Source: Gulosibacter chungangensis (GTDB lineage: Bacteria > Actinomycetota > Actinomycetes > Actinomycetales > Microbacteriaceae). Taken from it: a stretch of 64,000 nucleotides of DNA. The stretch spans positions 1-64,000 of the forward strand of contig NZ_WBKB01000004.1 of assembly GCF_008831155.1 (NCBI RefSeq), read 5' to 3'. The notes under the pieces were generated by a model that saw nothing but the letters and a program-made list of their open reading frames with translations, did not search any database and had not been told where the DNA came from. Shown in pieces: positions 1 through 64,000 of the stretch. The first letter of the stretch is position 1. Each line of letters begins with the position of its first letter. Both the position numbers and the translations under genes were made by a program.

Positions 1-127
1 CCGGCGCCGCCTGCATTCCGGGATTGATTACTTAACTCCGGTCGAGGCCCACGACCTCCACCAGCCAATGGTCCTGGCCGCATAGAAAACCAAGAAAGAG
101 ACCCTCTACCAAACCCGGGGCTTGACA
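1..127 (+). mobile_element. Right end of an IS3-family insertion sequence
   Basis: The transposase tail stops at 85 and about 40 bases later the sequence switches, at about 128, to DNA homologous to the VirB4-like gene at 37852-39330. The last bases of the putative IS are GGCTTGACA, ending in CA as IS3-family elements normally do. The left end is outside the window, so the paired inverted repeat and target duplication cannot be checked. Confidence 0.6.
2..85 (+). pseudogene. C-terminal end of an IS3-family transposase
   Basis: Frame 2 is open from the window edge to a TAG at 83-85 and reads RRLHSGIDYLTPVE followed by HDLHQPMVLAA. This matches the usual end of IS3-family OrfB transposases (family knowledge), where an R-R-x-H-S-x-x-x-Y-x-x-P-x-x pattern lies after the last catalytic Glu. 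The rest of the gene lies outside the window, so I cannot tell whether the copy is intact. Confidence 0.72.
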
Positions 128-128
128 A

Positions 129-1379
129 GGTGGGCTCGGTTCCGATGGCGTGTTTGTGGGTCAGGATCTCTACTCGGGCGGCAGCTTCGTGTATGACCCA
201 TGGGTGCTCTACCAGCGCGGCCTGATCACCGCACCGAACGTCGTGCTCGCAGGCATCGTCGGCTCCGGTAAATCCTCCCTCGCGAAAAGCCTCTACACCC
301 GGTCGATCCCGTTTGGTCGCCGCGTCTACGTACCTGGGGACCCGAAGGGTGAGCATACGCCGGTCGCGGAAATGGTCGGCGGGCAAGCCATCGTCCTCGG
401 CCACGGGCTCCGCAACCGGCTGAACCCCCTCGATGAAGGCCACCGCCCCTCAGGATTGTCGGACCAGGAATGGGCCACCCAAGTCGCCTCCCGCCGTCGT
501 GATCTCATCGGTGCTCTTGCCGCCACCGTGCTGGAACGTTCGCTGACCCCGCTGGAACACACCGCGATCGATGTCGCCTTGACCGCGGTCGTCGCGGGTA
601 ACGATGTGCCAATCCTGCCAATGGTGGTTGACCTGATTCTCACGCCCGACCCGACAGATAACGAGGACGGGCGACTCGCCGAAGACGGCCGCATGGTCGG
701 CCACGCCCTGCGCCGCCTCGTCGCAGGCGACCTCCAGGGCCTCTTCGATGGGCCGTCGACGGTGGCATTTGATCCGTCGCTACCGATGATCAGCCTGGAC
801 CTGTCTCGGGTGGCTGAGAACTCGACCCTGATCTCGGTGCTGATGACCTGCTCCAGTGCATGGATGGAGTCTGCGCTCATGGACCCGGGCGGTGGGCAGC
901 GGTGGGTGATCTACGACGAAGCCTGGCGACTCATGTCCCACCCGGCACTGCTGAAACGCATGGATGCTCAATGGCGGCTCGCCCGTCATTACGGGATCGC
1001 GAACATGCTGATCTTCCACAAACTCACCGACCTCGACAACGTCGGCGACTCAGGTTCCGCCATGCGCGCCCTCGCCAGTTCATTGCTTGCGAACGCGGAG
1101 ACGCGGATCATCTACCGGCAAGAATCCGACCAACTCGGCATCACCGCCCAAACCCTCGGACTCACCGGCACCGAGCAGAAGCTTCTCCCGGGGCTTGGTA
1201 CCGGGCAGGGGTTGTGGCGGATCAAGGACCGCTCGTTCGTGATCCAGCATCAGCTCCACCCGGCAGAACTCGACGCCTTCGACACCACCACCCGCATGAT
1301 CACCAAAAGTGAGAAGTCCATCGACGCTGACGAACCCTCAGCCTCACTGAGCCTGAACGAGGGTGGTGAGGGAGTATGA
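129..1379 (+). pseudogene. VirB4-like conjugation ATPase, 5'-truncated by an IS
   Basis: The product would energise assembly of the mating channel (VirB4/TraC role, family knowledge). Alignment to the ICE B copy starts at GGLGSDGVFVGQDLY, where ICE B has about 107 further N-terminal residues; here these are replaced by IS3-family DNA. A GTG at 150 could in principle start a shortened product. The Walker A motif GIVGSGKSSLAKSL and the Walker B-like WVIYDEAW are both kept, as is the C-terminal LGLTGTEQKLLPGLGTG stretch. The stop overlaps the ATG of the next gene (ATGA). With the promoter and N-terminus gone it is probably not a working VirB4, although downstream genes could still be read. Confidence 0.8.
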
Positions 1380-1912
1380 GCCGTCGAGAGACTCGTGCCC
1401 AACAGGAGAGCCGGTCACCGGTGACACTTCCGCTCGTGGTCGTGACCGTGGAAAGAGGAGGCACGTTAGCCGTCACGGTTGACGGTGCACCTTTCGCACC
1501 TGAGGCGTTTGCGCCTGCGTGGCGGCGCAGTGACTTCGGACGCATCATGGACCGCATCACCGATCAACGCCGCACCCCGGTGCGAGTGGAGGTGCACGAA
1601 TCTGACGGGACCTCATTCACCGACATCATCACCCCCAGCCCAAGCCGCCGCACCCGCCCTGAACCCGAACCTGCGAAAACAGAAACAGCGTTTGATGCTC
1701 CGGCCGCCCCACAGCTTGTGGAAGTTACCGCGGAAGGGTTCATTCCGGGTGAAGACATTGGCGTCGCGATCATCGTCACCCACACCGATGCGTCCCACAC
1801 TGGGCGTGCCCGTGCACTCCTTGAGGCCGCCCAATTCGATGCGTCACCCACTGGGGAGGTCGTACTGATCGGTCGCCTCTCTGGGAACTACGAGATCGTG
1901 AGACGGTCATGA
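1376..1912 (+). CDS. ICE accessory protein, 178 aa, unknown function (ICE A copy)
   Basis: No domain is recognised. The homolog at 43754-44350 shares three blocks: an N-terminal beta-rich part with a TVDG motif and a following APE/LPEPFAPGWRR-like stretch, the VHE(S/A)DG(T/S)xFTDIITP block, and a C-terminal GEDI/V-VAII-HTDAS-T block. The middle is Pro-rich and variable, suggesting two small domains joined by a linker. There is no signal peptide or membrane segment. It overlaps both neighbours by 4 nt (ATGA), so it is translated together with VirB4 and VirD4, and a role in coupling or channel assembly is inferred from that position only. Confidence 0.75.
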   Translation: MSRRETRAQQESRSPVTLPLVVVTVERGGTLAVTVDGAPFAPEAFAPAWRRSDFGRIMDRITDQRRTPVRVEVHESDGTSFTDIITPSPSRRTRPEPEPAKTETAFDAPAAPQLVEVTAEGFIPGEDIGVAIIVTHTDASHTGRARALLEAAQFDASPTGEVVLIGRLSGNYEIVRRS

Positions 1913-3675
1913 ACCGGCAAGCAGCGTCGATGAGTGATGGGCTCGCGAACCTCGGCATCGGACTCCTCATCGCCGCGGCAGGCTTCGCCGCGATCCTCCG
2001 TGTCGCGGGCACGATCGCCGCCTTCCTCACCGGCAGCCCGCAACCACAAGCGGGCATCACCGCAGGCCTCTCAGTGCTCCTGAATCCAGCCGATCCAGCG
2101 GCCGCGCTAGAGGCTGACGGGCTGAACACCATCGCGTACTGGATCACCACCACGCTTCTACTGGTAGTTCTCGGTGCTGGGGTGTGGTGGGTGTGGACAA
2201 AGGTGCGTCACCACTCGCAGAGTGTGCAGACTGACCCGAGACGGCTGCAAGGCATCGCCACCAGTGGCGAAGTCTCTCGCGTCGCTTCCGACACGGCACT
2301 CCTCAAGCGGGCAGGCACCCTGCGCCCGTCCCTGGAGGCCCCGAAGCCGTCCGATGTCGGATATTTGCTCGGCCGTTCACGCGGGAAACGGGTGTGGGCG
2401 AGTGTGGAAGATTCGATCCTGCTCGTCGGCCCACCCCGCTCCGGCAAAGGCTTGCATGTGGTGATCAACGCGATCTTGGATGCTCCCGGCGCGGTTGTGA
2501 CCACCTCGACCCGTCCGGATAACCTCACCGCGACACTCAGGGCACGTCAACGCATCGGTCCTGTGGCTGTGTTTGATCCGCAACATCTTGCTGAAGGCCT
2601 CCCAGCAGGGCTGCGCTGGTCACCGGTACGCGGGTGCGAGGACCCACTCACGGCGATGATCCGCGCCACCGGCCTCGCATCCGGCACCGGCCTCTCAGCA
2701 GGTGGAGTTGAAGGGGGCGGGTTCTGGGAGGGGAAAACCCGCACCGCTCTCCAAGCTCTCCTGCATGCCGCGGCCCTCGATAACCGGCCACCAGCTGAAT
2801 TGTTCCGCTGGACGCTCGATCCCACCGCTGCGGCCGAAGCCGTCGCAATCCTCACCGGCTCAACCGGGGCTGCCGCCGGGTGGGCCGAATCGCTCGAAGC
2901 GATGATCGATGCCGACCCGCGCACCCGCGACTCCATCTGGCAAGGCGTCTCCCTCGCACTTTCCGCGCTTGCTGACCCACGCGTGCTCGACGCCGTCACA
3001 CCGCGTTCGGGTGAGCATTTCGACCCTGAAGCCTTCCTCACTGAATCCGGCACCCTGTATCTGCTGGCAACCGGTGCAGGTGCGGGCGCGTCCTCAGCTT
3101 TGGTGGCAGCGCTCGTCGAAGATCTCATCGAGACCGCACGGCGCATGGCTGCACGCTCCGCGGGTGCGCGTCTCGACCCGCCAGTACTGCTCGCATTGGA
3201 TGAGATCGGGAACCTCGCACCACTCCCATCGCTGCCGACACTCATGGCCGAAGGTGGCGGCACCGGCATCACCACGATGCCGGTACTCCAGTCGTTGGCG
3301 CAGGCACGCGATAAGTGGGGTGAGAACGCAGCGAACGCGATCTGGGATGCCGCGATCGTGAAAATCATCCTCGGCGGCGCATCCAACTCCCGCGATCTCC
3401 AAGACCTCTCCACACTGATCGGTGAGCGCGACGAATACACCGACTCCACCACCATCGGCGATCACGGCACCCGCTCGAACCAGCGCTCCATCCGCCGCGT
3501 CCCGATCCTGCCACCCGACCGGCTCCGCACCCTGCCCTTTGGTACCGGCATCACCATGCTCCGCAGCGCCCCACCCATCGTCACCAACCTCCGATCCTGG
3601 GTCAGTCGTGACGACGCGAAAACACTACGTGCCGACCGCACCGAGATCGAGAACCTCCTCCATCAACGCCCATAA
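1909..3675 (+). CDS. VirD4/TraG-type coupling protein (ICE A copy)
   Basis: The 588-aa product is a hexameric-type ATPase that brings the relaxase-DNA complex to the mating pore (family knowledge). Two membrane helices are visible near residues 12-40 and 72-96, followed by a cytoplasmic ATPase with Walker A VGPPRSGKGLHVV (about residue 174), Walker B LLALDEIGNLAPL (about residue 425) and a C-terminal region with SLAQARDKWG and GGASNSRDLQDLS. It starts at an ATG overlapping the previous stop and is highly similar to the ICE B copy at 44347-46164. Residue composition and motifs look intact, so this copy could still work in trans. Confidence 0.92.
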   Translation: MNRQAASMSDGLANLGIGLLIAAAGFAAILRVAGTIAAFLTGSPQPQAGITAGLSVLLNPADPAAALEADGLNTIAYWITTTLLLVVLGAGVWWVWTKVRHHSQSVQTDPRRLQGIATSGEVSRVASDTALLKRAGTLRPSLEAPKPSDVGYLLGRSRGKRVWASVEDSILLVGPPRSGKGLHVVINAILDAPGAVVTTSTRPDNLTATLRARQRIGPVAVFDPQHLAEGLPAGLRWSPVRGCEDPLTAMIRATGLASGTGLSAGGVEGGGFWEGKTRTALQALLHAAALDNRPPAELFRWTLDPTAAAEAVAILTGSTGAAAGWAESLEAMIDADPRTRDSIWQGVSLALSALADPRVLDAVTPRSGEHFDPEAFLTESGTLYLLATGAGAGASSALVAALVEDLIETARRMAARSAGARLDPPVLLALDEIGNLAPLPSLPTLMAEGGGTGITTMPVLQSLAQARDKWGENAANAIWDAAIVKIILGGASNSRDLQDLSTLIGERDEYTDSTTIGDHGTRSNQRSIRRVPILPPDRLRTLPFGTGITMLRSAPPIVTNLRSWVSRDDAKTLRADRTEIENLLHQRP

Positions 3676-3700
3676 CCCTGCCAGGGCTGGGGAAGGTCGC

Positions 3701-3770
3701 GCACCTGTCTGACACGAGGCGGTATTCAAACCGTGAAGGCCGCCGCTGAACTGTCAGGAGGACGGGACCG
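3701..3770 (+). promoter_or_regulatory. GCACCTG-hairpin leader before the SSB-like gene (ICE A)
   Basis: GCACCTG at 3701-3707 is followed by stem arms CTGACA (3709-3714) and TGTCAG (3752-3757), the second running straight into the Shine-Dalgarno GAGG. An inner GGCGG/CCGCC pair (3718-3722 with 3740-3744) can extend the fold. The ICE B copy has the same layout with different pairing bases. Confidence 0.55.
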
Positions 3771-4232
3771 ATGGCTATTCACACGCAGCAGTCCTTTTCA
3801 GGCTTTGTCGCATCGCAACCGCAGCTGACCTACACCGAGAACGGGGATGCTCGTTTGTTCGTGAAGGTCGGCAAAGAACATTTCCGCCAGGAACATGATG
3901 GGTCGTTCACTGAGCTGGAGCCGACCTTTCACAACCTTGTCGCGTTCAAGGCCGCTGCCGAGCAGGGGCATGCCCGGCTGTCGAAGGGCGACCGGTTTAT
4001 CGCGGAGGGTTTCGTTCGCGAATACACCTATGAACGTGATGGGCAAACTATCGAGGGCGAAGAGTTCACTGCTCGAAGAATCGGTCATGACATGGCCCGC
4101 ACTCGGTACGAGGTCGACCGCACACCGAGAGGGAAGACAGCCGCACGGGAGGCGGTTTCTCGCGATGCATCAGCATTCGATCTTCCAACCCAGTCACGCT
4201 CCGGCGGTGCCTCACCCGGTATGGGGATCTGA
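3771..4232 (+). CDS. Single-stranded DNA-binding-like protein (ICE A copy)
   Basis: The 153-aa product resembles the OB-fold SSB-like proteins of actinobacterial ICEs: an N-terminal strand region SGFVASQPQLTYTENGDARLFVKVG, a central HNLVAFKAAAEQ stretch and FIAEGFVREYTY, in the usual SSB strand order. It would coat transferred or replicating single strands. The start ATG follows a GGAGG Shine-Dalgarno that sits at the 3' arm of a predicted leader hairpin. The ICE B homolog is at 46209-46673. The C-terminal tail lacks the acidic DDxxF tip of housekeeping SSB, so it may not recruit the same partners. Confidence 0.82.
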   Translation: MAIHTQQSFSGFVASQPQLTYTENGDARLFVKVGKEHFRQEHDGSFTELEPTFHNLVAFKAAAEQGHARLSKGDRFIAEGFVREYTYERDGQTIEGEEFTARRIGHDMARTRYEVDRTPRGKTAAREAVSRDASAFDLPTQSRSGGASPGMGI

Positions 4233-4242
4233 GGCGACGATC

Positions 4243-4806
4243 ATGAGCGACTACAACATTGAACCTGACGAGATCGACGTTGGTGCTCTCGGGGAAGACA
4301 GTTTTGATGCTCCCTCAGAGCCCCCACACCCAGTGAACTGGAATCTCCTGAGTGCTGACGATCTGGAGGCTGAGTGGCTTGAACTCAACCGATGGGTTGA
4401 CTGGCTCCGTAAAACCTATGGGCTCCCGGCAAGCGTGATCCCGCCGTTCTGGCACCACCACCCCGAACTGGTGTGGGAACTGTCCGCACTACACCTGCAC
4501 TGGCTCTGTGCCTATGACCCAGATCAAAACGGATCAGCACCACTGGGATGGCACCGTGATTTCGTGGACGCTCGACAACGCCTCCGCGACTGGGTCGCTG
4601 TCTCCGGCACACGCCTCGACCGAGACCGCCCGACACGGCAGACGACCTGGCCTGGTGAAGAACCGGCACCGCAAGTCGAAGACATTGTCATTGAGGATCG
4701 CGATGACGAGTTCACGGATTTTGTGCTGGCGGAAGTGAACGTTCGGCGTGCACAAGAAGATGAGTTCTACCGAACCCTCGACGCTGAAACCGGGGAAGTA
4801 TCATGA
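4243..4806 (+). CDS. DUF4913-type ICE protein (ICE A copy)
   Basis: The 187-aa protein has an acidic N-terminus, then a conserved core starting PVNWNLLSADDLEAEW and continuing through WVDWLRKTYGLP, IPPFWHHHPELVWELSALH and a C-terminal acidic, charged tail. The core is typical of DUF4913 proteins found in actinobacterial plasmids and ICEs, whose function is not known. The aromatic and His-rich centre suggests a compact soluble fold. It begins 10 nt after the SSB-like gene and its stop overlaps the next start (ATGA). ICE B homolog: 46683-47291. Confidence 0.8.
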   Translation: MSDYNIEPDEIDVGALGEDSFDAPSEPPHPVNWNLLSADDLEAEWLELNRWVDWLRKTYGLPASVIPPFWHHHPELVWELSALHLHWLCAYDPDQNGSAPLGWHRDFVDARQRLRDWVAVSGTRLDRDRPTRQTTWPGEEPAPQVEDIVIEDRDDEFTDFVLAEVNVRRAQEDEFYRTLDAETGEVS

Positions 4807-5018
4807 GTGCCCCCGATCCGGGCCTCCCTGCCCGAATGCGAGATTATGAAGTGCATGCCGAGCTTCGGGAAACCCCCGACCTTCAACGCCTTGCCCAAGT
4901 CTTTATCGGAATGGCTCTCGCTCGCACCGAGCAGACCCGCACCGGCCGCGACGGCTCGGGCGGTACACCTGGGAGCTGTCAGCCCGGTGAGATAGAATCT
5001 AGAGACGTAAGAAGCTAG
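4803..5018 (+). CDS. Small ICE protein, 71 aa, unknown (ICE A copy)
   Basis: It overlaps the DUF4913 stop by 4 nt. The block DLQRLAQVFIGMALAR matches DLHKLAQVFLGMAVSR in the ICE B copy at 47288-47479, while both ends differ, so the conserved helix is the likely functional part. No membrane segment or known domain is seen. Confidence 0.65.
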   Translation: MSAPDPGLPARMRDYEVHAELRETPDLQRLAQVFIGMALARTEQTRTGRDGSGGTPGSCQPGEIESRDVRS

Positions 5019-5190
5019 CGGTCAGGCCCTCGGCCTGGCCGCGGTGCGCAGTCCTGTTTGGCCCATCGTGGCTTACCTGGCTGGCTCGGCTGAGAGTCAC
5101 CCAGGTCATGTTTCCTTTTACGAGTCGCACCGCACGAGCGGTACAGGCTGCTCGTGTTGGCCCCACCTATGGGGAGAGGAAACACAACCC
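5019..5190 (+). promoter_or_regulatory. Structured leader before serine recombinase A
   Basis: This 172-nt non-coding stretch is paired by position with 47480-47642 before the other recombinase. Four helices can be drawn here: CAGGCC/GGCCTG near 5022-5036, ACCTGG/CCAGGT, CACGAGC/GCTCGTG (5133-5139 with 5150-5156) and CCCC/GGGG (5161-5164 with 5171-5174), the last next to the GAGAGGAAAC ribosome site. Single-stranded blocks GTGCGCAGTC, TGTGGCTTACC-like, TTTACGAGTCGCACCGC and TTGGC are conserved between copies while the helix bases change but still pair. It includes a GCACCGC box (5127-5133) of the same kind as other ICE leaders. Confidence 0.65.
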
Positions 5191-7308
5191 GTGAGCACCA
5201 CACAACAATCTGCCGCCAACGACTTCACGCACCTCGGTGCAACCACCGCCATCGCAGTCTCATACCTACGCGTCTCCACGAAAGAGCAAGCTGAACGCGG
5301 AGGTCGTGACGAAGGCTTCTCTATTCCCGCTCAACGCGAAGCGAATCTGCGCAAAGCCCGCGACCTCGGCGCGATCGTGGTCGAAGAGTTCGTCGACGCC
5401 GGTGAATCAGCCCGGAAGGCCGACCGCCCGGAACTCATGCGCATGATCGAGTACGTCAAAACCAACCACGTGGCCTACTGCATCGTGCATAAGGTTGACC
5501 GCCTCGCACGTAACCGAGCCGATGATGTCGCGATCCATGTCGCGCTCAAAGACGCCGGGGTCATGCTGGTCTCGGCAACAGAGAACATTGACGAGACTCC
5601 CTCGGGCATGCTGCTCCACGGCATCATGTCCACCATCGCCGAGTTCTACTCCCGCAACCTCGCCAACGAAGTCTCAAAGGGCATGAGCCAAAAAGCGATG
5701 ACGGGTGGCACCAACGGAAAAGCACCCATTGGGTATCTCAACGTGACCACGCGCGATGAACTCGGCCGCGAGCTGCGCATCGTTGAACCTGACCCCACGC
5801 GTGCGGAGATCGTGAAGTGGGCGTTCGAGGCATACGCGACTGGCAACTACTCAACTGCCATGCTCCGCGAAGCGCTCATCGACCGGGGCCTCACCACACC
5901 GCCCACGCCGAAACGACCAGCACGGCCGCCCGCGTTATCGACGGTGCAGAAAATGCTGTCCAACCCGTACTACAAGGGCAGCGTGTCGTTTCGGGGTGCC
6001 ACCTATGACGGCATCCACGAACCGCTCGTCGGCCCCGAAGTCTGGTACCGAGTCCAAGCAGTGCTCGGTGCGAAGCAAGTATCCGGTGAGAAAACCCAAA
6101 CCCACGATCACTACCTCAAAGGCACCGTGTTCTGCGGTGAGTGCGGCTCCCGACTCATGGTCACCAACGCCAAGAGCCGCCGTGGCGTCATTTACCCGTA
6201 CTTCATCTGTGCCGGTCGTCACGCCAAACGCACCAACTGTGAACGCAAAGCAATGTATGTGCCTGATGTTGAAGCCGCGGTCGAAGACTACTACCGGCGC
6301 ATCCAAATCCCTGAGCACACCATCCAGGCATTGCGTAGCCTCATCACGGCGCAATTCTCACAGCTCCATGCCACCGTGAAACAAGAACGCAACGCACACG
6401 TGCTCGAACGAGACGATCTCCAGGCAGAGCGTTCCAAACTCCTGCAAGCCCACTACGCAGGAGCGGTGCCGCTTGATCTCCTCAAGTCGGAGCAGGATCG
6501 CATCGGCAGACGGCTCGCGTTCCTCGAAGCACAGATCGAAGCTGGTGACATGGAGTACGAACTGGCAAGTGCCCACCTGGACGACTGCCTCGCACTGGGC
6601 AGAGACTGCTACAAGCTGTACATGAGCATCGATGACTCGCTGCGGCGCATCGCCAACCAGGCATTCTTCGACAAGCTCTACCTCAGTGAGGAGGGCACCG
6701 TTATCGGTGAACCGGGGGAACCGTTCAACGCGTTCTTCGACCCTGAAGTGCAGACGATAGCGGCCCGCCACGAGGGGCGGGCCGCTGAATCGAGGTCTCA
6801 AACCGGTAATGTCGCCGGTTTGAACAACGACCTTCTGGTGGGCCTTCCCAGGCGATTCTCAAACAAGCGCCCGGCGCTGAAATCGTTGATTTCCCATGTG
6901 CTCAGGGATTCCGCGCGACGCGTACCGAGGGGGCGAACCCCTAAGAGACACGATTCGCGAGGCGCGGTCGCGAAAAATCCGGCGAAGTCTCAAACACGAT
7001 TGACCACCGAGCGGCGTGTGGAACTGCTCGCGGACTATGAGGCTGGGATGCCCGTCCAAACCATCGCCGTGAAGTACGGCGTGCATCGCGGAACGATTCC
7101 GACCTTCGTCCTACGATCTGGTGGAAGGTTGCGGTCAACAGGACTGAGCAACGAGCGCCGTGCGAGCGCGGCCATCCTCTACCGCGACGGGCACACGTTG
7201 CAGGAGGTCGCCGATCGTCTCGGCATCGACCCGAAGACCGTGCGCAACGCCGTAGTTGCTGAGGGCATAAGCCTCCGTCCCCGAGGAAGGAGGCCAATGG
7301 CCAAATAG
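5191..7308 (+). CDS. Large serine recombinase/integrase of ICE A, with hybrid C-terminus
   Basis: The 705-aa enzyme would cut and join att sites to insert or excise the ICE. It shows the resolvase catalytic domain (YLRVSTKEQAERGG with the nucleophilic Ser, about residue 29; DRLARNRAD), a recombinase domain, a zinc ribbon (FCGECGSRLMV, then CAGRHAKRTNC) and a coiled-coil. GTG at 5191 is chosen because GAGAGGAAAC lies before it and the ICE B homolog starts at the same place. Up to about residue 551 it matches ICE B recombinase; beyond the GGTGGGCC core at 6837-6844 it runs into unrelated sequence encoding two helix-turn-helix segments (about residues 604-705: RRVELLADYEAGMPVQTIA and a second HTLQEVADRLGID). 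I infer that this tail comes from the left end of ICE B. Confidence 0.88.
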   Translation: MSTTQQSAANDFTHLGATTAIAVSYLRVSTKEQAERGGRDEGFSIPAQREANLRKARDLGAIVVEEFVDAGESARKADRPELMRMIEYVKTNHVAYCIVHKVDRLARNRADDVAIHVALKDAGVMLVSATENIDETPSGMLLHGIMSTIAEFYSRNLANEVSKGMSQKAMTGGTNGKAPIGYLNVTTRDELGRELRIVEPDPTRAEIVKWAFEAYATGNYSTAMLREALIDRGLTTPPTPKRPARPPALSTVQKMLSNPYYKGSVSFRGATYDGIHEPLVGPEVWYRVQAVLGAKQVSGEKTQTHDHYLKGTVFCGECGSRLMVTNAKSRRGVIYPYFICAGRHAKRTNCERKAMYVPDVEAAVEDYYRRIQIPEHTIQALRSLITAQFSQLHATVKQERNAHVLERDDLQAERSKLLQAHYAGAVPLDLLKSEQDRIGRRLAFLEAQIEAGDMEYELASAHLDDCLALGRDCYKLYMSIDDSLRRIANQAFFDKLYLSEEGTVIGEPGEPFNAFFDPEVQTIAARHEGRAAESRSQTGNVAGLNNDLLVGLPRRFSNKRPALKSLISHVLRDSARRVPRGRTPKRHDSRGAVAKNPAKSQTRLTTERRVELLADYEAGMPVQTIAVKYGVHRGTIPTFVLRSGGRLRSTGLSNERRASAAILYRDGHTLQEVADRLGIDPKTVRNAVVAEGISLRPRGRRPMAK
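6837..6844 (+). other. Putative att core (ICE A/ICE B junction)
   Basis: GGTGGGCC lies in frame inside recombinase A at the exact point where similarity to recombinase B ends. The same 8 bases lie at 49301-49308, where recombinase B runs into tRNA-Lys. The reading phase (GTG GGC C) is the same in both. The crossover site itself is an inference. Confidence 0.5.
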
Positions 7309-7328
7309 CCATGGGCCAACAGATTCAG

Positions 7329-7342
7329 GTCGCGATCGCGAC
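7329..7342. repeat. Perfect 14-bp palindrome GTCGCGATCGCGAC
   Basis: It lies 20 bases after the recombinase A stop and about 90 bases before the next gene. It may be a protein-binding site near the left end of ICE B; it is not a good terminator because no T-run follows. Confidence 0.4.
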
Positions 7343-7428
7343 ACGCCGAAAGCCACAGTGATCGATTCCTGCGTATTTCTAAAGCGATAGTGCTAAGGTT
7401 GTGATGTCAGCCAGCGTCAGGAGCATCG

Positions 7429-8211
7429 ATGAACGACTTGCCCGAACCGTCTCGGTGGTTCAACCGTCACTTCGGAGAGCACAGCCAAAGCGTGATGCTT
7501 GCGCTCGCCAAGGCCGGTCGCGCAGCTCACGAGCGTTCCCTCGACGCCAAGACCGGAAGCCAACTGGCCTCGAACGAGGCTTACGGCTCGTTCTGGGTGA
7601 TCTTGCCCGAGGAAGTAACGGCCCACCTGGCATTCCTGCCAGGGCGTGAAGTAATCCATCCGACGGGCAGTCGCTACGACTTGGTGGTGTTCGATGGCAC
7701 CTTAGTCTTTCCAGCCAAGTGCGGACGCGGTTCGTCAGGTGCTGATCGAATCAGGCTGGGCCGCTCGGATTTCCGTCGCCGAGTGTTCTCCCTCGAAGAC
7801 GAAGCTAGCCGCCGCATGCAGGAACAGCTGGAGTTCGAGCTGGAGTTGGAGGGCGACCTCGATGCCGCCGTCAAGGATGGTTCCTTCGGCTCCGCCACGA
7901 GAGTTTGCCTTGTCGCCTACGACGTATCCGCCCGCGGCGGTGTCCAGCACGTTTACGTCGGCGAGGCGACTCTTGAATCATCCGGACTCGTCACCTGGCA
8001 CTACCGCGAGGAGTTGCCGCTGCACCTGCTCGATGGAGAAGGAGTTGCCCTGGTCGGCCTAGGCGAGCCTTCCTCTGCACGATTCGATGACGCCCCTCTT
8101 CCAGAGAGCGACCTAACGCTTCTGAAGCCGGGTGAACTGCCGAGTACCAACGTCGAGGCCGAGGGCGTCCCTGACACGGGAACTGGAGGTGCATCAGATG
8201 ATCTCCCGTGA
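7429..8211 (+). CDS. Unknown protein paired with an XRE/ImmA-type regulator
   Basis: The 260-aa soluble product has no domain I can name. The start ATG has a CAGGAG ribosome site 5 nt before it. Visible features are a central basic stretch (GRGSSGADRIRLGRSDFRRR), an acidic segment rich in Glu (residues about 125-145) and a Pro/Ser/Glu-rich C-terminal tail. The stop overlaps the start of the downstream regulator-protease by 14 nt, so they act together. An inference from this pairing is that it is the protein controlled or cleaved by the ImmA-like peptidase, or a sensor or toxin partner. Confidence 0.7.
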   Translation: MNDLPEPSRWFNRHFGEHSQSVMLALAKAGRAAHERSLDAKTGSQLASNEAYGSFWVILPEEVTAHLAFLPGREVIHPTGSRYDLVVFDGTLVFPAKCGRGSSGADRIRLGRSDFRRRVFSLEDEASRRMQEQLEFELELEGDLDAAVKDGSFGSATRVCLVAYDVSARGGVQHVYVGEATLESSGLVTWHYREELPLHLLDGEGVALVGLGEPSSARFDDAPLPESDLTLLKPGELPSTNVEAEGVPDTGTGGASDDLP

Positions 8212-9352
8212 TTCGAGCAGACCGGTCGGGCCCCCCACTGATCTCGACATCGCAAAGACCTTCGACGGTGACCGTCTGCGGCAAGCTCGACAACTCGCGT
8301 TGCGCACAAAGCAGAGTCTCGCAGAACCACTTGGCGTCTCGGCCGCCGCTATTGGGCAATATGAATCCGGCGCCACACCACCCCGCGCGGAACTCATCCC
8401 GCTTCTAGCTCGAGAACTTGATGTTCCTCGCGAGTTCTTCGCCGCGGGGCGGCCGCTCGCTCGACTGGAAACAGCCGATGCCTTCTTCCGTAGCCTTCGC
8501 GCCACAACGGCGAAACAGCGCGCAAAGGCAGTGTCCTACACAGAGCAACTGTGGGAACTGGTGCATGCAGTCGAGAAGCACGTGCGCCTGCCACCCGTGA
8601 ACCTGCCTGGCTTCGTTGGTGGCGAGATAGAACCTGGCGCATTCCCCAACGACCCAATAGCGGCAGCTCGGGCACTACGCAAGGCATGGAGGCTAGGCGC
8701 GGAACCGATCCCGCATCTCGTGCGCACCATCGAAAATCGGGGCATCGTCGCAGTATTAGTCCCCTTCGCAGAGAACGAAGTTGCCCGGATCGACGCGTTC
8801 TCCACACTTTCGCTGTCGCGACCGATCATCGTCCTGTCACCCGACCGTGCGAACGACATCTACCGGCACCGCTTCACCGCTGCACACGAACTCGGACACC
8901 TCGTCATGCACGGCGAACTCGCCGGCGGTGACCCCGCATTGGAACGAGAAGCAGACCGATTCGCCGCCGAGTTCCTGACACCAAGTTTGGTGATCCATGA
9001 CCTACTCCCTCGACGGATCGACTTTCGAAAGCTGAACCAGTTGAGCGAACAATGGGGGGTATCCATCAAATCCCTCATCTACAGGAGCAGAGAGGTCGGC
9101 CTGCTATCCGACGCCACCGCTCGACGCGCATACATTCAGCTGAACCAGCTCTCAGAGCAAGGTGTGATCGCAACCCAGCCCGTTTACCAGTTTCCCGGTG
9201 AGGTTCCTTCGCTCCTTCGCCGCGCCGTCGAGATGGCCGAGGCAAACGGTGTGACCATCGCTTCCTTGGCTCAGGAGCTTGCTTGGAAACCAGCACAAGT
9301 CCGCCGAATGCTCGGTGACGCTGATGAACGGCCTGCTTTGCGGCTGGTTTGA
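8198..9352 (+). CDS. XRE-type HTH regulator with ImmA/IrrE metallopeptidase domain
   Basis: The 384-aa protein has an N-terminal XRE helix-turn-helix (RQARQLALRTKQSLAEPLGV then AAIGQYESGATPPRAELI) and a C-terminal ImmA/IrrE-type zinc peptidase with HELGH (in FTAAHELGHLVMHG) and the downstream Glu in EREADRFAAEFL. ATG 8198 is chosen because GGAGGTG lies 8 nt upstream. Proteins of this type bind DNA and cleave a repressor or partner to switch on mobile-element or stress genes (family knowledge). It sits next to the ICE B left end and just before the Thoeris genes, so it may control the cargo or excision; that is inference. Confidence 0.88.
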   Translation: MISRDSSRPVGPPTDLDIAKTFDGDRLRQARQLALRTKQSLAEPLGVSAAAIGQYESGATPPRAELIPLLARELDVPREFFAAGRPLARLETADAFFRSLRATTAKQRAKAVSYTEQLWELVHAVEKHVRLPPVNLPGFVGGEIEPGAFPNDPIAAARALRKAWRLGAEPIPHLVRTIENRGIVAVLVPFAENEVARIDAFSTLSLSRPIIVLSPDRANDIYRHRFTAAHELGHLVMHGELAGGDPALEREADRFAAEFLTPSLVIHDLLPRRIDFRKLNQLSEQWGVSIKSLIYRSREVGLLSDATARRAYIQLNQLSEQGVIATQPVYQFPGEVPSLLRRAVEMAEANGVTIASLAQELAWKPAQVRRMLGDADERPALRLV

Positions 9353-9429
9353 TGAGTCGCTCCATCTAGACAGGGAAATCACGAGCGTCTGGTCAAGTCC
9401 ACACCGCTCTCAGAACAAAAGAGGAAATC

Positions 9430-9939
9430 ATGAGTTATAGAAACAAGACATATGTCGCGTTTGCCAGCGAGGACATCTCCAAGTACCGCCTGATGGAAGC
9501 CTGGAGGGAGAATGCCAACATCGACTTCGACTTCTACGATGCTCACGATCTCTTCATTTCCCGCGACACGAGCAAGCCCGAGACGATCAAGCGGAACCTG
9601 CGTGAACGAATGAAGAACGCCAAGCAGGTAGTCCTTCTTGGCAGCAGCGATGGCAAGAGGAAGGGTGGAGATGGCGTCTCGTTCCTCGCTCACGAGGTCA
9701 AGGTAATGATCGAGTTCAACCTGCCCATTGTCGTTGCGAACCTCGACGGTGACCGGAACATCGACAGAAACTTCATACCCGCACCGCTCCTAAACGCTGA
9801 CTACTACACACTGTCGGTTTCCTTCCAGCCGAAGATAATTAAGTTCGCCCTGGACAACTACGCCCCCCGGTACTCGACGAGCGACAACTCTGGTCCGCAC
9901 TACTACAAGTCCGAAATCTACGAGCAGCTCGGCCTCTAA
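9430..9939 (+). CDS. thsB: TIR-domain protein, ThsB-like (type II Thoeris)
   Basis: The 169-aa product is a stand-alone TIR-like domain of the MTH538/ThsB kind: N-terminal KTYVAFASEDISKYRLM strand-helix, IKRNLRERMKNAKQVVLLGS, then the FLAHEVKVMIEF block with a Glu in the position of the TIR catalytic residue, and the PIVVANLDG strand. ThsB proteins sense phage infection and make an ADP-ribose-type signal from NAD (known for Thoeris). The gene has a good AGAGGA ribosome site and ends directly at the start of the TM-macro gene, which supports a two-gene system. The exact product cannot be told from sequence; for type II systems a histidine-ADPR signal has been reported. Confidence 0.82.
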   Translation: MSYRNKTYVAFASEDISKYRLMEAWRENANIDFDFYDAHDLFISRDTSKPETIKRNLRERMKNAKQVVLLGSSDGKRKGGDGVSFLAHEVKVMIEFNLPIVVANLDGDRNIDRNFIPAPLLNADYYTLSVSFQPKIIKFALDNYAPRYSTSDNSGPHYYKSEIYEQLGL

Positions 9940-10791
9940 ATGAGCGACCTCATACACGATCTACGTACTTGGCGGTTCTGGCGTTGGTTCCTCATTCAAA
10001 CGTTCTCCGCAGTCGGAGTTCTTGCGGTTCTGCTCGAACTGACCAACTTCATTTTCGGGAGTCTTCCGATCGAGGGGTGGCCGCTCGCCATCATCATTGC
10101 TGTCGTTTCGGTCGGGTACGGACTTGTCCGTGCTTGGCCGCGCCCCATCCGGCAGGACTACAACTCGCCCAACACAAGGATCGAGATTGTGAAGGGCGAT
10201 CTGTTCGTGCAGGATTGCAATATCGTTGTGGGCACGTGCGATACGTTCGATACGTCCGTTCCTAACGTCATCTCGAAGAACAGCGTTCAAGGTCAGGCAC
10301 TCGAACGCCTCTACGGTGGCGATACGGATCAACTGGACCGCGAACTCGCTGCTGCACTGCAGGGCAAAGCAGTAACGTCAACGATTCATAAGCCTGGCAA
10401 GACTGAGAAATACGGTGTTGGGGCCGTGGCGACGCTTCGAAACGGTTCTCATCGCCTCTATTTCTTGGCCTACAGCGAGATGAACGAGGCCAACGAAGCA
10501 CAGAGTACGCCGGATGGTATCTGGCGAAGCCTCGCATCATTGTGGGAGGAGGTCTCGCAGACTGCGAACGGAACGGCGGTAGCCGTACCCGTCATCGGTG
10601 GAGGACAGTCCCGGCTATCACAGGTCATGCCGGCACAAGACTCGATCCGCTTCATCGTGATGTCCTTTATGTTCGCGTCACGCACGAAGAAGGTCTGCGA
10701 TCAGCTGCGAATAGTGGTGCATCCGAGGGAGTTCGATCGCCTGGACAGGCTCGAGGTCCAAGCGTTCCTGTCATCGATGAGGCCGTCGTGA
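9940..10791 (+). CDS. thsA: TM-macro effector, ThsA-like (type II Thoeris; DUF6430)
   Basis: The 283-aa protein has two membrane helices (about residues 15-38 and 46-66) followed by a macro-like domain from about residue 78: RIEIVKGDLFVQ, VVGTCDTFDT, ISKNSVQGQALERLYGGD and AVPVIGGGQSRL are the conserved blocks. This TM plus macro layout beside a TIR gene is the type II Thoeris effector pattern: the macro domain binds the TIR-made signal and the membrane part carries out abortive defence (family knowledge). It starts immediately after the thsB stop. Its TGA overlaps the GTG of a HIT-family gene. Confidence 0.82.
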   Translation: MSDLIHDLRTWRFWRWFLIQTFSAVGVLAVLLELTNFIFGSLPIEGWPLAIIIAVVSVGYGLVRAWPRPIRQDYNSPNTRIEIVKGDLFVQDCNIVVGTCDTFDTSVPNVISKNSVQGQALERLYGGDTDQLDRELAAALQGKAVTSTIHKPGKTEKYGVGAVATLRNGSHRLYFLAYSEMNEANEAQSTPDGIWRSLASLWEEVSQTANGTAVAVPVIGGGQSRLSQVMPAQDSIRFIVMSFMFASRTKKVCDQLRIVVHPREFDRLDRLEVQAFLSSMRPS

Positions 10792-11234
10792 GTGAGTCAG
10801 CTATTCGGCTTCCTGACGCGCAGCCGTGCGCGTTTTGCGCCTACCTCAAGGGAAGTCGACCGTTCACCTTCGTGACCAGGAACACGTTGACAGCGGTTAT
10901 GGTTACGCAGGAACAGCGTGGGAAACCGCACCTTCTCGTCATCCCTACCGTGCACAGAGAGACCATTCTCGATTTGACAGATGATGAGTGTGCGGCGCTG
11001 ATGGTCGAAGTAAGGAACTCAGCCAGGGCTATCGACGCCGCTTACCAGCGTCCAGGCATCTCCGTCTGGCAGAACAACGGTGAGACGGCAAGCCAGTCGA
11101 TCAGGCACGTTCACTTCCACGTCGCCGGAACCCTAGACTCTGGCGGTACCGAATGGGGTCCTGTGGAAGAGATGCCGCTCGCCAAGACAGAACTCATTGC
11201 CAAGCAAGTTCGCGCCCACTGGCCGTCATCGTAG
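10788..11234 (+). CDS. HIT-family nucleotide hydrolase coupled to Thoeris
   Basis: The 148-aa product has the histidine triad HVHFHVA near residue 105, an N-terminal CAFC zinc-type pair, and the LLVIPTVHRETILDLTDDE block usual in HIT (Hint-like) proteins. Such enzymes hydrolyse nucleoside phosphoramidates or dinucleotides (family knowledge). The start is the GTG at 10788, sharing GTGA with the ThsA stop, so translation is coupled. A HIT gene is not a standard Thoeris part; because the Thoeris signal is a nucleotide, a role in removing or modifying it is an attractive inference. It could also be unrelated metabolism carried as a passenger. Confidence 0.85.
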   Translation: MSESAIRLPDAQPCAFCAYLKGSRPFTFVTRNTLTAVMVTQEQRGKPHLLVIPTVHRETILDLTDDECAALMVEVRNSARAIDAAYQRPGISVWQNNGETASQSIRHVHFHVAGTLDSGGTEWGPVEEMPLAKTELIAKQVRAHWPSS

Positions 11235-11319
11235 ACGCCACGTTGACCGAACGAAATCACTAGGGATTCGTTATTCCCCTAACGTCTCGCGCCGGGACAT
11301 TTCGTGTCGCCGTTCAAAG

Positions 11320-11988
11320 CTATGGTGCGGGCGAAGGACTAACGATGTTGACATCCACAGGAGTTGGAGCATCGTCCAGGGGAACCGCCCAAGATACGGT
11401 GTGAGCGATCGCGAGCAGCGTTAGCCCGACTAGCGCGATTAAGAAGCCGTCACGGAAAACAGTGACCATCGCGCGGCGAGTCCTGGATGTCGTATGCACT
11501 GCCAGAACGTACTGTCGAAGCTCCTCTCGGCGGGGATCACGAAGGTGAATGAAGTCTTCTACCGTGACCACTCCAAGGACTTTGTTCGACACCGCGACAC
11601 CGGCAAAAACCAGAACTGCCATGATGACAATGAGAACGCCGACCAACCAGATGACGAGCAAGCTGGTGGAGGTCGAGGCAACGGCCCAGAGCCGCTCGAA
11701 GGCGGCAGTGCTCAGTCCGATGGCCGCAATGATCGCTGTGAGTGCGAACTCTGCACGGCGCCGAACCGCCTCGATGCCCGCTGATTCGCTTTTCAGACGC
11801 TCGTCATAGGACGAGCGTGCCATGGCAAGGTTCCGTTTGGGGCACTCGTCTATCCACTTCGTTTCAGGTGCCTCTTCCTTCGGCATCCACACTCTCCGGC
11901 CAGCGAAGAGACCCAGCGCCGTACTCGCAACCATGCGAACTTCGGCGAATGCACGTCTTGTCTTGTCGCGAAATGTCTGCTTTCTCAT
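11320..11988 (-). CDS. Membrane protein of the graspetide-like operon
   Basis: The 222-aa protein has a basic N-terminus, a charged helical part (residues about 58-80), a helix pair near residues 81-135 and a last hydrophobic helix near 180-200, giving roughly three to four membrane segments, then a short Pro-rich outside tail. I do not recognise the family; the layout resembles small SLATT-like channel proteins but that is weak. Its ATG shares ATGA with the ATP-grasp stop, so it is made with the peptide maturase. It could export the peptide, give immunity or be the membrane target. It converges with the HIT gene, leaving 85 bp between them. Confidence 0.72.
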   Translation of the reverse strand: MRKQTFRDKTRRAFAEVRMVASTALGLFAGRRVWMPKEEAPETKWIDECPKRNLAMARSSYDERLKSESAGIEAVRRRAEFALTAIIAAIGLSTAAFERLWAVASTSTSLLVIWLVGVLIVIMAVLVFAGVAVSNKVLGVVTVEDFIHLRDPRREELRQYVLAVHTTSRTRRAMVTVFRDGFLIALVGLTLLAIAHTVSWAVPLDDAPTPVDVNIVSPSPAP

Positions 11989-12929
11989 GTGGCCCCCACG
12001 AGTAGATCTGCGAGGGTGTCAGTGACCGCCATACCCACTCGCTCCGGAAGGAAAAGCCACTGCCCCGATGGGTTCACATCGAGAAGGTATACCTCCCCAT
12101 CAGGCGTTTGGACCCAATCTTGGCTCGAGTATCCGAGTCCGAGATGACTCGCAATTGTCAGCGCGCCTGTGGGCGCTATCGAGCTCGCGTCAGGGGCTTC
12201 TACAAATGCAGAATGATGGCGTGAACGCCGCCGCCAATCAGCGGGAGCAGTTAGGTCAACATCTAGCGCTGCTACCCAGCTACGATCGCCGACGGTGACA
12301 ACGCGAAGATGCTTAACAGCCGGTATCCGTTCCTGGACAATGAATGGCGCTGCGTTCAGTGCGCTAAGCCGAATGTCTGTAGGCATCATGGACTCGGCGT
12401 AGACCGTCATTGTCTCACCGTCCTGGATGAACTGGCCCGTACCGAGAGGCTTAACAATGACCTCGTTCGAGAAGGTAGTCGCGACTGCCTCGCTACTCGT
12501 CGTGACTAGTGTTCTTGGGTATGGAATGCCAAGTCTGACTGCAGCCTTCCATTGCCAGAGCTTCGATTCAGCTCTGCGCAGCGCCACTGGGCTTGTTATC
12601 CAACTGACTTTGCAGTCGTCCAGAAGCCATGAGTACGCCGAATGCCAAGTTCCAAGCTCCAAAGCTCTCAGCGAGCCTGTTTTGATGGCAAGCCCCCAGT
12701 CTGCCCGGTGAAGACGTCGTAGCCACCCAAATCGCGCATCGGTGAGGTCGTGCCAAGCGCCATCAACTTTCGCGGCGTAACCTTCATCGCTTATCGAAAG
12801 ACCGCCGCTCATGACTGACTCAAGGTCGAAGATCAGTGGGCGATTTCCGCGTGTTATAAGGGCATTCTCGACAGCGGCGATATGAGGATCATCACGTTCA
12901 CCGATGAGGATGGGTGCTCTGTAGCTCAA
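11985..12929 (-). CDS. ATP-grasp peptide maturase, graspetide (MvdD/MdnC) type
   Basis: The 314-aa enzyme has the layout of graspetide ligases, which make ester or amide links between Ser/Thr/Lys and Asp/Glu side chains of a precursor using ATP. Visible family marks are FGWLRRLHRADWG, the LWQWKAAVRLGIPYPRTLVT pre-ATP-grasp helix-strand, VIVKPLGTG, FIVQERIPAVKHLRVVTVGD and the metal-binding end EVYLLDVNPSGQWLFLP. The start is a TTG at 12927-12929 that shares TTGA with the stop of the small gene upstream; no ATG fits. Coupling to a 55-aa gene with a Thr/Glu/Asp-rich centre makes a RiPP role likely. The class of graspetide is not one I can assign. Confidence 0.85.
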   Translation of the reverse strand: MSYRAPILIGERDDPHIAAVENALITRGNRPLIFDLESVMSGGLSISDEGYAAKVDGAWHDLTDARFGWLRRLHRADWGLAIKTGSLRALELGTWHSAYSWLLDDCKVSWITSPVALRRAESKLWQWKAAVRLGIPYPRTLVTTSSEAVATTFSNEVIVKPLGTGQFIQDGETMTVYAESMMPTDIRLSALNAAPFIVQERIPAVKHLRVVTVGDRSWVAALDVDLTAPADWRRRSRHHSAFVEAPDASSIAPTGALTIASHLGLGYSSQDWVQTPDGEVYLLDVNPSGQWLFLPERVGMAVTDTLADLLVGAT

Positions 12930-13093
12930 CGAGGCCCGACGTAACTTAGGAGGAGTTGCGTGACTGCCTCATCGGTATCTGATGATTCAATTGTCTCTGT
13001 GATCGTTGCTGTCCCGCGGACACTATTGACATCGCTTTGCGGGTAGCGTGCTAACTCGGCAAACAAGGACGTTAAGGCTTCTCTTGTCTGCAT
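12926..13093 (-). CDS. Candidate graspetide precursor peptide, 55 aa
   Basis: This small ORF starts at an ATG (13091-13093) with GGATGG about 8 nt before it and ends in a TGA overlapping the TTG start of the ATP-grasp gene. The N-terminal half (LTSLFAELARYPQ) could act as a leader helix. Residues 28-42 form a dense run of ester-capable residues (TATITETIESSDTDE) suited to omega-ester rings. The C-terminus is AVTQLLLSYVGPR. Evidence is position, coupling and composition; there is no homology that I can recall, so it may instead be a small unrelated coupled protein. Confidence 0.65.
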   Translation of the reverse strand: MQTREALTSLFAELARYPQSDVNSVRGTATITETIESSDTDEAVTQLLLSYVGPR

Positions 13094-13387
13094 TAGTGTT
13101 CCATCCGAGAGATCACTATCGGGGAAAACCCGAACCCGTGATCAGATGTCTCGATTGTGTGCGTGAGCGTTGAAGGCTGCGGACGGGGCTTAGGTTCGGG
13201 CTCGTTACGCTGCGTGTCCACGGCAAGCAGTCCGAACAACGATGTTGATGTGTTCATTGGACTCCAATGGCGGTTTACGTCAGGGAACTCTTGAATCTTA
13301 CCGTGGAGATCGACAACGGTGCAGTGGAGGTGTGGGGGTCTCCTGGATCACAGCGATGTCTCTGGGCCACGAAGCCAGTCGAGCCTG
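13094..13387. other. Gap between the peptide operon and the relaxase operon
   Basis: About 290 bases with no convincing gene. It should contain the promoter of the peptide operon (read leftward) and the 3' end of the relaxase operon. CCCGAACC near 13129 and GGTTCGGG near 13194 could pair across a long loop, which I regard as weak. Confidence 0.4.
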
Positions 13388-13744
13388 TCAGTCCGCTAGC
13401 TCGGCCGACTCGGTCCTTGTTCTTCGTTCGGCGCGGGCGACCACAGCCTCGCGTACCCGGACGCGGGCGAGCAGGATCAGGCTGACAGGTCCCATGATGA
13501 CGAACTTCATGGTGTTCCACAGGCACAGGAGGACGAGGAGGTTGAGCCATCCGGGTCCGCCGTCCGCGATGAGGGTGGTGAAGGTGCTCGCGGCCAGGAG
13601 GTAGGGCACGGCGAGGAGCATCGCGGGTACGCCCCATTTGAGTCCTCGGCGGGTGCGGATGGCGTCGAGGAGGATGTTGGTGGGCATGTAACGGCGCAGG
13701 AAGGCGCGGGTGTGGACGCTGAGAGTCCAGAGCTGGCGGATCAT
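13388..13744 (-). CDS. Small membrane protein downstream of the relaxase
   Basis: The 118-aa protein has a cytoplasmic basic start (MIRQLWTLSVHTRAFLRRY), a helix at about residues 38-55, a second at about 66-95 and a charged Arg-rich tail. Genes of this size and place follow MobF relaxases in many actinobacterial ICEs and are often mislabelled as transporters. It reads in the same direction as the relaxase with about 150 bases between, and has its own GCACCGC-hairpin leader and a GAGAGG ribosome site. Confidence 0.65.
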   Translation of the reverse strand: MIRQLWTLSVHTRAFLRRYMPTNILLDAIRTRRGLKWGVPAMLLAVPYLLAASTFTTLIADGGPGWLNLLVLLCLWNTMKFVIMGPVSLILLARVRVREAVVARAERRTRTESAELAD

Positions 13745-13791
13745 GACGGGGGTTTCCTCTCACATGCACGACTGATCGTCGGAGGCGGTGC
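13745..13791 (-). promoter_or_regulatory. GCACCGC-hairpin leader before the relaxase-linked membrane gene
   Basis: On the minus strand GCACCGC (13785-13791) is followed by CGAC-GATCA-GTCG (13769-13781) and then GAGAGGAAAC, the same order as in the recombinase leaders. Confidence 0.42.
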
Positions 13792-13897
13792 GTGTGTGGG
13801 TGGCCGTGCGGCCTGCCCCGAGGAGCGTCATATCAAGGAGAAATCCGCCTCACTTTCAAGAGTACGACGCACCAGCGACAATCGGAAGGGCAACCGG

Positions 13898-16800
13898 TCA
13901 CAGGCCCCGGCTCGCACCCTCGCGCCGCACCGTCCGCGAAAGGTCATCGCTGCCCTCGCCGCCGGCGAGGTCGCGGAGCCTCGCGAGGGCGGCTTTCGCT
14001 CGTGCCGCGTCGATCTTCTGCGCATCGCTATTGGGTGCAGGGTCGAGCGGCGTGCGTGTGGTGATGCCGTAGCGGTCGCGATACGCGGCGACCGTTCGCG
14101 CTTGCTGTTTCCACGCTGCCGCAGCTCTCGCATCTGCCGGTGTGTCTCCGAGTGCGAGCGCCCATTCCTGCTGTTCGGTGAGGGCTTGGTCGAGGACTGC
14201 TTCGGCGCGTTGCTGGATCAGCTCGCGCCGTTCCGTGAGGGCCTTTCTCATCTCTGCGGACATGGGCCCGGTTGCTTCGGGGATGAGGCCGGCGATCAGG
14301 CGGGGTGCCTTGCGGGTACGCCCAGAACCAGCCGGCCTCTCGGTCGCGCGGGCGAGGCGGTGGTGCAGGACGGAGGCGATGTCGTCGGCGTCGCCGAACC
14401 CGCGGGCTGCGACCATCCGAGGCATGAGGGCGTCGATGTTGTGGTGGTTCGCTTCCGCCCGCCGGAGTTCGGCGGTGAGGGCGCCGAATGCGTCGGAGTG
14501 GATCGTGTCTTCTGCTTCGTCCGGGGTGAGACCGGATTGACGGATGAGGGTGGCGAAGCGGTCGTGTTGGGCGGCTTGCGCGATCGTCTCGTACTCGGCC
14601 GCGAGTTGACCCACCGACCCCCAGGTCTCGTGTTCGGCCGTGATCGTCTCGTGCGCGGAGAGCTCGGCACCGACGTGCTGCAGGACCCCGAAGAGCACGC
14701 TCCGCGCGGTCGCCTCCGGGTCATCCGCGGGATGGGGGGTGGTGTGGTTGTCGTCGGGGCGGTCGGTGGCGATGTAGACGAGGTTCGATTGTCTTCCGCG
14801 GGTCATCGCGACATACAGGTTCTCCCGCGTCGTAGACGAATCAACAAGCACATGCGAGGTATCCGTCGTGATGCCCTGCGCCCTATGCGCCGTGACTGCG
14901 TATCCCAGATCAACATGATCGGAGACATAGTCCGCCGGGAGGAGCACGGTGCCGCGGCTGTTCGCGCGGCGGACGGTCAGCGATCCGTCATCGCGAATGT
15001 CGGTGACGGTCCAGCGGTCCCCGTTGCGTACCCATCCCCGCGGGGTGTGGAGACGACGGTCGTTCTTCCTGGTAATGATCGTGTCGCCGACCCCGGCACG
15101 GGCATCACCGTGGAGGGCGACTTCACGGCGAGCGTTCACCGTACCGTCGAGGATGAGGTCAGCGCGGGCACGCTGATTCAGAGCATGGACGGACTCGGTC
15201 GAGTCCGCAATCAACACCGTCGAAACCCCGGCAAGGGCATCGGCGCGCCAGGCGGTGTAGGCGGCGTCAATCATCGCCTCGGTATCACCGCCAGTGATGC
15301 GACCGTGGGTGGCGTAGGCGTCGATGGCTTCGGTGTGGCCGTGACGGAGATCAAGGGAGGCGGTCTTCTCCCAGTCGTTGACGAAGCGGTGCACATCGAC
15401 CAGTTCCGGGGCATCGCCGCGGTCGTGCACGAGGAGGGAGAACGCGCCACCAGCGGTGACGGATTGCAGTTGCGCCCAGTCACCCACCAACAGCACCTTC
15501 GCCCCCACCTCCACCGCGTGCGCCGTGATCCGGTCGATCGAGAGGGTGCCGGCAAGGGAGGCTTCGTCCACAATCACGAGCTGCCCCTTACGGAATGACA
15601 CGCCTACGTTCTGGTGGTCTTGCCACCACTTCGCGGTGTTCTCCGTCCGGATACCCAGATCATCAGAGAGGACCTGCGCGGCCACCGCCGACGGTGCCAG
15701 CCCGACGACGCTGCCGCGCCCATGCTCCCGCTCCCACGCCGTGCGTAAGGCACGCATCGCTGTCGTCTTCCCGGCCCCGGCCGGGCCGACCAAGACGTCC
15801 ACTGCTCGGCCTGAGATCGCAATGCCGGTGAGGGCTGCGGTTTGGTCGTCGGCGAGGAGCCTGCCGTCGCGGTCCGGGCGATGGGTGACCTTCTCGACCA
15901 CCTCGACGGGCACGGTGGGTGCGGTCATGGTGCGGGCGCGCTCGAGGAGCCGGTCTTCCGCCGCAAGGATGCCAGGCGACGAGTAGACCGTCGATGCGAC
16001 TGGTCGGAATCTGCTGCTGCCGTCAGCCCGACGGAACACGGTCGGGCTGGACGCAAGCTCGGGCGGGGTGAGCTGGATCGACGCGCGCTCGGCAGCATCG
16101 ACCACCATCCCGACGACAGCTTCACGATCCTGCGTGGTGGCGAACCGGTACGGCATCGTTTGGCGGGCGGCTTCGGCGGTAAGGTTCCAGCGCCGCCAGG
16201 TCGACCGCTTCTCACCAACTGTCTCCACCACGCTGCGCCCGAGCGAAGCGATCACGTCCAAAGGCACATCGTCCGCGCGCAACAGCATGGGGGCGTCGTT
16301 GGCGGCGACGGTGCGAGCCCAGCGGGTGGCGTCTTCACCGAGAAGGTGCGACGCACGACCCCTCCACTCACTCGTGAGGTCCGCGAGGGAACGCACCTGC
16401 TTCTCCGGCCGGGTCGCCAACGTCGCCTGCGCCCGCAACTTGATGACCGTCGCCAGCGACGGCTGCCGACCGTGACGGGCAACGTACTCAGCGATGAGAC
16501 GGTTCTTCTCCTGATCGATCTGCCTGGACCTGGATGAGAACTCCGCCACCAGTGGCTCGGGCACGGTAGTGATCGCCCAGGCAGGGTTGCGGTCGCGTCC
16601 CATGTCACGCGCCTCCCACTCGACGCCGAACGCACGGGTGAGGTGATCAGCGAACACGGCCTCGTGAAGTTCAGAGAGGGCGACGGTCGCGGCGTGGAGG
16701 GGTCGGCCGTCGAGGGAGCGCCATTTGCCGTCGTGGACGGTCTGCACCTTGTTCGAGATCACGACATGCGTGTGCAGATGCGGGTCACCCGCCCGTGAGT

Positions 16801-17446
16801 CGTAGTGATCGAACGCGGTCGCGATCACCCCGGACACATCGGCTTGTGCAACCGCCCCATTGCGCCCTGCTGCGCCGACACGGGTTGCTGCAACCTCGCG
16901 CTCGATGAACGCAACCATCTCCGCAACCGCCGCGTGATGCGCGTCCGCAATCAGCGATTGCGTCCCCGCGTCCGACACCGCCCACAGCACCGACGCGGAC
17001 TTCGGAATCGAGAACGTGAAATCGAACCCAGCAACCGCCTTCCGCACCCCACGAGCATTCTCCTCAGCCGCGATTGCGGCGACCGCTTCCGCACGCTCGG
17101 TCACATGAAGGTCAGCATCGAGCCTCGACGTGCGGTGTTCGATGCGCTCGGTCAGCGTCGGGTACTTCCGATACGGACTGCCGAGCGCCTGATCGGTCAC
17201 CGGGTCGCGGCCCTGCCCGATCAGACGTTGAAGCTGCAACTCGGAAACCTCGTCACCGACGGCGATCGTTCCGCCGCCGAGTGCGGTGACGGCTGATCCG
17301 AGCCATCGGCCCGGTGGTGTTCCTTCCTCCGTGTAGTACCTCGTCAGCGGTGTGGAGAGCACTCGGTCACCGTCGCCGGTGGCGACGGTGCGCAGGAGGT
17401 ACTTGTAGCCGTCACCGGCGGACATCACCCGCATCGAAACCGTCAC
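13898..17446 (-). CDS. MobF-type relaxase-helicase (TraA/TrwC-like)
   Basis: The 1182-aa protein would nick oriT and unwind the transferred strand. It starts MTVSMRVMSAGDGYKYLL, as MobF relaxases of actinobacteria do, from a GTG at 17446; in-frame sequence further upstream is Arg-rich and unlike the family. Catalytic Tyr residues lie in the N-terminal part (LTRYYTEEG), followed by the three-His metal site DPHLHTHVVI. The second half is a RecD-like helicase with VGPAGAGKTTAMRAL and IVDEASLAGT, and a late motif GYAVTAHRAQGITTD. The nick site should lie close by, but I could not pick it out. Confidence 0.92.
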   Translation of the reverse strand: MTVSMRVMSAGDGYKYLLRTVATGDGDRVLSTPLTRYYTEEGTPPGRWLGSAVTALGGGTIAVGDEVSELQLQRLIGQGRDPVTDQALGSPYRKYPTLTERIEHRTSRLDADLHVTERAEAVAAIAAEENARGVRKAVAGFDFTFSIPKSASVLWAVSDAGTQSLIADAHHAAVAEMVAFIEREVAATRVGAAGRNGAVAQADVSGVIATAFDHYDSRAGDPHLHTHVVISNKVQTVHDGKWRSLDGRPLHAATVALSELHEAVFADHLTRAFGVEWEARDMGRDRNPAWAITTVPEPLVAEFSSRSRQIDQEKNRLIAEYVARHGRQPSLATVIKLRAQATLATRPEKQVRSLADLTSEWRGRASHLLGEDATRWARTVAANDAPMLLRADDVPLDVIASLGRSVVETVGEKRSTWRRWNLTAEAARQTMPYRFATTQDREAVVGMVVDAAERASIQLTPPELASSPTVFRRADGSSRFRPVASTVYSSPGILAAEDRLLERARTMTAPTVPVEVVEKVTHRPDRDGRLLADDQTAALTGIAISGRAVDVLVGPAGAGKTTAMRALRTAWEREHGRGSVVGLAPSAVAAQVLSDDLGIRTENTAKWWQDHQNVGVSFRKGQLVIVDEASLAGTLSIDRITAHAVEVGAKVLLVGDWAQLQSVTAGGAFSLLVHDRGDAPELVDVHRFVNDWEKTASLDLRHGHTEAIDAYATHGRITGGDTEAMIDAAYTAWRADALAGVSTVLIADSTESVHALNQRARADLILDGTVNARREVALHGDARAGVGDTIITRKNDRRLHTPRGWVRNGDRWTVTDIRDDGSLTVRRANSRGTVLLPADYVSDHVDLGYAVTAHRAQGITTDTSHVLVDSSTTRENLYVAMTRGRQSNLVYIATDRPDDNHTTPHPADDPEATARSVLFGVLQHVGAELSAHETITAEHETWGSVGQLAAEYETIAQAAQHDRFATLIRQSGLTPDEAEDTIHSDAFGALTAELRRAEANHHNIDALMPRMVAARGFGDADDIASVLHHRLARATERPAGSGRTRKAPRLIAGLIPEATGPMSAEMRKALTERRELIQQRAEAVLDQALTEQQEWALALGDTPADARAAAAWKQQARTVAAYRDRYGITTRTPLDPAPNSDAQKIDAARAKAALARLRDLAGGEGSDDLSRTVRREGASRGL

Positions 17447-17501
17447 CAGGCACCGCCTCTCCTCACCCCGAAGGTGAGCTTCACAGCCCGCGGGCGCGGT
17501 G
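17447..17501 (-). promoter_or_regulatory. CACCGC-double-hairpin leader before the relaxase
   Basis: Reading leftward, CACCGC (17496-17501) is followed by a GCCCGCGGGC self-pairing run and a CTCACC-TTCGG-GGTGAG hairpin (17462-17478) that ends at the GAGGAGAGG ribosome site. This is close to the plan of the recombinase leaders. Confidence 0.45.
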
Positions 17502-17658
17502 ACTTTTGAGGGCACTTTCCGGAGGCGGCGAACCTCGCTTGCAAGACGCGTGACAACCCGTTCGAGCGAACCGCGAGAGACCGAAGGCGTTTGGCGCCGA
17601 CGTCGGCCGACGTGACTCAGGAGGAGCCGGCTGAATGGCAGTGGGTTGGGTGGCTCGT

Positions 17659-17727
17659 GCACCTGGTTGGCAACCAGCTCGGAGCAGCAGCACGGCTCCG
17701 GGGATCACCGTCCCAGGAGGTTCACCC
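17659..17727 (+). promoter_or_regulatory. GCACCTG-hairpin leader before the DNA methyltransferase
   Basis: GCACCTG at 17659-17665. CTGGTT/AACCAG and CGGAGC/GCTCCG hairpins follow, and ACCTGG can pair with the CCAGG that opens the CCAGGAGG ribosome site before GTG 17728. Confidence 0.5.
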
Positions 17728-18157
17728 GTGGCAGACCAGCCCCTCGCCAATCCGGCCGCGCCGCTGCGTGTCGGGTCGCTGTTCTCCGGTTACGGCGGAC
17801 TCGACCTCGCCGTCGAGGAAGTCTTCGGAGCCCGCACGATCTGGTTCTCCGAGATCAACGAACCCGTCGCCCGTGTCTTCTCCCACCACTGGCCGGACGC
17901 TCCGAACCTCGGTGACATCACCACCATCGATTGGAACACCGTGCCACCGGTGGACATCCTCTGCGGCGGGTTCCCTTGCCAAGATGTTTCCACCGTCGGG
18001 AAGATGGCGGGTTTGAAACCCGGCACCCGCTCCGGGCTTTGGGCACACATGGCGGCAGCGATCGAGGCATTGCAACCGGAGTGGGTTGTGATCGAGAACG
18101 TCCGCGGGCTGCTCTCCGCACCCGCAGCAATCCGCGCACACCCCGAAGGAGACGACA

Positions 18158-18525
18158 ATGAGCAACACAATCCCGATGATGCAACCCCCACCGGTGCAAC
18201 CCCTCGCGAAGTGGAACCCGACCCGTGGCGTCTGGGAAAAACCGCACCTCGACCTCTTCGGGCAGCAGGAGCAGTTCTGGGAGACCTGGCCGACCTCTGG
18301 TATGACGCGCAATGGATCGGTTTACCCGCTTCCGTCGTCGGTGCGCCTCACCCCAGATATAGGGTATTCATCCTCGCCAGCCGTACTCTTCCGAACTCCG
18401 CTCGCATCGGACGCAGCACGTGGCGGGGAGAACTTGCAGCAAGTCAAGGCGCGACGCGGCACCATCGCACTCAGCCACCAGATCATCGACCTCGTCCTCA
18501 ACGGACCGAACGGATGCGAGCTAGT
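18158..18525 (+). pseudogene. Nested out-of-frame ORF inside the methyltransferase, also cut by the IS
   Basis: An ATG at 18158 has a near-perfect Shine-Dalgarno GAAGGAG 6 nt upstream and opens a +1-frame ORF (MSNTIPMMQPPPVQPLAKW...). It includes WETWPTSGMTRNGSV and FRTPLASDAARGG stretches, which look like conserved protein sequence known from phage and ICE methyltransferase-linked proteins. The frame is open to the IS; with the IS removed it would continue through 21152-21224 and stop at TGA (about 147 aa). The overlapped part of the methyltransferase after RVFILA is Arg-rich and looks less constrained. Both frames seem real, so this is a true overlap or a programmed second product. Confidence 0.5.
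18520..18525 (+). repeat. Target-site duplication GCTAGT, left copy
   Basis: The same six bases are found at 21146-21151, immediately outside the two inverted ends of the IS. Confidence 0.85.
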
Positions 18526-19483
18526 TGTATTTCCCCGAGACGTTGCGAACGCGCGATGAGGGGACGTCGCCGCCAATTCCTGAGTGCGGGCGGTGATGGT
18601 TGTAGTGGTGCAGCCAGCGCGGATAGTCCGCCGAGCGAGCCTCGTCCGAGTCGTAGGCGGTGGCATAGGCCCACTCGGCGGCCAGCGTTCGGTTGAACCT
18701 CTCGACTTTGCCGTTCGTCTGTGGCCGGTAGGGCCGGGTGCGACGGGGCATAATCCCGTCGAGGGCGTCCGCAAAAGCGTGTGATCGATAGCAGGAACCG
18801 TTGTCGGTCATGACAGCGCTGACCTGGATGCCGCCCTCGGCAAAGAATGCGCGTGCGCGCCGCCAGAACGCGGCGGCAGTCTCCTTCCTTTCGTCGTTCA
18901 GGATCTCGGAGTAGGCGAGCCGTGAGTGGTCGTCGACCGCATGGTGGAGGTAGGCGTAGCCGCGACCTTGTTTCTTGTTGTTTCTTGCGCCGGCCTGCCG
19001 CCCCAGCACACGGTGGCCGCCTCCGTCGGGGATGCGCCCAAGCTTCTTGATGTCGACATGGACCAGCTCGCCCGGTTTGCTCTTCTCGTAGCGGACCGGT
19101 TTGATCTTGCGGACGGGGAGCCCAGTGGCTTGATCAAGATGGGCGAGCAACGGCATCCGATACCGATCGAGCACACGCCCGACCGTGGATCGCGGGATAC
19201 CGAGGTGATAGCCGATTCGATGTGGCCCCCAACGGCGAGTGAACCGCAGAGCGATGATGCGACGTTCGGCGTGTTGATTAGTGCGGGCCGGTTGCCGATG
19301 TGGACGCGAGCTGCGATCAGTGAGCGAAAGTCCGACCCGGTATCGACGCGCCCACTTCGAGGCGGTCGACGGTGAACATTGAAAACGGTCCGCGGCGCGA
19401 CGTACCGGCCATCCCTTGTCAACGATCAGCGAAGCGAGCCTGCGTCGGCCCTCTGGTGTAAGCGGTGCGTTCGCGTGTGTCAT
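18521..19483 (-). CDS. IS481-family transposase
   Basis: The 320-aa protein has an N-terminal HTH (WPVRRAADRFQCSPSTASKW) and a DDE core: Asp in ELVHVDIKKLG, Asp in SAVMTDNGSCYRS and Glu in NGKVERFNRTLAAEW. The last codons run through the terminal repeat and the TAG stop (18521-18523) lies in the target duplication, outside the IS; at a different site the end of the protein would change. The ATG overlaps the tetR stop as TGATG, so the regulator and transposase are translated together. Confidence 0.92.
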   Translation of the reverse strand: MTHANAPLTPEGRRRLASLIVDKGWPVRRAADRFQCSPSTASKWARRYRVGLSLTDRSSRPHRQPARTNQHAERRIIALRFTRRWGPHRIGYHLGIPRSTVGRVLDRYRMPLLAHLDQATGLPVRKIKPVRYEKSKPGELVHVDIKKLGRIPDGGGHRVLGRQAGARNNKKQGRGYAYLHHAVDDHSRLAYSEILNDERKETAAAFWRRARAFFAEGGIQVSAVMTDNGSCYRSHAFADALDGIMPRRTRPYRPQTNGKVERFNRTLAAEWAYATAYDSDEARSADYPRWLHHYNHHRPHSGIGGDVPSSRVRNVSGKYN

Positions 19484-20067
19484 CAGCTACCCGCGGCGGC
19501 GACGTTGACCACGAGAAACCGCTGCAATGCCTCGGCAATCGACGTCCTGCCGGCATCCTCCGTTCGCCGTTGACCAAAGAGCAACCCGAAGAGGATTCCG
19601 GTGAGGAAGTCGATCAGATCCAGTGAGGCTCCGTCAGCGTCGCTTCCGCCGAGATCGACGAGCAGGTTCGTAGCGAGCTCGCGGGAGAACAGGCAACTCG
19701 CCAGCTGCGCACGCGACTCGGGATCCCCTTCGACCTCCGGCAGCAGCGAGAACACCGCTAGTGCGTCATCGCGGCGAGGACCCGCGAGCAAAAGAAGTTG
19801 GTCCGCCATGAGAGTCGCAGCCGTCCGCGGAGTGACGGTCACAGGTGCGGGTGACTCGTCGAAAGCGGCGCGCGAGTGCTCTTTTATGCGACCGATCGTC
19901 GCAACTACGAGGTCGCGACGGGTGCGGAAGTAGTACGACGTGGACCCCGTCGCGAGGCCAGCCGCCCTGTCAACGGCCTGATGCGAAAGTGCACGCGCAC
20001 CCCCACTGGCGAGCACACCGATCGCATGATCGGTGATCAACGGACGTCGGTCTCCGGGTCTGGCCAT
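19483..20067 (-). CDS. TetR-family regulator carried by the IS
   Basis: The 194-aa protein opens with a TetR HTH (LSHQAVDRAAGLATGSTSYYFRTRRDLV). ATG 20067 is chosen because GAGGAGGAA lies 7-8 nt upstream. It is the first gene of a tetR-transposase operon and faces a 32-bp palindrome at 20077-20108 shared with the divergent zapE gene, so it most likely represses its own operon, hence the transposase, and zapE. The ligand is unknown. Confidence 0.85.
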   Translation of the reverse strand: MARPGDRRPLITDHAIGVLASGGARALSHQAVDRAAGLATGSTSYYFRTRRDLVVATIGRIKEHSRAAFDESPAPVTVTPRTAATLMADQLLLLAGPRRDDALAVFSLLPEVEGDPESRAQLASCLFSRELATNLLVDLGGSDADGASLDLIDFLTGILFGLLFGQRRTEDAGRTSIAEALQRFLVVNVAAAGS

Positions 20068-20076
20068 CTGATTCCT

Positions 20077-20108
20077 CCTCATTACTCTATAGATATAGAG
20101 TAATGAGG
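20077..20108. promoter_or_regulatory. TetR operator: 15-bp perfect inverted repeat with 2-bp gap
   Basis: CCTCATTACTCTATA, GA, then its reverse complement. It fills the space between the tetR ribosome site and the zapE start, overlapping the AT-rich promoter region of both genes. Confidence 0.8.
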
Positions 20109-20109
20109 T

Positions 20110-21108
20110 ATGGGGCTGGGCAATCACCGACGAACCGCGAACGGACCAAACAAGATCGCAAGCGCGAGCAGCGGCCCGTTTCGTGCGGCTATTGGAGATT
20201 CAGCGATCACGTTCGATAACGCGCAGATCGCCGCCATTGACGCGCTCAGCACGCCGGCGCGCCACGGCTACTACCTTTGGGGCGACGTGGGGCGAGGTAA
20301 GAGCCTGATCAGCGAGACCTACTTCGCGGCCATTCCCACCGACGATAAGCGTCGCTTTCACTTCCACGACTTCTTCCGTGACCTCCAGGCCCAGATCATC
20401 CGTGAACGCGAGCCTCTCGAGCGATCGTTACGGCGACTCCTTGGGAACGCCCGGGCAGTGTTCTTCGACGAGTTCCACGTTCACGACGTCGCAGACGGCG
20501 TCTACCTGTCTGCCACTCTCAAGAGTCTGCTCGATGGCGGCATACTCGTGCTCGCGACATCGAACTATGCGCCCGAGGATCTCATGCCTAACCCGCTCTA
20601 CCACGAGCGCTTCCGGTCCGCGATCAACATCATTCGCGCCGAGCTCGACGTCGTGCACCTTGGCAAAGGCGAGGACTACCGCCTGACACATGCGGCATTG
20701 ACTCGAGGCTTTGGCACAGGGACCTGGCGCACGCAACCACCTGTTGCGAACGACACCCCTTCCATCGAACTCAACGCTGCCGGTCACATCATCAAAGCCC
20801 GCAGCGTTGACGGCGACACCGCCGTCTTCACGTTCAGCGACCTCTGCACGCGACCCCTCGGAGTCGCCCAATACCTCTGGCTGGCAGAGAAACTTCGCAC
20901 AGTCGCGCTGATAGACGTGCCCGATCTGGCGACCGTTGACCGGGACCCTCTCGCGCGATTCGCCAACTTGATCGATGTCCTTTATGACCGAGACATTCCG
21001 CTGCACGTCACCGCAGCCGGCGAACCTGGCCGCCTTGTCGAAGCGTCCGAACCGCCACGAGACGCCAAGCGAATCGCCAGCAGACTCTCCGCGCTCAAAC
21101 TCGCATAG
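20110..21108 (+). CDS. zapE: ZapE/AFG1-like ATPase, IS passenger
   Basis: The 332-aa P-loop protein has Walker A GDVGRGKSLISE (about residue 58), HFHDFFRDLQAQI, Walker B AVFFDEFHVHD (about 118) and the sensor LATSNYAPEDL, all marks of the AFG1/ZapE family. In Proteobacteria ZapE helps division under stress (known); in actinobacterial IS elements the purpose is unclear. The ATG at 20110 directly follows the operator palindrome and has no clear ribosome site, so the transcript may be leaderless. The stop lies 37 bp before the right IS end. Why an IS carries it is an open question. Confidence 0.85.
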   Translation: MGLGNHRRTANGPNKIASASSGPFRAAIGDSAITFDNAQIAAIDALSTPARHGYYLWGDVGRGKSLISETYFAAIPTDDKRRFHFHDFFRDLQAQIIREREPLERSLRRLLGNARAVFFDEFHVHDVADGVYLSATLKSLLDGGILVLATSNYAPEDLMPNPLYHERFRSAINIIRAELDVVHLGKGEDYRLTHAALTRGFGTGTWRTQPPVANDTPSIELNAAGHIIKARSVDGDTAVFTFSDLCTRPLGVAQYLWLAEKLRTVALIDVPDLATVDRDPLARFANLIDVLYDRDIPLHVTAAGEPGRLVEASEPPRDAKRIASRLSALKLA

Positions 21109-21145
21109 GCGTGTTCTCGCGTTCGCAACGTCTCGGGGAACTACA

Positions 21146-21151
21146 GCTAGT
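21146..21151 (+). repeat. Target-site duplication GCTAGT, right copy
   Basis: Matches 18520-18525 and marks the right IS boundary. Confidence 0.85.
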
Positions 21152-21541
21152 GGAGGAAGCGGAAAGCCTTTGGAGCTTGGTCGAACTGATTTTCAACGAT
21201 GGGGGCGATACGCAGAAGCTGTGATCAGGTGGGAGCAGATCACTGGCCGCCCTGCACCGGCGCCGGCACTCCAGAAGGACATAACTGGTCCGCGACCTTC
21301 TCCAGAATTCGTGGAATGGCTGATGGGGCTTCCCCAAGGTTGGGTCACATCTGAGGGTCACGACCTCACAACAAACCAACAGATAATGGCCCTCGGGAAC
21401 GGCGTTCTGCCCCGGCAAGCCGTCGCTGCACTTACGATTATGCGGAGTGCGTTACAACCTGAGATGTCTAAGAACCTTGGTTAGCTTTGGGAGTCACCCC
21501 GCGCTAATGCTGGTAGGCACCAGCGAAGCTCGAAGAACTCT

Positions 21542-22258
21542 TCAGTCGGCGATTACCTCGTGGCGCCCTTCGACATCAGGCCCCACGAGATCCACGCGAA
21601 ACTGTCTGATTCCCTCGGTGAGGAGTCGCACGGCGATGTCGCGGTAGCGTTTTGCGTCGCTCGCGGCCTGGAGTTGTTGGCTCATTCGGCGCAGTGCCGG
21701 GAAGTCTCCCTCGGAGAGCGTGACTGCCTGCTCCTCGAACTCGCGTTGTAATCGTGCGGCTCTCTCCGGAGGCAGTTCTATGCCGGTGAAGACTGGCTCG
21801 GCAGCAACCGCGACTGCGGTGCGAAGCGCGTAACGTCCGACAAGGAGAGCATCGTCCTCGCTGATCCCCGCGTCGCTGAGTGCGCTCAGACCCAACTCTA
21901 CGAACCGTTTCCCCTTCGTCGTATAGAGCAGTCGTCGCATCGTGATTTCGGCCGCGCCGGGGTGGGCGGCGAGTGCGTCGATCAACAGGTGCATGAGGGC
22001 GGAGAGCCGGTCATCCCACGGCCTATCGAGGGCGATCCCGGACAGATCTAGGCGTTCAGCCAGAGCATCGCCGATGCCGTCAAGGAGCTCGTCTTTGCCA
22101 GCGAAGTGCCAGTACAGCGCCATGGGCGTCACGCCAAGGACTGCCGCAACGCGGCGCACGGTGACCTTCTCGACGCCGTCTTCATCGATCAGCCTCAGCG
22201 CCGCTTCGATCAGGCGCTCTCGGCTGAGCTTGGGGGGTCTCTGGCGCGGTTTGCTCAC
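21542..22258 (-). CDS. TetR-family regulator beside mqo
   Basis: The 238-aa product has the TetR HTH SRERLIEAALRLIDEDGVEKV with VTPMALYWHFAGKDELLDGI, and an all-helical ligand domain. It starts with GTG at 22258 and is transcribed away from mqo. AGTACATGTACT at 22279-22290 in the shared 53-bp gap is a likely operator, so it probably represses itself and mqo. It is closer to chromosomal regulator genes in composition than to the ICE backbone and forms a cargo island with mqo and the AraC gene. Confidence 0.87.
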   Translation of the reverse strand: MSKPRQRPPKLSRERLIEAALRLIDEDGVEKVTVRRVAAVLGVTPMALYWHFAGKDELLDGIGDALAERLDLSGIALDRPWDDRLSALMHLLIDALAAHPGAAEITMRRLLYTTKGKRFVELGLSALSDAGISEDDALLVGRYALRTAVAVAAEPVFTGIELPPERAARLQREFEEQAVTLSEGDFPALRRMSQQLQAASDAKRYRDIAVRLLTEGIRQFRVDLVGPDVEGRHEVIAD

Positions 22259-22278
22259 ACTGAGATGCTACTATACGA

Positions 22279-22290
22279 AGTACATGTACT
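22279..22290. promoter_or_regulatory. Palindromic operator AGTACATGTACT between tetR and mqo
   Basis: Perfect 12-bp palindrome in an AT-rich patch, 21 nt before the mqo GTG; fits a TetR operator over both promoters. Confidence 0.6.
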
Positions 22291-22311
22291 AAGTAAAGGT
22301 GAGGTGTTCGG

Positions 22312-23811
22312 GTGACCAGAGAAACCACAGATGTGTTGTTGATCGGTGGAGGAATCGTGAGCGCGACACTCGCCTCATTGATCGCCCGCCTTGAGCCCAG
22401 TTGGTCAGTGGAGGTCTTCGAGCGCCTCGATGACGTCGCCGCCGAAGCGTCGAACGGATGGAACAACGCCGGCACGGGCCACGCCGCACTGTGCGAGCTG
22501 AACTACACACCACGCACCCGAAACGGCAGCATCGAGATCACGAAGGCCGTGGATGTGCATGAGCAGTTCCTCATCACAGCTCAGTACTGGTCATCCCTCG
22601 TCAAGGAGGGAGCGCTCGCTGCCCCCTCAACCTTCATCAACTCCACGCCGCACCTTGCGTTTGTGCGCGGAGATGCGGATCGAGATTTCCTTGCCGCACG
22701 TCACGAAGCACTGACGTCGCACCACTTCTTCCAGTCGATGGACTACTCCGCGGATTCCACAACAATCGAGCAGTGGGCGCCGCTCCTGACTCGTGACCGA
22801 CGCACCGATGAATCGATCGCCGCGACCTATGCCGCCGAAGGAACCGATGTGGACTTCGGCAGCATCACCCGCCAGCTCTTTGAAGACTTCACGCGGCGCG
22901 GCGGAGGTCTCCACACTCACACCGAGGTGACGGCGTTGCACCGGGGCACGGATGGTCTGTGGCAGGTGCGAAGTCGCGATCGCACCTCGGGGGCGGTATC
23001 CGTGAAGCGCGCGCGAACCGTGCTCGTCGGAGCTGGAGGCTGGGCGCTCAAGCTTCTGCGGTCGGCCGGAGCAACCGAGGTACGCGGATATGGACTTCTA
23101 CCCGTTAGCGGCACCTTCCTCAGCACGACCGCACCTGAAATCGTTGACCAGCATCAAGTCAAGGTCTATGGAAAGGCCCCTATCGGTGCGCCACCCATGT
23201 CCATGCCGCACCTCGACGCACGGATCATCGATGGCCAGCGATCGGTCTTGTTTGGGCCCTTCGCGGGCGCAATCCCCAAGTTTCTGAAGAACGGTTCGAT
23301 CTGGGATCTGGCCGGTTCGCTTCGCGCTGACAACCTCTGGCCCCTGACCACAATGGGCGTAAAGAACCTGAATCTCGTGTCGCTCCTGGCGCGCGACTTG
23401 CTGGCGACACACGCCAGCAAGGTCACGGCACTGCAAGCGTTCGCACCGTCCGCGAACGAAACGGACTGGCAGGCCATCGTCGCGGGGCAGCGCGCCCAGA
23501 TCGTGAAGCCTGACACCAAGGGCCGTGGAGTGTTGCAGTTCGGCACCGAAGTGATCACGTCTGCGGAAGGCACGCTCGCGGGCGTTCTCGGAGCCTCGCC
23601 GGGCGCTTCAACCGCCGTGCCGATCGCACTCGAAATTCTGCGACGCTGCTTCCCCCAGCACGTCGAAGCATGGGAAACCGCGACACTCATCGACTACATC
23701 CCAAGCCTGCGAACTTCTCTCGCCTCTGACCCCGCATTTACCGAACAGGTTAAAGAGGCAATCACCTCATCTCTTGACCTCGACCAACCGCTAGCAGGAA
23801 AAGACCGATAA
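22312..23811 (+). CDS. mqo: Malate:quinone oxidoreductase
   Basis: The 499-aa flavoprotein oxidises malate to oxaloacetate and passes electrons to the quinone pool. It has the FAD fold start VLLIGGGIVSATLASLI, the family block EASNGWNNAGTGHAALCELNYTP, FGSITRQLFEDF, PMSMPHLDARIIDG and a C-terminal GASPGASTAVPIALEIL. Length equals that of typical Mqo. The GTG start follows AGGTGAGG. It is normally a core TCA gene, so a copy inside an ICE with its own regulators is likely an extra one; whether the host has another lies outside the window. Confidence 0.93.
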   Translation: MTRETTDVLLIGGGIVSATLASLIARLEPSWSVEVFERLDDVAAEASNGWNNAGTGHAALCELNYTPRTRNGSIEITKAVDVHEQFLITAQYWSSLVKEGALAAPSTFINSTPHLAFVRGDADRDFLAARHEALTSHHFFQSMDYSADSTTIEQWAPLLTRDRRTDESIAATYAAEGTDVDFGSITRQLFEDFTRRGGGLHTHTEVTALHRGTDGLWQVRSRDRTSGAVSVKRARTVLVGAGGWALKLLRSAGATEVRGYGLLPVSGTFLSTTAPEIVDQHQVKVYGKAPIGAPPMSMPHLDARIIDGQRSVLFGPFAGAIPKFLKNGSIWDLAGSLRADNLWPLTTMGVKNLNLVSLLARDLLATHASKVTALQAFAPSANETDWQAIVAGQRAQIVKPDTKGRGVLQFGTEVITSAEGTLAGVLGASPGASTAVPIALEILRRCFPQHVEAWETATLIDYIPSLRTSLASDPAFTEQVKEAITSSLDLDQPLAGKDR

Positions 23812-23856
23812 GGAAGCGCGACGAGCCATGATGCGATGCAGGAGAGGAGCAAAGCC

Positions 23857-23872
23857 TCGTTGAAGTCAACGA
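23857..23872. promoter_or_regulatory. Inverted repeat TCGTTGA-AG-TCAACGA before the AraC gene
   Basis: Perfect 7-bp arms, 13 bp before the AraC-type ATG. A possible operator for autoregulation or a short terminator for mqo; no T-run follows. Confidence 0.4.
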
Positions 23873-23885
23873 ACGGTGGCCTTCG

Positions 23886-24833
23886 ATGAAGGACTCCTCG
23901 CCTGGACCGTCGCCGTCGCCGGGGCGCTTCTCTCCGGTGCTCGCACGCACGCAGACCGCAGTGACAGCGATTGCGCCCATCGCCTTCGACTGCGTGAAAT
24001 TCATCATCATCCGTGGCGGAAGCGCGCGCCTTTTCAGCGAGCTCGGCAGCCAGCATGTCAATGTTGGCGATGTGGTCGTACTCGCGGCTAACACATTGTG
24101 TGGCGCTGAGCCCGAAGGATGGGTTACTACCACAACCTTGTATCTAGATCGCGACTATGTGATCGATCAGGTGTTCTGGCAGTACGCAGCGCGTTTCAAG
24201 GATCGACTTGATGCCAGCACCTTCCTCGACACAAACTACGCGGAGCCAGCGCAGGTCGTTCGGATCGGTGATGATCGTGCTGGATTGCTGATGCCGTGGC
24301 TGGATGAGCTCACGGCGTTGAGTGTCGAGGGTTTACCCGCGGTGCGCTTCTACCGGGCCCAGGCGCTCGTCTCAGCCGTTCTCGATGTCATCGTTCCGCA
24401 TCTTGCCGTCACTGATGAGCGGATCAGTTCGACGCAGCGGAGCACCGTTGTGCCTTCCGCTCCACGACACCGGGCGTTTCGACCGCTCCGTGATGAGGCT
24501 CGGCACGTTGCTGAGCTTCTCTCCGGTGAGCTTGATCGGCGATGGTCGGTGCCCGAGTTGGCGGGCGCGGTGCACCTGTCTCCATCGCAGCTTCGGCGCG
24601 TGTTCACTGCGTCGTTTGGGAAGTCGCCGATCGCGTATCTGACGATGCTGCGCGCAGAACGGATGGCTCATCTACTCAAGGTCACCGACTCGCCGATTTC
24701 GGTCATTGCCGTGTCGGTGGGGTGGGGTGATCCTGATTTCGCGGCGCAGCAGTTTCGCCGTAGTATCGGGGTCGCTCCGAGCGAGTATCGCCGGATCAGC
24801 CGCAAAAACCCACTGCCGTCGCACCCCGAGTGA
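23886..24833 (+). CDS. AraC-family transcriptional regulator
   Basis: The 315-aa protein has a cupin-like N-terminal half (VKFIIIRGGSARLFSELG, VGDVVVLAANTLCG) and a C-terminal double HTH (WSVPELAGAVHLSPSQLRRV; ISVIAVSVGWGDPDFAAQQF). No good ribosome site precedes the ATG at 23886, and the first 25 or so residues are Pro/Ser-rich, so a later start is possible. It lies between mqo and ardC; genes like it often sit beside ArdC/prim-pol modules of actinobacterial ICEs, so it may serve the ICE and not mqo. Confidence 0.82.
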   Translation: MKDSSPGPSPSPGRFSPVLARTQTAVTAIAPIAFDCVKFIIIRGGSARLFSELGSQHVNVGDVVVLAANTLCGAEPEGWVTTTTLYLDRDYVIDQVFWQYAARFKDRLDASTFLDTNYAEPAQVVRIGDDRAGLLMPWLDELTALSVEGLPAVRFYRAQALVSAVLDVIVPHLAVTDERISSTQRSTVVPSAPRHRAFRPLRDEARHVAELLSGELDRRWSVPELAGAVHLSPSQLRRVFTASFGKSPIAYLTMLRAERMAHLLKVTDSPISVIAVSVGWGDPDFAAQQFRRSIGVAPSEYRRISRKNPLPSHPE

Positions 24834-24999
24834 ACGCGCGTGCGTCCGGGTGAATCGACCGTGATCCGGTGCTCGGATCACCAGGCATCTTGCTTCTGGG
24901 GTAGAGGTGGGCTGACCACGTCGGGTTCAGCGATGCACCTGACGGTCGCTCACACTTTGTCCGTCGTCCGTCTCGATTGCGTTTCCTGAGTCCCTTCGC

Positions 25000-25059
25000 G
25001 CACCTTCTGGTCGCAGAGGTCACCCGCCGTGTACGGGTGCCTGCGGAAGGAGGACGGCG
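25000..25059 (+). promoter_or_regulatory. GCACCTT-hairpin leader before the ArdC-like gene
   Basis: GCACCTT (25000-25006) is followed by a two-part stem: CGCAG/CTGCG outside (25012-25016 with 25041-25045) and CACCCG/CGGGTG inside (25021-25026 with 25034-25039). GAAGGAGG starts directly after the stem and the ATG is at 25060. One of the clearest examples of the ICE leader design. A further GCACCTG at 24935 is not followed by such a stem. Confidence 0.58.
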
Positions 25060-26142
25060 ATGGCAACCAGCGAGGAAGCGAGGGCGGCGCGGGATGCGAA
25101 GCTCGACGCTCTGTATGAACAGCTCACCGATGCGGTGGAGTCGTTGGTGTCGGGTGAGGACTGGAAGCAGGCGCTCACGTTCGCGGCCCGGTTCCGTGCC
25201 CGCTCGTTCAACAACACGCTGCTGATCTTCGTGCAGCATCAGGCGGCGTTCGAGGCGGGCCGAGTGCCAGAGCCGGTGCCGTCATATGTCGCGGGATTCA
25301 AACAATGGCAGGCACTCGGCCGGCAAGTCTCAAAGGGTCAGTCGGGGTACATGATCCTTGCCCCGGTGACGGGCCGGTTCGCGTCATTCACGCCGAGGGT
25401 GGCGGAGTCGTGGCGCCGGCTCGGCCGGTTCGAGAAGCCGAAGCCGGGTGAGGCGGTGCGCTCCCGCATGGTCGGCGTCCGCCCTGCCTACGTCTGGGAT
25501 GTCTCCCAAACCTCAGGTGACCCGATCCCCGCGCCACCCTCACCGCGGCTGCTGGAAGGCGAAGCACCCGACGGCCTCTGGGATGGCATTGCGCGGTTGG
25601 TGGAGGCGGAGGGGTTCACGGTGTTGCGGGTGCCGCATGAGGGCATGATCCACGGTGCGAACGGCCTCACCGATTTCGGTGCGCGGACGGTGGCGGTGCG
25701 GGAGAACATGCCCGAGGCGGCACAGGTGAAGACCCTCGTGCACGAGCTCGCCCATGTCCTGCTGCACGGCCCAGACAACGCCGATGCGACGGGGCATCGC
25801 GGGATCGGTGAGGTCGAAGCGGATTCGGTGGCATTGATGGTCGCCGCAGCGCACGGCATGGACACCAGCGACTACACGGTCCCGTATGTGTCGGGGTGGG
25901 CGGCAACGGTGCCGGAGAAATCCCCGGTCGAAGTCGTCCAAGCCACCGGCGAACGAGTCCGCAAAACCGTAGCCAGCATTCTCGACCAACTCCTCACCGC
26001 ACAGATCAGCGATGGCGACCCACCCGGCCTCACCCGCGACGCCCCGGCGAAGAAGCGCACCGAGCCTGCGATCGAGGCGACTGCTGATCCCTTGGCTGAG
26101 GGGCCGCGCCGTGCGGTGGCAGCGTCGGTGAGGAGTCTGTGA
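25060..26142 (+). CDS. ArdC-like antirestriction protein with zinc peptidase motif
   Basis: The 360-aa protein has an ArdC-type N-terminal ssDNA-binding domain (FNNTLLIFVQHQAA, GFKQWQALGRQVSKGQSG) and a C-terminal ImmA/IrrE-like metallopeptidase with HELAHVLLHG plus the Glu of GEVEADSVALMVAA. ArdC proteins protect incoming single-stranded DNA from restriction (known). It heads a tightly packed operon: its stop shares 4 nt with the prim-pol ATG. The C-terminal 40 residues are charged and variable. Confidence 0.88.
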   Translation: MATSEEARAARDAKLDALYEQLTDAVESLVSGEDWKQALTFAARFRARSFNNTLLIFVQHQAAFEAGRVPEPVPSYVAGFKQWQALGRQVSKGQSGYMILAPVTGRFASFTPRVAESWRRLGRFEKPKPGEAVRSRMVGVRPAYVWDVSQTSGDPIPAPPSPRLLEGEAPDGLWDGIARLVEAEGFTVLRVPHEGMIHGANGLTDFGARTVAVRENMPEAAQVKTLVHELAHVLLHGPDNADATGHRGIGEVEADSVALMVAAAHGMDTSDYTVPYVSGWAATVPEKSPVEVVQATGERVRKTVASILDQLLTAQISDGDPPGLTRDAPAKKRTEPAIEATADPLAEGPRRAVAASVRSL

Positions 26143-27050
26143 TGGGTGACGTCGAGCTTTTCGCCGAAGTCGGTCGGATGCCGCTTGCGGAGGCGGCGGC
26201 ACGGTTCGCTGCGGCCGGGGTGCCGGTATTCCCGTGCGTGCCGGGTGAGAAACGCCCCTTGGTGGCCCGCGGCTTCCACGATGCGTCCGCTGACCCATTG
26301 CAGGTTGCGGGATGGTGGTCGAGGTGGCCGTCCGCGAACATCGGCATCCCCACCGGTGCCACATCCGGGGTGGAGGTCGTCGATGTCGACGTGCACACGA
26401 CCGGCACCGGATTCCCCGCCTTCCGCGAAGCGCACCGTCAAGGCCATGCCACGGGGTGGGCGGCGCTCGTGCGCACCCCCTCCGGCGGCCTGCACGCCTA
26501 CTATCCGGCGCACCCGGACCGTGTGCAGTCGTCGTGGCAGGCGGCGCGGGCGCATGTCGATTTCCGTGGTGACGGCGGCTACATCATCGCGCCGCCGTCG
26601 AAGGTGCTGCGCCCTGGTGGGGTGCGGGCACCGTACCGGCTCATCGTCGCATCAGGTGATACCCCGGTGCCGGTGGATGCGGCGCGGCTACACGACTTCC
26701 TTGACCCGCGCACCCCGATCCCTCTGGGCCGTGCGCGTGCTGCTCGGGTTGAGCGGCGGGGGTCGGATGCGAAGGTACTCGCTGGTTGGGTGGCGGGGCG
26801 TGGTGAGGGTGAGCGGAACCGGGGCCTGTTCTGGGCCGCCTGCCGACTCGCCGAGGCCGGCACCCCACCCGACGCGACCCTCGACGCTCTGGGGCCTGCG
26901 GCTGAGCATGCGGGGCTGGGTTCGCGGGAGATCATGGCGACGATCCGATCCGCCTACCGCACCACCCACCCCACACCGCATACGTCTGTAGAGCCCGGAG
27001 CGGACGAGCGGCGTGTGGTGCGCGGATCACCAGGGCGGGTGATCTTATGA
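26139..27050 (+). CDS. Bifunctional primase/polymerase (prim-pol) domain protein
   Basis: The 303-aa protein contains an N-terminal prim-pol domain: GVPVFPCVPGEKRPLV, WWSRWPSANIGIPTG, the metal-binding VEVVDVDVHTTG and FRGDGGYIIAPPS-type RNA/DNA primase motifs. A helical C-terminal part follows (GERNRGLFWAACRLAEAG). It would prime complementary-strand synthesis after transfer. No helicase domain is fused, unlike larger prophage prim-pols; the MobF helicase may supply this. Overlaps both neighbours by 4 nt. Confidence 0.88.
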   Translation: MMGDVELFAEVGRMPLAEAAARFAAAGVPVFPCVPGEKRPLVARGFHDASADPLQVAGWWSRWPSANIGIPTGATSGVEVVDVDVHTTGTGFPAFREAHRQGHATGWAALVRTPSGGLHAYYPAHPDRVQSSWQAARAHVDFRGDGGYIIAPPSKVLRPGGVRAPYRLIVASGDTPVPVDAARLHDFLDPRTPIPLGRARAARVERRGSDAKVLAGWVAGRGEGERNRGLFWAACRLAEAGTPPDATLDALGPAAEHAGLGSREIMATIRSAYRTTHPTPHTSVEPGADERRVVRGSPGRVIL

Positions 27051-27727
27051 ACACCACCGAGGCTGTTTCGCCGCGGGGTCGCCGGTTGGCGGTGGTGACG
27101 GCGATCACGGGCACGGTGTTCATCGCAGCCGGCGCGTTCTGGCTCAGCTTTACGGCGCTTGCCGACCTTGCCCGCCGGTCTGGGATCGATGCGGGGCAGG
27201 CGTGGGCGTGGCCGTTGATCGTGGACGGCATCATCGTCGTCGCAACTGTCGCCGTCGTCGCCCTCGCCAGCCAGTCCCGCCCGACCTGGTACCCCTGGAC
27301 GCTTCTCGCCGCCGGCGCCGTCGTGTCGGTGACGGCGAATGCGATCCACGCGATCATCGCCTCAGACACCGACGTCCCGCCGGTGCTTGCCGCATCGGTC
27401 GCGGCGATCCCGCCGCTGGTGCTGCTGTCGATCACACACCTCACCGTCTTCCTCACCCGCCCCACCACCACACCGGGCGCAGACGTGATCGAGGCCGCTC
27501 CTGCCGAGACGGTCGCCCCGTCTCAAACGGTCGCCGTACGAGAAATGGAGCCGAAATCGGCAATGGAGTTTCCGGTGGTATCGGTGAGTGAGCGGCGGGC
27601 GGAGGCGACGCAATTGCGGGACGTGGAGGGGTGGTCGAACAAGCAGATCGCCCGGCGCCTGGGCGTGCACCCCTCCACCGTCGGCCGCTGGTTCACCCCA
27701 GCCATCAGCAAGGAGGAAACCCCATGA
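27047..27727 (+). CDS. DUF2637 membrane protein with C-terminal HTH
   Basis: The 226-aa protein has four likely membrane helices (residues about 15-40, 55-75, 83-107, 115-138), typical of DUF2637/SpdB-like proteins linked to plasmid spread in actinobacteria, followed by a cytoplasmic linker and a helix-turn-helix (WSNKQIARRLGVHPSTVGRW). A membrane-anchored DNA-binding role is inferred. The ATG shares 4 nt with the prim-pol stop. Confidence 0.83.
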   Translation: MNTTEAVSPRGRRLAVVTAITGTVFIAAGAFWLSFTALADLARRSGIDAGQAWAWPLIVDGIIVVATVAVVALASQSRPTWYPWTLLAAGAVVSVTANAIHAIIASDTDVPPVLAASVAAIPPLVLLSITHLTVFLTRPTTTPGADVIEAAPAETVAPSQTVAVREMEPKSAMEFPVVSVSERRAEATQLRDVEGWSNKQIARRLGVHPSTVGRWFTPAISKEETP

Positions 27728-28158
27728 ACGACCACACAGAGACACACCGCACTGAGCTACCGGAGACGCGGCCAGAAATGGTCGAGGGTGCGGAGGCGGA
27801 GCGGTCTGCGTTCGCCGTGCACCGCGACCCCTCACTCACCAAAGTAGGCGCTGATCCTGGTTCGCGGGTGGGGCGCGGGATCGCGTGGGTGCGTCCGACT
27901 GATCTGATCGCGTCGAGCACCGCCAGGATCGCGGGCCGCGGCATCAACTTTCAGACCGCCCTCGCGCACCGTGCCCGCCGCGCGCCAGGTCACGCCTACC
28001 GTGCGACCCGGGATCATGCGCGCGACATTCGGGATCGCCGAGCCGAACGAGCGGCACCCGCGGGGCCGGCAGTATTCGAGTCATTCGATGTGTTCGAGCC
28101 ACAGGATCGTCCGCGCTCGTCGTCGTGGGTGCGGCCGTCCGGGATCGGGCTGGGGTGA
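27724..28158 (+). CDS. ICE protein, 144 aa, unknown
   Basis: ATG at 27724 overlaps the DUF2637 stop by 4 nt. The product is soluble, with an acidic start and a basic middle (RIAGRGINFQTALAHRARRAPGH). No domain is recognised; a small DNA-binding or scaffold role is possible. Confidence 0.65.
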   Translation: MNDHTETHRTELPETRPEMVEGAEAERSAFAVHRDPSLTKVGADPGSRVGRGIAWVRPTDLIASSTARIAGRGINFQTALAHRARRAPGHAYRATRDHARDIRDRRAERAAPAGPAVFESFDVFEPQDRPRSSSWVRPSGIGLG

Positions 28159-28207
28159 ACGGCTATGCGCAGAAGACGGTGGTGGGGTGGCGGTGGGGAG
28201 CCGGTGC

Positions 28208-28233
28208 GCACCTGCCTGTCAGGAGGTGCCACC
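28208..28233 (+). promoter_or_regulatory. GCACCTG-hairpin leader, SD-sequestering form
   Basis: GCACCT (28208-28213) pairs with AGGTGC (28224-28229), and CCT pairs with AGG inside, so the AGGAGG ribosome site is buried in the stem. The shortest and most direct case of this leader type. Confidence 0.55.
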
Positions 28234-29103
28234 ATGCCACAACGAAACACTCCACGTCGCGATGGTCGCGGGCGTGGGTTCGAGAACTCAGAACGACTCC
28301 GCGAACTCCTCACCCGCCTCGACGCTGAGGGGCCGGACGCCTGGCGGAATGACCCGGTCGCTACCGAACTCATGCGGTACGCGGCCGACAAGTACGCCGC
28401 GCTCGCGCGCAAGCACGGTCTTGATCCGTGGGAGGCGGCGACCGCGGCGTTCGAGGCGATGCGTGCGCCCTCGGTGCGGCGGGCGGATGATCCGTGGGCG
28501 GTCATCACCCGTGCCGTGCAGATCACCTGCATCGCAGAAAACCGCGCCAACGGACTCCTGTGCTCCGTGCACCAGGCACGCAGACCCAGATACTCGAGTT
28601 TCCATGACGCCGAACGCTTCTCCGACCGCGAAAACCTCCTCACCGACTACCACCCCGCATTCCGCGCCGACCCCTTCACTGACGACGACGAAGACGACGC
28701 TGACGACGAGGTGGAAGCGTCAGGGGCGACGGGAGTGGAGTCAGCGGTCGAAGACACAATCGCACTGCTGTGCTGGTACGGGTGGGAACCAGTGGTCGCC
28801 CGCGCGGCGATCGAGTGCATCTGCGCACGCCTCGCAGAATCCGTCTCACGAGCGGGAGCATATGAATCGCTGCGGCGTGATCGTCACGCCCGGGCACTCC
28901 TCGATATCCCCGCACCGTCCTGGTATCGGCTGCTGCGCATCGTCCTCGGATCACCAGACGCAAGCCTGACCGGTACGAATGCGAGCCGTGGCGTGCTGCT
29001 GCGGCTCCTGATTGGCGAATCACTCCGGCATCTCCTCACTGATGTTGACCTCGCGGTCGCCGTCACGGTTGCCGCGCCCGGGGTGATGCGAGGCCGGCCA
29101 TGA
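28234..29103 (+). CDS. ICE protein, 289 aa, unknown
   Basis: ATG at 28234 is favoured over an in-frame ATG at 28165 because AGGAGG lies just upstream. The protein is helical and contains YAALARKHGLDPWEAATAAFEAM and ITRAVQITCIAENRANGLLCS, faintly like a sigma-factor region 2, then an acidic DDDEDDADDE linker. That likeness is weak and I do not assign a function. The stop overlaps the ParB ATG. Confidence 0.68.
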   Translation: MPQRNTPRRDGRGRGFENSERLRELLTRLDAEGPDAWRNDPVATELMRYAADKYAALARKHGLDPWEAATAAFEAMRAPSVRRADDPWAVITRAVQITCIAENRANGLLCSVHQARRPRYSSFHDAERFSDRENLLTDYHPAFRADPFTDDDEDDADDEVEASGATGVESAVEDTIALLCWYGWEPVVARAAIECICARLAESVSRAGAYESLRRDRHARALLDIPAPSWYRLLRIVLGSPDASLTGTNASRGVLLRLLIGESLRHLLTDVDLAVAVTVAAPGVMRGRP

Positions 29104-30176
29104 CCACGCCGGGGCATATCGAGCTGGAGCGGGCCGTCGAGTCGATCTGGTCCGGCCGCCGCCACCGCGAGGACTACGGCGACATCGACGCGCTGGTGGA
29201 GTCGATCACGCGGGATGGGCTGTTGCAGCCGATCACGATCACCCCGGACGGGATGCTGATTTGCGGTGCCCGCCGTTTGGCTGCGATCCGCAGGCTCGGG
29301 TGGAAGACGGTGAACGTGTGGGTGCGCTCCGGTATCTCCACCACCCTCGGGCAGCTCCTCGCCGAACAGGACGACAATCTCCTGCATAAGCCCCTCACCC
29401 GTACCGAGGAAGCCGCTCTCTATGCCGAATTGAAAGCGCTCATGGTCGAGGATGCGACGGGCCGACAGGAAGCGTCACGGTTCACCTCGAAACAAGAAAA
29501 CCCCAGGTCACACGGTGGGGCCACGGTGGCCCCACCGTCGGCCGGGAGTATCGGGAAGACCCGCGAGCAGGCCGCGCTCATGGTCACCGGCCGCAACGCC
29601 TATACCTCGCTCGAACGCATCAACGAGTTGCAGAACCTTGCCGCTGACCCGGCACAGACCGACGACGTACAGCAGCGGGCACGGGAGGAACTTGACCGGA
29701 TCGACGCGGGCGGGTCGATCACCGGAGCGCAGCATCGCATCAAAGCCGCGCAAGCCCTCGCCGAACTCGACACCCTCGCGGGCGACCTCGCACAACCGGC
29801 AGGCATCCGCGACACCGCAGCCGCAGGCGCGACCCGGATCCGGGAGCTCGAAGACACGGCACGGCCGGCCGATCTGGAACGGCTCGCGGTACTCGCTGTC
29901 GAGCGTGCGAGGACTGCGACGAAGAAGCGCCCCTCCCAGCTCGCATCCGCACGCCTTCACGCGGTTGAGGAGCAGCCGCGGGAGTTCCTGCCGGTGCGGT
30001 CGTTCGTCTACCTCTGGGATGAACTCTCCACCTGGACCGAACGCTACGACCCCGAAACCATCGGCCCAGCCCTGTCTGGTGAGCAGTGGGCGATGTTCGA
30101 GAACGCCGTCACTGCAACCGTCGCGTTCCTGGATGCCGCCCGCACTGCACGAAACGTGCGCCGCGAAACCGCCTGA
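29100..30176 (+). CDS. ParB-like nuclease/partition-domain protein
   Basis: The 358-aa protein has an N-terminal ParB domain (YGDIDALVESITRDGLLQPI, then MLICGARRLAAIRRLGWKTV with the GxRRxxA motif), a middle helical region with an Arg/Glu pattern, and a C-terminal helical part. No ParA partner is adjacent. It may help keep the excised circle or regulate transfer. ATG shares 4 nt with the gene before. Confidence 0.84.
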   Translation: MTTPGHIELERAVESIWSGRRHREDYGDIDALVESITRDGLLQPITITPDGMLICGARRLAAIRRLGWKTVNVWVRSGISTTLGQLLAEQDDNLLHKPLTRTEEAALYAELKALMVEDATGRQEASRFTSKQENPRSHGGATVAPPSAGSIGKTREQAALMVTGRNAYTSLERINELQNLAADPAQTDDVQQRAREELDRIDAGGSITGAQHRIKAAQALAELDTLAGDLAQPAGIRDTAAAGATRIRELEDTARPADLERLAVLAVERARTATKKRPSQLASARLHAVEEQPREFLPVRSFVYLWDELSTWTERYDPETIGPALSGEQWAMFENAVTATVAFLDAARTARNVRRETA

Positions 30177-30210
30177 CCCTCCGCCGCCTCCCTGCCCTGA
30201 ATGCTGTGGT

Positions 30211-30253
30211 GCACCTGTCTGGTGATCCGAATCTCGTCGGGAAGGACACCAGG
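30211..30253 (+). promoter_or_regulatory. GCACCTG-hairpin leader before the VirB8-like gene
   Basis: GCACCTG at 30211-30217; CTGGTG (30219-30224) pairs with CACCAG (30247-30252), which touches the ATG at 30254. Confidence 0.5.
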
Positions 30254-30940
30254 ATGGACCCCACCGCTCGCCGCCGCCGCACCGTGCTCATCGCCGCCAC
30301 AGCTGTCGGCCTGATCCTGCTCCTCCTCATCGGCGTCGGGGTCTACGGACTCACCCGCGGCCCCCAGACCACCGAACCCGCCCGTCCCGATGGGCCGACG
30401 GCAACGAACCCGGCACACGTCCCGGCAGAACCGGAAGCCGTGGTCACCCTCGGTGGGTCGGAAAAGTTCGCAGGCGCGGTTGCGGAAGCGCTGTTTACCT
30501 GGGATACGACCAGTGGGTATGGGCCTGCCGATTACGCGCAGATGCTCGCCGATGTAACCGCCGACACGGAAGCCGACGCGGCTGCATCCGATGTCCGTTC
30601 CTATCTGCCGACCCAGGAGGCATGGACGCAGCTCCGCACGCATCAGACGCGGCAGTGGCTCACCATCGACACGATCGAGATCCCTGCCGCGTGGGAGGAT
30701 GCGGTGGTGCAGGCGGCGCCGGGGCAGATTCCTGACGGTGCGGTCGCGTATACGATCACCGGCACCCGCCACCGCACCGGCTACTGGGGCACCGACCCGG
30801 TCACGACAACGCACCCGGTCGCGTTCACCGTGTTCCTCACCTGCACACCCGAACGCACCTCCGCACCGGCGCCTGCCGCTCCAATCACTGAAACGTGCGC
30901 GGTGTTGCGGTTGTCGCAGCTCGACAACCCGCTGCGGTGA
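30254..30940 (+). CDS. VirB8/TcpC-like single-pass membrane protein (inferred)
   Basis: The 228-aa product has a basic start, one membrane helix (VLIAATAVGLILLLLIGVGV, about residues 11-30) and an outside domain of mixed helix and strand. Size, topology and place before the peptidoglycan hydrolase and pilin-like genes fit a VirB8/TcpC-type assembly factor with an NTF2-like fold; there is no diagnostic motif. It starts right after its leader hairpin. Confidence 0.65.
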   Translation: MDPTARRRRTVLIAATAVGLILLLLIGVGVYGLTRGPQTTEPARPDGPTATNPAHVPAEPEAVVTLGGSEKFAGAVAEALFTWDTTSGYGPADYAQMLADVTADTEADAAASDVRSYLPTQEAWTQLRTHQTRQWLTIDTIEIPAAWEDAVVQAAPGQIPDGAVAYTITGTRHRTGYWGTDPVTTTHPVAFTVFLTCTPERTSAPAPAAPITETCAVLRLSQLDNPLR

Positions 30941-30946
30941 CCGGCC

Positions 30947-32128
30947 ATGCTCAAGAAACTCCTCGCCGCCCTCACCGTCGCCGCCGTCTGTTTCGGCCCC
31001 GCGACCGTGCTCCTGTCCGTCGCTGTCCTCGTCAATCCTGCTGTCGCTGCGTGCGCGCCGGGGTCGTTGATCGTCGGGCCGATCCCGGACTCGCTCACTG
31101 CGACGACGCGCAATGGTGAGACGGTGACGTTGAATCGTCAGCAGCTCACCCACGCTGCGACCGTCATCACGGTTGGTGGGCAGACGGATGGGGTGGGGCG
31201 TCCGGGGGTGGTGATCGCGTTGATGGCGGCGCTCACGGAGTCGCACCTGCGGATGCTCGCCAACACCGGCACCTACCCAGAATCCGCGAACTACCCCAAC
31301 GACGGGGATGCGTCCGATCACGACTCTCTCGGTCTGTTTCAGATGCGCCCGCAAGCAGGGTGGGGCTCTGTCGCGGAACTCATGGACCCGAACTATCAAG
31401 CCCGCGCCTTCTACGGCGGACCCACCGGACCCAACTACCCCTCACCGCGCGGGCTGCTCGACATTCCGGGGTGGCAGCAGCTCGACCCAGGCGAAGCGGC
31501 GCAGGCCGTTGAGGTGTCGGCGTTCCCGGACCGGTATCAGAACTATCAGCCCGTCGCCGAAGCGATCCTCACCGCACTCACCCGCCCCGCGCCATCAACC
31601 GGCGGCGGTGGAGGCGGTGAGGTGGTGGTGCCGGAGACCACCAGGGTCGTGTTCCCGTTGCCGGAGGGCTCCTGGGTGCGGACCAGCCCGTTCGGGTGGC
31701 GCACCGACCCGATCACCTTCGAGACCGCGTTCCACTCGGGCAGCGACTTCGCCGCGCCTGACGGCACCCCGATCTACGCTGTCGCCGATGGGATCGTCAC
31801 CCAAGCCGGATACACCGGCTCCTGGGGTGGGCTCATCATCGTGGAGCACACCGTCGGCGGAGAGCGGGTCGCGTCCTATTACGCGCATATGTGGGAGCAC
31901 GGCATCCACGTCACCGAAGGCATGACCGTCACCGCCGGGCAACACATCGGCGATGTCGGCTCCTCCGGAAAATCCACCGGGCCTCACCTCCACCTCGAAA
32001 TCCGGCCCGGAGGTCAAGGGCAGCCCGCGATCGACTCCGACCAATGGCTCACCGACCACGACGCCGAAGGCATCACCGGCGGCAACACCTCCCGTGCATC
32101 CTGCACCCTGAACGGAGGTGGGCGCTGA
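30947..32128 (+). CDS. M23 endopeptidase with lytic-transglycosylase-like part (VirB1 role)
   Basis: The 393-aa protein has a signal peptide/anchor (residues about 5-33), a goose-lysozyme/transglycosylase-like part with MAALTESHLRML and SLGLFQMRPQAGWG, a Gly-rich linker, then an M23 zinc peptidase: FHSGSDFAAPDGTPI and HLHLEIRPGG carry the metal and catalytic His. It would open the cell wall for the mating channel. The stop shares a base with the next ATG. Confidence 0.9.
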   Translation: MLKKLLAALTVAAVCFGPATVLLSVAVLVNPAVAACAPGSLIVGPIPDSLTATTRNGETVTLNRQQLTHAATVITVGGQTDGVGRPGVVIALMAALTESHLRMLANTGTYPESANYPNDGDASDHDSLGLFQMRPQAGWGSVAELMDPNYQARAFYGGPTGPNYPSPRGLLDIPGWQQLDPGEAAQAVEVSAFPDRYQNYQPVAEAILTALTRPAPSTGGGGGGEVVVPETTRVVFPLPEGSWVRTSPFGWRTDPITFETAFHSGSDFAAPDGTPIYAVADGIVTQAGYTGSWGGLIIVEHTVGGERVASYYAHMWEHGIHVTEGMTVTAGQHIGDVGSSGKSTGPHLHLEIRPGGQGQPAIDSDQWLTDHDAEGITGGNTSRASCTLNGGGR

Positions 32129-32394
32129 TGGACGTGTTCCCTGACTTCGGCGGCGTCGGCGCAGCCGACGACCTCCGCACGGTGATCGGTGCGCTACTGA
32201 TGTTCGTACTCATCATCGCCGTACTGATGCTGATTATCTCCGCGATCATCTGGGCCATCTCATCTTCGACCGGTAACCCGCACACCGCCACAAAAGCCCG
32301 GCTCGGGGTCTGGGTGGCACTCGGCACGGCAGCCCTCGCCGGAGCCGGTGTCGCCTGGGTCAACTTCCTCCTGGGCGTCGGCGACCGCTTGTAG
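32128..32394 (+). CDS. Small two-helix membrane protein, pilin/VirB2-like (first copy)
   Basis: The 88-aa protein has helices at about residues 20-46 and 60-83 with a short charged loop (SSSTGNPHTATKARLG) between. It is a paralog of 33895-34164 (shared NPH and KxGV/RLGV loop, and VNF/INFxxGVG end). The layout resembles VirB2/TrbC channel or DUF6112-type proteins. It begins at TGATG on the previous stop. Confidence 0.75.
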   Translation: MDVFPDFGGVGAADDLRTVIGALLMFVLIIAVLMLIISAIIWAISSSTGNPHTATKARLGVWVALGTAALAGAGVAWVNFLLGVGDRL

Positions 32395-32432
32395 GCGTGT
32401 CGGTGACAGGAGGTTGCGAGGTACCAGTCTTC

Positions 32433-33791
32433 CTAGAACGGGAGTGCGGGCGAGGATGCATCTGAAGCGGTCTGTGCTCGTTCGTCTTCGGTGTCGTTCT
32501 GCCACTCAGTTTTGATCGCGATGATGAGTTCACGGTCGGAGCCCAGTTTTGCCATTGCCTTCTTGAACGCCTGAGAACGCGTGCTTGCTGTTCCGATGAA
32601 TCCGCGTGAGATGAGCTGGGTGAAGGCCCCTCGCCCGAGGTACTTGGTGTTGTTGTAGGTCACTCGGAAGCCAGATCGTGGGCCGGCTTTGAACGTCGAA
32701 TCAGTCATGGCGAGCCGCATCCAGTCAGCGGAGACATACATGCCTTTGAGCGTCTTCCCGTCGAGTTTTCGACCAGCGTCTCCGCGCACGAACTTGAACC
32801 AAAATGGGGTATCGAAAGCTCGCCAGTCGATGGTCTTCCTCGGGACTTCACGGCCTTTCGGCATGAGATTGAGTTGTTTCTCTATCTCGTTCTTACGTCG
32901 ATAAACCCACTCGTAGCTGCCGCTCCCGTCGCCGCTGTCAGCTCGTTCCAGTCTCTTGTATTGAACGAAGGTGAAAGCGTCGTGAACCTGATCCCAGTAG
33001 AGAAGGTCGACACCAAGCTCTTCCTCTATGGGTTTCTTGTTGACAGACATGACGAGGAGCTTCCGTTGGCCGCTGCGATCCTCGAACACGGCGAGGCTGG
33101 CCGCCCGTTGATCGGCGATCAGCTTGCCATCGAAACGTTGAAGATCGAGCGGCAGAAGCTCCTCCTCCATATCTCGCTCATACCCAGCGTTTAGCACGGT
33201 ATCGAGAAGTGTCTCTTTTTCCTCGACGCTGGGCGGCTCGCTGAAAGCATCCGCGGGCAACGGAATCTCAGCAATCTGCGAAGCCAGCAAGACCGCATCA
33301 CGCGCTTCAACTCTCGATTGCTGCACCTCGTCATCGAAGGTGCGCGGCGATCTGAATACGGAATCCAACCACGGTCCGACCGTTGGGTCAACCTGTCTGA
33401 GATGTTCGAGGAGAGCTCTTGCTGTAGGACTATCGAGTCGACGTGCGTAGAAGTGCTGCGGCATTGACGGCATCGAGACTGCCTGTTCTCTCAGTTCTCC
33501 GAACTCAAGAGGCGCGAGCAGACGAAGGATCGGCGACAAGGTCGCGCGTAGCGTTCCGCTCGCAATGCCGGCGACGCCGCGCGTGACAGCCAACCCGATC
33601 AGATAGTCCCCGGTGCCGAGTTCTTCATCTCCTTCGCGCACGATGGCGCAGAGGGAACCGAAGGTCGGGGTGGATTCTTTGTCGAACGCTTCGCTGATTT
33701 TCTCGACGCTCAGATAGCTGATCCGGTTCGCGCCCTTCGCGTGGACGACGTACATCACTAAAGGCGGCATCGTCTCGGTGCGTCCGGTCAT
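32433..33791 (-). CDS. Unknown 452-aa protein, possible nuclease-fold defence cargo
   Basis: It lies on the opposite strand between two paralogous pilin-like genes, interrupting an otherwise one-way conjugation operon, so it is cargo. The protein is soluble and has an N-terminal domain (YVVHAKGANRISYLSVEKI), a middle part with GVDLLYWDQVHDAFTFVQYK, where an Asp and a Q-x-K could form a PD-(D/E)xK-like site, and a C-terminal DUF-like region ending IAIKTEWQND. The nuclease idea rests only on that pattern. Insertion in an ICE hotspot suggests phage defence or competition. Confidence 0.72.
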   Translation of the reverse strand: MTGRTETMPPLVMYVVHAKGANRISYLSVEKISEAFDKESTPTFGSLCAIVREGDEELGTGDYLIGLAVTRGVAGIASGTLRATLSPILRLLAPLEFGELREQAVSMPSMPQHFYARRLDSPTARALLEHLRQVDPTVGPWLDSVFRSPRTFDDEVQQSRVEARDAVLLASQIAEIPLPADAFSEPPSVEEKETLLDTVLNAGYERDMEEELLPLDLQRFDGKLIADQRAASLAVFEDRSGQRKLLVMSVNKKPIEEELGVDLLYWDQVHDAFTFVQYKRLERADSGDGSGSYEWVYRRKNEIEKQLNLMPKGREVPRKTIDWRAFDTPFWFKFVRGDAGRKLDGKTLKGMYVSADWMRLAMTDSTFKAGPRSGFRVTYNNTKYLGRGAFTQLISRGFIGTASTRSQAFKKAMAKLGSDRELIIAIKTEWQNDTEDERAQTASDASSPALPF

Positions 33792-33837
33792 CTCCTCATT
33801 TTAGGTGAGCTCCCAGATGCGCGATGGGGGCGCGGGT

Positions 33838-33894
33838 GCACCTGGCTGGCAAGTTCGCCATTCCCTGGCGTTTGTGAGCTGAAGGAGCATCCCT
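33838..33894 (+). promoter_or_regulatory. GCACCTG leader before the second pilin-like gene
   Basis: GCACCTG at 33838-33844; a smaller hairpin CGCCA-TTCCC-TGGCG (33856-33870) precedes GAAGGAG (33881-33887) and GTG 33895. Confidence 0.42.
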
Positions 33895-34164
33895 GTGATT
33901 GATATTGACCCGAACGGTACCGGGCTTCCCGGTATCGAGCAGTTGCGCATCATCGTCGGCGCGGTGATGACCGTCGGCCTGATCCTCTCCGTCCTCGCCC
34001 TGATCGTCTCCGCGATCGTATGGGGCTTCGGCGCGAACAGCAGCAACCCGCATCTCGCTTCGCGCGGGAAGGTCGGCGTGCTCGTGTCCTGCGGCGCGGC
34101 GATCATCTGCGGCGCGTCGGTGACGCTCATCAACTTCTTCTGGGGCGTCGGCCAAGCCGTCTAA
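33895..34164 (+). CDS. Small two-helix membrane protein, pilin/VirB2-like (second copy)
   Basis: The 89-aa protein starts with GTG and has helices at about residues 20-47 and 58-82. It shares the SNPHLASRGKVGV loop pattern with 32128-32394. Two paralogs in one mating operon may form a mixed channel or one may be spare. GAAGGAG lies before the start. Confidence 0.75.
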   Translation: MIDIDPNGTGLPGIEQLRIIVGAVMTVGLILSVLALIVSAIVWGFGANSSNPHLASRGKVGVLVSCGAAIICGASVTLINFFWGVGQAV

Positions 34165-34194
34165 CCCCACCACGGACGAGGGAAGGAGGATGCG

Positions 34195-35583
34195 GTGAGT
34201 GTGTGTGATGTGCCGGTGATCTCGGCCGTATGCGACACCGTCGGGCAAGGAGCAGCGACGTTGATCGCGGCCCCGTTCGACTGGCTCGCCCAGGCAATGG
34301 GCGGGGCGGCGGCGTGGCTGTTCGAGGCGGTCTGGACGGTATTCGACACCACTACCCTCGTCGACGTCACCGACGAAGGCTACGTCGGGGTCTACAACAT
34401 CCTCTTCGGGGTCGCAGTGTTCGTGGTGCTGATCTTCTTCTGCCTGCAACTGATCACCGGCCTCGTCCACCGCGACCCCACCGCCCTCACCCGCGCCGCC
34501 CTGGGAGCTGCGAAAAGCATCCTCGGCTCGTTCGTCGCGATCGGTCTCACGGGGCTGTTGTTGGAGATCACGGATCAGCTCGCGGTCGGGATCGTGCAGG
34601 CCACGGGGAACACGATGGAATCTATCGGCGACCGCATCACCCTCCTCGCGGCAGGGTTCGCGGGGATCAACATCGCCGCCCCCGGTGTCGGGGCGATCGT
34701 CACGATCTTCCTCGCAGGACTCGCCATCAGTGCGGCTGCGATCGTGTGGTTCTCCCTCCTGATCCGCAAAGCCCTCCTCCTGGTCGCGATCGTATTCGCC
34801 CCGATCGCTCTCGCGGGGTTCTCGTGGGATGCGACCAAGGGGTGGTTCGGGAAATGGGCGACGTTCGTGATCGCGTTGATCTTGTCGAAGCTCGTGCTGG
34901 TGGTGATCTTCCTCGTCGCGATCACCCAAGTGTCTGCGCCGATTGAGCTTGATCTGGCGTCGATCAGTGATCCCATCGCAGGTGTGGTGTTGATGTTCAT
35001 CGCTGCGTTCGCCCCATACATGACGTACAAGTTCGTCACGTTCATCGGCTTCGATATGTATCACTCGATGAGCGCCGAACAAGAAGCCAAATCCGCCCTC
35101 AACCGCCCCATCCCCGTCCCGTCAGCACCGAAGGCGGACGGGACGAAGAAGGTACTCGACGGCGCCGACAACGGCGGTGGTGCGGCACCACCCAGTGAAG
35201 GCACCCCACCCGCAACGACGGCCACTCCCGCTACAGGAGGGGGCGCAGCGGGTGGTTCTGGTGCCGCAGCTGGTGCGGGGGCTGGGAGTGCGGGCGGCGG
35301 TGCTGGCGCAGCTGGTGCCGGGGCCGGCGGGGCTGCTGCTGCGGGGCCTGCGGCGGCGGTCGTTGTCGGGGCTCAGGTGGTCGGTGCGGCAGCGACCGCG
35401 GGGCCGAAGCTCGGTGGCAAGGTCGGCGGTGCTGCGGAAGGGCACGCGGCCGGGGCCGGTGAGACCGTGCAACCCGCACCACCACCTGCGCCGAATCACA
35501 CACCGACCGCACCACCGGCACGACCTACACCCTCGACGCCGCCGCCTGTGCCGTCACCGAAGCCGTCTGCCGGGAAGGAATAA
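34195..35583 (+). CDS. VirB6/TrbL-like polytopic channel protein
   Basis: The 462-aa protein has about six membrane helices between residues 60 and 290 (for example ILFGVAVFVVLIFFCLQLI and ALLLVAIVFAPIALAGFSW) and a long Gly/Ala/Pro-rich cytoplasmic tail from about residue 315. That topology and position fit the inner-membrane channel protein. A Ser/Gly-rich low-complexity tail is usual in ICE versions. Confidence 0.82.
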   Translation: MSVCDVPVISAVCDTVGQGAATLIAAPFDWLAQAMGGAAAWLFEAVWTVFDTTTLVDVTDEGYVGVYNILFGVAVFVVLIFFCLQLITGLVHRDPTALTRAALGAAKSILGSFVAIGLTGLLLEITDQLAVGIVQATGNTMESIGDRITLLAAGFAGINIAAPGVGAIVTIFLAGLAISAAAIVWFSLLIRKALLLVAIVFAPIALAGFSWDATKGWFGKWATFVIALILSKLVLVVIFLVAITQVSAPIELDLASISDPIAGVVLMFIAAFAPYMTYKFVTFIGFDMYHSMSAEQEAKSALNRPIPVPSAPKADGTKKVLDGADNGGGAAPPSEGTPPATTATPATGGGAAGGSGAAAGAGAGSAGGGAGAAGAGAGGAAAAGPAAAVVVGAQVVGAAATAGPKLGGKVGGAAEGHAAGAGETVQPAPPPAPNHTPTAPPARPTPSTPPPVPSPKPSAGKE

Positions 35584-35586
35584 TCG

Positions 35587-37056
35587 ATGTCGACTCAGCA
35601 GAACACGAGCAGTGCAGGGTTTGGGCTGCGGGCGGTGCAGTTCTCCCGCCTCACCCGCCGCGGCATCCTCCTCGGCCTCTCCCTCCCGCAACTCATCGCC
35701 CTCGCCACAGGCGTCCTCTCCATCGTCGGCGCCCTCTACGCCGGCGGCGGGATACTGCTGGCCTGGACCGCACCCATCTGGCTCCTCTCCGCCGTCCTCG
35801 CCTGGACCCCGGTCGGGGGCCGGAAACTCATCGAATGGGTGCCCGTCACCTTCCGGTGGGTTGCCCGCACGCAGGCACGGCAGACGGTGTTCCGGCGGCG
35901 GGTCGTGAAACCGCGTCCTGCGGGGACGCTCGCTCTTCCAGGTGATGCGGCGTCGCTTCGGGAGTGGGAGGACCCGGAGACCGGGGCGGCGATGATCCAC
36001 GACCCCCATCACCAGACCCTCACCGCGATCGTCGGCGTCTCACATCCCGCGTTCGTGCTCCTCGACCCCGGAGAGCAGGAACGCCGCGTCGCCACCTGGG
36101 GGCGCGTGCTCGCCACCACCTGCCGGTCCGGGCGGATCGCCCGCCTGCAAGTGTGCGAACGCACCCTCCCCGATGGGGGTTCCGGGCTGGTCGAATGGTG
36201 GCAACGCCACGGCACCGATGACGGTTCCTGGACCTCCACCGTGTACCGGGAACTCATCGACCGTGCCGGTCCCGCCGGGGAACGCCACGCCACCACCATC
36301 AGCCTTGCCCTCGACCTCAAAGCCTCAGCCCGACAGGTACGCACCAACGGCGGCGGAATCAAAGGTGCCGCCGCCGTCCTTCGCCAAGAGATGACAACGC
36401 TCGTGACCGCGTTTCGGGCGGCGGAGCTCACGATCACCGGGTGGCTCACCCCCGCTCAGGTCGCGGTGATCCTCCGCTCCGCCTACGACCCCGCTACCGC
36501 GGCGATCCTCGAACGGAACACCGACATCGGGCGTTCCCTTGCGACTGCGGGGCCGGTCGCGGTCACCGAGTCGTGGGATCGCCTGCGGTCGGATTCCGCG
36601 CACCATGCGGTGCTGTGGGTGTCGGAGTGGCCGAGGTCGCAGGTGTATCCGGGGTTTCTCGCCCCGGTGTTGTTGTCGTCGGGGATTCAACGTTCGTTCT
36701 CGCTGGTGTGCACGCCGATCCGGTCGGATCAAGCAGCCCGTGACATCAGGAAGAAGAAGACCGAACTGATCTCAGATGCGGCGCAGCGGCAGAAAATGGG
36801 GCAGATCGAAGACGCCTCTCAAACCGCCGAATACGGTGATGTCCTCCAACAAGAAGCCGACCTCACCGCCGGCCACGGTGTGCTCCGCTACACCGGCCTC
36901 ATCAGCGTCAGCGCGCCGTCCCCGGAAGAACTCGACACCGCGGTCGCGGCGATCGAACAGGCCGCGATCCAAGCGTCTTGTGAGACCCGCCGTCTTGTTG
37001 GGCAGCAGGCGCAAGCCTTCACGGTCGCAGCGTTGCCGCTGTGCCGCACCGTCTGA
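35587..37056 (+). CDS. SCO6880-family conjugation protein (PrgI-VirB4-like N-terminus)
   Basis: The 489-aa protein has two membrane helices near residues 28-75, then a soluble domain that resembles the N-terminal, non-ATPase half of VirB4 (family knowledge for SCO6880 proteins). The ATPase is given by the next-but-one gene. It starts 4 bases after the VirB6-like stop. Blocks seen include DPHHQTLTAIVGVSHPAF and HAVLWVSEWPRSQVYPGF. Confidence 0.8.
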   Translation: MSTQQNTSSAGFGLRAVQFSRLTRRGILLGLSLPQLIALATGVLSIVGALYAGGGILLAWTAPIWLLSAVLAWTPVGGRKLIEWVPVTFRWVARTQARQTVFRRRVVKPRPAGTLALPGDAASLREWEDPETGAAMIHDPHHQTLTAIVGVSHPAFVLLDPGEQERRVATWGRVLATTCRSGRIARLQVCERTLPDGGSGLVEWWQRHGTDDGSWTSTVYRELIDRAGPAGERHATTISLALDLKASARQVRTNGGGIKGAAAVLRQEMTTLVTAFRAAELTITGWLTPAQVAVILRSAYDPATAAILERNTDIGRSLATAGPVAVTESWDRLRSDSAHHAVLWVSEWPRSQVYPGFLAPVLLSSGIQRSFSLVCTPIRSDQAARDIRKKKTELISDAAQRQKMGQIEDASQTAEYGDVLQQEADLTAGHGVLRYTGLISVSAPSPEELDTAVAAIEQAAIQASCETRRLVGQQAQAFTVAALPLCRTV

Positions 37057-37075
37057 GAGCAAGTAGGAGCCCGTC

Positions 37076-37855
37076 ATGCCGACCTTCCAGAACCCGACCG
37101 CCGACGCCGCGGAAGCGTCCGAAGCGCTCCGCGGCCTCGCACATGCGACCCGTACGTTTGAGAACCCCGCCGACACCTACACTGTGCTCGGTGATCTCCT
37201 TGCCGGGGTGCGATCCCTCCGGCAAGTGCTCGACCAGCTCGCCACCGCCCACTCCACGAACCAAGTGCGCGCTTATGACGACGCCGGGAACCAAGGTGTC
37301 GGCGCAAGTCACGCTTTCACCGCGGCCGCCGAACTGCGGCAGGCCGCGGCGTTGCTCGATGGGATGCACGACCAGGTGGATGCCGCCATGGGCGCCTCGG
37401 GGCGTATCGCATGGCGCCCCGCCCCTTCAGACTCTGTCCCTGCCCGGCGGGTGGGGATCGTGTTCCTGCAAGGACAGGACGCCGACGAGGTGCTGGCCAT
37501 CATCGACCGTGACGGCACTGATGCGGCGATCGAGCACCTGGCCGGGTTCGACATGGGCGAAGAGACCACACAGGCGGCGCTCGTCAACGGATACGTCTAC
37601 GACACCATCCCCGCCGGCCCGCTCGACCGCACCACCACCGCAGGCATCTACACGCTGACGTACAACCATGACCACGGGCACGTCTCCCTCCTCCGCACGC
37701 ACCCGGAGACACGAGAACCGGATGCCGGAGCTCCGGCGACGCGGACTGCGCCGAGCCATCCACAGCCACGCCGCCAAGTGCCCGTGGTCGAAGACGAGGA
37801 TGACTGGTTCGCACCGTCGCAGTCCTCCTCGGTGTCTCGGGGGCGAGCGCTGTGA
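37076..37855 (+). CDS. Conjugation operon protein, 259 aa, unknown
   Basis: The soluble product has an N-terminal helical domain (residues 1-110) and a C-terminal small domain. It starts with ATG after AGTAGGAG and its stop overlaps the VirB4 GTG (GTGA). No domain recognised; its place between the two VirB4-related genes suggests a link between them. Confidence 0.7.
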   Translation: MPTFQNPTADAAEASEALRGLAHATRTFENPADTYTVLGDLLAGVRSLRQVLDQLATAHSTNQVRAYDDAGNQGVGASHAFTAAAELRQAAALLDGMHDQVDAAMGASGRIAWRPAPSDSVPARRVGIVFLQGQDADEVLAIIDRDGTDAAIEHLAGFDMGEETTQAALVNGYVYDTIPAGPLDRTTTAGIYTLTYNHDHGHVSLLRTHPETREPDAGAPATRTAPSHPQPRRQVPVVEDEDDWFAPSQSSSVSRGRAL

Positions 37856-39330
37856 CCGATCGGCAGAAGCTCCATACCGCGGCGTTGGTCGAACCGGCCG
37901 GGGAACGCCGCCGGCAGCGGAAAGCACGCAAGCACGCGGCCACGAAGATCGAGACCAACGCACGCCGCACTGAGCAGTCGGCAGAGCGTGAACGGGTGGC
38001 CGCTGAGCGTGCCGAACGCCGAAACACCACCTACCTGCCCGCCGCAGGCGAACCAGGGGCAGCGGCGTTACGGACGCCGGGCAGGTTGCGATTGCCGCGG
38101 CATCAGGACACGTCCGCGACGCTCGCGGGCGCGTACCCGTTCCTCGCCGAAGGTGGCCTCGGTGCTGACGGCGTGTTCATCGGCCAGGACCTGTACTCGG
38201 GTGGCTCGTTCGTCTACGATCCCTGGACTCTGTACGCCCGCGGGGTCATCACCGCACCCAACATTGTCCTCGCTGGCATCGTCGGGTCCGGTAAATCTTC
38301 ACTCGCGAAATCGCTCTATGCGCGGTCGATCCCGTTTGGTCGCCGTGTGTATGTGCCCGGCGATCCGAAGGGTGAGCATACGGCGGTGGCGGAGGCTGTT
38401 GGTGGGCGAGCGATCGTGCTCGGGCATGGGCTTCGCAACCGGCTCAACCCGCTCGATGAGGGCCACCGCCCGTCCGGGGTGAGCGATGCGGAATGGGCGG
38501 CGCAAGTCGCGTCCCGCCGCCGGGAACTCATCGGCGCGCTCGCAGAAACCGTGCTGGATCGGGTGCTGTCGCCGTTGGAGCACACCGCGATCGACCTCGC
38601 TCTCCAAGACAGCGTCCGCACCGCTGACGTGCCGATCCTGCCTATGGTGGTCGACCGCATCCTGAGCCCCGATCCTGCGACCGACACGGATGGCCGGCTG
38701 GTAGAAGACGGCAGGCTCGTCGGCCACGCCCTCCGCCGCCTCGTGGCGGGCGATCTTGCCGGATTGTTCGATGGGCCATCGACGGTCAGGTTCGACCCAT
38801 CGCTCCCGATGGTGAGCTTGGACCTGTCCCGCGTCGCGGAGAACTCGACGCTGATCTCCGTGCTGATGACCTGCTCCAGCGCGTGGATGGAGTCGGCGTT
38901 GATGGACCCGAACGGCGGGCACCGGTGGGTGATCTACGACGAAGCCTGGCGACTCATGGCCTACCCAGCTCTCCTGCGCCGTATGGACGCGCAATGGCGG
39001 CTCGCCAGGCATTACGGGATCGCGAACATGCTGATCTTCCACAAACTCACCGACCTCGACAACGTCGGCGACCAAGGCTCCGCGATGCGCGCCCTCGCCA
39101 ACAGCCTGTTGGCGAATGCGGAGACCAGGATCATCTACCGGCAAGAACCCGACCAGCTCGGAGCCACCGCCGCAGCCCTCGGACTCACCGGCACCGAACA
39201 GAAACTCCTCCCAGGACTCGGCACCGGGCAAGGACTCTGGCGCATCAAAGAACGCTCCTTCGTCGTCCAGCACCAACTTCACCCGGCCGAGCTCGCCGCG
39301 TTCGACACCACCGCGAGGATGAAGGGCTAA
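37852..39330 (+). CDS. VirB4-like conjugation ATPase (ICE B copy)
   Basis: The 492-aa ATPase is complete: a basic N-terminal region, then GGLGADGVFIGQDLYSGGSF, Walker A GIVGSGKSSLAKSL (about residue 143), Walker B WVIYDEAW (about residue 362) and the final EQKLLPGLGTGQG block. It energises the mating channel. The first 107 residues show what the IS removed from the ICE A copy. Starts with GTG sharing 4 nt with the gene before. Confidence 0.92.
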   Translation: MTDRQKLHTAALVEPAGERRRQRKARKHAATKIETNARRTEQSAERERVAAERAERRNTTYLPAAGEPGAAALRTPGRLRLPRHQDTSATLAGAYPFLAEGGLGADGVFIGQDLYSGGSFVYDPWTLYARGVITAPNIVLAGIVGSGKSSLAKSLYARSIPFGRRVYVPGDPKGEHTAVAEAVGGRAIVLGHGLRNRLNPLDEGHRPSGVSDAEWAAQVASRRRELIGALAETVLDRVLSPLEHTAIDLALQDSVRTADVPILPMVVDRILSPDPATDTDGRLVEDGRLVGHALRRLVAGDLAGLFDGPSTVRFDPSLPMVSLDLSRVAENSTLISVLMTCSSAWMESALMDPNGGHRWVIYDEAWRLMAYPALLRRMDAQWRLARHYGIANMLIFHKLTDLDNVGDQGSAMRALANSLLANAETRIIYRQEPDQLGATAAALGLTGTEQKLLPGLGTGQGLWRIKERSFVVQHQLHPAELAAFDTTARMKG

Positions 39331-39338
39331 ATGCTCAG

Positions 39339-39355
39339 GTTCAGGATTTCTGAAC
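39339..39355. terminator. Short hairpin after VirB4 (possible weak terminator)
   Basis: GTTCAG-GATTT-CTGAAC lies 9 bases after the VirB4 stop. No T-run follows, so it is a weak candidate. Confidence 0.3.
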
Positions 39356-39465
39356 TCTGATTCCGCGTGATTCTGCGGGTTTTGGCCGATCTGTGGGGTG
39401 TTGTGAGGGTGCAAGTTCCCGCGCCCACCGATCCTCTCGTAATGACTGTTTCGGCGTGCCGGTTC

Positions 39466-39511
39466 GCACCTATCCCTCGATTGACACGCCATGACCGAGG
39501 GAGCAGCACTG
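39466..39511 (+). promoter_or_regulatory. GCACCTA-hairpin leader before dprA
   Basis: GCACCTA (39466-39472) is followed by CCCTCG (39474-39479) pairing with CGAGGG (39496-39501), which itself is part of the GAGGGAG ribosome site. This decides the start at 39512. Confidence 0.5.
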
Positions 39512-40525
39512 ATGGACACGATCAACGAACTGGCAGCAGATGAGAGCACCGCGAGGATCATCCTCGCTATCGCGTCCGAACCAGGAGATGCGGTGACGGG
39601 GCGGATGATTCGCACCGTCGGCGCATCCGAAACGGTCGCCCGCGTCCTCGCCGATGAAGTCCCGGCAGGGCCCGACGGTGACACCTGGCAGCGCCGCCTC
39701 GCACCACGCCTCGACGCCGCACAAATCCAGCGGGTGCTTGCTGAGACAGAGCGGCACGGGATGCGGGTGCTGATCCCCGGCGATGCTGAATGGCCTGCCG
39801 GGATCGACGCGCTCGGTGATGGCGCGCCGGTGGCGTTGTGGGCGAAAGGCAACCCAGGGCTGCTGACCGGACCGATGTGGGATCGCCTCACCATCACCGG
39901 AGCCAGGGCGTCCACCGCCTACGGGGAACACGTCACCACGGAGCTGGTGCAGTCGGCGGTCGCCGACTCCCGTGTGGTGTTTTCGGGCGGCGCGTATGGG
40001 ATCGATGGTGCCGCGCACCGTGCCGCACTCGCCTCGAATGGCTCAACGGTCGCCGTGCTCGCAGGCGGCTTGGATCGGCTGTATCCGGCAGGGCACACTG
40101 ATCTGCTGACCCGTGTCGGCAAGGACGGCCTGTTGCTGTCGGAGTTGCCGCCGGGTGCGGCGCCGACGAAGTGGAGGTTCCTGCAACGAGGCAGGCTCCT
40201 CGCCGCGCTCTCCGGCACCGTCCTCATCGCCGAGGCCGGGTACCGTTCCGGCACCCTCCACACCGCCGCCCGCGCCGCCGAACTCGGCCGCCCGGTCGGG
40301 GCTATCCCCGGGCCGATCACGAGCGCCACCTCTACGGGCTGTCATCGGTTGCTGCGTGACGGCCTCGCCACGGTGGTGACTGGCTATGAAGATGTGCGCG
40401 AGTTGCTGCATGGGGTTCGTGACCGGGCTCACCGTGCCGTGCGGGAGCGTGCGGGACTCGAGTCCGACCCGCTCGAGGCTGGGCCGCCGGCGCAGGGGCG
40501 GGATTTGAGGGGGCCGGTGTTGTGA
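39512..40525 (+). CDS. dprA: DprA/Smf-like DNA-processing protein
   Basis: The 337-aa protein has a Rossmann-like DprA core (ITGARASTAYGEH, VVFSGGAYGIDGAAHRAAL, LLSELPPGAAPTKWRFLQR). In transformation DprA loads RecA on incoming single strands; on an ICE it may help incoming DNA or act in defence. ATG 39512 is preferred to 39491 because GAGGGAG lies about 10 nt before it. ICE A has no copy at this place. It has its own leader. Confidence 0.88.
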   Translation: MDTINELAADESTARIILAIASEPGDAVTGRMIRTVGASETVARVLADEVPAGPDGDTWQRRLAPRLDAAQIQRVLAETERHGMRVLIPGDAEWPAGIDALGDGAPVALWAKGNPGLLTGPMWDRLTITGARASTAYGEHVTTELVQSAVADSRVVFSGGAYGIDGAAHRAALASNGSTVAVLAGGLDRLYPAGHTDLLTRVGKDGLLLSELPPGAAPTKWRFLQRGRLLAALSGTVLIAEAGYRSGTLHTAARAAELGRPVGAIPGPITSATSTGCHRLLRDGLATVVTGYEDVRELLHGVRDRAHRAVRERAGLESDPLEAGPPAQGRDLRGPVL

Positions 40526-40535
40526 GGCGGGTGGT

Positions 40536-40595
40536 GCACCTGGTGTGAAGGCGGCCGGCTCTGGTCGCTGATGAACACACACCAGGAGGTATCTC
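40536..40595 (+). promoter_or_regulatory. GCACCTG-hairpin leader before the surface-protein gene
   Basis: GCACCTG at 40536-40542; CCTGGTGTG (40539-40547) pairs fully with CACACCAGG (40578-40586), which overlaps the AGGAGG ribosome site before GTG 40596. The longest single arm in the set (9 bp). Confidence 0.55.
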
Positions 40596-43500
40596 GTGTC
40601 AGGATCACTCGCCCACATCACGCAGCCGGAGGCTGCGCCACCCAGAACGGGGGTGCGGCGCTGGCTGTCAGCGCTGCTCGCGCTCCTGGTCATCGCGGGT
40701 TCGTTCGCGCTTGGCTCCCAGGCTGCCCATGCGGGCAGTGAAGGGGTCGGGTACTGGTCAGATGGTGCGTTCCTCGGCGCGTACAACACGGATGTGGACG
40801 GCCGGCAGGCGTATTGCGCGGACCTGGACGCGGACCCGCCCTACGGCAACACATCGGGGCCGGAACGGATCACGGCGTTGGATTCGCTGTCGCGGCAGCA
40901 GCTTGCCGAGTTGAACTATGTGATGGACCGGTGGGGGCAGTCGGGCGATCCGAACGTCACCGCCGCGGTCGCGCTGCATGTGTGGTCGGTGGCGAGCCCT
41001 GGCCGGTATAACTCGCACGGCATGTCCGGTGACGACTACTACGTTGCCCGAGCCCCCGCGTCGGAGCGGGGAACGATCCTCGCGAACCTCGCCGCGATGC
41101 GGCAGGAGGCCGCAGCAAACGCGGTCACCGACCCGTCACTGTCGCTATCGCTTGAGATGTCGGATCAGTACGCGGGCACGCTCACCGTCGCCACCCACCC
41201 CGCAGGCCTCACCGGTGCTGCGACCTTGTCGGATGCGGTCTTCGCTATCGGTTCCTCGGCGCGCACGATCGGCTCCGGGGCGCACCCGATCACCGGCACC
41301 CCCGCAGTCGGTGTGCCGTCCTACCGGGTTGGCGCGTCGATGAGCATCGATGCGGCCGGGTATGGTGCGGCGCTTGATCTCTACACGACTCCTGGGAAGC
41401 AGCGTTTGATCGCCGCCGTCGCAGGGTCATCCACCGGGTTGTCGGCGTCGGTGGAGTCGCCGGTGATTGAACTGGATTTCCAGCCGGAGATCACCACCCA
41501 GGTCGCCTCCCGCTACGTCGCGGAGGGTGATGCGTTCGTGGATGGGCTCACGGTGTCGGTGTCGAAGGGCACCTGGATTCACCTGGACGGCAACCCGATT
41601 GAGGTGACCGCGACCGGCACCTTGTATGGGCCGTTCGATGAGCAGCCTGCCGAAGCCGACACCCCACCGGCCGGAGCCCTCGTCGCAGGCGTCGAGACGG
41701 TGACGTTGACGGGTGCGGGGTCGTATACATCGCCGGGCACGATCGTTGCGCCGGAGTCGGGGTTCTACACGTGGGTGTGGAGCATCGACAAGACCGCGCA
41801 CGGTGAGAACGCGAAGTACCTCACCGACTCGTTCACCGACCGCTTCGGCCAAGTCACTGAGACGTCGGTGGTGCCGTTCCAGCCCGAAGCTGTCTCCAAG
41901 GCGGATCAGCGTCTCGCTGTCCCCGGTGATGCACTCACGGACACGATCACCGTTAGTAGCAGTAATGGTGCGTGGTTGAAGAAGGACGGCGCGCACATTC
42001 CGGTGGTGTTCGAGGGCACCGCCTACCAGGTGCCCGGCACGCTGCCCCCGGCGCAGAACGCCGCGATCGACCCGAACGCGGTGCCGCTCGGTACCGTGAC
42101 GGTCACCGCAGACGGCCCCGGCGTCTACACGTCCCCGTCGGTGGTCGCGCCGACGGGCGGGTTTGTGACCTGGGTGTGGGAGGTTCGGAAGACTACGCAG
42201 CCGGAGTGGGTGCGCGACTACCTCGCGAACGACTGGCAGGACGAGTACGGGATCACGGTGGAGACGACGTCGGTGCGGTGGCCGGTCACGGTGACCTCGC
42301 TGATGCGGGAGTACAACGTGCACCCCGGCGGACGCGCCTTCGATGTGATCACCGTCACCGGGTTCCCGGCGAACCACGGCGATTTCACCGGCGACGGCTA
42401 CTGGAACGCCGATGTCGATGAACTGCATCACACCGTCTACGGCCCCTTCGCGTCAGATACGGAACTCACCGACGATCTCGACCTCACCAGCGCGCCGGTG
42501 CTGGCGGAACTGATGACGCCGGCACGCAATGGGGTCTACAAGCTCGGGTACACGGATGACGACAAGATCGTGCCGACCGAGCCCGGCTTCTACGTCCTCG
42601 TCACCACCTTCACCGGCGACGACCGCGTGCAGCCTTACTCCTCGTCTCCGGTGGACGTGCTGGAACGCTTCTACGTCCCACCCACCGGCAGAGAGGTGCC
42701 TGTGTCCGTGGTGACGCAGGCGACACCGGAAGCGTTCGTCGGCGAGCCGTTCTCGGATACCGCGCTCGTGCAGGGCACGAAGATTCCCGACGGTTCCTAC
42801 CTGGTGTTCCGTGCCTACGGACCCCACCTGGCAGACGCCGAAGCCCTGTGTGAGGCGCCGTTCTACGAGAGCGAGGAGATCCCGGTCACCCAGGCCGGTG
42901 TCTACCGTTCCGGCACCACCACCGTCGATACCGCGGGGAACGTGTACTGGGTCGAATCCCTCTACAACGCCGACGGCGAGATCATCGCCGAGGGTCTTTG
43001 TGGGGCGCCGGGTGAGACGACGGTGGTGAAGGAGCAGCCGGAGGAGCTGATCGTGAAGACGAACGCCATGGCGAACGTGAAGCTGGGTGATCCGGCGCAT
43101 GATGTTGCGACCGTCACCGGCACCGTCCCCGACGGGGCACGCCTGATCTTCGAGGCGTACCGGCAGGACAGTGACACCGCGACCTGCACCCCGGAAGAAC
43201 TCGTCTTCACCTCCACCACGATTGATCTCGATGGGCCAGGTGAGTATCGCTCCGACGAGGTGATCTTCGACACGGTCGGCATCTACTACTGGGTGGAGAC
43301 CGTCACCGATGAGGACGGCACGATCCTGCACCGTGGGGTCTGCGGTGCACCGGATGAGACCACCACCGTCACCGACACCCCAGACGTAGCAGGCACGCCG
43401 GGTGAGCTCGCGCACACCGGCGGCGGTGACTGGTGGCCGATCGGTCTCGCTGGTGGGCTGATCGCTGCGGTTACCGGTGGGGTGTTGCTGTTCGGGCGTC

Positions 43501-43598
43501 ACCTCGCGATCACGCGCGACCGCGCCGGGTACGTCCGTGACGAGGACCTGTCGTTCGAGGAGTTCAAGGCCCAGTTCGAGGGAGCAAAGGAGGACTAA
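40596..43598 (+). CDS. Large cell-wall-anchored surface protein
   Basis: The 1000-aa protein has a signal peptide (hydrophobic residues about 27-50, ending AAHAG), an N-terminal domain that resembles a thioester adhesin domain (AYCADLD, then AAVALHVWSVASP) but has no Gln where the family usually has the Cys-Gln pair, several beta-sandwich repeats (for example two VxxGEPFSDTA-like/VKLGDPAHDVA repeats near residues 710-900), and a C-terminal sorting signal: LAHTG, a membrane helix (WPIGLAGGLIAAVTGGVLLF) and a long charged tail. It probably helps donor and recipient cells stick. ICE A lacks it. Confidence 0.83.
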   Translation: MSGSLAHITQPEAAPPRTGVRRWLSALLALLVIAGSFALGSQAAHAGSEGVGYWSDGAFLGAYNTDVDGRQAYCADLDADPPYGNTSGPERITALDSLSRQQLAELNYVMDRWGQSGDPNVTAAVALHVWSVASPGRYNSHGMSGDDYYVARAPASERGTILANLAAMRQEAAANAVTDPSLSLSLEMSDQYAGTLTVATHPAGLTGAATLSDAVFAIGSSARTIGSGAHPITGTPAVGVPSYRVGASMSIDAAGYGAALDLYTTPGKQRLIAAVAGSSTGLSASVESPVIELDFQPEITTQVASRYVAEGDAFVDGLTVSVSKGTWIHLDGNPIEVTATGTLYGPFDEQPAEADTPPAGALVAGVETVTLTGAGSYTSPGTIVAPESGFYTWVWSIDKTAHGENAKYLTDSFTDRFGQVTETSVVPFQPEAVSKADQRLAVPGDALTDTITVSSSNGAWLKKDGAHIPVVFEGTAYQVPGTLPPAQNAAIDPNAVPLGTVTVTADGPGVYTSPSVVAPTGGFVTWVWEVRKTTQPEWVRDYLANDWQDEYGITVETTSVRWPVTVTSLMREYNVHPGGRAFDVITVTGFPANHGDFTGDGYWNADVDELHHTVYGPFASDTELTDDLDLTSAPVLAELMTPARNGVYKLGYTDDDKIVPTEPGFYVLVTTFTGDDRVQPYSSSPVDVLERFYVPPTGREVPVSVVTQATPEAFVGEPFSDTALVQGTKIPDGSYLVFRAYGPHLADAEALCEAPFYESEEIPVTQAGVYRSGTTTVDTAGNVYWVESLYNADGEIIAEGLCGAPGETTVVKEQPEELIVKTNAMANVKLGDPAHDVATVTGTVPDGARLIFEAYRQDSDTATCTPEELVFTSTTIDLDGPGEYRSDEVIFDTVGIYYWVETVTDEDGTILHRGVCGAPDETTTVTDTPDVAGTPGELAHTGGGDWWPIGLAGGLIAAVTGGVLLFGRHLAITRDRAGYVRDEDLSFEEFKAQFEGAKED

Positions 43599-43646
43599 CC
43601 ACAGGCTGCCGACCCTCCGGCACCCCCACCCCAGGGCGGGTCGGTA

Positions 43647-43684
43647 TGGGAGGGCACGAACCACCCCAGGTTCGTGCCCTCCCA
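43647..43684. terminator. Strong hairpin after the surface-protein gene
   Basis: A perfect 16-bp stem (43647-43662 with 43669-43684) with a 6-base loop lies 49 bases after the stop. No long T-run, but the stem is very stable and marks the end of the unit before the next leader. Confidence 0.72.
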
Positions 43685-43709
43685 CCTGCGTTTCGGGGGC
43701 GGTGCTAGT

Positions 43710-43753
43710 GCACCTGCCTGGCGACACCCCTGCACTCCACGGAGAGGAACCCT
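43710..43753 (+). promoter_or_regulatory. GCACCTG leader before the 198-aa gene
   Basis: GCACCTG at 43710-43716. A small CTCC/GGAG hairpin overlaps the GGAGAGG ribosome site before GTG 43754. The fold is weaker than at other loci. Confidence 0.38.
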
Positions 43754-44350
43754 GTGACGCCGAAGCCTCGCTACCGCCGCACCCACCCCGACCACCAACC
43801 CCCGAAAGCGCCGAAGCCACCGAAGACTGAGCCCGGTGGACCGGTCGTCGTGCCGGTGGTGGAGTTCACCATCACCGCTGATGGTGCGATGACGGTCACG
43901 GTCGACGGGCGCCCGTATCTCCCGGAGCCGTTCGCTCCGGGATGGCGGCGCGAAGCGTTCCCGACCATCCTCGACGCCCTCACCGCCCAGTACCGGTCGC
44001 CGCTGCGCGTGCAGGTACACGAGGCCGACGGGTCAACGTTCACCGACATCATCACCCCGCCCCGCGAACGCACCACCCCAAAGCCCTGGGAAGCATCAGC
44101 ACCGGCACCGGTGGCTGTGGTGTCGCCTCCGGTACCAGCCGCGCAGCCGGTGCTGCATCAGGTGGCAGGGGCAGGGTTCGTTGCGGGTGAGGATGTCGCC
44201 GTCGCGATCATCCACGCCCACACCGACGCCAGCAGCGACGGCACCGCCCGCACCCTCCTCACCGCAGAGCAAACCGCGCTTGCGGTGACGGGTGAAGTGA
44301 TCCTCCTCGGCCGCATCTCCGGCACCCTCACGGTCGGGAGAATCCAATGA
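43754..44350 (+). CDS. ICE accessory protein, 198 aa, unknown (ICE B copy)
   Basis: Homolog of 1376-1912 with the same TVDGxPYLPEPFAPGWRR, VHEADGSTFTDIITP and GEDVAVAIIHAHTDAS blocks and a Pro-rich linker. The GTG start has GGAGAGG upstream. Its stop shares 4 nt with the VirD4 start. Function not known. Confidence 0.75.
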   Translation: MTPKPRYRRTHPDHQPPKAPKPPKTEPGGPVVVPVVEFTITADGAMTVTVDGRPYLPEPFAPGWRREAFPTILDALTAQYRSPLRVQVHEADGSTFTDIITPPRERTTPKPWEASAPAPVAVVSPPVPAAQPVLHQVAGAGFVAGEDVAVAIIHAHTDASSDGTARTLLTAEQTALAVTGEVILLGRISGTLTVGRIQ

Positions 44351-46164
44351 GCACCCCGCGGCAGGGTGGGGCGCTTGGGGATGAGCTGGCGAACCTCGGA
44401 ATCATCGCCCTCATCGCCGCCGCCGTCCTCGCCGTCATCCTCCGCGTTGCGGGAACGATCACCGCGTGGGTTACCGGGATTGCGCAGCCGCCGGGCGGGA
44501 TCGAAGCCGGCCCCGGCGTGCTCCTGCACCCCTCCGACCCCGGTAGCGCACTCGCTGCCGACGAGCTGAACCCGGTCGCGTACTGGATCGTCACCGGCAT
44601 CCTCATCGTCGCGGTCGGGAGTGCGGGGTGGTGGGTGTGGCGGTTCTTCCGCGAGCACGCACGACAGACGAAGGTCGACCCGTACCGGATCGTCGGGATC
44701 GCCACCCGCACCGACGTCACCACCGCCGCATCAGAGAAAGCACTGCTGCGTCGGGCCGGGCAACTCCGCCCCTCCATCCAGCAGCCTGCGGTCACCGATG
44801 TCGGATACCTCCTCGGCGCATCGAGGAACGTAAACGTGTGGGCGAGTGTGGAGGATTCGATCCTGCTGATCGGGCCACCACGATCGGGGAAGGGGTTGCA
44901 TGTGGTCATCAACGCGATCCTCGACGCCCCAGGCGCCGTCGTCACGACCTCCACCCGCCCCGACAACCTCACCGCCACTCTCACAGCACGCCGTGCGGAG
45001 GGGCGGCCAGTGGCGGTGTTCGATCCGCAGCACCTCGCCGAAGGCGTCCCCGCAGGCTTGCGGTGGTCACCGATCCGGGGATGCGAAGACCCGCTGACTG
45101 CGATGATCCGCGCCACCGGCCTCGCCGCAGGCACCGGCCTGTCCGCTGGCGGTGTCGAGGGCGGGGATTTCTGGGAAGGGAAAACCCGCACCGCCCTCCA
45201 AGCACTCCTCCATGCCGCAGCCCTGGACCAGCGTGCGCCTGCCGAGTTGTTCCGGTGGACCCTGGACCCGGCTGCGGCGTCCGATGCGGTCGCGATCCTT
45301 ACCGCGAACCCTCGGGCGGCGACGGGGTGGGCGGATTCGTTGCAGGCGATGATCGACTCAGACCCCAGAACCCGCGACTCCATCTGGCAAGGCGTGTCCC
45401 TGTCTCTTGCCGCGCTCGCAGATCCCCGCGTCCTCGACGCGGTCAGCCCAGGCCCGGAGGAGCGGTTCGATCCGGAGGAGTTTCTGCGCAAGCGCGGCAC
45501 CGTGTATCTGCTCGCGACAGGCGCCGGGGCGAACAACAGTGCCGCACTGGTGTCAGCGTTCGTGGAAGACCTCGTCGAAGCCGCCCGTCGCCTCGCCGCA
45601 CGCTCACCGTCAGCACGTCTCGACCCGCCGCTGCTGCTGGCGCTGGATGAGATCGGAAACCTCGCCCCACTGCCATCGCTCCCGACGTTGATGGCAGAAG
45701 GCGGAGGTACCGGGATCACGACCATGCCGGTACTGCAATCCCTCGCACAGGCACGCGAGAAGTGGTCGGATAACGCTGCCGGCGCGATCTGGGACGCATC
45801 GATTGTGAAGATCATCCTCGGTGGCGCATCCAACTCCCGTGACCTTCAAGACCTCACCACCCTCATCGGTGAACGCGACGAGATCACCGACTCCACCACC
45901 ATCGGCGACCACGGCTCCCGCACCGCACAACGCTCCATCCGCCGGGTAGCGATCATGCCTCCCGACGTGATCCGCACCCTCCCATTCGGTACCGGACTGA
46001 TCCTGCTACGCGCCGCGCCACCGATCGTCGCGAAACTGCGTGCTTGGACGCGCCGCAAGGGCGCGAGCGACCTGCAGGGTCAGCGGCGCGTGGTGGAGAA
46101 GCTGCTACAAACCGGTTCTCCGGCATCCGCGGGTGATGAGGGGCCGGTGGGCGCACCTGAGTGA
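44347..46164 (+). CDS. VirD4/TraG-type coupling protein (ICE B copy)
   Basis: The 605-aa ATPase has two N-terminal membrane helices (about residues 15-43 and 80-100), Walker A IGPPRSGKGLHVV (about 177) and Walker B LLALDEIGNLAPL, and the C-terminal SLAQAREKWS and GGASNSRDL regions. It links the relaxase complex to the channel. It is close in sequence to ICE A 1909-3675. The stop codon sits inside the next leader box. Confidence 0.93.
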   Translation: MSTPRQGGALGDELANLGIIALIAAAVLAVILRVAGTITAWVTGIAQPPGGIEAGPGVLLHPSDPGSALAADELNPVAYWIVTGILIVAVGSAGWWVWRFFREHARQTKVDPYRIVGIATRTDVTTAASEKALLRRAGQLRPSIQQPAVTDVGYLLGASRNVNVWASVEDSILLIGPPRSGKGLHVVINAILDAPGAVVTTSTRPDNLTATLTARRAEGRPVAVFDPQHLAEGVPAGLRWSPIRGCEDPLTAMIRATGLAAGTGLSAGGVEGGDFWEGKTRTALQALLHAAALDQRAPAELFRWTLDPAAASDAVAILTANPRAATGWADSLQAMIDSDPRTRDSIWQGVSLSLAALADPRVLDAVSPGPEERFDPEEFLRKRGTVYLLATGAGANNSAALVSAFVEDLVEAARRLAARSPSARLDPPLLLALDEIGNLAPLPSLPTLMAEGGGTGITTMPVLQSLAQAREKWSDNAAGAIWDASIVKIILGGASNSRDLQDLTTLIGERDEITDSTTIGDHGSRTAQRSIRRVAIMPPDVIRTLPFGTGLILLRAAPPIVAKLRAWTRRKGASDLQGQRRVVEKLLQTGSPASAGDEGPVGAPE

Positions 46165-46208
46165 CAGAGCACCCTGACCGGGGGTGCCGCTGTCACGAGG
46201 AGTGTCCA
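46153..46208 (+). promoter_or_regulatory. GCACCTG-hairpin leader before the SSB-like gene (ICE B)
   Basis: GCACCTG at 46153-46159; GTGACAG (46161-46167) pairs with CTGTCAC (46190-46196), and GCACCC/GGGTGC pairs inside, giving a long stem next to GAGGAG. The arms differ from ICE A (CTGACA/TGTCAG) yet pair in the same place. Confidence 0.6.
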
Positions 46209-46673
46209 ATGGCTATCCACACACAAGAGTCCCTGTCCGGGTTCATCGCTTCCGAACCGCACCTGTCGTTCACCGAGAAAGGTGACGCACGACTGTTCGT
46301 GAAGATCGGGCAAGAACACTACCGCCGCGAAGACGATGGCTCGTTCACGCAGACCGAGACCACCTTCCACGACCTCGTCGCGTTCCGGAAGACCGCCGAA
46401 CGCGCCCACCAGCGCTTGGCGAAAGGCGACAAGTTCGTCGCCGAGGGCTACACCCACCACTACGACCGCACCGACGACACCGGGCAGACCGTCAAGGCAG
46501 AAGAGTTCATCGCGAAGAAAATCGGGCACGACCTCGCCCGCACCCGCTACACAGTCGACCGTCCCCGACGCACACAAGCAACCGACTCATTGGATGCCGG
46601 ACTCGAGGACGCTGCACTGTCACCCGGCGCACCACGCCGCGCGCCCGCTGGTGCAACCGCGGTCGGAAGGTGA
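46209..46673 (+). CDS. Single-stranded DNA-binding-like protein (ICE B copy)
   Basis: The 154-aa SSB-like protein has SGFIASEPHLSFTEKGDAR, FHDLVAFRKTAER and FVAEGYTHHYDR blocks. ATG 46209 is used, matching ICE A, not the ATG at 46161 that lies within the leader hairpin. It would protect transferred single strands. The C-terminus lacks the usual acidic tip. Confidence 0.83.
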   Translation: MAIHTQESLSGFIASEPHLSFTEKGDARLFVKIGQEHYRREDDGSFTQTETTFHDLVAFRKTAERAHQRLAKGDKFVAEGYTHHYDRTDDTGQTVKAEEFIAKKIGHDLARTRYTVDRPRRTQATDSLDAGLEDAALSPGAPRRAPAGATAVGR

Positions 46674-46682
46674 GGACGGATC

Positions 46683-47291
46683 ATGGTCGATGAACTGCCC
46701 GACACGGGCGAAGTTGATCCGGGCGAAGTGGCGGAGGACGAGTTCGATGAGAGCTACGACCCCGACACCGAACCCTCCACCGCGGAGGATGAGGGGATGG
46801 CGGGTCCGCCGGGGCCGGTGAACTGGAATCTCCTCACCGCCGACGCCGCAGAAGAAGAATGGCTCGCGCTCAACGAATGGGTGCACTGGCTTCGCCACAC
46901 CTACGGCCTCTCTGTCGCCGTCTGCCCGCCGTTCTGGCACCGCCACCCGGCACTGGTGTGGGAACTGTCCGCGTTGCACATCCACTGGCTGTGCGCGATC
47001 CACCCCGAAGCCAAGGGCTCCGCCATGCTCATCTGGCATCGCGACTTCACCGAAGCCCAAGAACGCCTCCGGCACTGGACCGCAGCCTGCGGCACGCGCC
47101 TGACCACCGACCGCCCCACCCGCCGCATCGCCTGGCCCGGAGAATCCGACACCGACACCATCGATGACATCGTGATCCCGAACCGCGAGGAAGACTTCGT
47201 GGAATACATGCACGCTGATGTGGAAGCGCGGCGACGTGCCGAGGACCAGTTCATCGCAGGTCTCGTCCTGAGCACGGGAGAAGTACCATGA
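46683..47291 (+). CDS. DUF4913-type ICE protein (ICE B copy)
   Basis: The 202-aa protein has an acidic N-terminus and the same core as 4243-4806: PVNWNLLTADAAEEEW, WVHWLRHTYGL, CPPFWHRHPALVWELSALHI. Function unknown. The stop shares 4 nt with the next gene. Confidence 0.8.
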   Translation: MVDELPDTGEVDPGEVAEDEFDESYDPDTEPSTAEDEGMAGPPGPVNWNLLTADAAEEEWLALNEWVHWLRHTYGLSVAVCPPFWHRHPALVWELSALHIHWLCAIHPEAKGSAMLIWHRDFTEAQERLRHWTAACGTRLTTDRPTRRIAWPGESDTDTIDDIVIPNREEDFVEYMHADVEARRRAEDQFIAGLVLSTGEVP

Positions 47292-47479
47292 ACCGGCGTG
47301 AGCGCAGGCGGGGTGAGGATCGACGCTTCACCGTCAAAGCAGTGCCACGCAGTCAACCTGACCTGCACAAGCTCGCGCAGGTGTTCCTCGGCATGGCGGT
47401 CAGCAGATCGAAGGCGAACGACGCGCCCACGCCGGATGACGCCGATCCTGGGCGTTCTGAGCCCGACAAGGTAGAATAG
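47288..47479 (+). CDS. Small ICE protein, 63 aa, unknown (ICE B copy)
   Basis: Overlaps the DUF4913 stop. It shares DLHKLAQVFLGMAVSR with the ICE A copy; the N-terminus is Arg-rich (MNRRERRRGEDRR), so nucleic-acid binding is possible. Confidence 0.65.
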   Translation: MNRRERRRGEDRRFTVKAVPRSQPDLHKLAQVFLGMAVSRSKANDAPTPDDADPGRSEPDKVE

Positions 47480-47642
47480 AACCCGACGCCGCGGCCTTAC
47501 CGGGCCGGGTGCGCAGTCTCTTTGCCCTTGTGGCTTACCCCGGTTCCTTTCCGGCGGACGTGTTTCCCGTTTACGAGTCGCACCGCGTGACGCTTCGCCG
47601 TCGCGTTGGCTCCCACCCTTCCGGTGAGAGGAAACAAGACTC
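47480..47642 (+). promoter_or_regulatory. Structured leader before serine recombinase B
   Basis: Partner of 5019-5190. Helices can be drawn at CGGCC/GGCCG, CCGG/CCGG, GACG/CGTC and CACC/GGTG, in the same order as ICE A but with changed bases. Constant blocks are GGTGCGCAGTC, TGTGGCTTACC, TTTACGAGTCGCACCGC and GAGAGGAAAC. The GCACCGC box is at 47580-47586. Changes that keep pairing between two copies support a folded RNA. Confidence 0.65.
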
Positions 47643-49385
47643 ATGACTCTGGCACCCCCAGCGCCACCCACCAGCATCGACCGACTCGGTGAGACCACCA
47701 CCCTCGCCGTCTCCTACCTCCGCGTCTCCACCAAGGAGCAGGCAGAGCGCGGCGGCCGCGACGAGGGATTCTCGATCCCCGCGCAACGCGACGCGAACCT
47801 CCGCAAGGCCCGTGATCTGAACGCGATCGTCGTGGAGGAGTTCATCGACGCAGGCGAGTCCGCACGCAAGGCCGACCGGCCAGAACTGATGCGGATGATC
47901 GAGTACGTCAAGACCCACCAGGTCGCGTACTGCATCGTCCACAAAGTCGACCGGCTCGCCCGCAACCGTGCCGACGACGTAGCGATCCACCTCGCGCTTA
48001 AAGACGCCGGCGTGATCCTCGTGTCCGCGACGGAGAACATTGACGAGACCCCGTCAGGGATGCTGCTGCACGGCATCATGTCCACGATCGCGGAGTTCTA
48101 CTCCCGCAACCTCGCCAACGAGGTCGCCAAGGGCATGACCCAGAAAGCCGCCATCGGCGGCACCGTCGGTCGCGCCCCCATCGGCTACCTCAACGTCCAC
48201 AAGCGCGACGAACTCGGGCGCGACATCCCCACCGTGATCCCTGACCCCGACCGCGCTGCTTTGGTGCGGTGGGCGTTCGAGGCGTACGCGACGGGGAACT
48301 ACTCGACCTCGATGCTGCACAGAGAACTTGTCGACCGTGGCCTCACGACCGTGCCGACCCCGAAACGGCCTGCGAAGGCTCCGGGACTGTCCACGATCCA
48401 GCAGATGCTCTCCAACCCGTACTACAAGGGCGACGTGATCTTCCGTGGCGCCCGCTACGACGGACTCCACGAACCGCTGGTGAGCGCGGAGCTCTGGTAC
48501 CGGGTGCAGAACGTCCTCACCGCGCACCAGGTGTCCGGGGAGAAGACGCAAACCCACGAGCACTACTTGAAAGGCTCGGTGTACTGCGGCGATTGCGGCT
48601 CCCGTCTGATGGTCACCCACGCGAAAAACGGCAAAGGCATCGTCTACCCATACTTCATCTGCGCAGGCCGGCACTCCAAGCGCACGAACTGTGTCCGCCA
48701 GGCCATGCCGATCGAGCACATCGAACGACAGGTCGAGGACTACTACCGGCGCGTGCAGATACCCGAGCACATCGTCACCGCGCTGCGGCACATGCTCGTG
48801 CGCCAGTTCGATGACCTCCACGCCGCGAACAAAGCAGAACGGCACACCCACGCCGTCGAGCGCGACTGGCTCCGTGACGAACGCCGCAGCCTGCTCCACG
48901 CCCACCACGCCGGAGCCGTCCCGCTGGACCTCCTCAAAGAAGAACAAGACCGCATCGCACGCCGGCTCGCGTTCCTCGACGCGCAGATCGATGCAGGGCA
49001 GATCGAGTACGATCAGGCCAAAGCACACCTCGAAGACTGCCTCGCTCTGGCCGGTGACATGCACGCGATCTACATGAGCATCGATGACTCACTCCGGCGC
49101 ATCTGCAACCAAGCGTTCTTCGAGCGCATCCATGTCTACGAGGTCGAGAACGCCGATCGGGTGGAAACGGAGCCGGGTGAGCCGTTCGACACGCTGCTCG
49201 ATCCGGCAGTCCACGCGGCAGCGCTGGCCTATGAGGCCAGCGTGCGCGCGGGGAAGGATGTCAAACCTGCGGATGTCGCATGTTTGAACATCGACACTTG
49301 GGTGGGCCCAGTGGGACTCGAACCCACGACCCACGGATTAAAAGTCCGTTGCTCTAACCAACTGAGCTATAGGCCCGCCCAATAG
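47643..49385 (+). CDS. Large serine recombinase/integrase of ICE B
   Basis: The 580-aa product has the catalytic Ser in SYLRVSTKEQAERGG (about residue 29), DRLARNRADD, the recombinase domain, the zinc ribbon (YCGDCGSRLMV, CAGRHSKRTNC) and a coiled-coil. From about residue 556 (WVGPVGLEPTTHGLK) the reading frame runs through the tRNA-Lys gene in antisense, so those last 25 residues come from the chromosome target. In the excised circle this end would be replaced by sequence from the ICE left end. ATG follows GAGAGGAAAC. Confidence 0.9.
   Translation: MTLAPPAPPTSIDRLGETTTLAVSYLRVSTKEQAERGGRDEGFSIPAQRDANLRKARDLNAIVVEEFIDAGESARKADRPELMRMIEYVKTHQVAYCIVHKVDRLARNRADDVAIHLALKDAGVILVSATENIDETPSGMLLHGIMSTIAEFYSRNLANEVAKGMTQKAAIGGTVGRAPIGYLNVHKRDELGRDIPTVIPDPDRAALVRWAFEAYATGNYSTSMLHRELVDRGLTTVPTPKRPAKAPGLSTIQQMLSNPYYKGDVIFRGARYDGLHEPLVSAELWYRVQNVLTAHQVSGEKTQTHEHYLKGSVYCGDCGSRLMVTHAKNGKGIVYPYFICAGRHSKRTNCVRQAMPIEHIERQVEDYYRRVQIPEHIVTALRHMLVRQFDDLHAANKAERHTHAVERDWLRDERRSLLHAHHAGAVPLDLLKEEQDRIARRLAFLDAQIDAGQIEYDQAKAHLEDCLALAGDMHAIYMSIDDSLRRICNQAFFERIHVYEVENADRVETEPGEPFDTLLDPAVHAAALAYEASVRAGKDVKPADVACLNIDTWVGPVGLEPTTHGLKVRCSNQLSYRPAQ
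49301..49308 (+). other. Putative att core at the ICE B right end
   Basis: GGTGGGCC, equal to 6837-6844, and overlapping the 3' terminal bases of tRNA-Lys. The border between the recombinase-homologous part and the tRNA gene lies here. Confidence 0.5.
49303..49376 (-). tRNA. tRNA-Lys (anticodon UUU)
   Basis: Read leftward from 49376: acceptor GGGCCTA pairs with TGGGCCC, D-arm GCTC/GAGC, anticodon stem ACGGA/TCCGT with loop CTTTTAA (anticodon TTT), T-arm GTGGG/CCCAC with TTCGAGT. The discriminator base is A at 49303 and CCA is not fully encoded. It is the chromosomal attachment site of ICE B. Confidence 0.96.
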
Positions 49386-49386
49386 A

Positions 49387-50220
49387 CTAGCGTGATTTTT
49401 CCTCGTCCGTGTCACTTGCCGTCGTGTCGGAATATTGCGTGTCATTTTCGGTGGCATCGACTCCGACCTCGACGATCGAATCGATACCCGAGCCTGCATC
49501 CGTATCCGAGCCCGTACCCGAACCTGTACCCGCAGCGGCTCCCGCCAGATCCTTCGCAGAATGTTCCTCATCGTCGAGCAGCTCATCGATGGTGGTCGAC
49601 TCTGCCTCGTCGAGTTCCTTGTTAGCGCGTCGCAGGAAGCCACGACGAGGGAAGAACTCGCGTTCACCACGACGCCACCAGTTCCACATCGCGACAGCCG
49701 TGAACGCCATCGCCATTGCCGCAATCAAAGCGCCCCAGTCGACCGGGAAGATGCCCAGAGTGGCATTCAATCGGGCCCACCCGAGAACCATCAGCCAGCC
49801 AATCGTGAGAATTACAAGCAATGCCCAGAGCGCCACCACATTGGCTGGAATGGCACGAGGCTTCACCGCCCGAACAATCAGCAGTATTGCCACGATCAAC
49901 AGCGGCACGGTGGTCAGCGCACCGAAAAGTACATTCCCGAAGACACTGAACCCAGTGAGCGGTGCGTAGCCGCCAGCACCAAAACCGAGAATAAGCAGAT
50001 CCCAGCCAGAAAGCTCAGTGGTCTGCTGAAGAAGTTCTCCCGTGGTCTTCCACCAAGGTGCGAACATCGTTCCAATGACAATCACCGTCAGAACAATTGC
50101 CGTGAGGCGCTTGTCACTAGATTCCGGCAGCGCCCTTTGGCTGGGCGAAGGGTTGAGCGAGTCTTGGCGGTCGGCGCTAGGCTCGACGGGGTTCTCAGAG
50201 GATGAGCTGCGTAATGCCAT
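49387..50220 (-). CDS. Four-helix membrane protein, unknown
   Basis: The 277-aa protein starts with ATG 50220 (MALRSSSSENPVEPS); upstream in-frame sequence is antisense to the next gene. Four membrane helices at about residues 41-60, 80-117 and 129-180, then a cytoplasmic Glu/Asp/Ser-rich tail. No family known to me. It lies next to tRNA-Lys and belongs to the chromosome flank. Confidence 0.7.
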   Translation of the reverse strand: MALRSSSSENPVEPSADRQDSLNPSPSQRALPESSDKRLTAIVLTVIVIGTMFAPWWKTTGELLQQTTELSGWDLLILGFGAGGYAPLTGFSVFGNVLFGALTTVPLLIVAILLIVRAVKPRAIPANVVALWALLVILTIGWLMVLGWARLNATLGIFPVDWGALIAAMAMAFTAVAMWNWWRRGEREFFPRRGFLRRANKELDEAESTTIDELLDDEEHSAKDLAGAAAGTGSGTGSDTDAGSGIDSIVEVGVDATENDTQYSDTTASDTDEEKSR

Positions 50221-50329
50221 GCCTGCCAGCTTATCGGTGCGCCCTGCGCGGAATTTCACGCTCGGTGCTCGCGATCCCGGATATACCCCGTCAGACTTAT
50301 ACGACGAGCCTTTTGGAGAGGAGGGACAC

Positions 50330-50956
50330 ATGGAGAAATTCGATCGACCGGTCAACATGCCGATCCACGCCTTCGATAATTTTATTGGGGGAGAAGACCC
50401 CGCCCACGCATCCCGCCTTGCTCGCAATACCGCGCAGGCGCTACTGCACCGAGTTCGGGAAGCAGACGATCCCGACGTGATTGAACGCACCGTGGGCTAT
50501 GCCCGTCACAACGGTTTGGCCGATCTTGCCGAACTGTGGTCGAACGCAAACCCGCATTCACTTGCCGGTTCACTGTGGCGGCTGTACCTCGTCCACGAGG
50601 CAATCGCGCAGGACCCGGAAAGCTCCAGCTATATCTATCGTCGCGGGGTGTCGGTGGACACCTCAATCCACCACATCGTCGCCGGTGCGGTTGAGCCGAC
50701 CGGGCCCCTGGAGATTCGCTCGCTCACCGAGACGATCTTCCGCGGCGCATTTAGCGGCGATTTTGAGGATGCATTGGATCGCGCGGCAGCGTTTTGTTCG
50801 GTGATGTCGCTTGGTTGCGCGAGCATCGCAGCGGACCATGAGCACAGCGAGCCCGAACGCGCCAGCCGGGCGACGAAACGGTCCGCACGCTACCTGGGCT
50901 TCGCGAAGGACCTGGCGGCCTCTGCACGACTGTGGCGTAAGGGACTACTCGACTAA
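50330..50956 (+). CDS. Conserved actinobacterial-type protein, 208 aa, unknown
   Basis: ATG 50330 has a strong GGAGAGGAGGG site. The protein is mostly helical (ALLHRVREADDPDVIERTVGYARHNG, LAELWSNANPHSLAGSLWRLYLVHEAI) with no membrane segment. Function not known; divergent from the four-helix protein with about 110 bases between. Confidence 0.72.
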   Translation: MEKFDRPVNMPIHAFDNFIGGEDPAHASRLARNTAQALLHRVREADDPDVIERTVGYARHNGLADLAELWSNANPHSLAGSLWRLYLVHEAIAQDPESSSYIYRRGVSVDTSIHHIVAGAVEPTGPLEIRSLTETIFRGAFSGDFEDALDRAAAFCSVMSLGCASIAADHEHSEPERASRATKRSARYLGFAKDLAASARLWRKGLLD

Positions 50957-51165
50957 CCGTTCTGCCCATTGACGTTGTGCACTTATAACGCAGCGTTTGG
51001 GTGAGAAATTCCGTGGTTCGCTCTCAGACGAACGGGCTTGCATCGAGCTTGTGAATCAATACACTTGTCGAGTCAGGTCGCATAACCCCGGGCTCCAATT
51101 TTTGCCGCTTCGAGCGGCCTTCCGCCGAGAGGCGTTTTGCGGCCTGGCACTTTAGTTTTCCGCAA

Positions 51166-51195
51166 CGCACCCGCAGCATCACCGCCGCGGGTGCG
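51166..51195. terminator. Hairpin terminator candidate
   Basis: CGCACCCGC (51166-51174) pairs with GCGGGTGCG (51187-51195), 12-base loop, followed by TCTT. About 210 bases after the 208-aa gene, so it may instead end another transcript. Confidence 0.5.
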
Positions 51196-51267
51196 TCTTG
51201 CATTCCTCGAGCGAGCCGACCCGGGGCATCGACCACCTGCTCAAGCCAATAGACCACTTGCGAGATT

Positions 51268-51289
51268 CTATTTTACAGATGTAAAGTAG
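51268..51289. promoter_or_regulatory. TetR operator upstream of the tetR-yhgE pair
   Basis: CTATTTTACA-GA-TGTAAAGTAG, an inverted repeat with one mismatch in 10-bp arms, ending 5 bases before the tetR GTG. It likely covers the promoter. Confidence 0.7.
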
Positions 51290-51294
51290 CTTCC

Positions 51295-51930
51295 GTGGCT
51301 ATTCAAGACAACTCGTCGACCGACCTCGACCCGCGTGCAGTGCGCTCATATAACACGCTCGTGGCGACCATGCTCGAGGTTCTTGATCGCGGCGACGACC
51401 CCGCCGCTGCATCCATCACCGAGATCGTCAAAGCAGCCGGGGTGAGCCGCCCTACCTTCTATCAGCACTTCATCGACGTGCCCGACCTTGTGCGCGCCGC
51501 CACGCTGCACCGACTCAGCGCCATCTTCGAGCGCATCCCCGCCGAAGGCCTCGGCGGCACCTGGGAGGAATTCGCGCAGGCGAAATTGCGCATCCTGCTC
51601 GGCGCCCTGCAACAGGATGCGCAGAGCTACCTCAGCGTTCTGCGCGGACCTGCGGCAGTGCAGGTCACTGCCGGGGTGATCGATTTTCTCGCCGACCAAC
51701 TCCTCAATCACTCACCGATCGGAACAGTCATCGGTGACGGACTCGCCGCAGGAGAGGCCCGCTCCCGGGCCGAATTCCTCGGCGCCGGAGCCACTTGGCG
51801 GGTGGTCCGCTGGCTTGCCACCGACTTCACCGGCGACAACGAACTCGACGCCATGGTCGCTCGACTGGCAGCAAATATCTTGGCTGCTGCTGGCCCCGGT
51901 GACCGCGACTTCACGGCCGCCGCTCCCTAG
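51295..51930 (+). CDS. TetR-family regulator of the YhgE/Pip gene
   Basis: The 211-aa protein has the HTH ASITEIVKAAGVSRPTFYQHF near residue 38 and an all-helical C-terminus. The GTG start lies 5 bases after the operator, so the transcript may be nearly leaderless. It is read in the same direction as the large membrane protein 147 bases downstream and probably represses both. Confidence 0.86.
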   Translation: MAIQDNSSTDLDPRAVRSYNTLVATMLEVLDRGDDPAAASITEIVKAAGVSRPTFYQHFIDVPDLVRAATLHRLSAIFERIPAEGLGGTWEEFAQAKLRILLGALQQDAQSYLSVLRGPAAVQVTAGVIDFLADQLLNHSPIGTVIGDGLAAGEARSRAEFLGAGATWRVVRWLATDFTGDNELDAMVARLAANILAAAGPGDRDFTAAAP

Positions 51931-51953
51931 CGCATCCCCAGCGCTCACCCTTG

Positions 51954-52056
51954 CTCGAGCGACTGCCGAGAAAACTCCTCGCTCGGCCGACTGCCGAGAG
52001 ACTTTTTGCTCGGCCAGCCGCCGAAAACAAATTCTTCCGCTCGGTGAACCACCGAG
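51954..52056 (+). repeat. Four tandem small hairpins before the YhgE/Pip gene
   Basis: Hairpins at 51954-51970, 51982-51998, 52009-52024 and 52040-52056, each with a CTCGG-type 5' arm and CCGAG-type 3' arm, spaced 27-31 bases. Arms differ slightly but pair (CTCGGC/GCCGAG, then CTCGGTG/CACCGAG). The last ends 20 bases before the ATG. Confidence 0.65.
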
Positions 52057-52076
52057 AGAATCGCAGATTTTTCACC

Positions 52077-54311
52077 ATGACTGATTCGTCAACCCACGCG
52101 CCCAAAGCCAGGAAAGCAGCGAGCGAACGACTTAAGAATCGCATCTGGCCGCTCGTGATCCTGCTGGGGCTTGCGACCATCCCGATGATTTACGCATCCT
52201 TGCTGACGAGCTCCTTCAGCGACCCGCAAAGCCGCTTTGAGAATATCCCCGCGGCGGTCGTAAATGCCGATGAAGCAGCCACGCTCGACGGCAATCACCT
52301 CGATCTCGGCGCGGAACTCACCGAGGAACTGCTCACGAGCACCGAATCAAATAATTTCAGTTGGCAAGAGCTCTCGGCTCAGGACGCCGCGAAGGCACTT
52401 GAACGCGGGGACGTCTATGCGGTGCTCAGCATCCCGAGCGATTTCTCTGCGAATGCGCTTTCGGTGGCCGGTGACGATCCTCTCCCGGCAAGACTGAGCA
52501 TCGCTACGAATGACGGCGCGAATATGTTCGTGGGCACGATCGCCAAGCAGATCGGTACGGTGGTTGCCGATTCGCTTGCATCCTCGGTCTCGGCGGAATA
52601 CCTGAGCAATATCTACGCGGGCTTCAACACCGCCCATGATGGTTTCACCGATGCTGCCGACGGGGCGGTGCGGCTCTCGGAAGGGGCCGGCGACGCCAGC
52701 GACGGTGCAAGCGAGCTCAATATCGGTCTCGGGCAACTCGTCACCGGTACGGGCGATCTGTCGACGGCGACCTCGCAGCTCGTCGACGGCGCCCAGCAAC
52801 TCAACAGCGGCGCCGCTACCCTCAATGACGGCGGCGCGGCACTCCACGACGGCGCCGCCGACCTCGCCGCCGGCGCGAGCGACGTCAACGACGGTGCCCA
52901 GCAGCTGCGCGACGGCGCCGGGCAGGTCGCCGACGGCACTCAGCAGCTTGCCGATACGGTGGATGCCGTGAGCGAGTCGGTCTCACCCCTCGCGGACAGC
53001 GTGGGCACCTTTGCCGAGGATGCGGGCACTCTCACCGGGGGAGCGGAGGACATATCTACCGGCCTCGAGAATCTCGTCACAAACTGGGAGTCCCTGAGTG
53101 ACGCGGATAAGCAGCAGCTCGTGCAGCAGCTCGCCGGAGACGCCAGCGCGGTTCGGGACGGCCTGGACGGGGCACTGTCTGGGCTTGACTCGCTCGATCT
53201 CGGTGGCCTGGACGCCCTGGACGACCTGAGCTCGAGCGTCCACACGTTGAACGACGGTGCCCAGCAGGTCGCAAGCGGCGCCGGTGACTTGGTCGACGGC
53301 ACGAGCACCCTGGCAACCGGCGCGGATACCTTGGCCGATAAATCCGGGGAACTCGCGGACGGGATCGCCACGCTTGTCGATGGCACGAGCACGCTCTATG
53401 ACGGAGCCGTAGAACTGCATGACGGTGCCGTGCGGCTGCAGGATGGCACGGTCACGGCCGCCGATGGCTCCGCTTCGCTTGCCGATGGGCTCACCCAGCT
53501 GGTGGACGGCAGTGAAGACCTTGCGACCGGTCTCGAAGACGGCGCGGGGGAGGTGCCGACCTACAGCGATAGTGAGTCGGAGCGCCTCAGTGAAGTCGCA
53601 TCCGACCCGGTGCAGATCGAGGAAACTCGACTCAATGAGGTCGCCACGAACGGTGCCGGTATGGCGCCCTACTTCATGTCACTGGGCCTGTGGGTCGGCG
53701 GCATGGGCTTCTACCTCATGAAAGAACCGCTGGCGCGTGCCACCGGCCGGGGCCTGGCGGTGGTGGATGCGCTTCGCAGCTATCTGCCCGGGGCACTCAT
53801 GGCACTGGCCCAGACCGCGCTGCTCTTTGTCACCATTCACTATGCGGTGGGCGTGGAATTCGCCAACCCGCTGGGGCTCGTTGGCCTGATGCTGCTCGCG
53901 AGCCTGACCTTCGTCGCCATCAACCAGGCGCTCATCGCGTTGCTCGGCGCACCGGGACGGTACATTGCGCTGATTCTGGTGGTGCTGCAGCTGTCTTCGG
54001 CGGGCGCCACCTACCCGGTGCAAACGACGCCGGCGTTCTTCCAAATCGTGAATCCGTGGCTGCCACTGACCCACGCGGTGGATGGGTTCCGTTCCCTGAT
54101 CGCCGGTGGCGCGATCGGGGTCACCGAGGCGGTTTGGTATCTGCTCGTGTGGCTCGCCGCGGCACTGGTCGCGACCACCCTCGCGATCATGCTCCAGCGC
54201 ATCCGCGAGCAGAGCATCCGTGAGCAGCGACTGCCGGGCGGCGGGAAAAGCAATCGGGGCGCAGCCTCACAGCCACGCCCCGAACCTGCAACCGCAGGGA
54301 AAACTAACTAG
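52077..54311 (+). CDS. YhgE/Pip-family membrane protein (ABC-2-like)
   Basis: The 744-aa protein has one N-terminal helix (about residues 22-44), a long outside region made of heptad-like repeats with the LxDGAxxLxxG pattern (about residues 175-500), and five or so C-terminal helices (about 535-705), as in YhgE/Pip (phage infection protein) and related exporters. Some relatives are phage receptors or secretion-linked proteins (known). It is controlled by the TetR gene before it. The stop overlaps that of pstB on the other strand by 4 bases. Confidence 0.88.
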
Positions 54312-55087
54312 CCGAAGCGGCCGGTGACGTAGTCCTGCGTCTGCTCGTTCGCCGGGTTCTCGAAGATATTGCGGGTGTCGTCAAACTCGATGAGCTTGCC
54401 GGGCTTGCCGGTGCCCGCAATGTTGAAGAAGCCGGTGCGGTCGGAAACACGCGTGGCCTGCTGCATATTGTGGGTCACGATCACGATCGTGTATTCCTGC
54501 TTGAGCTCGTGGATGAGGTCCTCGATCGCGAGCGTGGAGATCGGGTCGAGTGCCGAGCAGGGCTCGTCCATCAGCAGTACGTCAGGCTTTACCGCGATCG
54601 CGCGAGCGATGCACAGACGCTGCTGCTGACCACCCGAGAGGCCACCACCGGGTGCGTCGAGACGGTCTTTGACCTCTTCCCAGAGGTTCGCGCCACGCAG
54701 CGACTTCTCGACCAGCTCATTGGCATCCTTGGAGCTGATGCGCTTGTTGTTGAGCTTCACCCCGGCGAGCACGTTCTCCTTGATCGACATCGTCGGAAAC
54801 GGGTTTGCCCGCTGGAACACCATGCCCACCTGCCGACGCACGTTCACGGGGTCGACGTTCTGACCGTAAAGGTCGTCACCGTCGAGGAGCACCTTGCCGT
54901 CAACCCAGGCCTTGGGGATGACTTCGTGCATCCGATTGAGGGTGCGAAGCACGGTCGACTTGCCACAGCCGGAGGGACCGATGAATGCGGTAACCGACTT
55001 GGGCTCGATGACCATGTTGACGTCTTCGACAGCCTTAAACTTGTCGTAGTAGATGCTGAGGTCTTTGATCTCAATGCGCTTAGCCAC
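54308..55087 (-). CDS. pstB: Phosphate ABC transporter ATP-binding protein
   Basis: The 259-aa ATPase has Walker [17 protein letters not shown], the signature [14 protein letters not shown] and Walker [16 protein letters not shown], all typical of PstB. It drives high-affinity phosphate import with PstA and PstC. It is the last gene of pstSCAB, 36 bases after pstA. Confidence 0.97.
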
Positions 55088-55123
55088 TGAATTATCCTTT
55101 ACTGAATTTTTGCCCCGGACAAC

Positions 55124-56272
55124 CTAGCGGTCGCGCTTGGGGGAGAAGAAGTGGGAGACCAGACGGCCGATGATGTTGAAGACGACGACGATGAGCAGCA
55201 GCATGAGCGCGCCGCCCCAGGCGAGCATTTCGCCTTCGTCGGTGCCGAACTTCCACTGCTGGTAGACGAAGGTCGGCAGCGCCGACATCACGCCCTGGAA
55301 GAGGTTCCAGTTCATGTTGATCGTCATTCCGGCGGCAACCATCAGCGGCGCGGTCTCACCGATCACGCGGGCGATGGCAAGGAGGACACCCGTGACGAGA
55401 CCCGCCAGGCAGGTCGGCAGCACAATCTTGGCGATCGTCCGCCACTTGGGTACACCGAGGGCGTAGGAGGCCTCGCGCAGGTCGTGGGGCACCAGTCGGA
55501 TCATTTCTTCCGAAGAACGCACCACGGTCGGGATCATCAGCACGAGCAGGGCGATCGCACCCGCAAACCCGGAGTTCACCTTGGTGATGTCGCCACCGGA
55601 GAGGTTCGTGACGAGCATGAACAGCGCGAAAGCGAACAGACCCGCGACAATAGAAGGAATACCGGTCATCACATCGACGAAGAAGTTCAGCGCCTTCGAG
55701 AGCCAGTTATTGTTGCCGTATTCGACGAGGTAGATGGCGGTGAAGATACCGATCGGCACCGCCAGCACGCTGGTCGCGAGGGTGATCAGCACGGTACCCA
55801 CGATCGCGTGGAGCGCCCCGCGCTGGCCGGGCATGGCCGCGTCATTACTAAAGAAGTTGGCCGAGGTCAGCCACTCCCAGCCATTGACGACGAGGGTAAA
55901 CAGCAGCGAGAGCAGCGGAATCATCGCGAGGATGAAGGCGCTGGTGACGATGCCGGTCACGAGGCGGTTCGTCGCCTGGCGGGGACCTTCAACCGCACGA
56001 GCGATGGCCCAGATGGCGACCAGGTAGACGATCGCACCGAGGGCAAGCCAGCCGCCCCAGTTGAAGTTGACGGTGAGTTTGCCGCTACGTTCGACAACCG
56101 TGTAGAAGGGGTCGCCGGTGGCGAGCCACAGCAGCAGGAACAGCACGAAGGATGCGGCGAACGCGCCGATCAGGATAACGGTGCCTTGCCAGGGCTTGAG
56201 TTGGCCCGCGGTGAGTGCGCTGTCGATGTGTTTCGTCGGCCGCGGTGCGGTCTGCGTGATGGTAGTAGTCAT
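55124..56272 (-). CDS. pstA: Phosphate ABC transporter permease PstA
   Basis: The 382-aa permease starts at ATG 56272 (MTTTITQTAPRP). Six or more helices are visible, and the EAA loop lies near EASYALGVPKWRTIAKIVLP. It pairs with PstC to form the membrane channel. The start is 10 bases after the pstC stop. Confidence 0.95.
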   Translation of the reverse strand: MTTTITQTAPRPTKHIDSALTAGQLKPWQGTVILIGAFAASFVLFLLLWLATGDPFYTVVERSGKLTVNFNWGGWLALGAIVYLVAIWAIARAVEGPRQATNRLVTGIVTSAFILAMIPLLSLLFTLVVNGWEWLTSANFFSNDAAMPGQRGALHAIVGTVLITLATSVLAVPIGIFTAIYLVEYGNNNWLSKALNFFVDVMTGIPSIVAGLFAFALFMLVTNLSGGDITKVNSGFAGAIALLVLMIPTVVRSSEEMIRLVPHDLREASYALGVPKWRTIAKIVLPTCLAGLVTGVLLAIARVIGETAPLMVAAGMTINMNWNLFQGVMSALPTFVYQQWKFGTDEGEMLAWGGALMLLLIVVVFNIIGRLVSHFFSPKRDR

Positions 56273-56282
56273 GATCGGGTTC

Positions 56283-57251
56283 CTACTTCTTCGACTTCGC
56301 GATGATCCAGCGGCCGAGTGAGTTGACCGCGAGCGTGATGGCGAAGAGCACCAGACCACCGGCAATGAGGGTGTTGGAGTTCATTCCGGAGGCTTCTGGG
56401 TACTGGTTCGCGATCTGGCCGGCGATGGTCTGCGAGTTTTGTGAGGTGAGCAGCTCGAAGGTCACCAGGCCCGAGGCGGAGAGCACCATGGCGACGGCCA
56501 TCGTTTCGCCGAGCGCACGGCCGAGGGCCAGGATGGCGGAGGCAAAGATGCCCGAGCGGGCGTAGGGAAAAACTGCCTGCTGCACCATCTCCCAGCGGGT
56601 GGCGCCGAGAGCAAGCGAGGCTTCTTCGTGAAGGCGCGGCGTTTGCAAGAAGATTTCGCGAGTGAGCGAGGTGATGATCGGCAGGATCATGATGGCGAGC
56701 ACGACCACGGCGGTGGCCATGTTTCGACCGCTGGCAAGCGGCGTACCCGAGAACAGCGGGAACCACTGCATGTGGGTGCCGAGCCAGGTGTAGAGCGGCC
56801 CCGCGGTGGGAGCGAATACGAGGATGCCCCAGAGACCGAAAACTACCGAAGGGACGGCGGCGAGCATGTCGATGACAAAACCAAAGGCGCCCTGGAACTT
56901 GCGGTTCGAGAAGTGGCTGATGAACAGCGCCACCGAGATGCCGACGGGGATCGCGAGGATCATCGCGAGGAGGGAAGACCAGATGGTGCCGAACACGAGC
57001 GGGCCAATGTAGCCCCAGAAGCTACCAGTCGCGGCACGGAAGCTGTCTGAGTGGTTCTCGGGGTCCACCGGCGTGAAAATTGCGGGGAGGCCCTGGACCA
57101 GCAGAAAGAGGAACACCGCGGCGAGAATCGCGAGAATCAGCGAGCCGGATGTGGTCGAAATGGTTTTGAATACGATGTCACCGATGCGGCGAACGGCAGT
57201 GCGAGACTGAGCAGCCTCAGTCGTCTTTGCCGCGGTATCAGTACTCGTCAT
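56283..57251 (-). CDS. pstC: Phosphate ABC transporter permease PstC
   Basis: The 322-aa permease starts at ATG 57251 (MTSTDTAAKTTEA) with six helices and the EAA loop EEASLALGATRWEMVQQAVFP. The first gene after pstS; a 160-base gap with a hairpin separates them. Confidence 0.95.
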   Translation of the reverse strand: MTSTDTAAKTTEAAQSRTAVRRIGDIVFKTISTTSGSLILAILAAVFLFLLVQGLPAIFTPVDPENHSDSFRAATGSFWGYIGPLVFGTIWSSLLAMILAIPVGISVALFISHFSNRKFQGAFGFVIDMLAAVPSVVFGLWGILVFAPTAGPLYTWLGTHMQWFPLFSGTPLASGRNMATAVVVLAIMILPIITSLTREIFLQTPRLHEEASLALGATRWEMVQQAVFPYARSGIFASAILALGRALGETMAVAMVLSASGLVTFELLTSQNSQTIAGQIANQYPEASGMNSNTLIAGGLVLFAITLAVNSLGRWIIAKSKK

Positions 57252-57331
57252 CGGACAAGCCTTCCTGGAGGACGGATTCGATTTGCGGGGGTCAAGAGGG
57301 TGACGGTGAAGGAGCGGTTCGGCAACCCACT

Positions 57332-57369
57332 GTGCCCGGTGCTGGCGAAATTCGCTCGGCACCGGGCAC
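57332..57369. terminator. Hairpin between pstS and pstC (attenuator-type)
   Basis: GTGCCCGGTGC (57332-57342) pairs with GCACCGGGCAC (57359-57369). Such structures after the binding-protein gene lower downstream expression or protect the pstS message (known for ABC operons), giving more PstS than permease. Confidence 0.72.
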
Positions 57370-57411
57370 GAATTGGCTCACAATGAGTGATGTTGCAGAC
57401 CTGCGGAACTA

Positions 57412-58518
57412 CTACTGGATGACGTCGATGGCGGTCTGAGCCTGCTCGCGCAGCTCGTCCGAAAGCGGCGCGTTCTGAGCCGCTGCAACCGCAGCGTCCT
57501 GGCCTTCTGGCGTGATGATGTAGTTGAAGTAGGCCTTCACGAGCTCACCCTTGGCGTCATCCGCGTAGTCAGCGCAACCGATGAGGTAGGACACGAGCAC
57601 GATCGGGTAACCACCCTCAACACCGGTGTAGTCTAGTTCGTACACCACGTCGGTTTCTGCGCGGCCCTCTTCGAGCGGCGAGCCGGCGACGACTGCGGCA
57701 GCAGCCTCGGGGGTGTACTCGACGAAGCCTTCACCCGACTTGATGGCAGCGACCTGCAGGTCGGAAGCCTGCGAAGCGTCGAGGTAACCGATCGAGCCTT
57801 CGCCAGCCTCGATCGCGGCGGCAACACCGGCGGTCTGCTGGGCTGCTTCGCCGCCGAGGTCAGCGGGGAACTCGTCTTCGGTACCGAAGGTCCAGGCCTC
57901 GGGAGCAGCAGCTTCGAGGTAGGACAGGAAGTTACCGGTGGTACCCGATGCGTCACCGCGGTGAACCGGGTTGATTGCGGTGTCCGGCAGGTCAGCGTCG
58001 GCGTTCAGCTCGGCGATGGCCGGGTCGTTCCACGTGGTGATCTCGCCCGAGAAGATCTGCGAGAGCACGGTGGCGTCGAGGTTCAGGGTGTCAACCGAAG
58101 GAAGGTTGAAGGCAACCGCGATCGGGGAGATGTATGCGGGGAACTCCACCAGGTCCGAACCTTCGGCGCAGACGGGGAAGGACTCCGCCTCGATCTCGTC
58201 GAGCTTGAAGGCACGGTCCGAACCGATGAAGTCCGAGGTGCCGGCGACGAAGTTGTCGCGGCCGGTACCCGAACCGGTTGCGGTGTAGTTGACCGTCACG
58301 CCGCTTTCAACCTGAGTGAAGCCGGGGATCCAGCCGTTGAGCTGTGCGAGCTCCTGCGAGGAGGCGCCGGTGGCGTTGAGTTCGCCCGTCAGACCCTGAG
58401 ATTCGGCGCCCGTGCTGTCAGTGGTCGAGCCCGTGTCGCCACCGCCGGCGCAGCCAGCGAGAGCGAGAGCGGCAATTGCGGTCATGGCAACAGAGGTGCC
58501 TACACGCGAAAGCTTCAT
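57412..58518 (-). CDS. pstS: Phosphate-binding lipoprotein PstS
   Basis: The 368-aa protein has a lipoprotein signal ending in LAGC (Cys 23) and the PstS phosphate-binding parts: GELNATGASSQELAQ, GSGTGRDNF and VHRGDASGTTGNFLSYL. It catches phosphate outside the cell for PstCAB. AUG has GGAGGAAAC before it and a PHO box lies about 90 bases upstream. Confidence 0.97.
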   Translation of the reverse strand: MKLSRVGTSVAMTAIAALALAGCAGGGDTGSTTDSTGAESQGLTGELNATGASSQELAQLNGWIPGFTQVESGVTVNYTATGSGTGRDNFVAGTSDFIGSDRAFKLDEIEAESFPVCAEGSDLVEFPAYISPIAVAFNLPSVDTLNLDATVLSQIFSGEITTWNDPAIAELNADADLPDTAINPVHRGDASGTTGNFLSYLEAAAPEAWTFGTEDEFPADLGGEAAQQTAGVAAAIEAGEGSIGYLDASQASDLQVAAIKSGEGFVEYTPEAAAAVVAGSPLEEGRAETDVVYELDYTGVEGGYPIVLVSYLIGCADYADDAKGELVKAYFNYIITPEGQDAAVAAAQNAPLSDELREQAQTAIDVIQ

Positions 58519-58605
58519 TGAAAGTTTCCTCCATAAGAAACGTTGCTGAGAATCTGATTGGATCCGCGTGCGAACTTATGGGGCATGGGTGACGCGTCGG
58601 CCCCT

Positions 58606-58639
58606 AACGGGTGAACGCAAGGTTAACAGGTGGGGTAAC
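58606..58639 (-). promoter_or_regulatory. PHO box upstream of pstS
   Basis: On the minus strand GTTACCCC..., GTTAACC... and GTTCACC... repeat at 11-12-base steps (units 58628-58639, 58617-58627, 58606-58616). This fits the GTTCACC-type direct repeats bound by PhoP in actinobacteria, so the operon should rise under phosphate limitation. Confidence 0.8.
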
Positions 58640-58668
58640 TTCCGCACAATCATGCCGGACTCGGTCCA

Positions 58669-59628
58669 TTAAATGAGTGTTCCGACGGTTTCTGTTGCAA
58701 TCAATTCGATCTGTGACTCGGTCCGCGACGGGCCTTCGTGCAGGTGAAAAATTGTGGCCTCCGCGGTCGAGAGCAGCGCCCGCTTGCTCAGCTCCTTCGA
58801 GGCGGTGCCAGTGAGCCGTGCCACCGCGTCAACCAGATCGGGCATCACCGGTGAGTGGCTGCAGATCACCACGCCGTGCCCCTCGAGGAGCATTTCTGAG
58901 ACCAATTCGCGCACCTCACCGTCGAGCGGTGCGGCCGATTGCGAGAGGATGCGTGCACTGCTCGGAGTGGTCGTTGTCGCGTCGGCGAAGGGCGCGAGGG
59001 TCGCGCGACAGCGCACCGCGGTGGAGGTGACCAGTGTCTCGGGGCCGTAGGCCTGCAGAATCGGTACGATCTGCGCGGCCTGGGCCTGCCCGCGCGCGGT
59101 GAGCGGGCGGGTTTCGTCTTCGCCGGTCCAGGCGTGCGCGGGCACGGCCTTCGCGTGGCGGAGCAGAATCACCGGGAAGGTCCGGGCCCGGCCAGTCTCG
59201 GCGAGCGCGCGAAACTCGGCTACGAGTTCGCGGTCGCGCTGATAGGTGAGCTGCTGTTCGGCGGCCTCGAGGGGGACCCACTCGATGCGGTCCACCTCGT
59301 CATTGGGCTCGAAGCGGTGCGATTCCCACTGTTCGCGGGTCACTTCGCAGGCCCAATAGTGCACTTCCTTCGGCCGACCGCCGGGGAGGGTGTATTCCAC
59401 GAGGGTTAGCGGCACGCCGAGGGCGACACGAAGACCGGTCTCTTCCCAAACCTCACGCGCGGCGGTCTCGGGCAGCGTTTCACCAGCATCCACCTTGCCC
59501 TTGGGCAGCGAGTAGTCGCCGTGATAGGCACGATGAATCACGAGGGTGTGGAATTCATCCCCGTCTTGCCGCCAGACGAGTGCGCCGGCGGCATAGACGG
59601 TGGAATTTTTAGTCTTGGAAGAGCTCAC
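58669..59628 (-). CDS. Nudix hydrolase fused to a histidine phosphatase domain (MutT1-like)
   Basis: The 319-aa protein has an N-terminal Nudix box (GKVDAGETLPETAAREVWEE, about residue 46) and a C-terminal SixA/phosphoglycerate-mutase type domain with LLRHAKA (about residue 155) and SHSPVMPD. This two-domain form is known from actinobacterial MutT1, which breaks 8-oxo-dGTP, Ap4A and related nucleotides. Next to ppk, as is common in actinobacteria. Confidence 0.9.
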   Translation of the reverse strand: MSSSKTKNSTVYAAGALVWRQDGDEFHTLVIHRAYHGDYSLPKGKVDAGETLPETAAREVWEETGLRVALGVPLTLVEYTLPGGRPKEVHYWACEVTREQWESHRFEPNDEVDRIEWVPLEAAEQQLTYQRDRELVAEFRALAETGRARTFPVILLRHAKAVPAHAWTGEDETRPLTARGQAQAAQIVPILQAYGPETLVTSTAVRCRATLAPFADATTTTPSSARILSQSAAPLDGEVRELVSEMLLEGHGVVICSHSPVMPDLVDAVARLTGTASKELSKRALLSTAEATIFHLHEGPSRTESQIELIATETVGTLI

Positions 59629-59685
59629 GCCGTCGATTATCGCAAAGACGAGCTATCGCAAAGACCAGCCGGCCGGATGCGCAGC

Positions 59686-61800
59686 CTACCGCAGCGTGTG
59701 GCGTCGCGGTCGTGCGGCCGTGCGGCGCATCACCTCGTTGTGGACATCGGTGAGCGGGCGGCCTTCGGCATCGAGGTGGTGGCGGGCCCAGGTGCCGTCG
59801 GCGGCGAGGTGCCAGGTGGCGGACTCGTCGGACATCCCGAGATCAAAGAGCTCGGTGACGAGCCGGATGTGGTCGGGGTCGCTCAAGCGCACGAGGGCTT
59901 CGATGCGGCGGTCGAGGTTGCGGTGCATCATGTCGGCCGAGCCGATGTAGATCTGCGTGTCGCCACCGTTGTGGAAGCTGAAGATGCGCGAGTGCTCGAG
60001 GTTTCGTCCCACGACAGAGCGGACGCGAATATTGTCGCTCAGTCCGGGCACGCCGGGCCGTACGCAGCAAATACCGCGCACCCAAATGTCTACCGGGACC
60101 CCCGCCTGGCTTGCCTCATAGAGCGCGTCGGTGAGCGCTTCATCCACCATCGAATTCACCTTGATGCGGATGCGGCTCGGTTCCCCACGAAGCGCTGCCT
60201 GTCGCTCCTTCTCAATGAGTTCATGCAGCCCGGGGCGCAGGTGCAGGGGAGCGACGAGGAGGCGCTTGAAGTCGCGCTCGATGGCGTAGCCCGAGAGCTG
60301 GTTGAACAGGCGCGTGATGTCGCCCGAAACTTCCTCGTCATCGGTGAAGAGCCCGAGGTCCTCATAAATGCGGGAGGTTTTCGGGTTGTAGTTGCCGGTG
60401 CCAATGTGGTTGTAGGCGTGCAGCTTGCCGTCTTCGCGGCGGATCACTTGCAACAACTTGCAGTGGGTCTTCAGTCCCACGAGCCCGTAGACCACGTGCA
60501 CGCCGGCCTTTTCAAGCTTGCGTGCCCAGACAATATTGTTCTGCTCGTCAAAGCGAGCTTTGATCTCCACGAGCGCGAGCACTTGCTTGCCCGACTCTGC
60601 GGCCTTAATCAGCGCCGCAATGATTGGGGAGTCGCCCGAGGTGCGGTACAGGGTCTGTTTGATTGCGAGCACATCCGGGTCATCCGCAGCTTGCTCCACG
60701 AAGGCCTGCACGCTCGTTGAGAAGGATTCGTAGGGGTGGTGCACGAGCACGTCCCGTTCGGCGATGGCACGGAAGATATCCGCCTCTTCGTCCGAATCCG
60801 AGGTACGGAATTCCGCGACCGTCACGGGAATCTGCGGGGCAAATTTGAGGTCCGGGCGGTTGATCTTCCCGAGGGCAAACAGCGCGCTCAGATCCAGCGG
60901 CCCGGGAAGTACGGCCACTTCGTCATTGGTGATGTCGAGCTCGGCCTTAAGGATGTCGAGGGTCTCCTCATCCATGTCGTCCGAGGCTTCCAGCCGGATC
61001 GGCGGACCAAACCGGCGCCGCAGCAGTTCCTTTTCGAGAGCCTGCAAGAGGTTTTCGGTTTCGTCTTCTTCAATCAGCATGTCCTCGTTGCGGGTCACGC
61101 GGAAGGCGTGGTGGTCGACGACTTCCATGCCGGGGAAGAGGGAATCGAGGTGCTGAGCAATGAGATCTTCGAGCAGGATGTACCAGGTCTGCCCCTCGGG
61201 TGAATCGAGTTCAAAGAGTCGGGGGAGAACCGGCGGCACCTTCAGACGGGCAAACTCGATTCGCTCGGTCATCGGGTTCTTGACCCGCACGGACAGGTTC
61301 AGGGAGAGCCCCGAAATATAGGGGAAAGGATGCGCCGGGTCCACCGCGAGGGGCATCAGCACGGGGAACACCTGGGTCGCGAAGAGATCCGTGAGCCGCT
61401 CCTGCTGCTGCGAGCTGAGTTCATCCCAACCCAGGATGTGGATGCCTTCTTCGGCCAGGGCCGGACGGACCTCCTGATTGAACATTTCCGCGTGGCGCAA
61501 CTGCAGTTCGCGTGCTTTGGCGCGAATCTGCCGCAGCAGTTCCCGGGAGGACAGGCCCGCCGCGGTGGGCTTGTCCAGGCCCGTGTCGATGCGGCGCTTG
61601 AGCCCCGCCACCCGCACCATGAACCATTCGTCGAGGTTCGAGGGGAAGATCGCGAGGAAGTTGCAGCGTTCGAGCAGCGGCGTGTCTGCCGCTTCGCCGA
61701 GTTCGAGCACACGCTGATTGAACGCGAGCCAGCTCAATTCGCGGTCGATATAGCGTTCGAGTCCAAACTCGCTAACGGGGGTGATCGAGGCCTGGTCCAT
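59686..61800 (-). CDS. ppk: RNA degradosome-type polyphosphate kinase
   Basis: The 704-aa enzyme makes polyphosphate from ATP. ATG 61800 ([16 protein letters not shown]) has GAAAGGAT upstream. The N-terminal domain has [13 protein letters not shown]; the catalytic His lies in the [15 protein letters not shown] region, and [17 protein letters not shown] and [13 protein letters not shown] are core PPK1 motifs. It shares phosphate physiology with the pst operon beside it. Confidence 0.95.
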
Positions 61801-61955
61801 GGCGGGGATCCTTTCAATCACGCGGGATGCGGCGTGAGTGCGGGCAGAAAATCGCAATCAATTAGATACGGACATTGGATACAGAAATATAGCTATGGAG
61901 ATAGCGGATGCAGGTGAACAATTGGGTTCGCTTGCCCACGAGCGGTTCACGCGTC

Positions 61956-62828
61956 CTACCGGTTCGCGCGGTACTGCACGTCGACGGTCCGCTCGGTGAA
62001 CCCGAGTCGACGGTAGAGCGCCACCGCGCGCTCGTTTTCACCGTCCACATAGAGCGCCACCGTGTTCGCGCCGCGTTCGCGAAGACGCTGCAGACCCGCC
62101 AGCATCAACGCCGTGCCATAGCCGTGCCCCGCTGCCTTCTCGGCCACCCCGATGACATAGATTTCGCCCTCTTCGGGGGTCACCTTGAGCCAGTTATAGC
62201 CGAGCATCTCACCGCGACTCGATTCCAAAATGAGGAAGTCTTCCGCGTCGAACCAGTCCTGCGCGATCCGCGCATCCAGGTCGGCCAGCTGTAGCGCGCC
62301 CTGTTCGGGATGCGTCGCAAAGACCTGGGCGTTCAACGCAATCCAGTCGGCACCGTCGCGTTCGCGATCGAAGCTGCGGATGCGTTCACCATCGGTCAGT
62401 TGCGGTTCGGCCACTTCCGCAGTCAGCGGCATTTCCAGCTGGTAGAGGGTCCGCACATTCGCGAAGCCCTGACCGCCGGCGAGCTGCTGGGCACCAGCCA
62501 GGTTCCCGTGAGCCCACAGCTGCAGGGCGCCGTTACCGGTTTCTCGCGCGTAGTTGCGCAGTGCCTGCAGCAGTTGCGTCCCGAGTCCGCGCGCGCGAAG
62601 TTCGGGATGCACGGCCAACTCGCTCTCGAGGGTGCCGTCCTCGAGTCGGTGGCTCAGGGCGAGCGCCGCAAGGTCGCCATCAATTTCGACGGTGTGGGCT
62701 TCGCGGTCACCGAGGTTCAGCACGGTGTCTTCGTTGAAGGCCGCGACGCCATCACTGAGTTCCACTGTCTTCGCGAATTTCGGGAATGCATCCGTGATTG
62801 TGTCGCCTGCTACCGCTTTCACTGGCAT
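61956..62828 (-). CDS. mshD: Mycothiol synthase
   Basis: The 290-aa protein carries two GNAT domains: an N-terminal one with LAVHPELRARGLGTQLLQAL and a C-terminal catalytic one with IYVIGVAEKAAGHGYGTALML and YVDGENERAVALYRRLGF. It acetylates Cys-GlcN-Ins to finish mycothiol, the actinobacterial thiol. This gene anchors the host as an actinobacterium. Confidence 0.95.
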   Translation of the reverse strand: MPVKAVAGDTITDAFPKFAKTVELSDGVAAFNEDTVLNLGDREAHTVEIDGDLAALALSHRLEDGTLESELAVHPELRARGLGTQLLQALRNYARETGNGALQLWAHGNLAGAQQLAGGQGFANVRTLYQLEMPLTAEVAEPQLTDGERIRSFDRERDGADWIALNAQVFATHPEQGALQLADLDARIAQDWFDAEDFLILESSRGEMLGYNWLKVTPEEGEIYVIGVAEKAAGHGYGTALMLAGLQRLRERGANTVALYVDGENERAVALYRRLGFTERTVDVQYRANR

Positions 62829-63001
62829 TGCTGCATCCTCTCGTATGGCCCCGTTGACCGTGCCGGGGCTCGTGCATCCGGTCCCGCCGCAGCCGTGCGC
62901 CGATGCCGGTGCCGCTGCTTCGCGAGTGCTGTGTGTTCAGCTTATAGAAGGAGAGCTTCCGGAAACCCTGCGCGGGCAATTTCATGCGTCATACTTGTGC
63001 C

Positions 63002-63280
63002 ATGACCCGGGAGCACTTGAGTATCGGAGTGATCTGGCTCGCGGCGGTCTTTGCCGCCGTGGGCATCGGTCTGCTTGCCGATCCCGACCGGCAGCTGGCC
63101 TGGGTACCGATCACCATGCTGATGCTGGTGCTGGTCACCGCCCTGCTGCAACTCGGCAGCGCCAAGGCGGTAGGCTTCATTCACCGCATGGCCCTGAGCA
63201 TGAGCGGCGCCGCGATCATCCTCGGTATCGCCTCGCTGATCTTTGTGCTGCTCGGTGGCCACGCGGTGGTAGCCCTCTAG
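63002..63280 (+). CDS. Small three-helix membrane protein
   Basis: The 92-aa product starts at ATG 63002 (MTREHLSIG). Three helices at about residues 9-26, 33-52 and 61-88. Unknown function; proteins of this kind are frequent beside mshD/phosphate loci in Micrococcales by general recollection only. Confidence 0.7.
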   Translation: MTREHLSIGVIWLAAVFAAVGIGLLADPDRQLAWVPITMLMLVLVTALLQLGSAKAVGFIHRMALSMSGAAIILGIASLIFVLLGGHAVVAL

Positions 63281-63308
63281 CTGTCGTAGCGCTCTAGCGG
63301 GAGCGCCC

Positions 63309-63350
63309 TCGCGAAACTGTGCCCTCGTGAAACTGTGCCCTCGTGAAACT
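63309..63350. repeat. Short tandem repeat, 16-bp unit, about 2.6 copies
   Basis: Units TCGCGAAACTGTGCCC, TCGTGAAACTGTGCCC and TCGTGAAACT follow one another in the gap before the 36-aa gene. Confidence 0.8.
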
Positions 63351-63408
63351 AAGGTCAGGGTTACTTTGGCTGGCACTTTGTCTGCCTAACCCGGGGTAAG
63401 CTTGAGGC

Positions 63409-63519
63409 ATGGAAATGTTCTTCGAGATCCTGTTCATGGGCCTTCTTGGTGCCGCCATGGTTGGCATCCTCGGCACCGCCGTCGTCGTGCTGCGTCGCCT
63501 CTTCAAGGGCCAGGCGTAG
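63409..63519 (+). CDS. Very small membrane protein, 36 aa
   Basis: ATG 63409 opens a 37-codon frame: one long hydrophobic helix (ILFMGLLGAAMVGILGTAVV) and a basic end RRLFKGQA. GAGG lies 3-5 bases before ATG. It sits just before the nitrobindin gene. Single-helix proteins like this often bind larger membrane complexes. Confidence 0.6.
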   Translation: MEMFFEILFMGLLGAAMVGILGTAVVVLRRLFKGQA

Positions 63520-63546
63520 TCCTACCACTTAGGGCACTCACCGCCA

Positions 63547-64000
63547 ATGATTGAAATTCCGGTCGGTCTGCAACCCGAGCTGGTGCCGCTGTACTGGCTC
63601 ATCGGTACCTGGGAAGGCACCGGCATGGTCGAATACGAGGTCGATGGGGAGCTGCGCAAGCATCCCTTCCGGCAGCGTGTGACCTTCCGGCACGATGATC
63701 TGCCCTACCTCGAGTATCACTCGAAGGTCTGGCTCCTCGATGAGGAGTCAGACGAGGCTTCGCCGCTGACTGCGGAGACCGGGTTTTGGCGGCTCTCGCG
63801 CCAGCGGGATGCGGGCGATGTTGGCCCGGGGTTCCTGCCGCCGAGCGAGAGCCCCACAATGCACAATGCCGAGACGGTCGAAACACTTCGCAATGATGAA
63901 GGTGGCTTTGACCTCGAAGTGGCGATCGTGCATCCCACCGGTATCTCCGAGCACTATTACGGGATGATCCGCGGGCCACGAGTCGATCTCGCGACCAACG
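63547..64000 (+). CDS. Nitrobindin/FABP-like heme-binding protein (5' part)
   Basis: The frame stays open to the window end (151 residues seen). LYWLIGTWEGTG is the GxWxGxG signature of nitrobindins, beta-barrel proteins that hold heme and react with nitric oxide or peroxynitrite. SEHYYGMIRGPRVDL is near the usual C-terminal part where the heme-ligating His is expected; it is not reached here. Confidence 0.9.
   Translation, partial: MIEIPVGLQPELVPLYWLIGTWEGTGMVEYEVDGELRKHPFRQRVTFRHDDLPYLEYHSKVWLLDEESDEASPLTAETGFWRLSRQRDAGDVGPGFLPPSESPTMHNAETVETLRNDEGGFDLEVAIVHPTGISEHYYGMIRGPRVDLATN

Follow-up and report, generated by a model that had tools for sequence, protein, structure and literature searches.

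The ICE carried in this window (the whole stretch of 64,000 nucleotides analysed here) raises the question of what is done by a short GCACCT-like box that recurs ahead of its genes, and in particular whether it acts as RNA or as DNA. The initial annotation had listed 14 such boxes, each preceding a hairpin that ends at or near the Shine-Dalgarno (SD) sequence, and had suggested that they may control translation. The reading we favor, to which we would give a probability of roughly two in three as a whole, is that the box belongs to a promoter that no other elements use, that this promoter is read by a sigma-like protein of the ICE itself, and that the hairpin hides the SD on RNA reading through from upstream.

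A box is present at all 14 places, as GCACCT at ten of them, as GCACCGC at three, and as TCACCGC at the relaxase gene. Against a motif model trained on related elements, nine of the 14 sites reach 16–26 bits (3701, 17659, 25000, 28208, 30211, 33838, 40536, 43710 and 46153), that at 39466 is weak, and the four CACCGC sites, at −1 to −16 bits, are ruled out as members of the family. The window holds one further site of at least 16 bits, at 16349 on the minus strand (18.0 bits) within the relaxase gene, and none at that threshold lies ahead of cargo genes, in agreement with the initial annotation.

All ten GCACCT sites are on the plus strand. The motif, of the form GGG-N7-GYGCACCT-N6-YR, is found at 3689–3717 (22.7 bits; predicted start 3714) ahead of an SSB-like gene, 3771–4232, that forms the tail of a first, adjacent element; at 17647–17675 (20.4 bits) ahead of a C5 cytosine methylase reading frame at 17728, where the site's own fold contains no box-to-SD hairpin; at 24988–25016 (18.5 bits) ahead of an ArdC-like gene at 25060; and at 28196–28224 ahead of the sigma-like gene, this being the best site of the window (26.3 bits), with a predicted start at 28221 that is also the first SD base. 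The site at 30199–30227 (18.6 bits) precedes a gene at 30254, several orthologs of which seem to be leaderless with an ATG at position 13, and that at 33826–33854 (22.8 bits; covarying arms in the 90-aa family) precedes a DUF6112 gene at 33895, which heads a co-directional run extending up to a VirB4-like gene. A hairpin accompanies the motif at 40524–40552 (16.0 bits), ahead of a large surface-type protein gene at 40596, and a strong one that at 46141–46169 (21.8 bits), which overlaps the end of TraG and precedes an SSB gene at 46209; at 43698–43726 (21.1 bits), ahead of 43754 and of TraG at 44347, a clear box-to-SD hairpin is absent. The weak site, 39454–39482 (9.1 bits), lies ahead of a DprA-like gene at 39512 and has the hairpin CCCTCG/CGAGGG.

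Alignment of leaders from about 50 related loci extends the box to G(GG)-N7-GYGCACCT-N6-YR, with the GGG 10–12 nt upstream and the YR step 12–13 nt past the first base of the box, two features absent from the initial annotation; no further conserved core promoter elements were found around it. In 49 related loci, the window excluded, GCACCT is the most frequent upstream 6-mer, occurring in 116 of 482 upstreams as compared with 22 for its reverse complement and 7 of 266 chromosomal upstreams, and among 350 element genes that overlap their predecessor or directly adjoin it only 25 have it; these counts bear out an excess over chance and the claimed preference for genes with their own start. The element family has 865 gene starts, of which 124 are preceded by the full motif; the figures are none of 420 in more distant T4SS conjugation loci and one of 342 on the chromosome, the starts being those of a simple purpose-made gene caller by which some are missed or misplaced (17728, for example, is uncalled). 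It is replicated in 64 independent loci (80 named loci minus 16 that overlap the first set). Four of the 49 close loci (L053, L075, L082 and L086) have no motif genes at 14 bits; their genomes do hold the sigma-like gene.

The geometry downstream of the box points to a transcription start. With the motif scored only up to position 10, counting from the first base of the box, there is a purine at position 13 in 98% of 385 genes and a pyrimidine at position 12 in 94%, and an in-frame open ATG occurs at position 13 in 29 genes and at position 12 in six; no position from 14 to 23 has it in more than one gene. From the purine and the pile-up of ATG codons we infer that transcription probably starts at position 13 and that some genes are leaderless. 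As judged from sequence, the motif thus is placed like a promoter and has the features of one, a transcript from the predicted start would lack the box, and the boxes are best read as DNA promoters rather than as RNA boxes.

The hairpins are a second and separable feature. By our reading of single-sequence folds, a hairpin that includes the SD forms at eight of the ten GCACCT sites in the window, the exceptions to the earlier claim being 43710 and 17659, and at these ten sites each leader's own arms outpair swapped arms (20,000 permutations, p = 0.0018), so that arms differing in sequence do pair, as had been noticed. In non-redundant leaders of 36–80 nt, own versus swapped arms give z = −7.6 (87 leaders), an excess that holds with GC-matched swaps, and for windows within positions 1–18 a second, independent set of 84 leaders gives z = −2.9 to −4.2; in a set of 93 leaders of 40–80 nt, whose results agree with those of the 87-leader set, pairing energy over positions 0–19 is −13.4 kcal/mol for own and −11.65 kcal/mol for swapped arms. 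The excess also appears among orthologs, with p < 0.05 in four of the seven families large enough (those with at least six distinct leaders, from 15 single-linkage families that are possibly over-merged) and no excess in two of the seven; for positions 6–17, which exclude the box, the excess in three ortholog families is reached by 0 of 2000 permutations. When each gene family contributes a single leader, a modest signal is left (median z = −2.4).

This excess lies at positions 0–17 and ends by about 18, mostly upstream of the predicted start, and the lock should therefore form mainly on read-through RNA. The positions of the predicted start and of the arms place the promoter in the 5′ arm of the SD hairpin, with some families and sites that do not fit; in the 361-aa family, for instance, pairing falls inside the predicted own transcript. 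We note that this family has been equated with ArdC by length only. In 84 leaders (three of 87 without a clear SD were dropped) predicted SD openness is 0.29 in read-through RNA and 0.45 in the predicted own RNA, a gap of which part is expected merely from the shorter RNA; where the gap exceeds 0.2, read-through RNA is the less open in 35 of the 84 leaders and the more open in four, and the difference is smaller in a control with shuffled arms (0.34, p 0.01). An avoidance of pairing within the own RNA, seen in the first set (87 leaders), did not replicate in the independent set. The hairpin excess is equally strong in leaders without a co-directional gene within 150 nt upstream, which weakens the case for a read-through purpose.

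The protein encoded at 28234–29103 (plus strand, 289 aa) is a candidate reader of the motif; its AlphaFold2 model suggests a fold like that of sigma region 2, with weak statistical support. Foldseek ranks 1–14 for the domain model are all sigma chains by our reading of their titles, with T4 gp55 third, at query TM scores of 0.38–0.56 and E values of 1.2 or more throughout; the model includes an extra C-terminal helical domain. Neither Pfam nor NCBIfam gives any family for the window protein, 30 members of its family show no Pfam sigma family, hhalign against host ECF sigmas and region 2 profiles finds nothing (probability 0.1–0.2%), and sequence searches against PDB chains, PHROGs and 50,697 phage records return nothing significant. 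A single plasmid record matched, with no gene listed beneath the match. When 297 genomes of the order were sampled, 29 contained the family; one genome collection contains 411 relatives, and the copy in Leucobacter luti RF6 is 100% identical to the window protein. Of 80 named loci, 77 have the motif ahead of the sigma-like gene. All 16 genomes yielding only distant loci lack the family; of the 24 close-locus genomes tested, 19 have it and five do not. The choice of these 24 favored genomes in which the gene had not been seen on the 20 kb piece; 24 of the 49 close-locus pieces (20 kb) show it.

How do other explanations compare? If the box were part of the mRNA, it could form an RNA switch with the hairpin through competition for the SD or through a protein or small RNA, and such a role would suit its likeness to the anti-SD, the pairing of its CCT with the AGG of the SD, and the covariation of arms in the swap tests. 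We regard this as distinctly improbable: the start geometry described above and the extent of the motif disfavor an RNA-only family, and in two analyses no excess of pairing with the SD region is seen for the GGG at −12 to −10 (the second, independent set gives z = −2.3 for the window −11 to −3). Nor does Rfam at E up to 1 contain a matching leader family, the only hits being a tRNA and an antisense tRNA match, the latter below the family cut-off. Of the initial proposal, then, the element-wide design and sequestration of the SD are supported, and the placing of the box in the regulated mRNA and purely translational control are not. That the whole pattern reflects chance or shared ancestry without function is very improbable; the DNA is GC-rich, many leaders are homologous, and the one-per-family hairpin signal is modest, but the motif is absent from all 420 distant gene starts and from neither the reverse strand nor the chromosome is a comparable excess obtained, so that for the motif this explanation is already strongly disfavored.

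Two further alternatives accept the promoter, and both seem to us unlikely, though appreciably less so than the preceding ones. The hairpin might be without function, since CCT/AGG complementarity and GC-rich leaders will by themselves make inverted repeats; swapped arms indeed share most of the pairing energy, and the alignment-based covariation check suggested by the initial annotation was negative (31 DUF6112 leaders, 0 RNAalifold pairs, counted covariation no higher than in shuffles), in our view because the arms occupy different registers. The box-free excess in three ortholog families and the GC-matched swaps speak against it. Alternatively, the same promoter and hairpin might serve another reader, either a different activator protein of the ICE or a host sigma aided by such an activator, with some other role for the sigma-like protein. 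The fold match is statistically weak, HTH- and ParB-type proteins are encoded near the sigma-like gene, and locus L052 has two motif genes although its single-contig genome, G079, lacks that gene; against this are the want of other conserved core elements, the sigma chains at the head of the Foldseek list, and the co-occurrence of family and motif in most loci.

Returning to the promoter with a sigma-like reader, GCACCT would form its core at about −13 to −8, within a bipartite arrangement of GGG at about −25 to −23 and GYGCACCT at −15 to −8, with the YR step at the +1 start. We infer that RNA polymerase carrying the 28234–29103 protein may recognize it, and because no motif in the window scores higher than the one ahead of this protein's own gene, the transfer regulon could be switched on by positive feedback. 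With the SD and the promoter region connected by the hairpin, both arms would be present on RNA that reads through from upstream genes, and its SD would be hidden; most of the 5′ arm would be missing from RNA begun at the promoter, which would be translated.

The layout of promoter plus hairpin is already known, with a precedent in T4 late genes. Transcripts from upstream of T4 gene e, I-TevI and segB, and of mobE of phage Aeh1, are described as folding so as to hide the ribosome-binding site, and late-promoter transcripts, which start just upstream without the 5′ part of the structure, as being translated (PMC2988022, PMC3014915). The likeness extends to the promoter's position in the 5′ part of the hairpin; the differences are that those are particular genes of a lytic phage, whereas the ICE layout is element-wide, actinobacterial and predicted from sequence, its motif is GC-rich, and some of its genes seem to lack a leader. 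T4 gp55 is described as belonging, in diverged form, to the sigma-70 family and as containing a sigma R2 homology domain, and T4 late promoters as having a −10-like element without a conserved −35 (PMC7892883). It is the third-ranked fold match noted above, but the ICE protein is longer, with its extra C-terminal domain, has no match in the phage records, and would act at promoters with GGG at about −25. We would propose, more tentatively and with somewhat less than even confidence, that this widespread actinobacterial ICE family runs its transfer genes through its own highly diverged, self-activating sigma, a bipartite promoter and hairpin locks, that is, phage-late-gene logic in a conjugative element.

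If true, the promoters of the transfer regulon in a large family of actinobacterial ICEs could be read as a code, and the regulon would have a candidate master switch; a conjugative element too would have arrived at the T4 late-gene logic of a promoter inside a hairpin, and a new sigma-promoter pair would be on offer for GC-rich bacteria. Among the papers listed by our search of the open-access literature, none is by its title about the motif or the sigma-like protein, which does not prove that none exists.

Sigma-54 promoters (−24/−12) have a GG-N10-GC consensus spacing. The ICE motif shares this spacing and differs from the rest of that consensus; the DNA-binding domain of sigma-54 was not found in this genome (4 of 14 control genomes were positive), and the bipartite promoter would have sigma-54-like spacing without sigma-54. 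An ICE-encoded sigma factor that may regulate transfer is described for the ConjTn1549 family, there in Streptococcus ICEs, in a passage that describes neither a promoter class nor a hairpin (PMC4701971). T4SS-type ICEs of Actinobacteria, with integrase, TrwC relaxase, and VirD4-like and VirB4-like genes (Ghinet 2011, PMC3218068), are the same kind of element; in the main text of that paper the word promoter is absent, and the two matches to sigma shown are a supplier's name.

Two groups of leaders in the window stand apart. At the relaxase gene (called start 17446) there is a weaker candidate motif on the minus strand at 17461–17489 (14.1 bits), with its box at 17477, distinct from the CACCGC originally named. 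The integrase leaders at 5115–5190 (−1.1 bits) and 47568–47642 (−14.3 bits), both on the plus strand and with GCACCGC, lie outside the motif family, and their two sites are alike, as are the integrases themselves.

All 14 of the GCACCT or CACCGC boxes that the initial annotation reported upstream of ICE genes sit where it put them; the boxes are real, and the pattern is wider than was stated there. In our ICE sample, which took up to 20 kb of sequence surrounding each relative of the VirB4-like protein, with genes called by our own script, GCACCT is the most frequent upstream 6-mer of the 49 close loci (L039–L087; VirB4-like proteins 68–97% identical in the pieces used), occurring in 116 of 482 upstreams, with 22 for its reverse complement, against 7 of 266 upstreams in chromosomal controls (20 chromosome pieces; 20 neighbouring pieces were also taken).

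Position weights were built around 165 boxes and then refined iteratively without requiring the box. Counting from the first box base as 0, the resulting motif has G at −12 (GGG from −12 to −10), G and C/T at −2 and −1, GCACCT at 0–5, and further G6, C8, G10, Y12 and R13; the weights around the 165 boxes show no conserved −35 and no AT-rich −10. The GG-N10-GC spacing of the motif resembles that of sigma-54 promoters, but no sigma-54 DNA-binding domain was found in the Gulosibacter genome. A score of at least 14 bits is reached by 157 of 1228 upstreams of ICE genes, by 16 when the reverse strand is scanned and by only 1 of 342 chromosomal upstreams, and 64 independent named loci have 225 distinct sites in 1200 upstreams (reverse strand 26, not deduplicated). 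The motif stands at 124 of 865 gene starts in the 49 close loci (reverse 10), four of which lack it (L053, L075, L082 and L086), and at none of 420 in 23 more distant VirB4 loci (reverse 0). A strict form occurs at 14 places in the genome, six of them inside the window, versus six in the backward control, so that bare matches are not specific across the genome, while placement before gene starts is. As for the 14 listed sites, nine reach 16 bits, one is weak (9.1 bits) and four fail. We also note an 18-bit match at 16349 on the minus strand, within the relaxase gene and remote from called starts.

Variant boxes with T replacing the conserved A (GCTCCT) are present in the DUF6112 leaders of L053 (where it reads ACTCCT), L057, L067 and L232, the SSB and sigma-like leaders of L074 and the SSB leader of L075; in L067 the variant coexists with a GCACCT box in one element.

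The motif predicts a transcription start at position 13. When scoring extended only to position 10, leaving later positions free (the weights derive partly from the same loci), 98% of 385 genes have a purine at 13 and 94% a pyrimidine at 12. An ATG in frame and open to the gene end lies at 13 in 29 of these genes, at 12 in six and at each of positions 14–23 in none or one, with more from 24 on, including 40 at 26; with the full-score motif, ATG is at 13 in 39 of 383 genes, and 34 of these share the frame of the gene as called. Initiation of transcription at 13 would account for the ATGs there, as leaderless genes, and for the gap at 14–23, since other genes need a Shine-Dalgarno (SD) leader. 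Of 24 sigma-like leaders drawn from the top and bottom of the list, all 23 that bear the motif have AGGAGG starting precisely at position 13. Several orthologs of the gene at 30254 (for example in L055, L059, L061 and L062) open with ATGAAG exactly 13 nt past the box, with no space for an SD, and their mRNAs are predicted to be leaderless.

The box had been interpreted as part of the mRNA, and the start geometry at 13 speaks against this; the box is probably instead a promoter core, and the hairpin, which is retained, may act as a lock on read-through RNA. A layout of this kind, used throughout an element, is not known to us from any ICE. Pairing was assessed between the 5′ segment of each leader and an SD region from the same or another leader. 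For 87 leaders, own segments at positions 0–19 pair better (z −7.6; −6.2 with GC-matched swaps), the excess lying in windows within 1–18 and not clearly upstream of the box; in 84 independent leaders windows within 1–18 give z −2.9 to −4.2 and flanking windows less (down to −2.8 upstream, −2.0 at 16–24), and in the 149 pooled leaders (z −7.7) the excess is over by about 18. With one leader for each of 15 gene families the median z is −2.4 (−3.9 to −1.1), and for the window's 10 sites p = 0.0018. Within orthologs, four of seven large-enough families have p < 0.05 (90 aa, 40 leaders, z −6.4; 231 aa, 26 leaders, z −3.9; 151 aa, 16 leaders, z −3.6; 265 aa, 35 leaders, z −2.0) and two are null; unlike the others, the 361-aa family, probably ArdC-like (for example 25000–25060), pairs inside the predicted own RNA (z −4.0).

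Folding places the SD in a hairpin of the read-through RNA at 8 of 10 window sites by our reading, and mostly freer in the predicted own RNA; mean SD openness, in 84 of the 87 leaders, is 0.29 in read-through RNA versus 0.45 in the predicted own RNA, partly a length effect. In the first set of leaders the predicted own RNA paired less than expected at random (z +2.9), a deficit not seen in the second, independent set. Read-through is expected because 212 of 351 motif genes follow a co-directional neighbour within 150 nt, but the hairpin excess is equally strong without one (z −6.1, 56 leaders, versus −5.2, 93 leaders), making this purpose less supported. Two T4 reviews describe the same promoter and hairpin layout for T4 gene e, I-TevI and others (PMC2988022, PMC3014915).

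A candidate reader of this putative promoter is the 289-aa protein encoded at 28234–29103 (+), identical (100%) to a Leucobacter luti RF6 database copy. Its predicted structure has two helical domains, modelled at high confidence. Foldseek with the residue 13–120 model (pLDDT 88.8) gave 14 first matches that we read as sigma region 2 chains, all with E-values above 1: 9a4r RPSH, which we take from its title and length to be sigma-H, then SigI1 (TM 0.56) and T4 gp55 (TM 0.52); F-type chains of polymerase complexes were likewise presumed to be sigma subunits. Profile comparison with host ECF sigmas gave no match. The motif precedes the gene in 77 of 80 named loci (the best 80 of 411 relatives in one collection). 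Sampling of the order found the family in 29 of 297 genomes. Of 24 tested genomes with close loci, 19 have it (one as a fragment) and five lack it; one of these five is G079, a genome in a single contig, where locus L052 nevertheless carries two motif genes. None of the 16 tested genomes that gave distant loci only has the family. That this protein may be a sigma factor reading the motif is a lead, not a proof. One paper describes T4 gp55 (PMC7892883), and another reports an ICE sigma factor in Streptococcus ICEs (PMC4701971). Seven loci (L135, L137, L139, L141, L142, L144 and L145) carry an extra motif about 450–580 nt upstream of the sigma-like gene, which, judged by the letters TGGTTC, seems to lie within the end of a DUF2637/HTH gene.

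By our reading, positions 1–7308 are the tail of one ICE, and a second, after other genes, reaches 49385, adjoining tRNA-Lys (49301–49376). The sigma-like gene occurs three times in the genome, and of its five VirB4 matches two are interrupted, indicating several elements of this family. The serine integrase leaders at 5127–5190 and 47580–47642 have TTTACGAGTCGCACCGC and GAGAGGAAAC in common, a conserved integrase leader or promoter in its own right that does not belong to the motif family. In the stretch 17728–19483, the frame of a C5 methylase, preceded by a motif promoter, runs into an opposite-strand transposase-like gene (18521–19483, by eye) and looks truncated. A Plastid-ycf2 Rfam match below cut-off at 49302–49376, antisense to tRNA-Lys, is probably just tRNA-derived.
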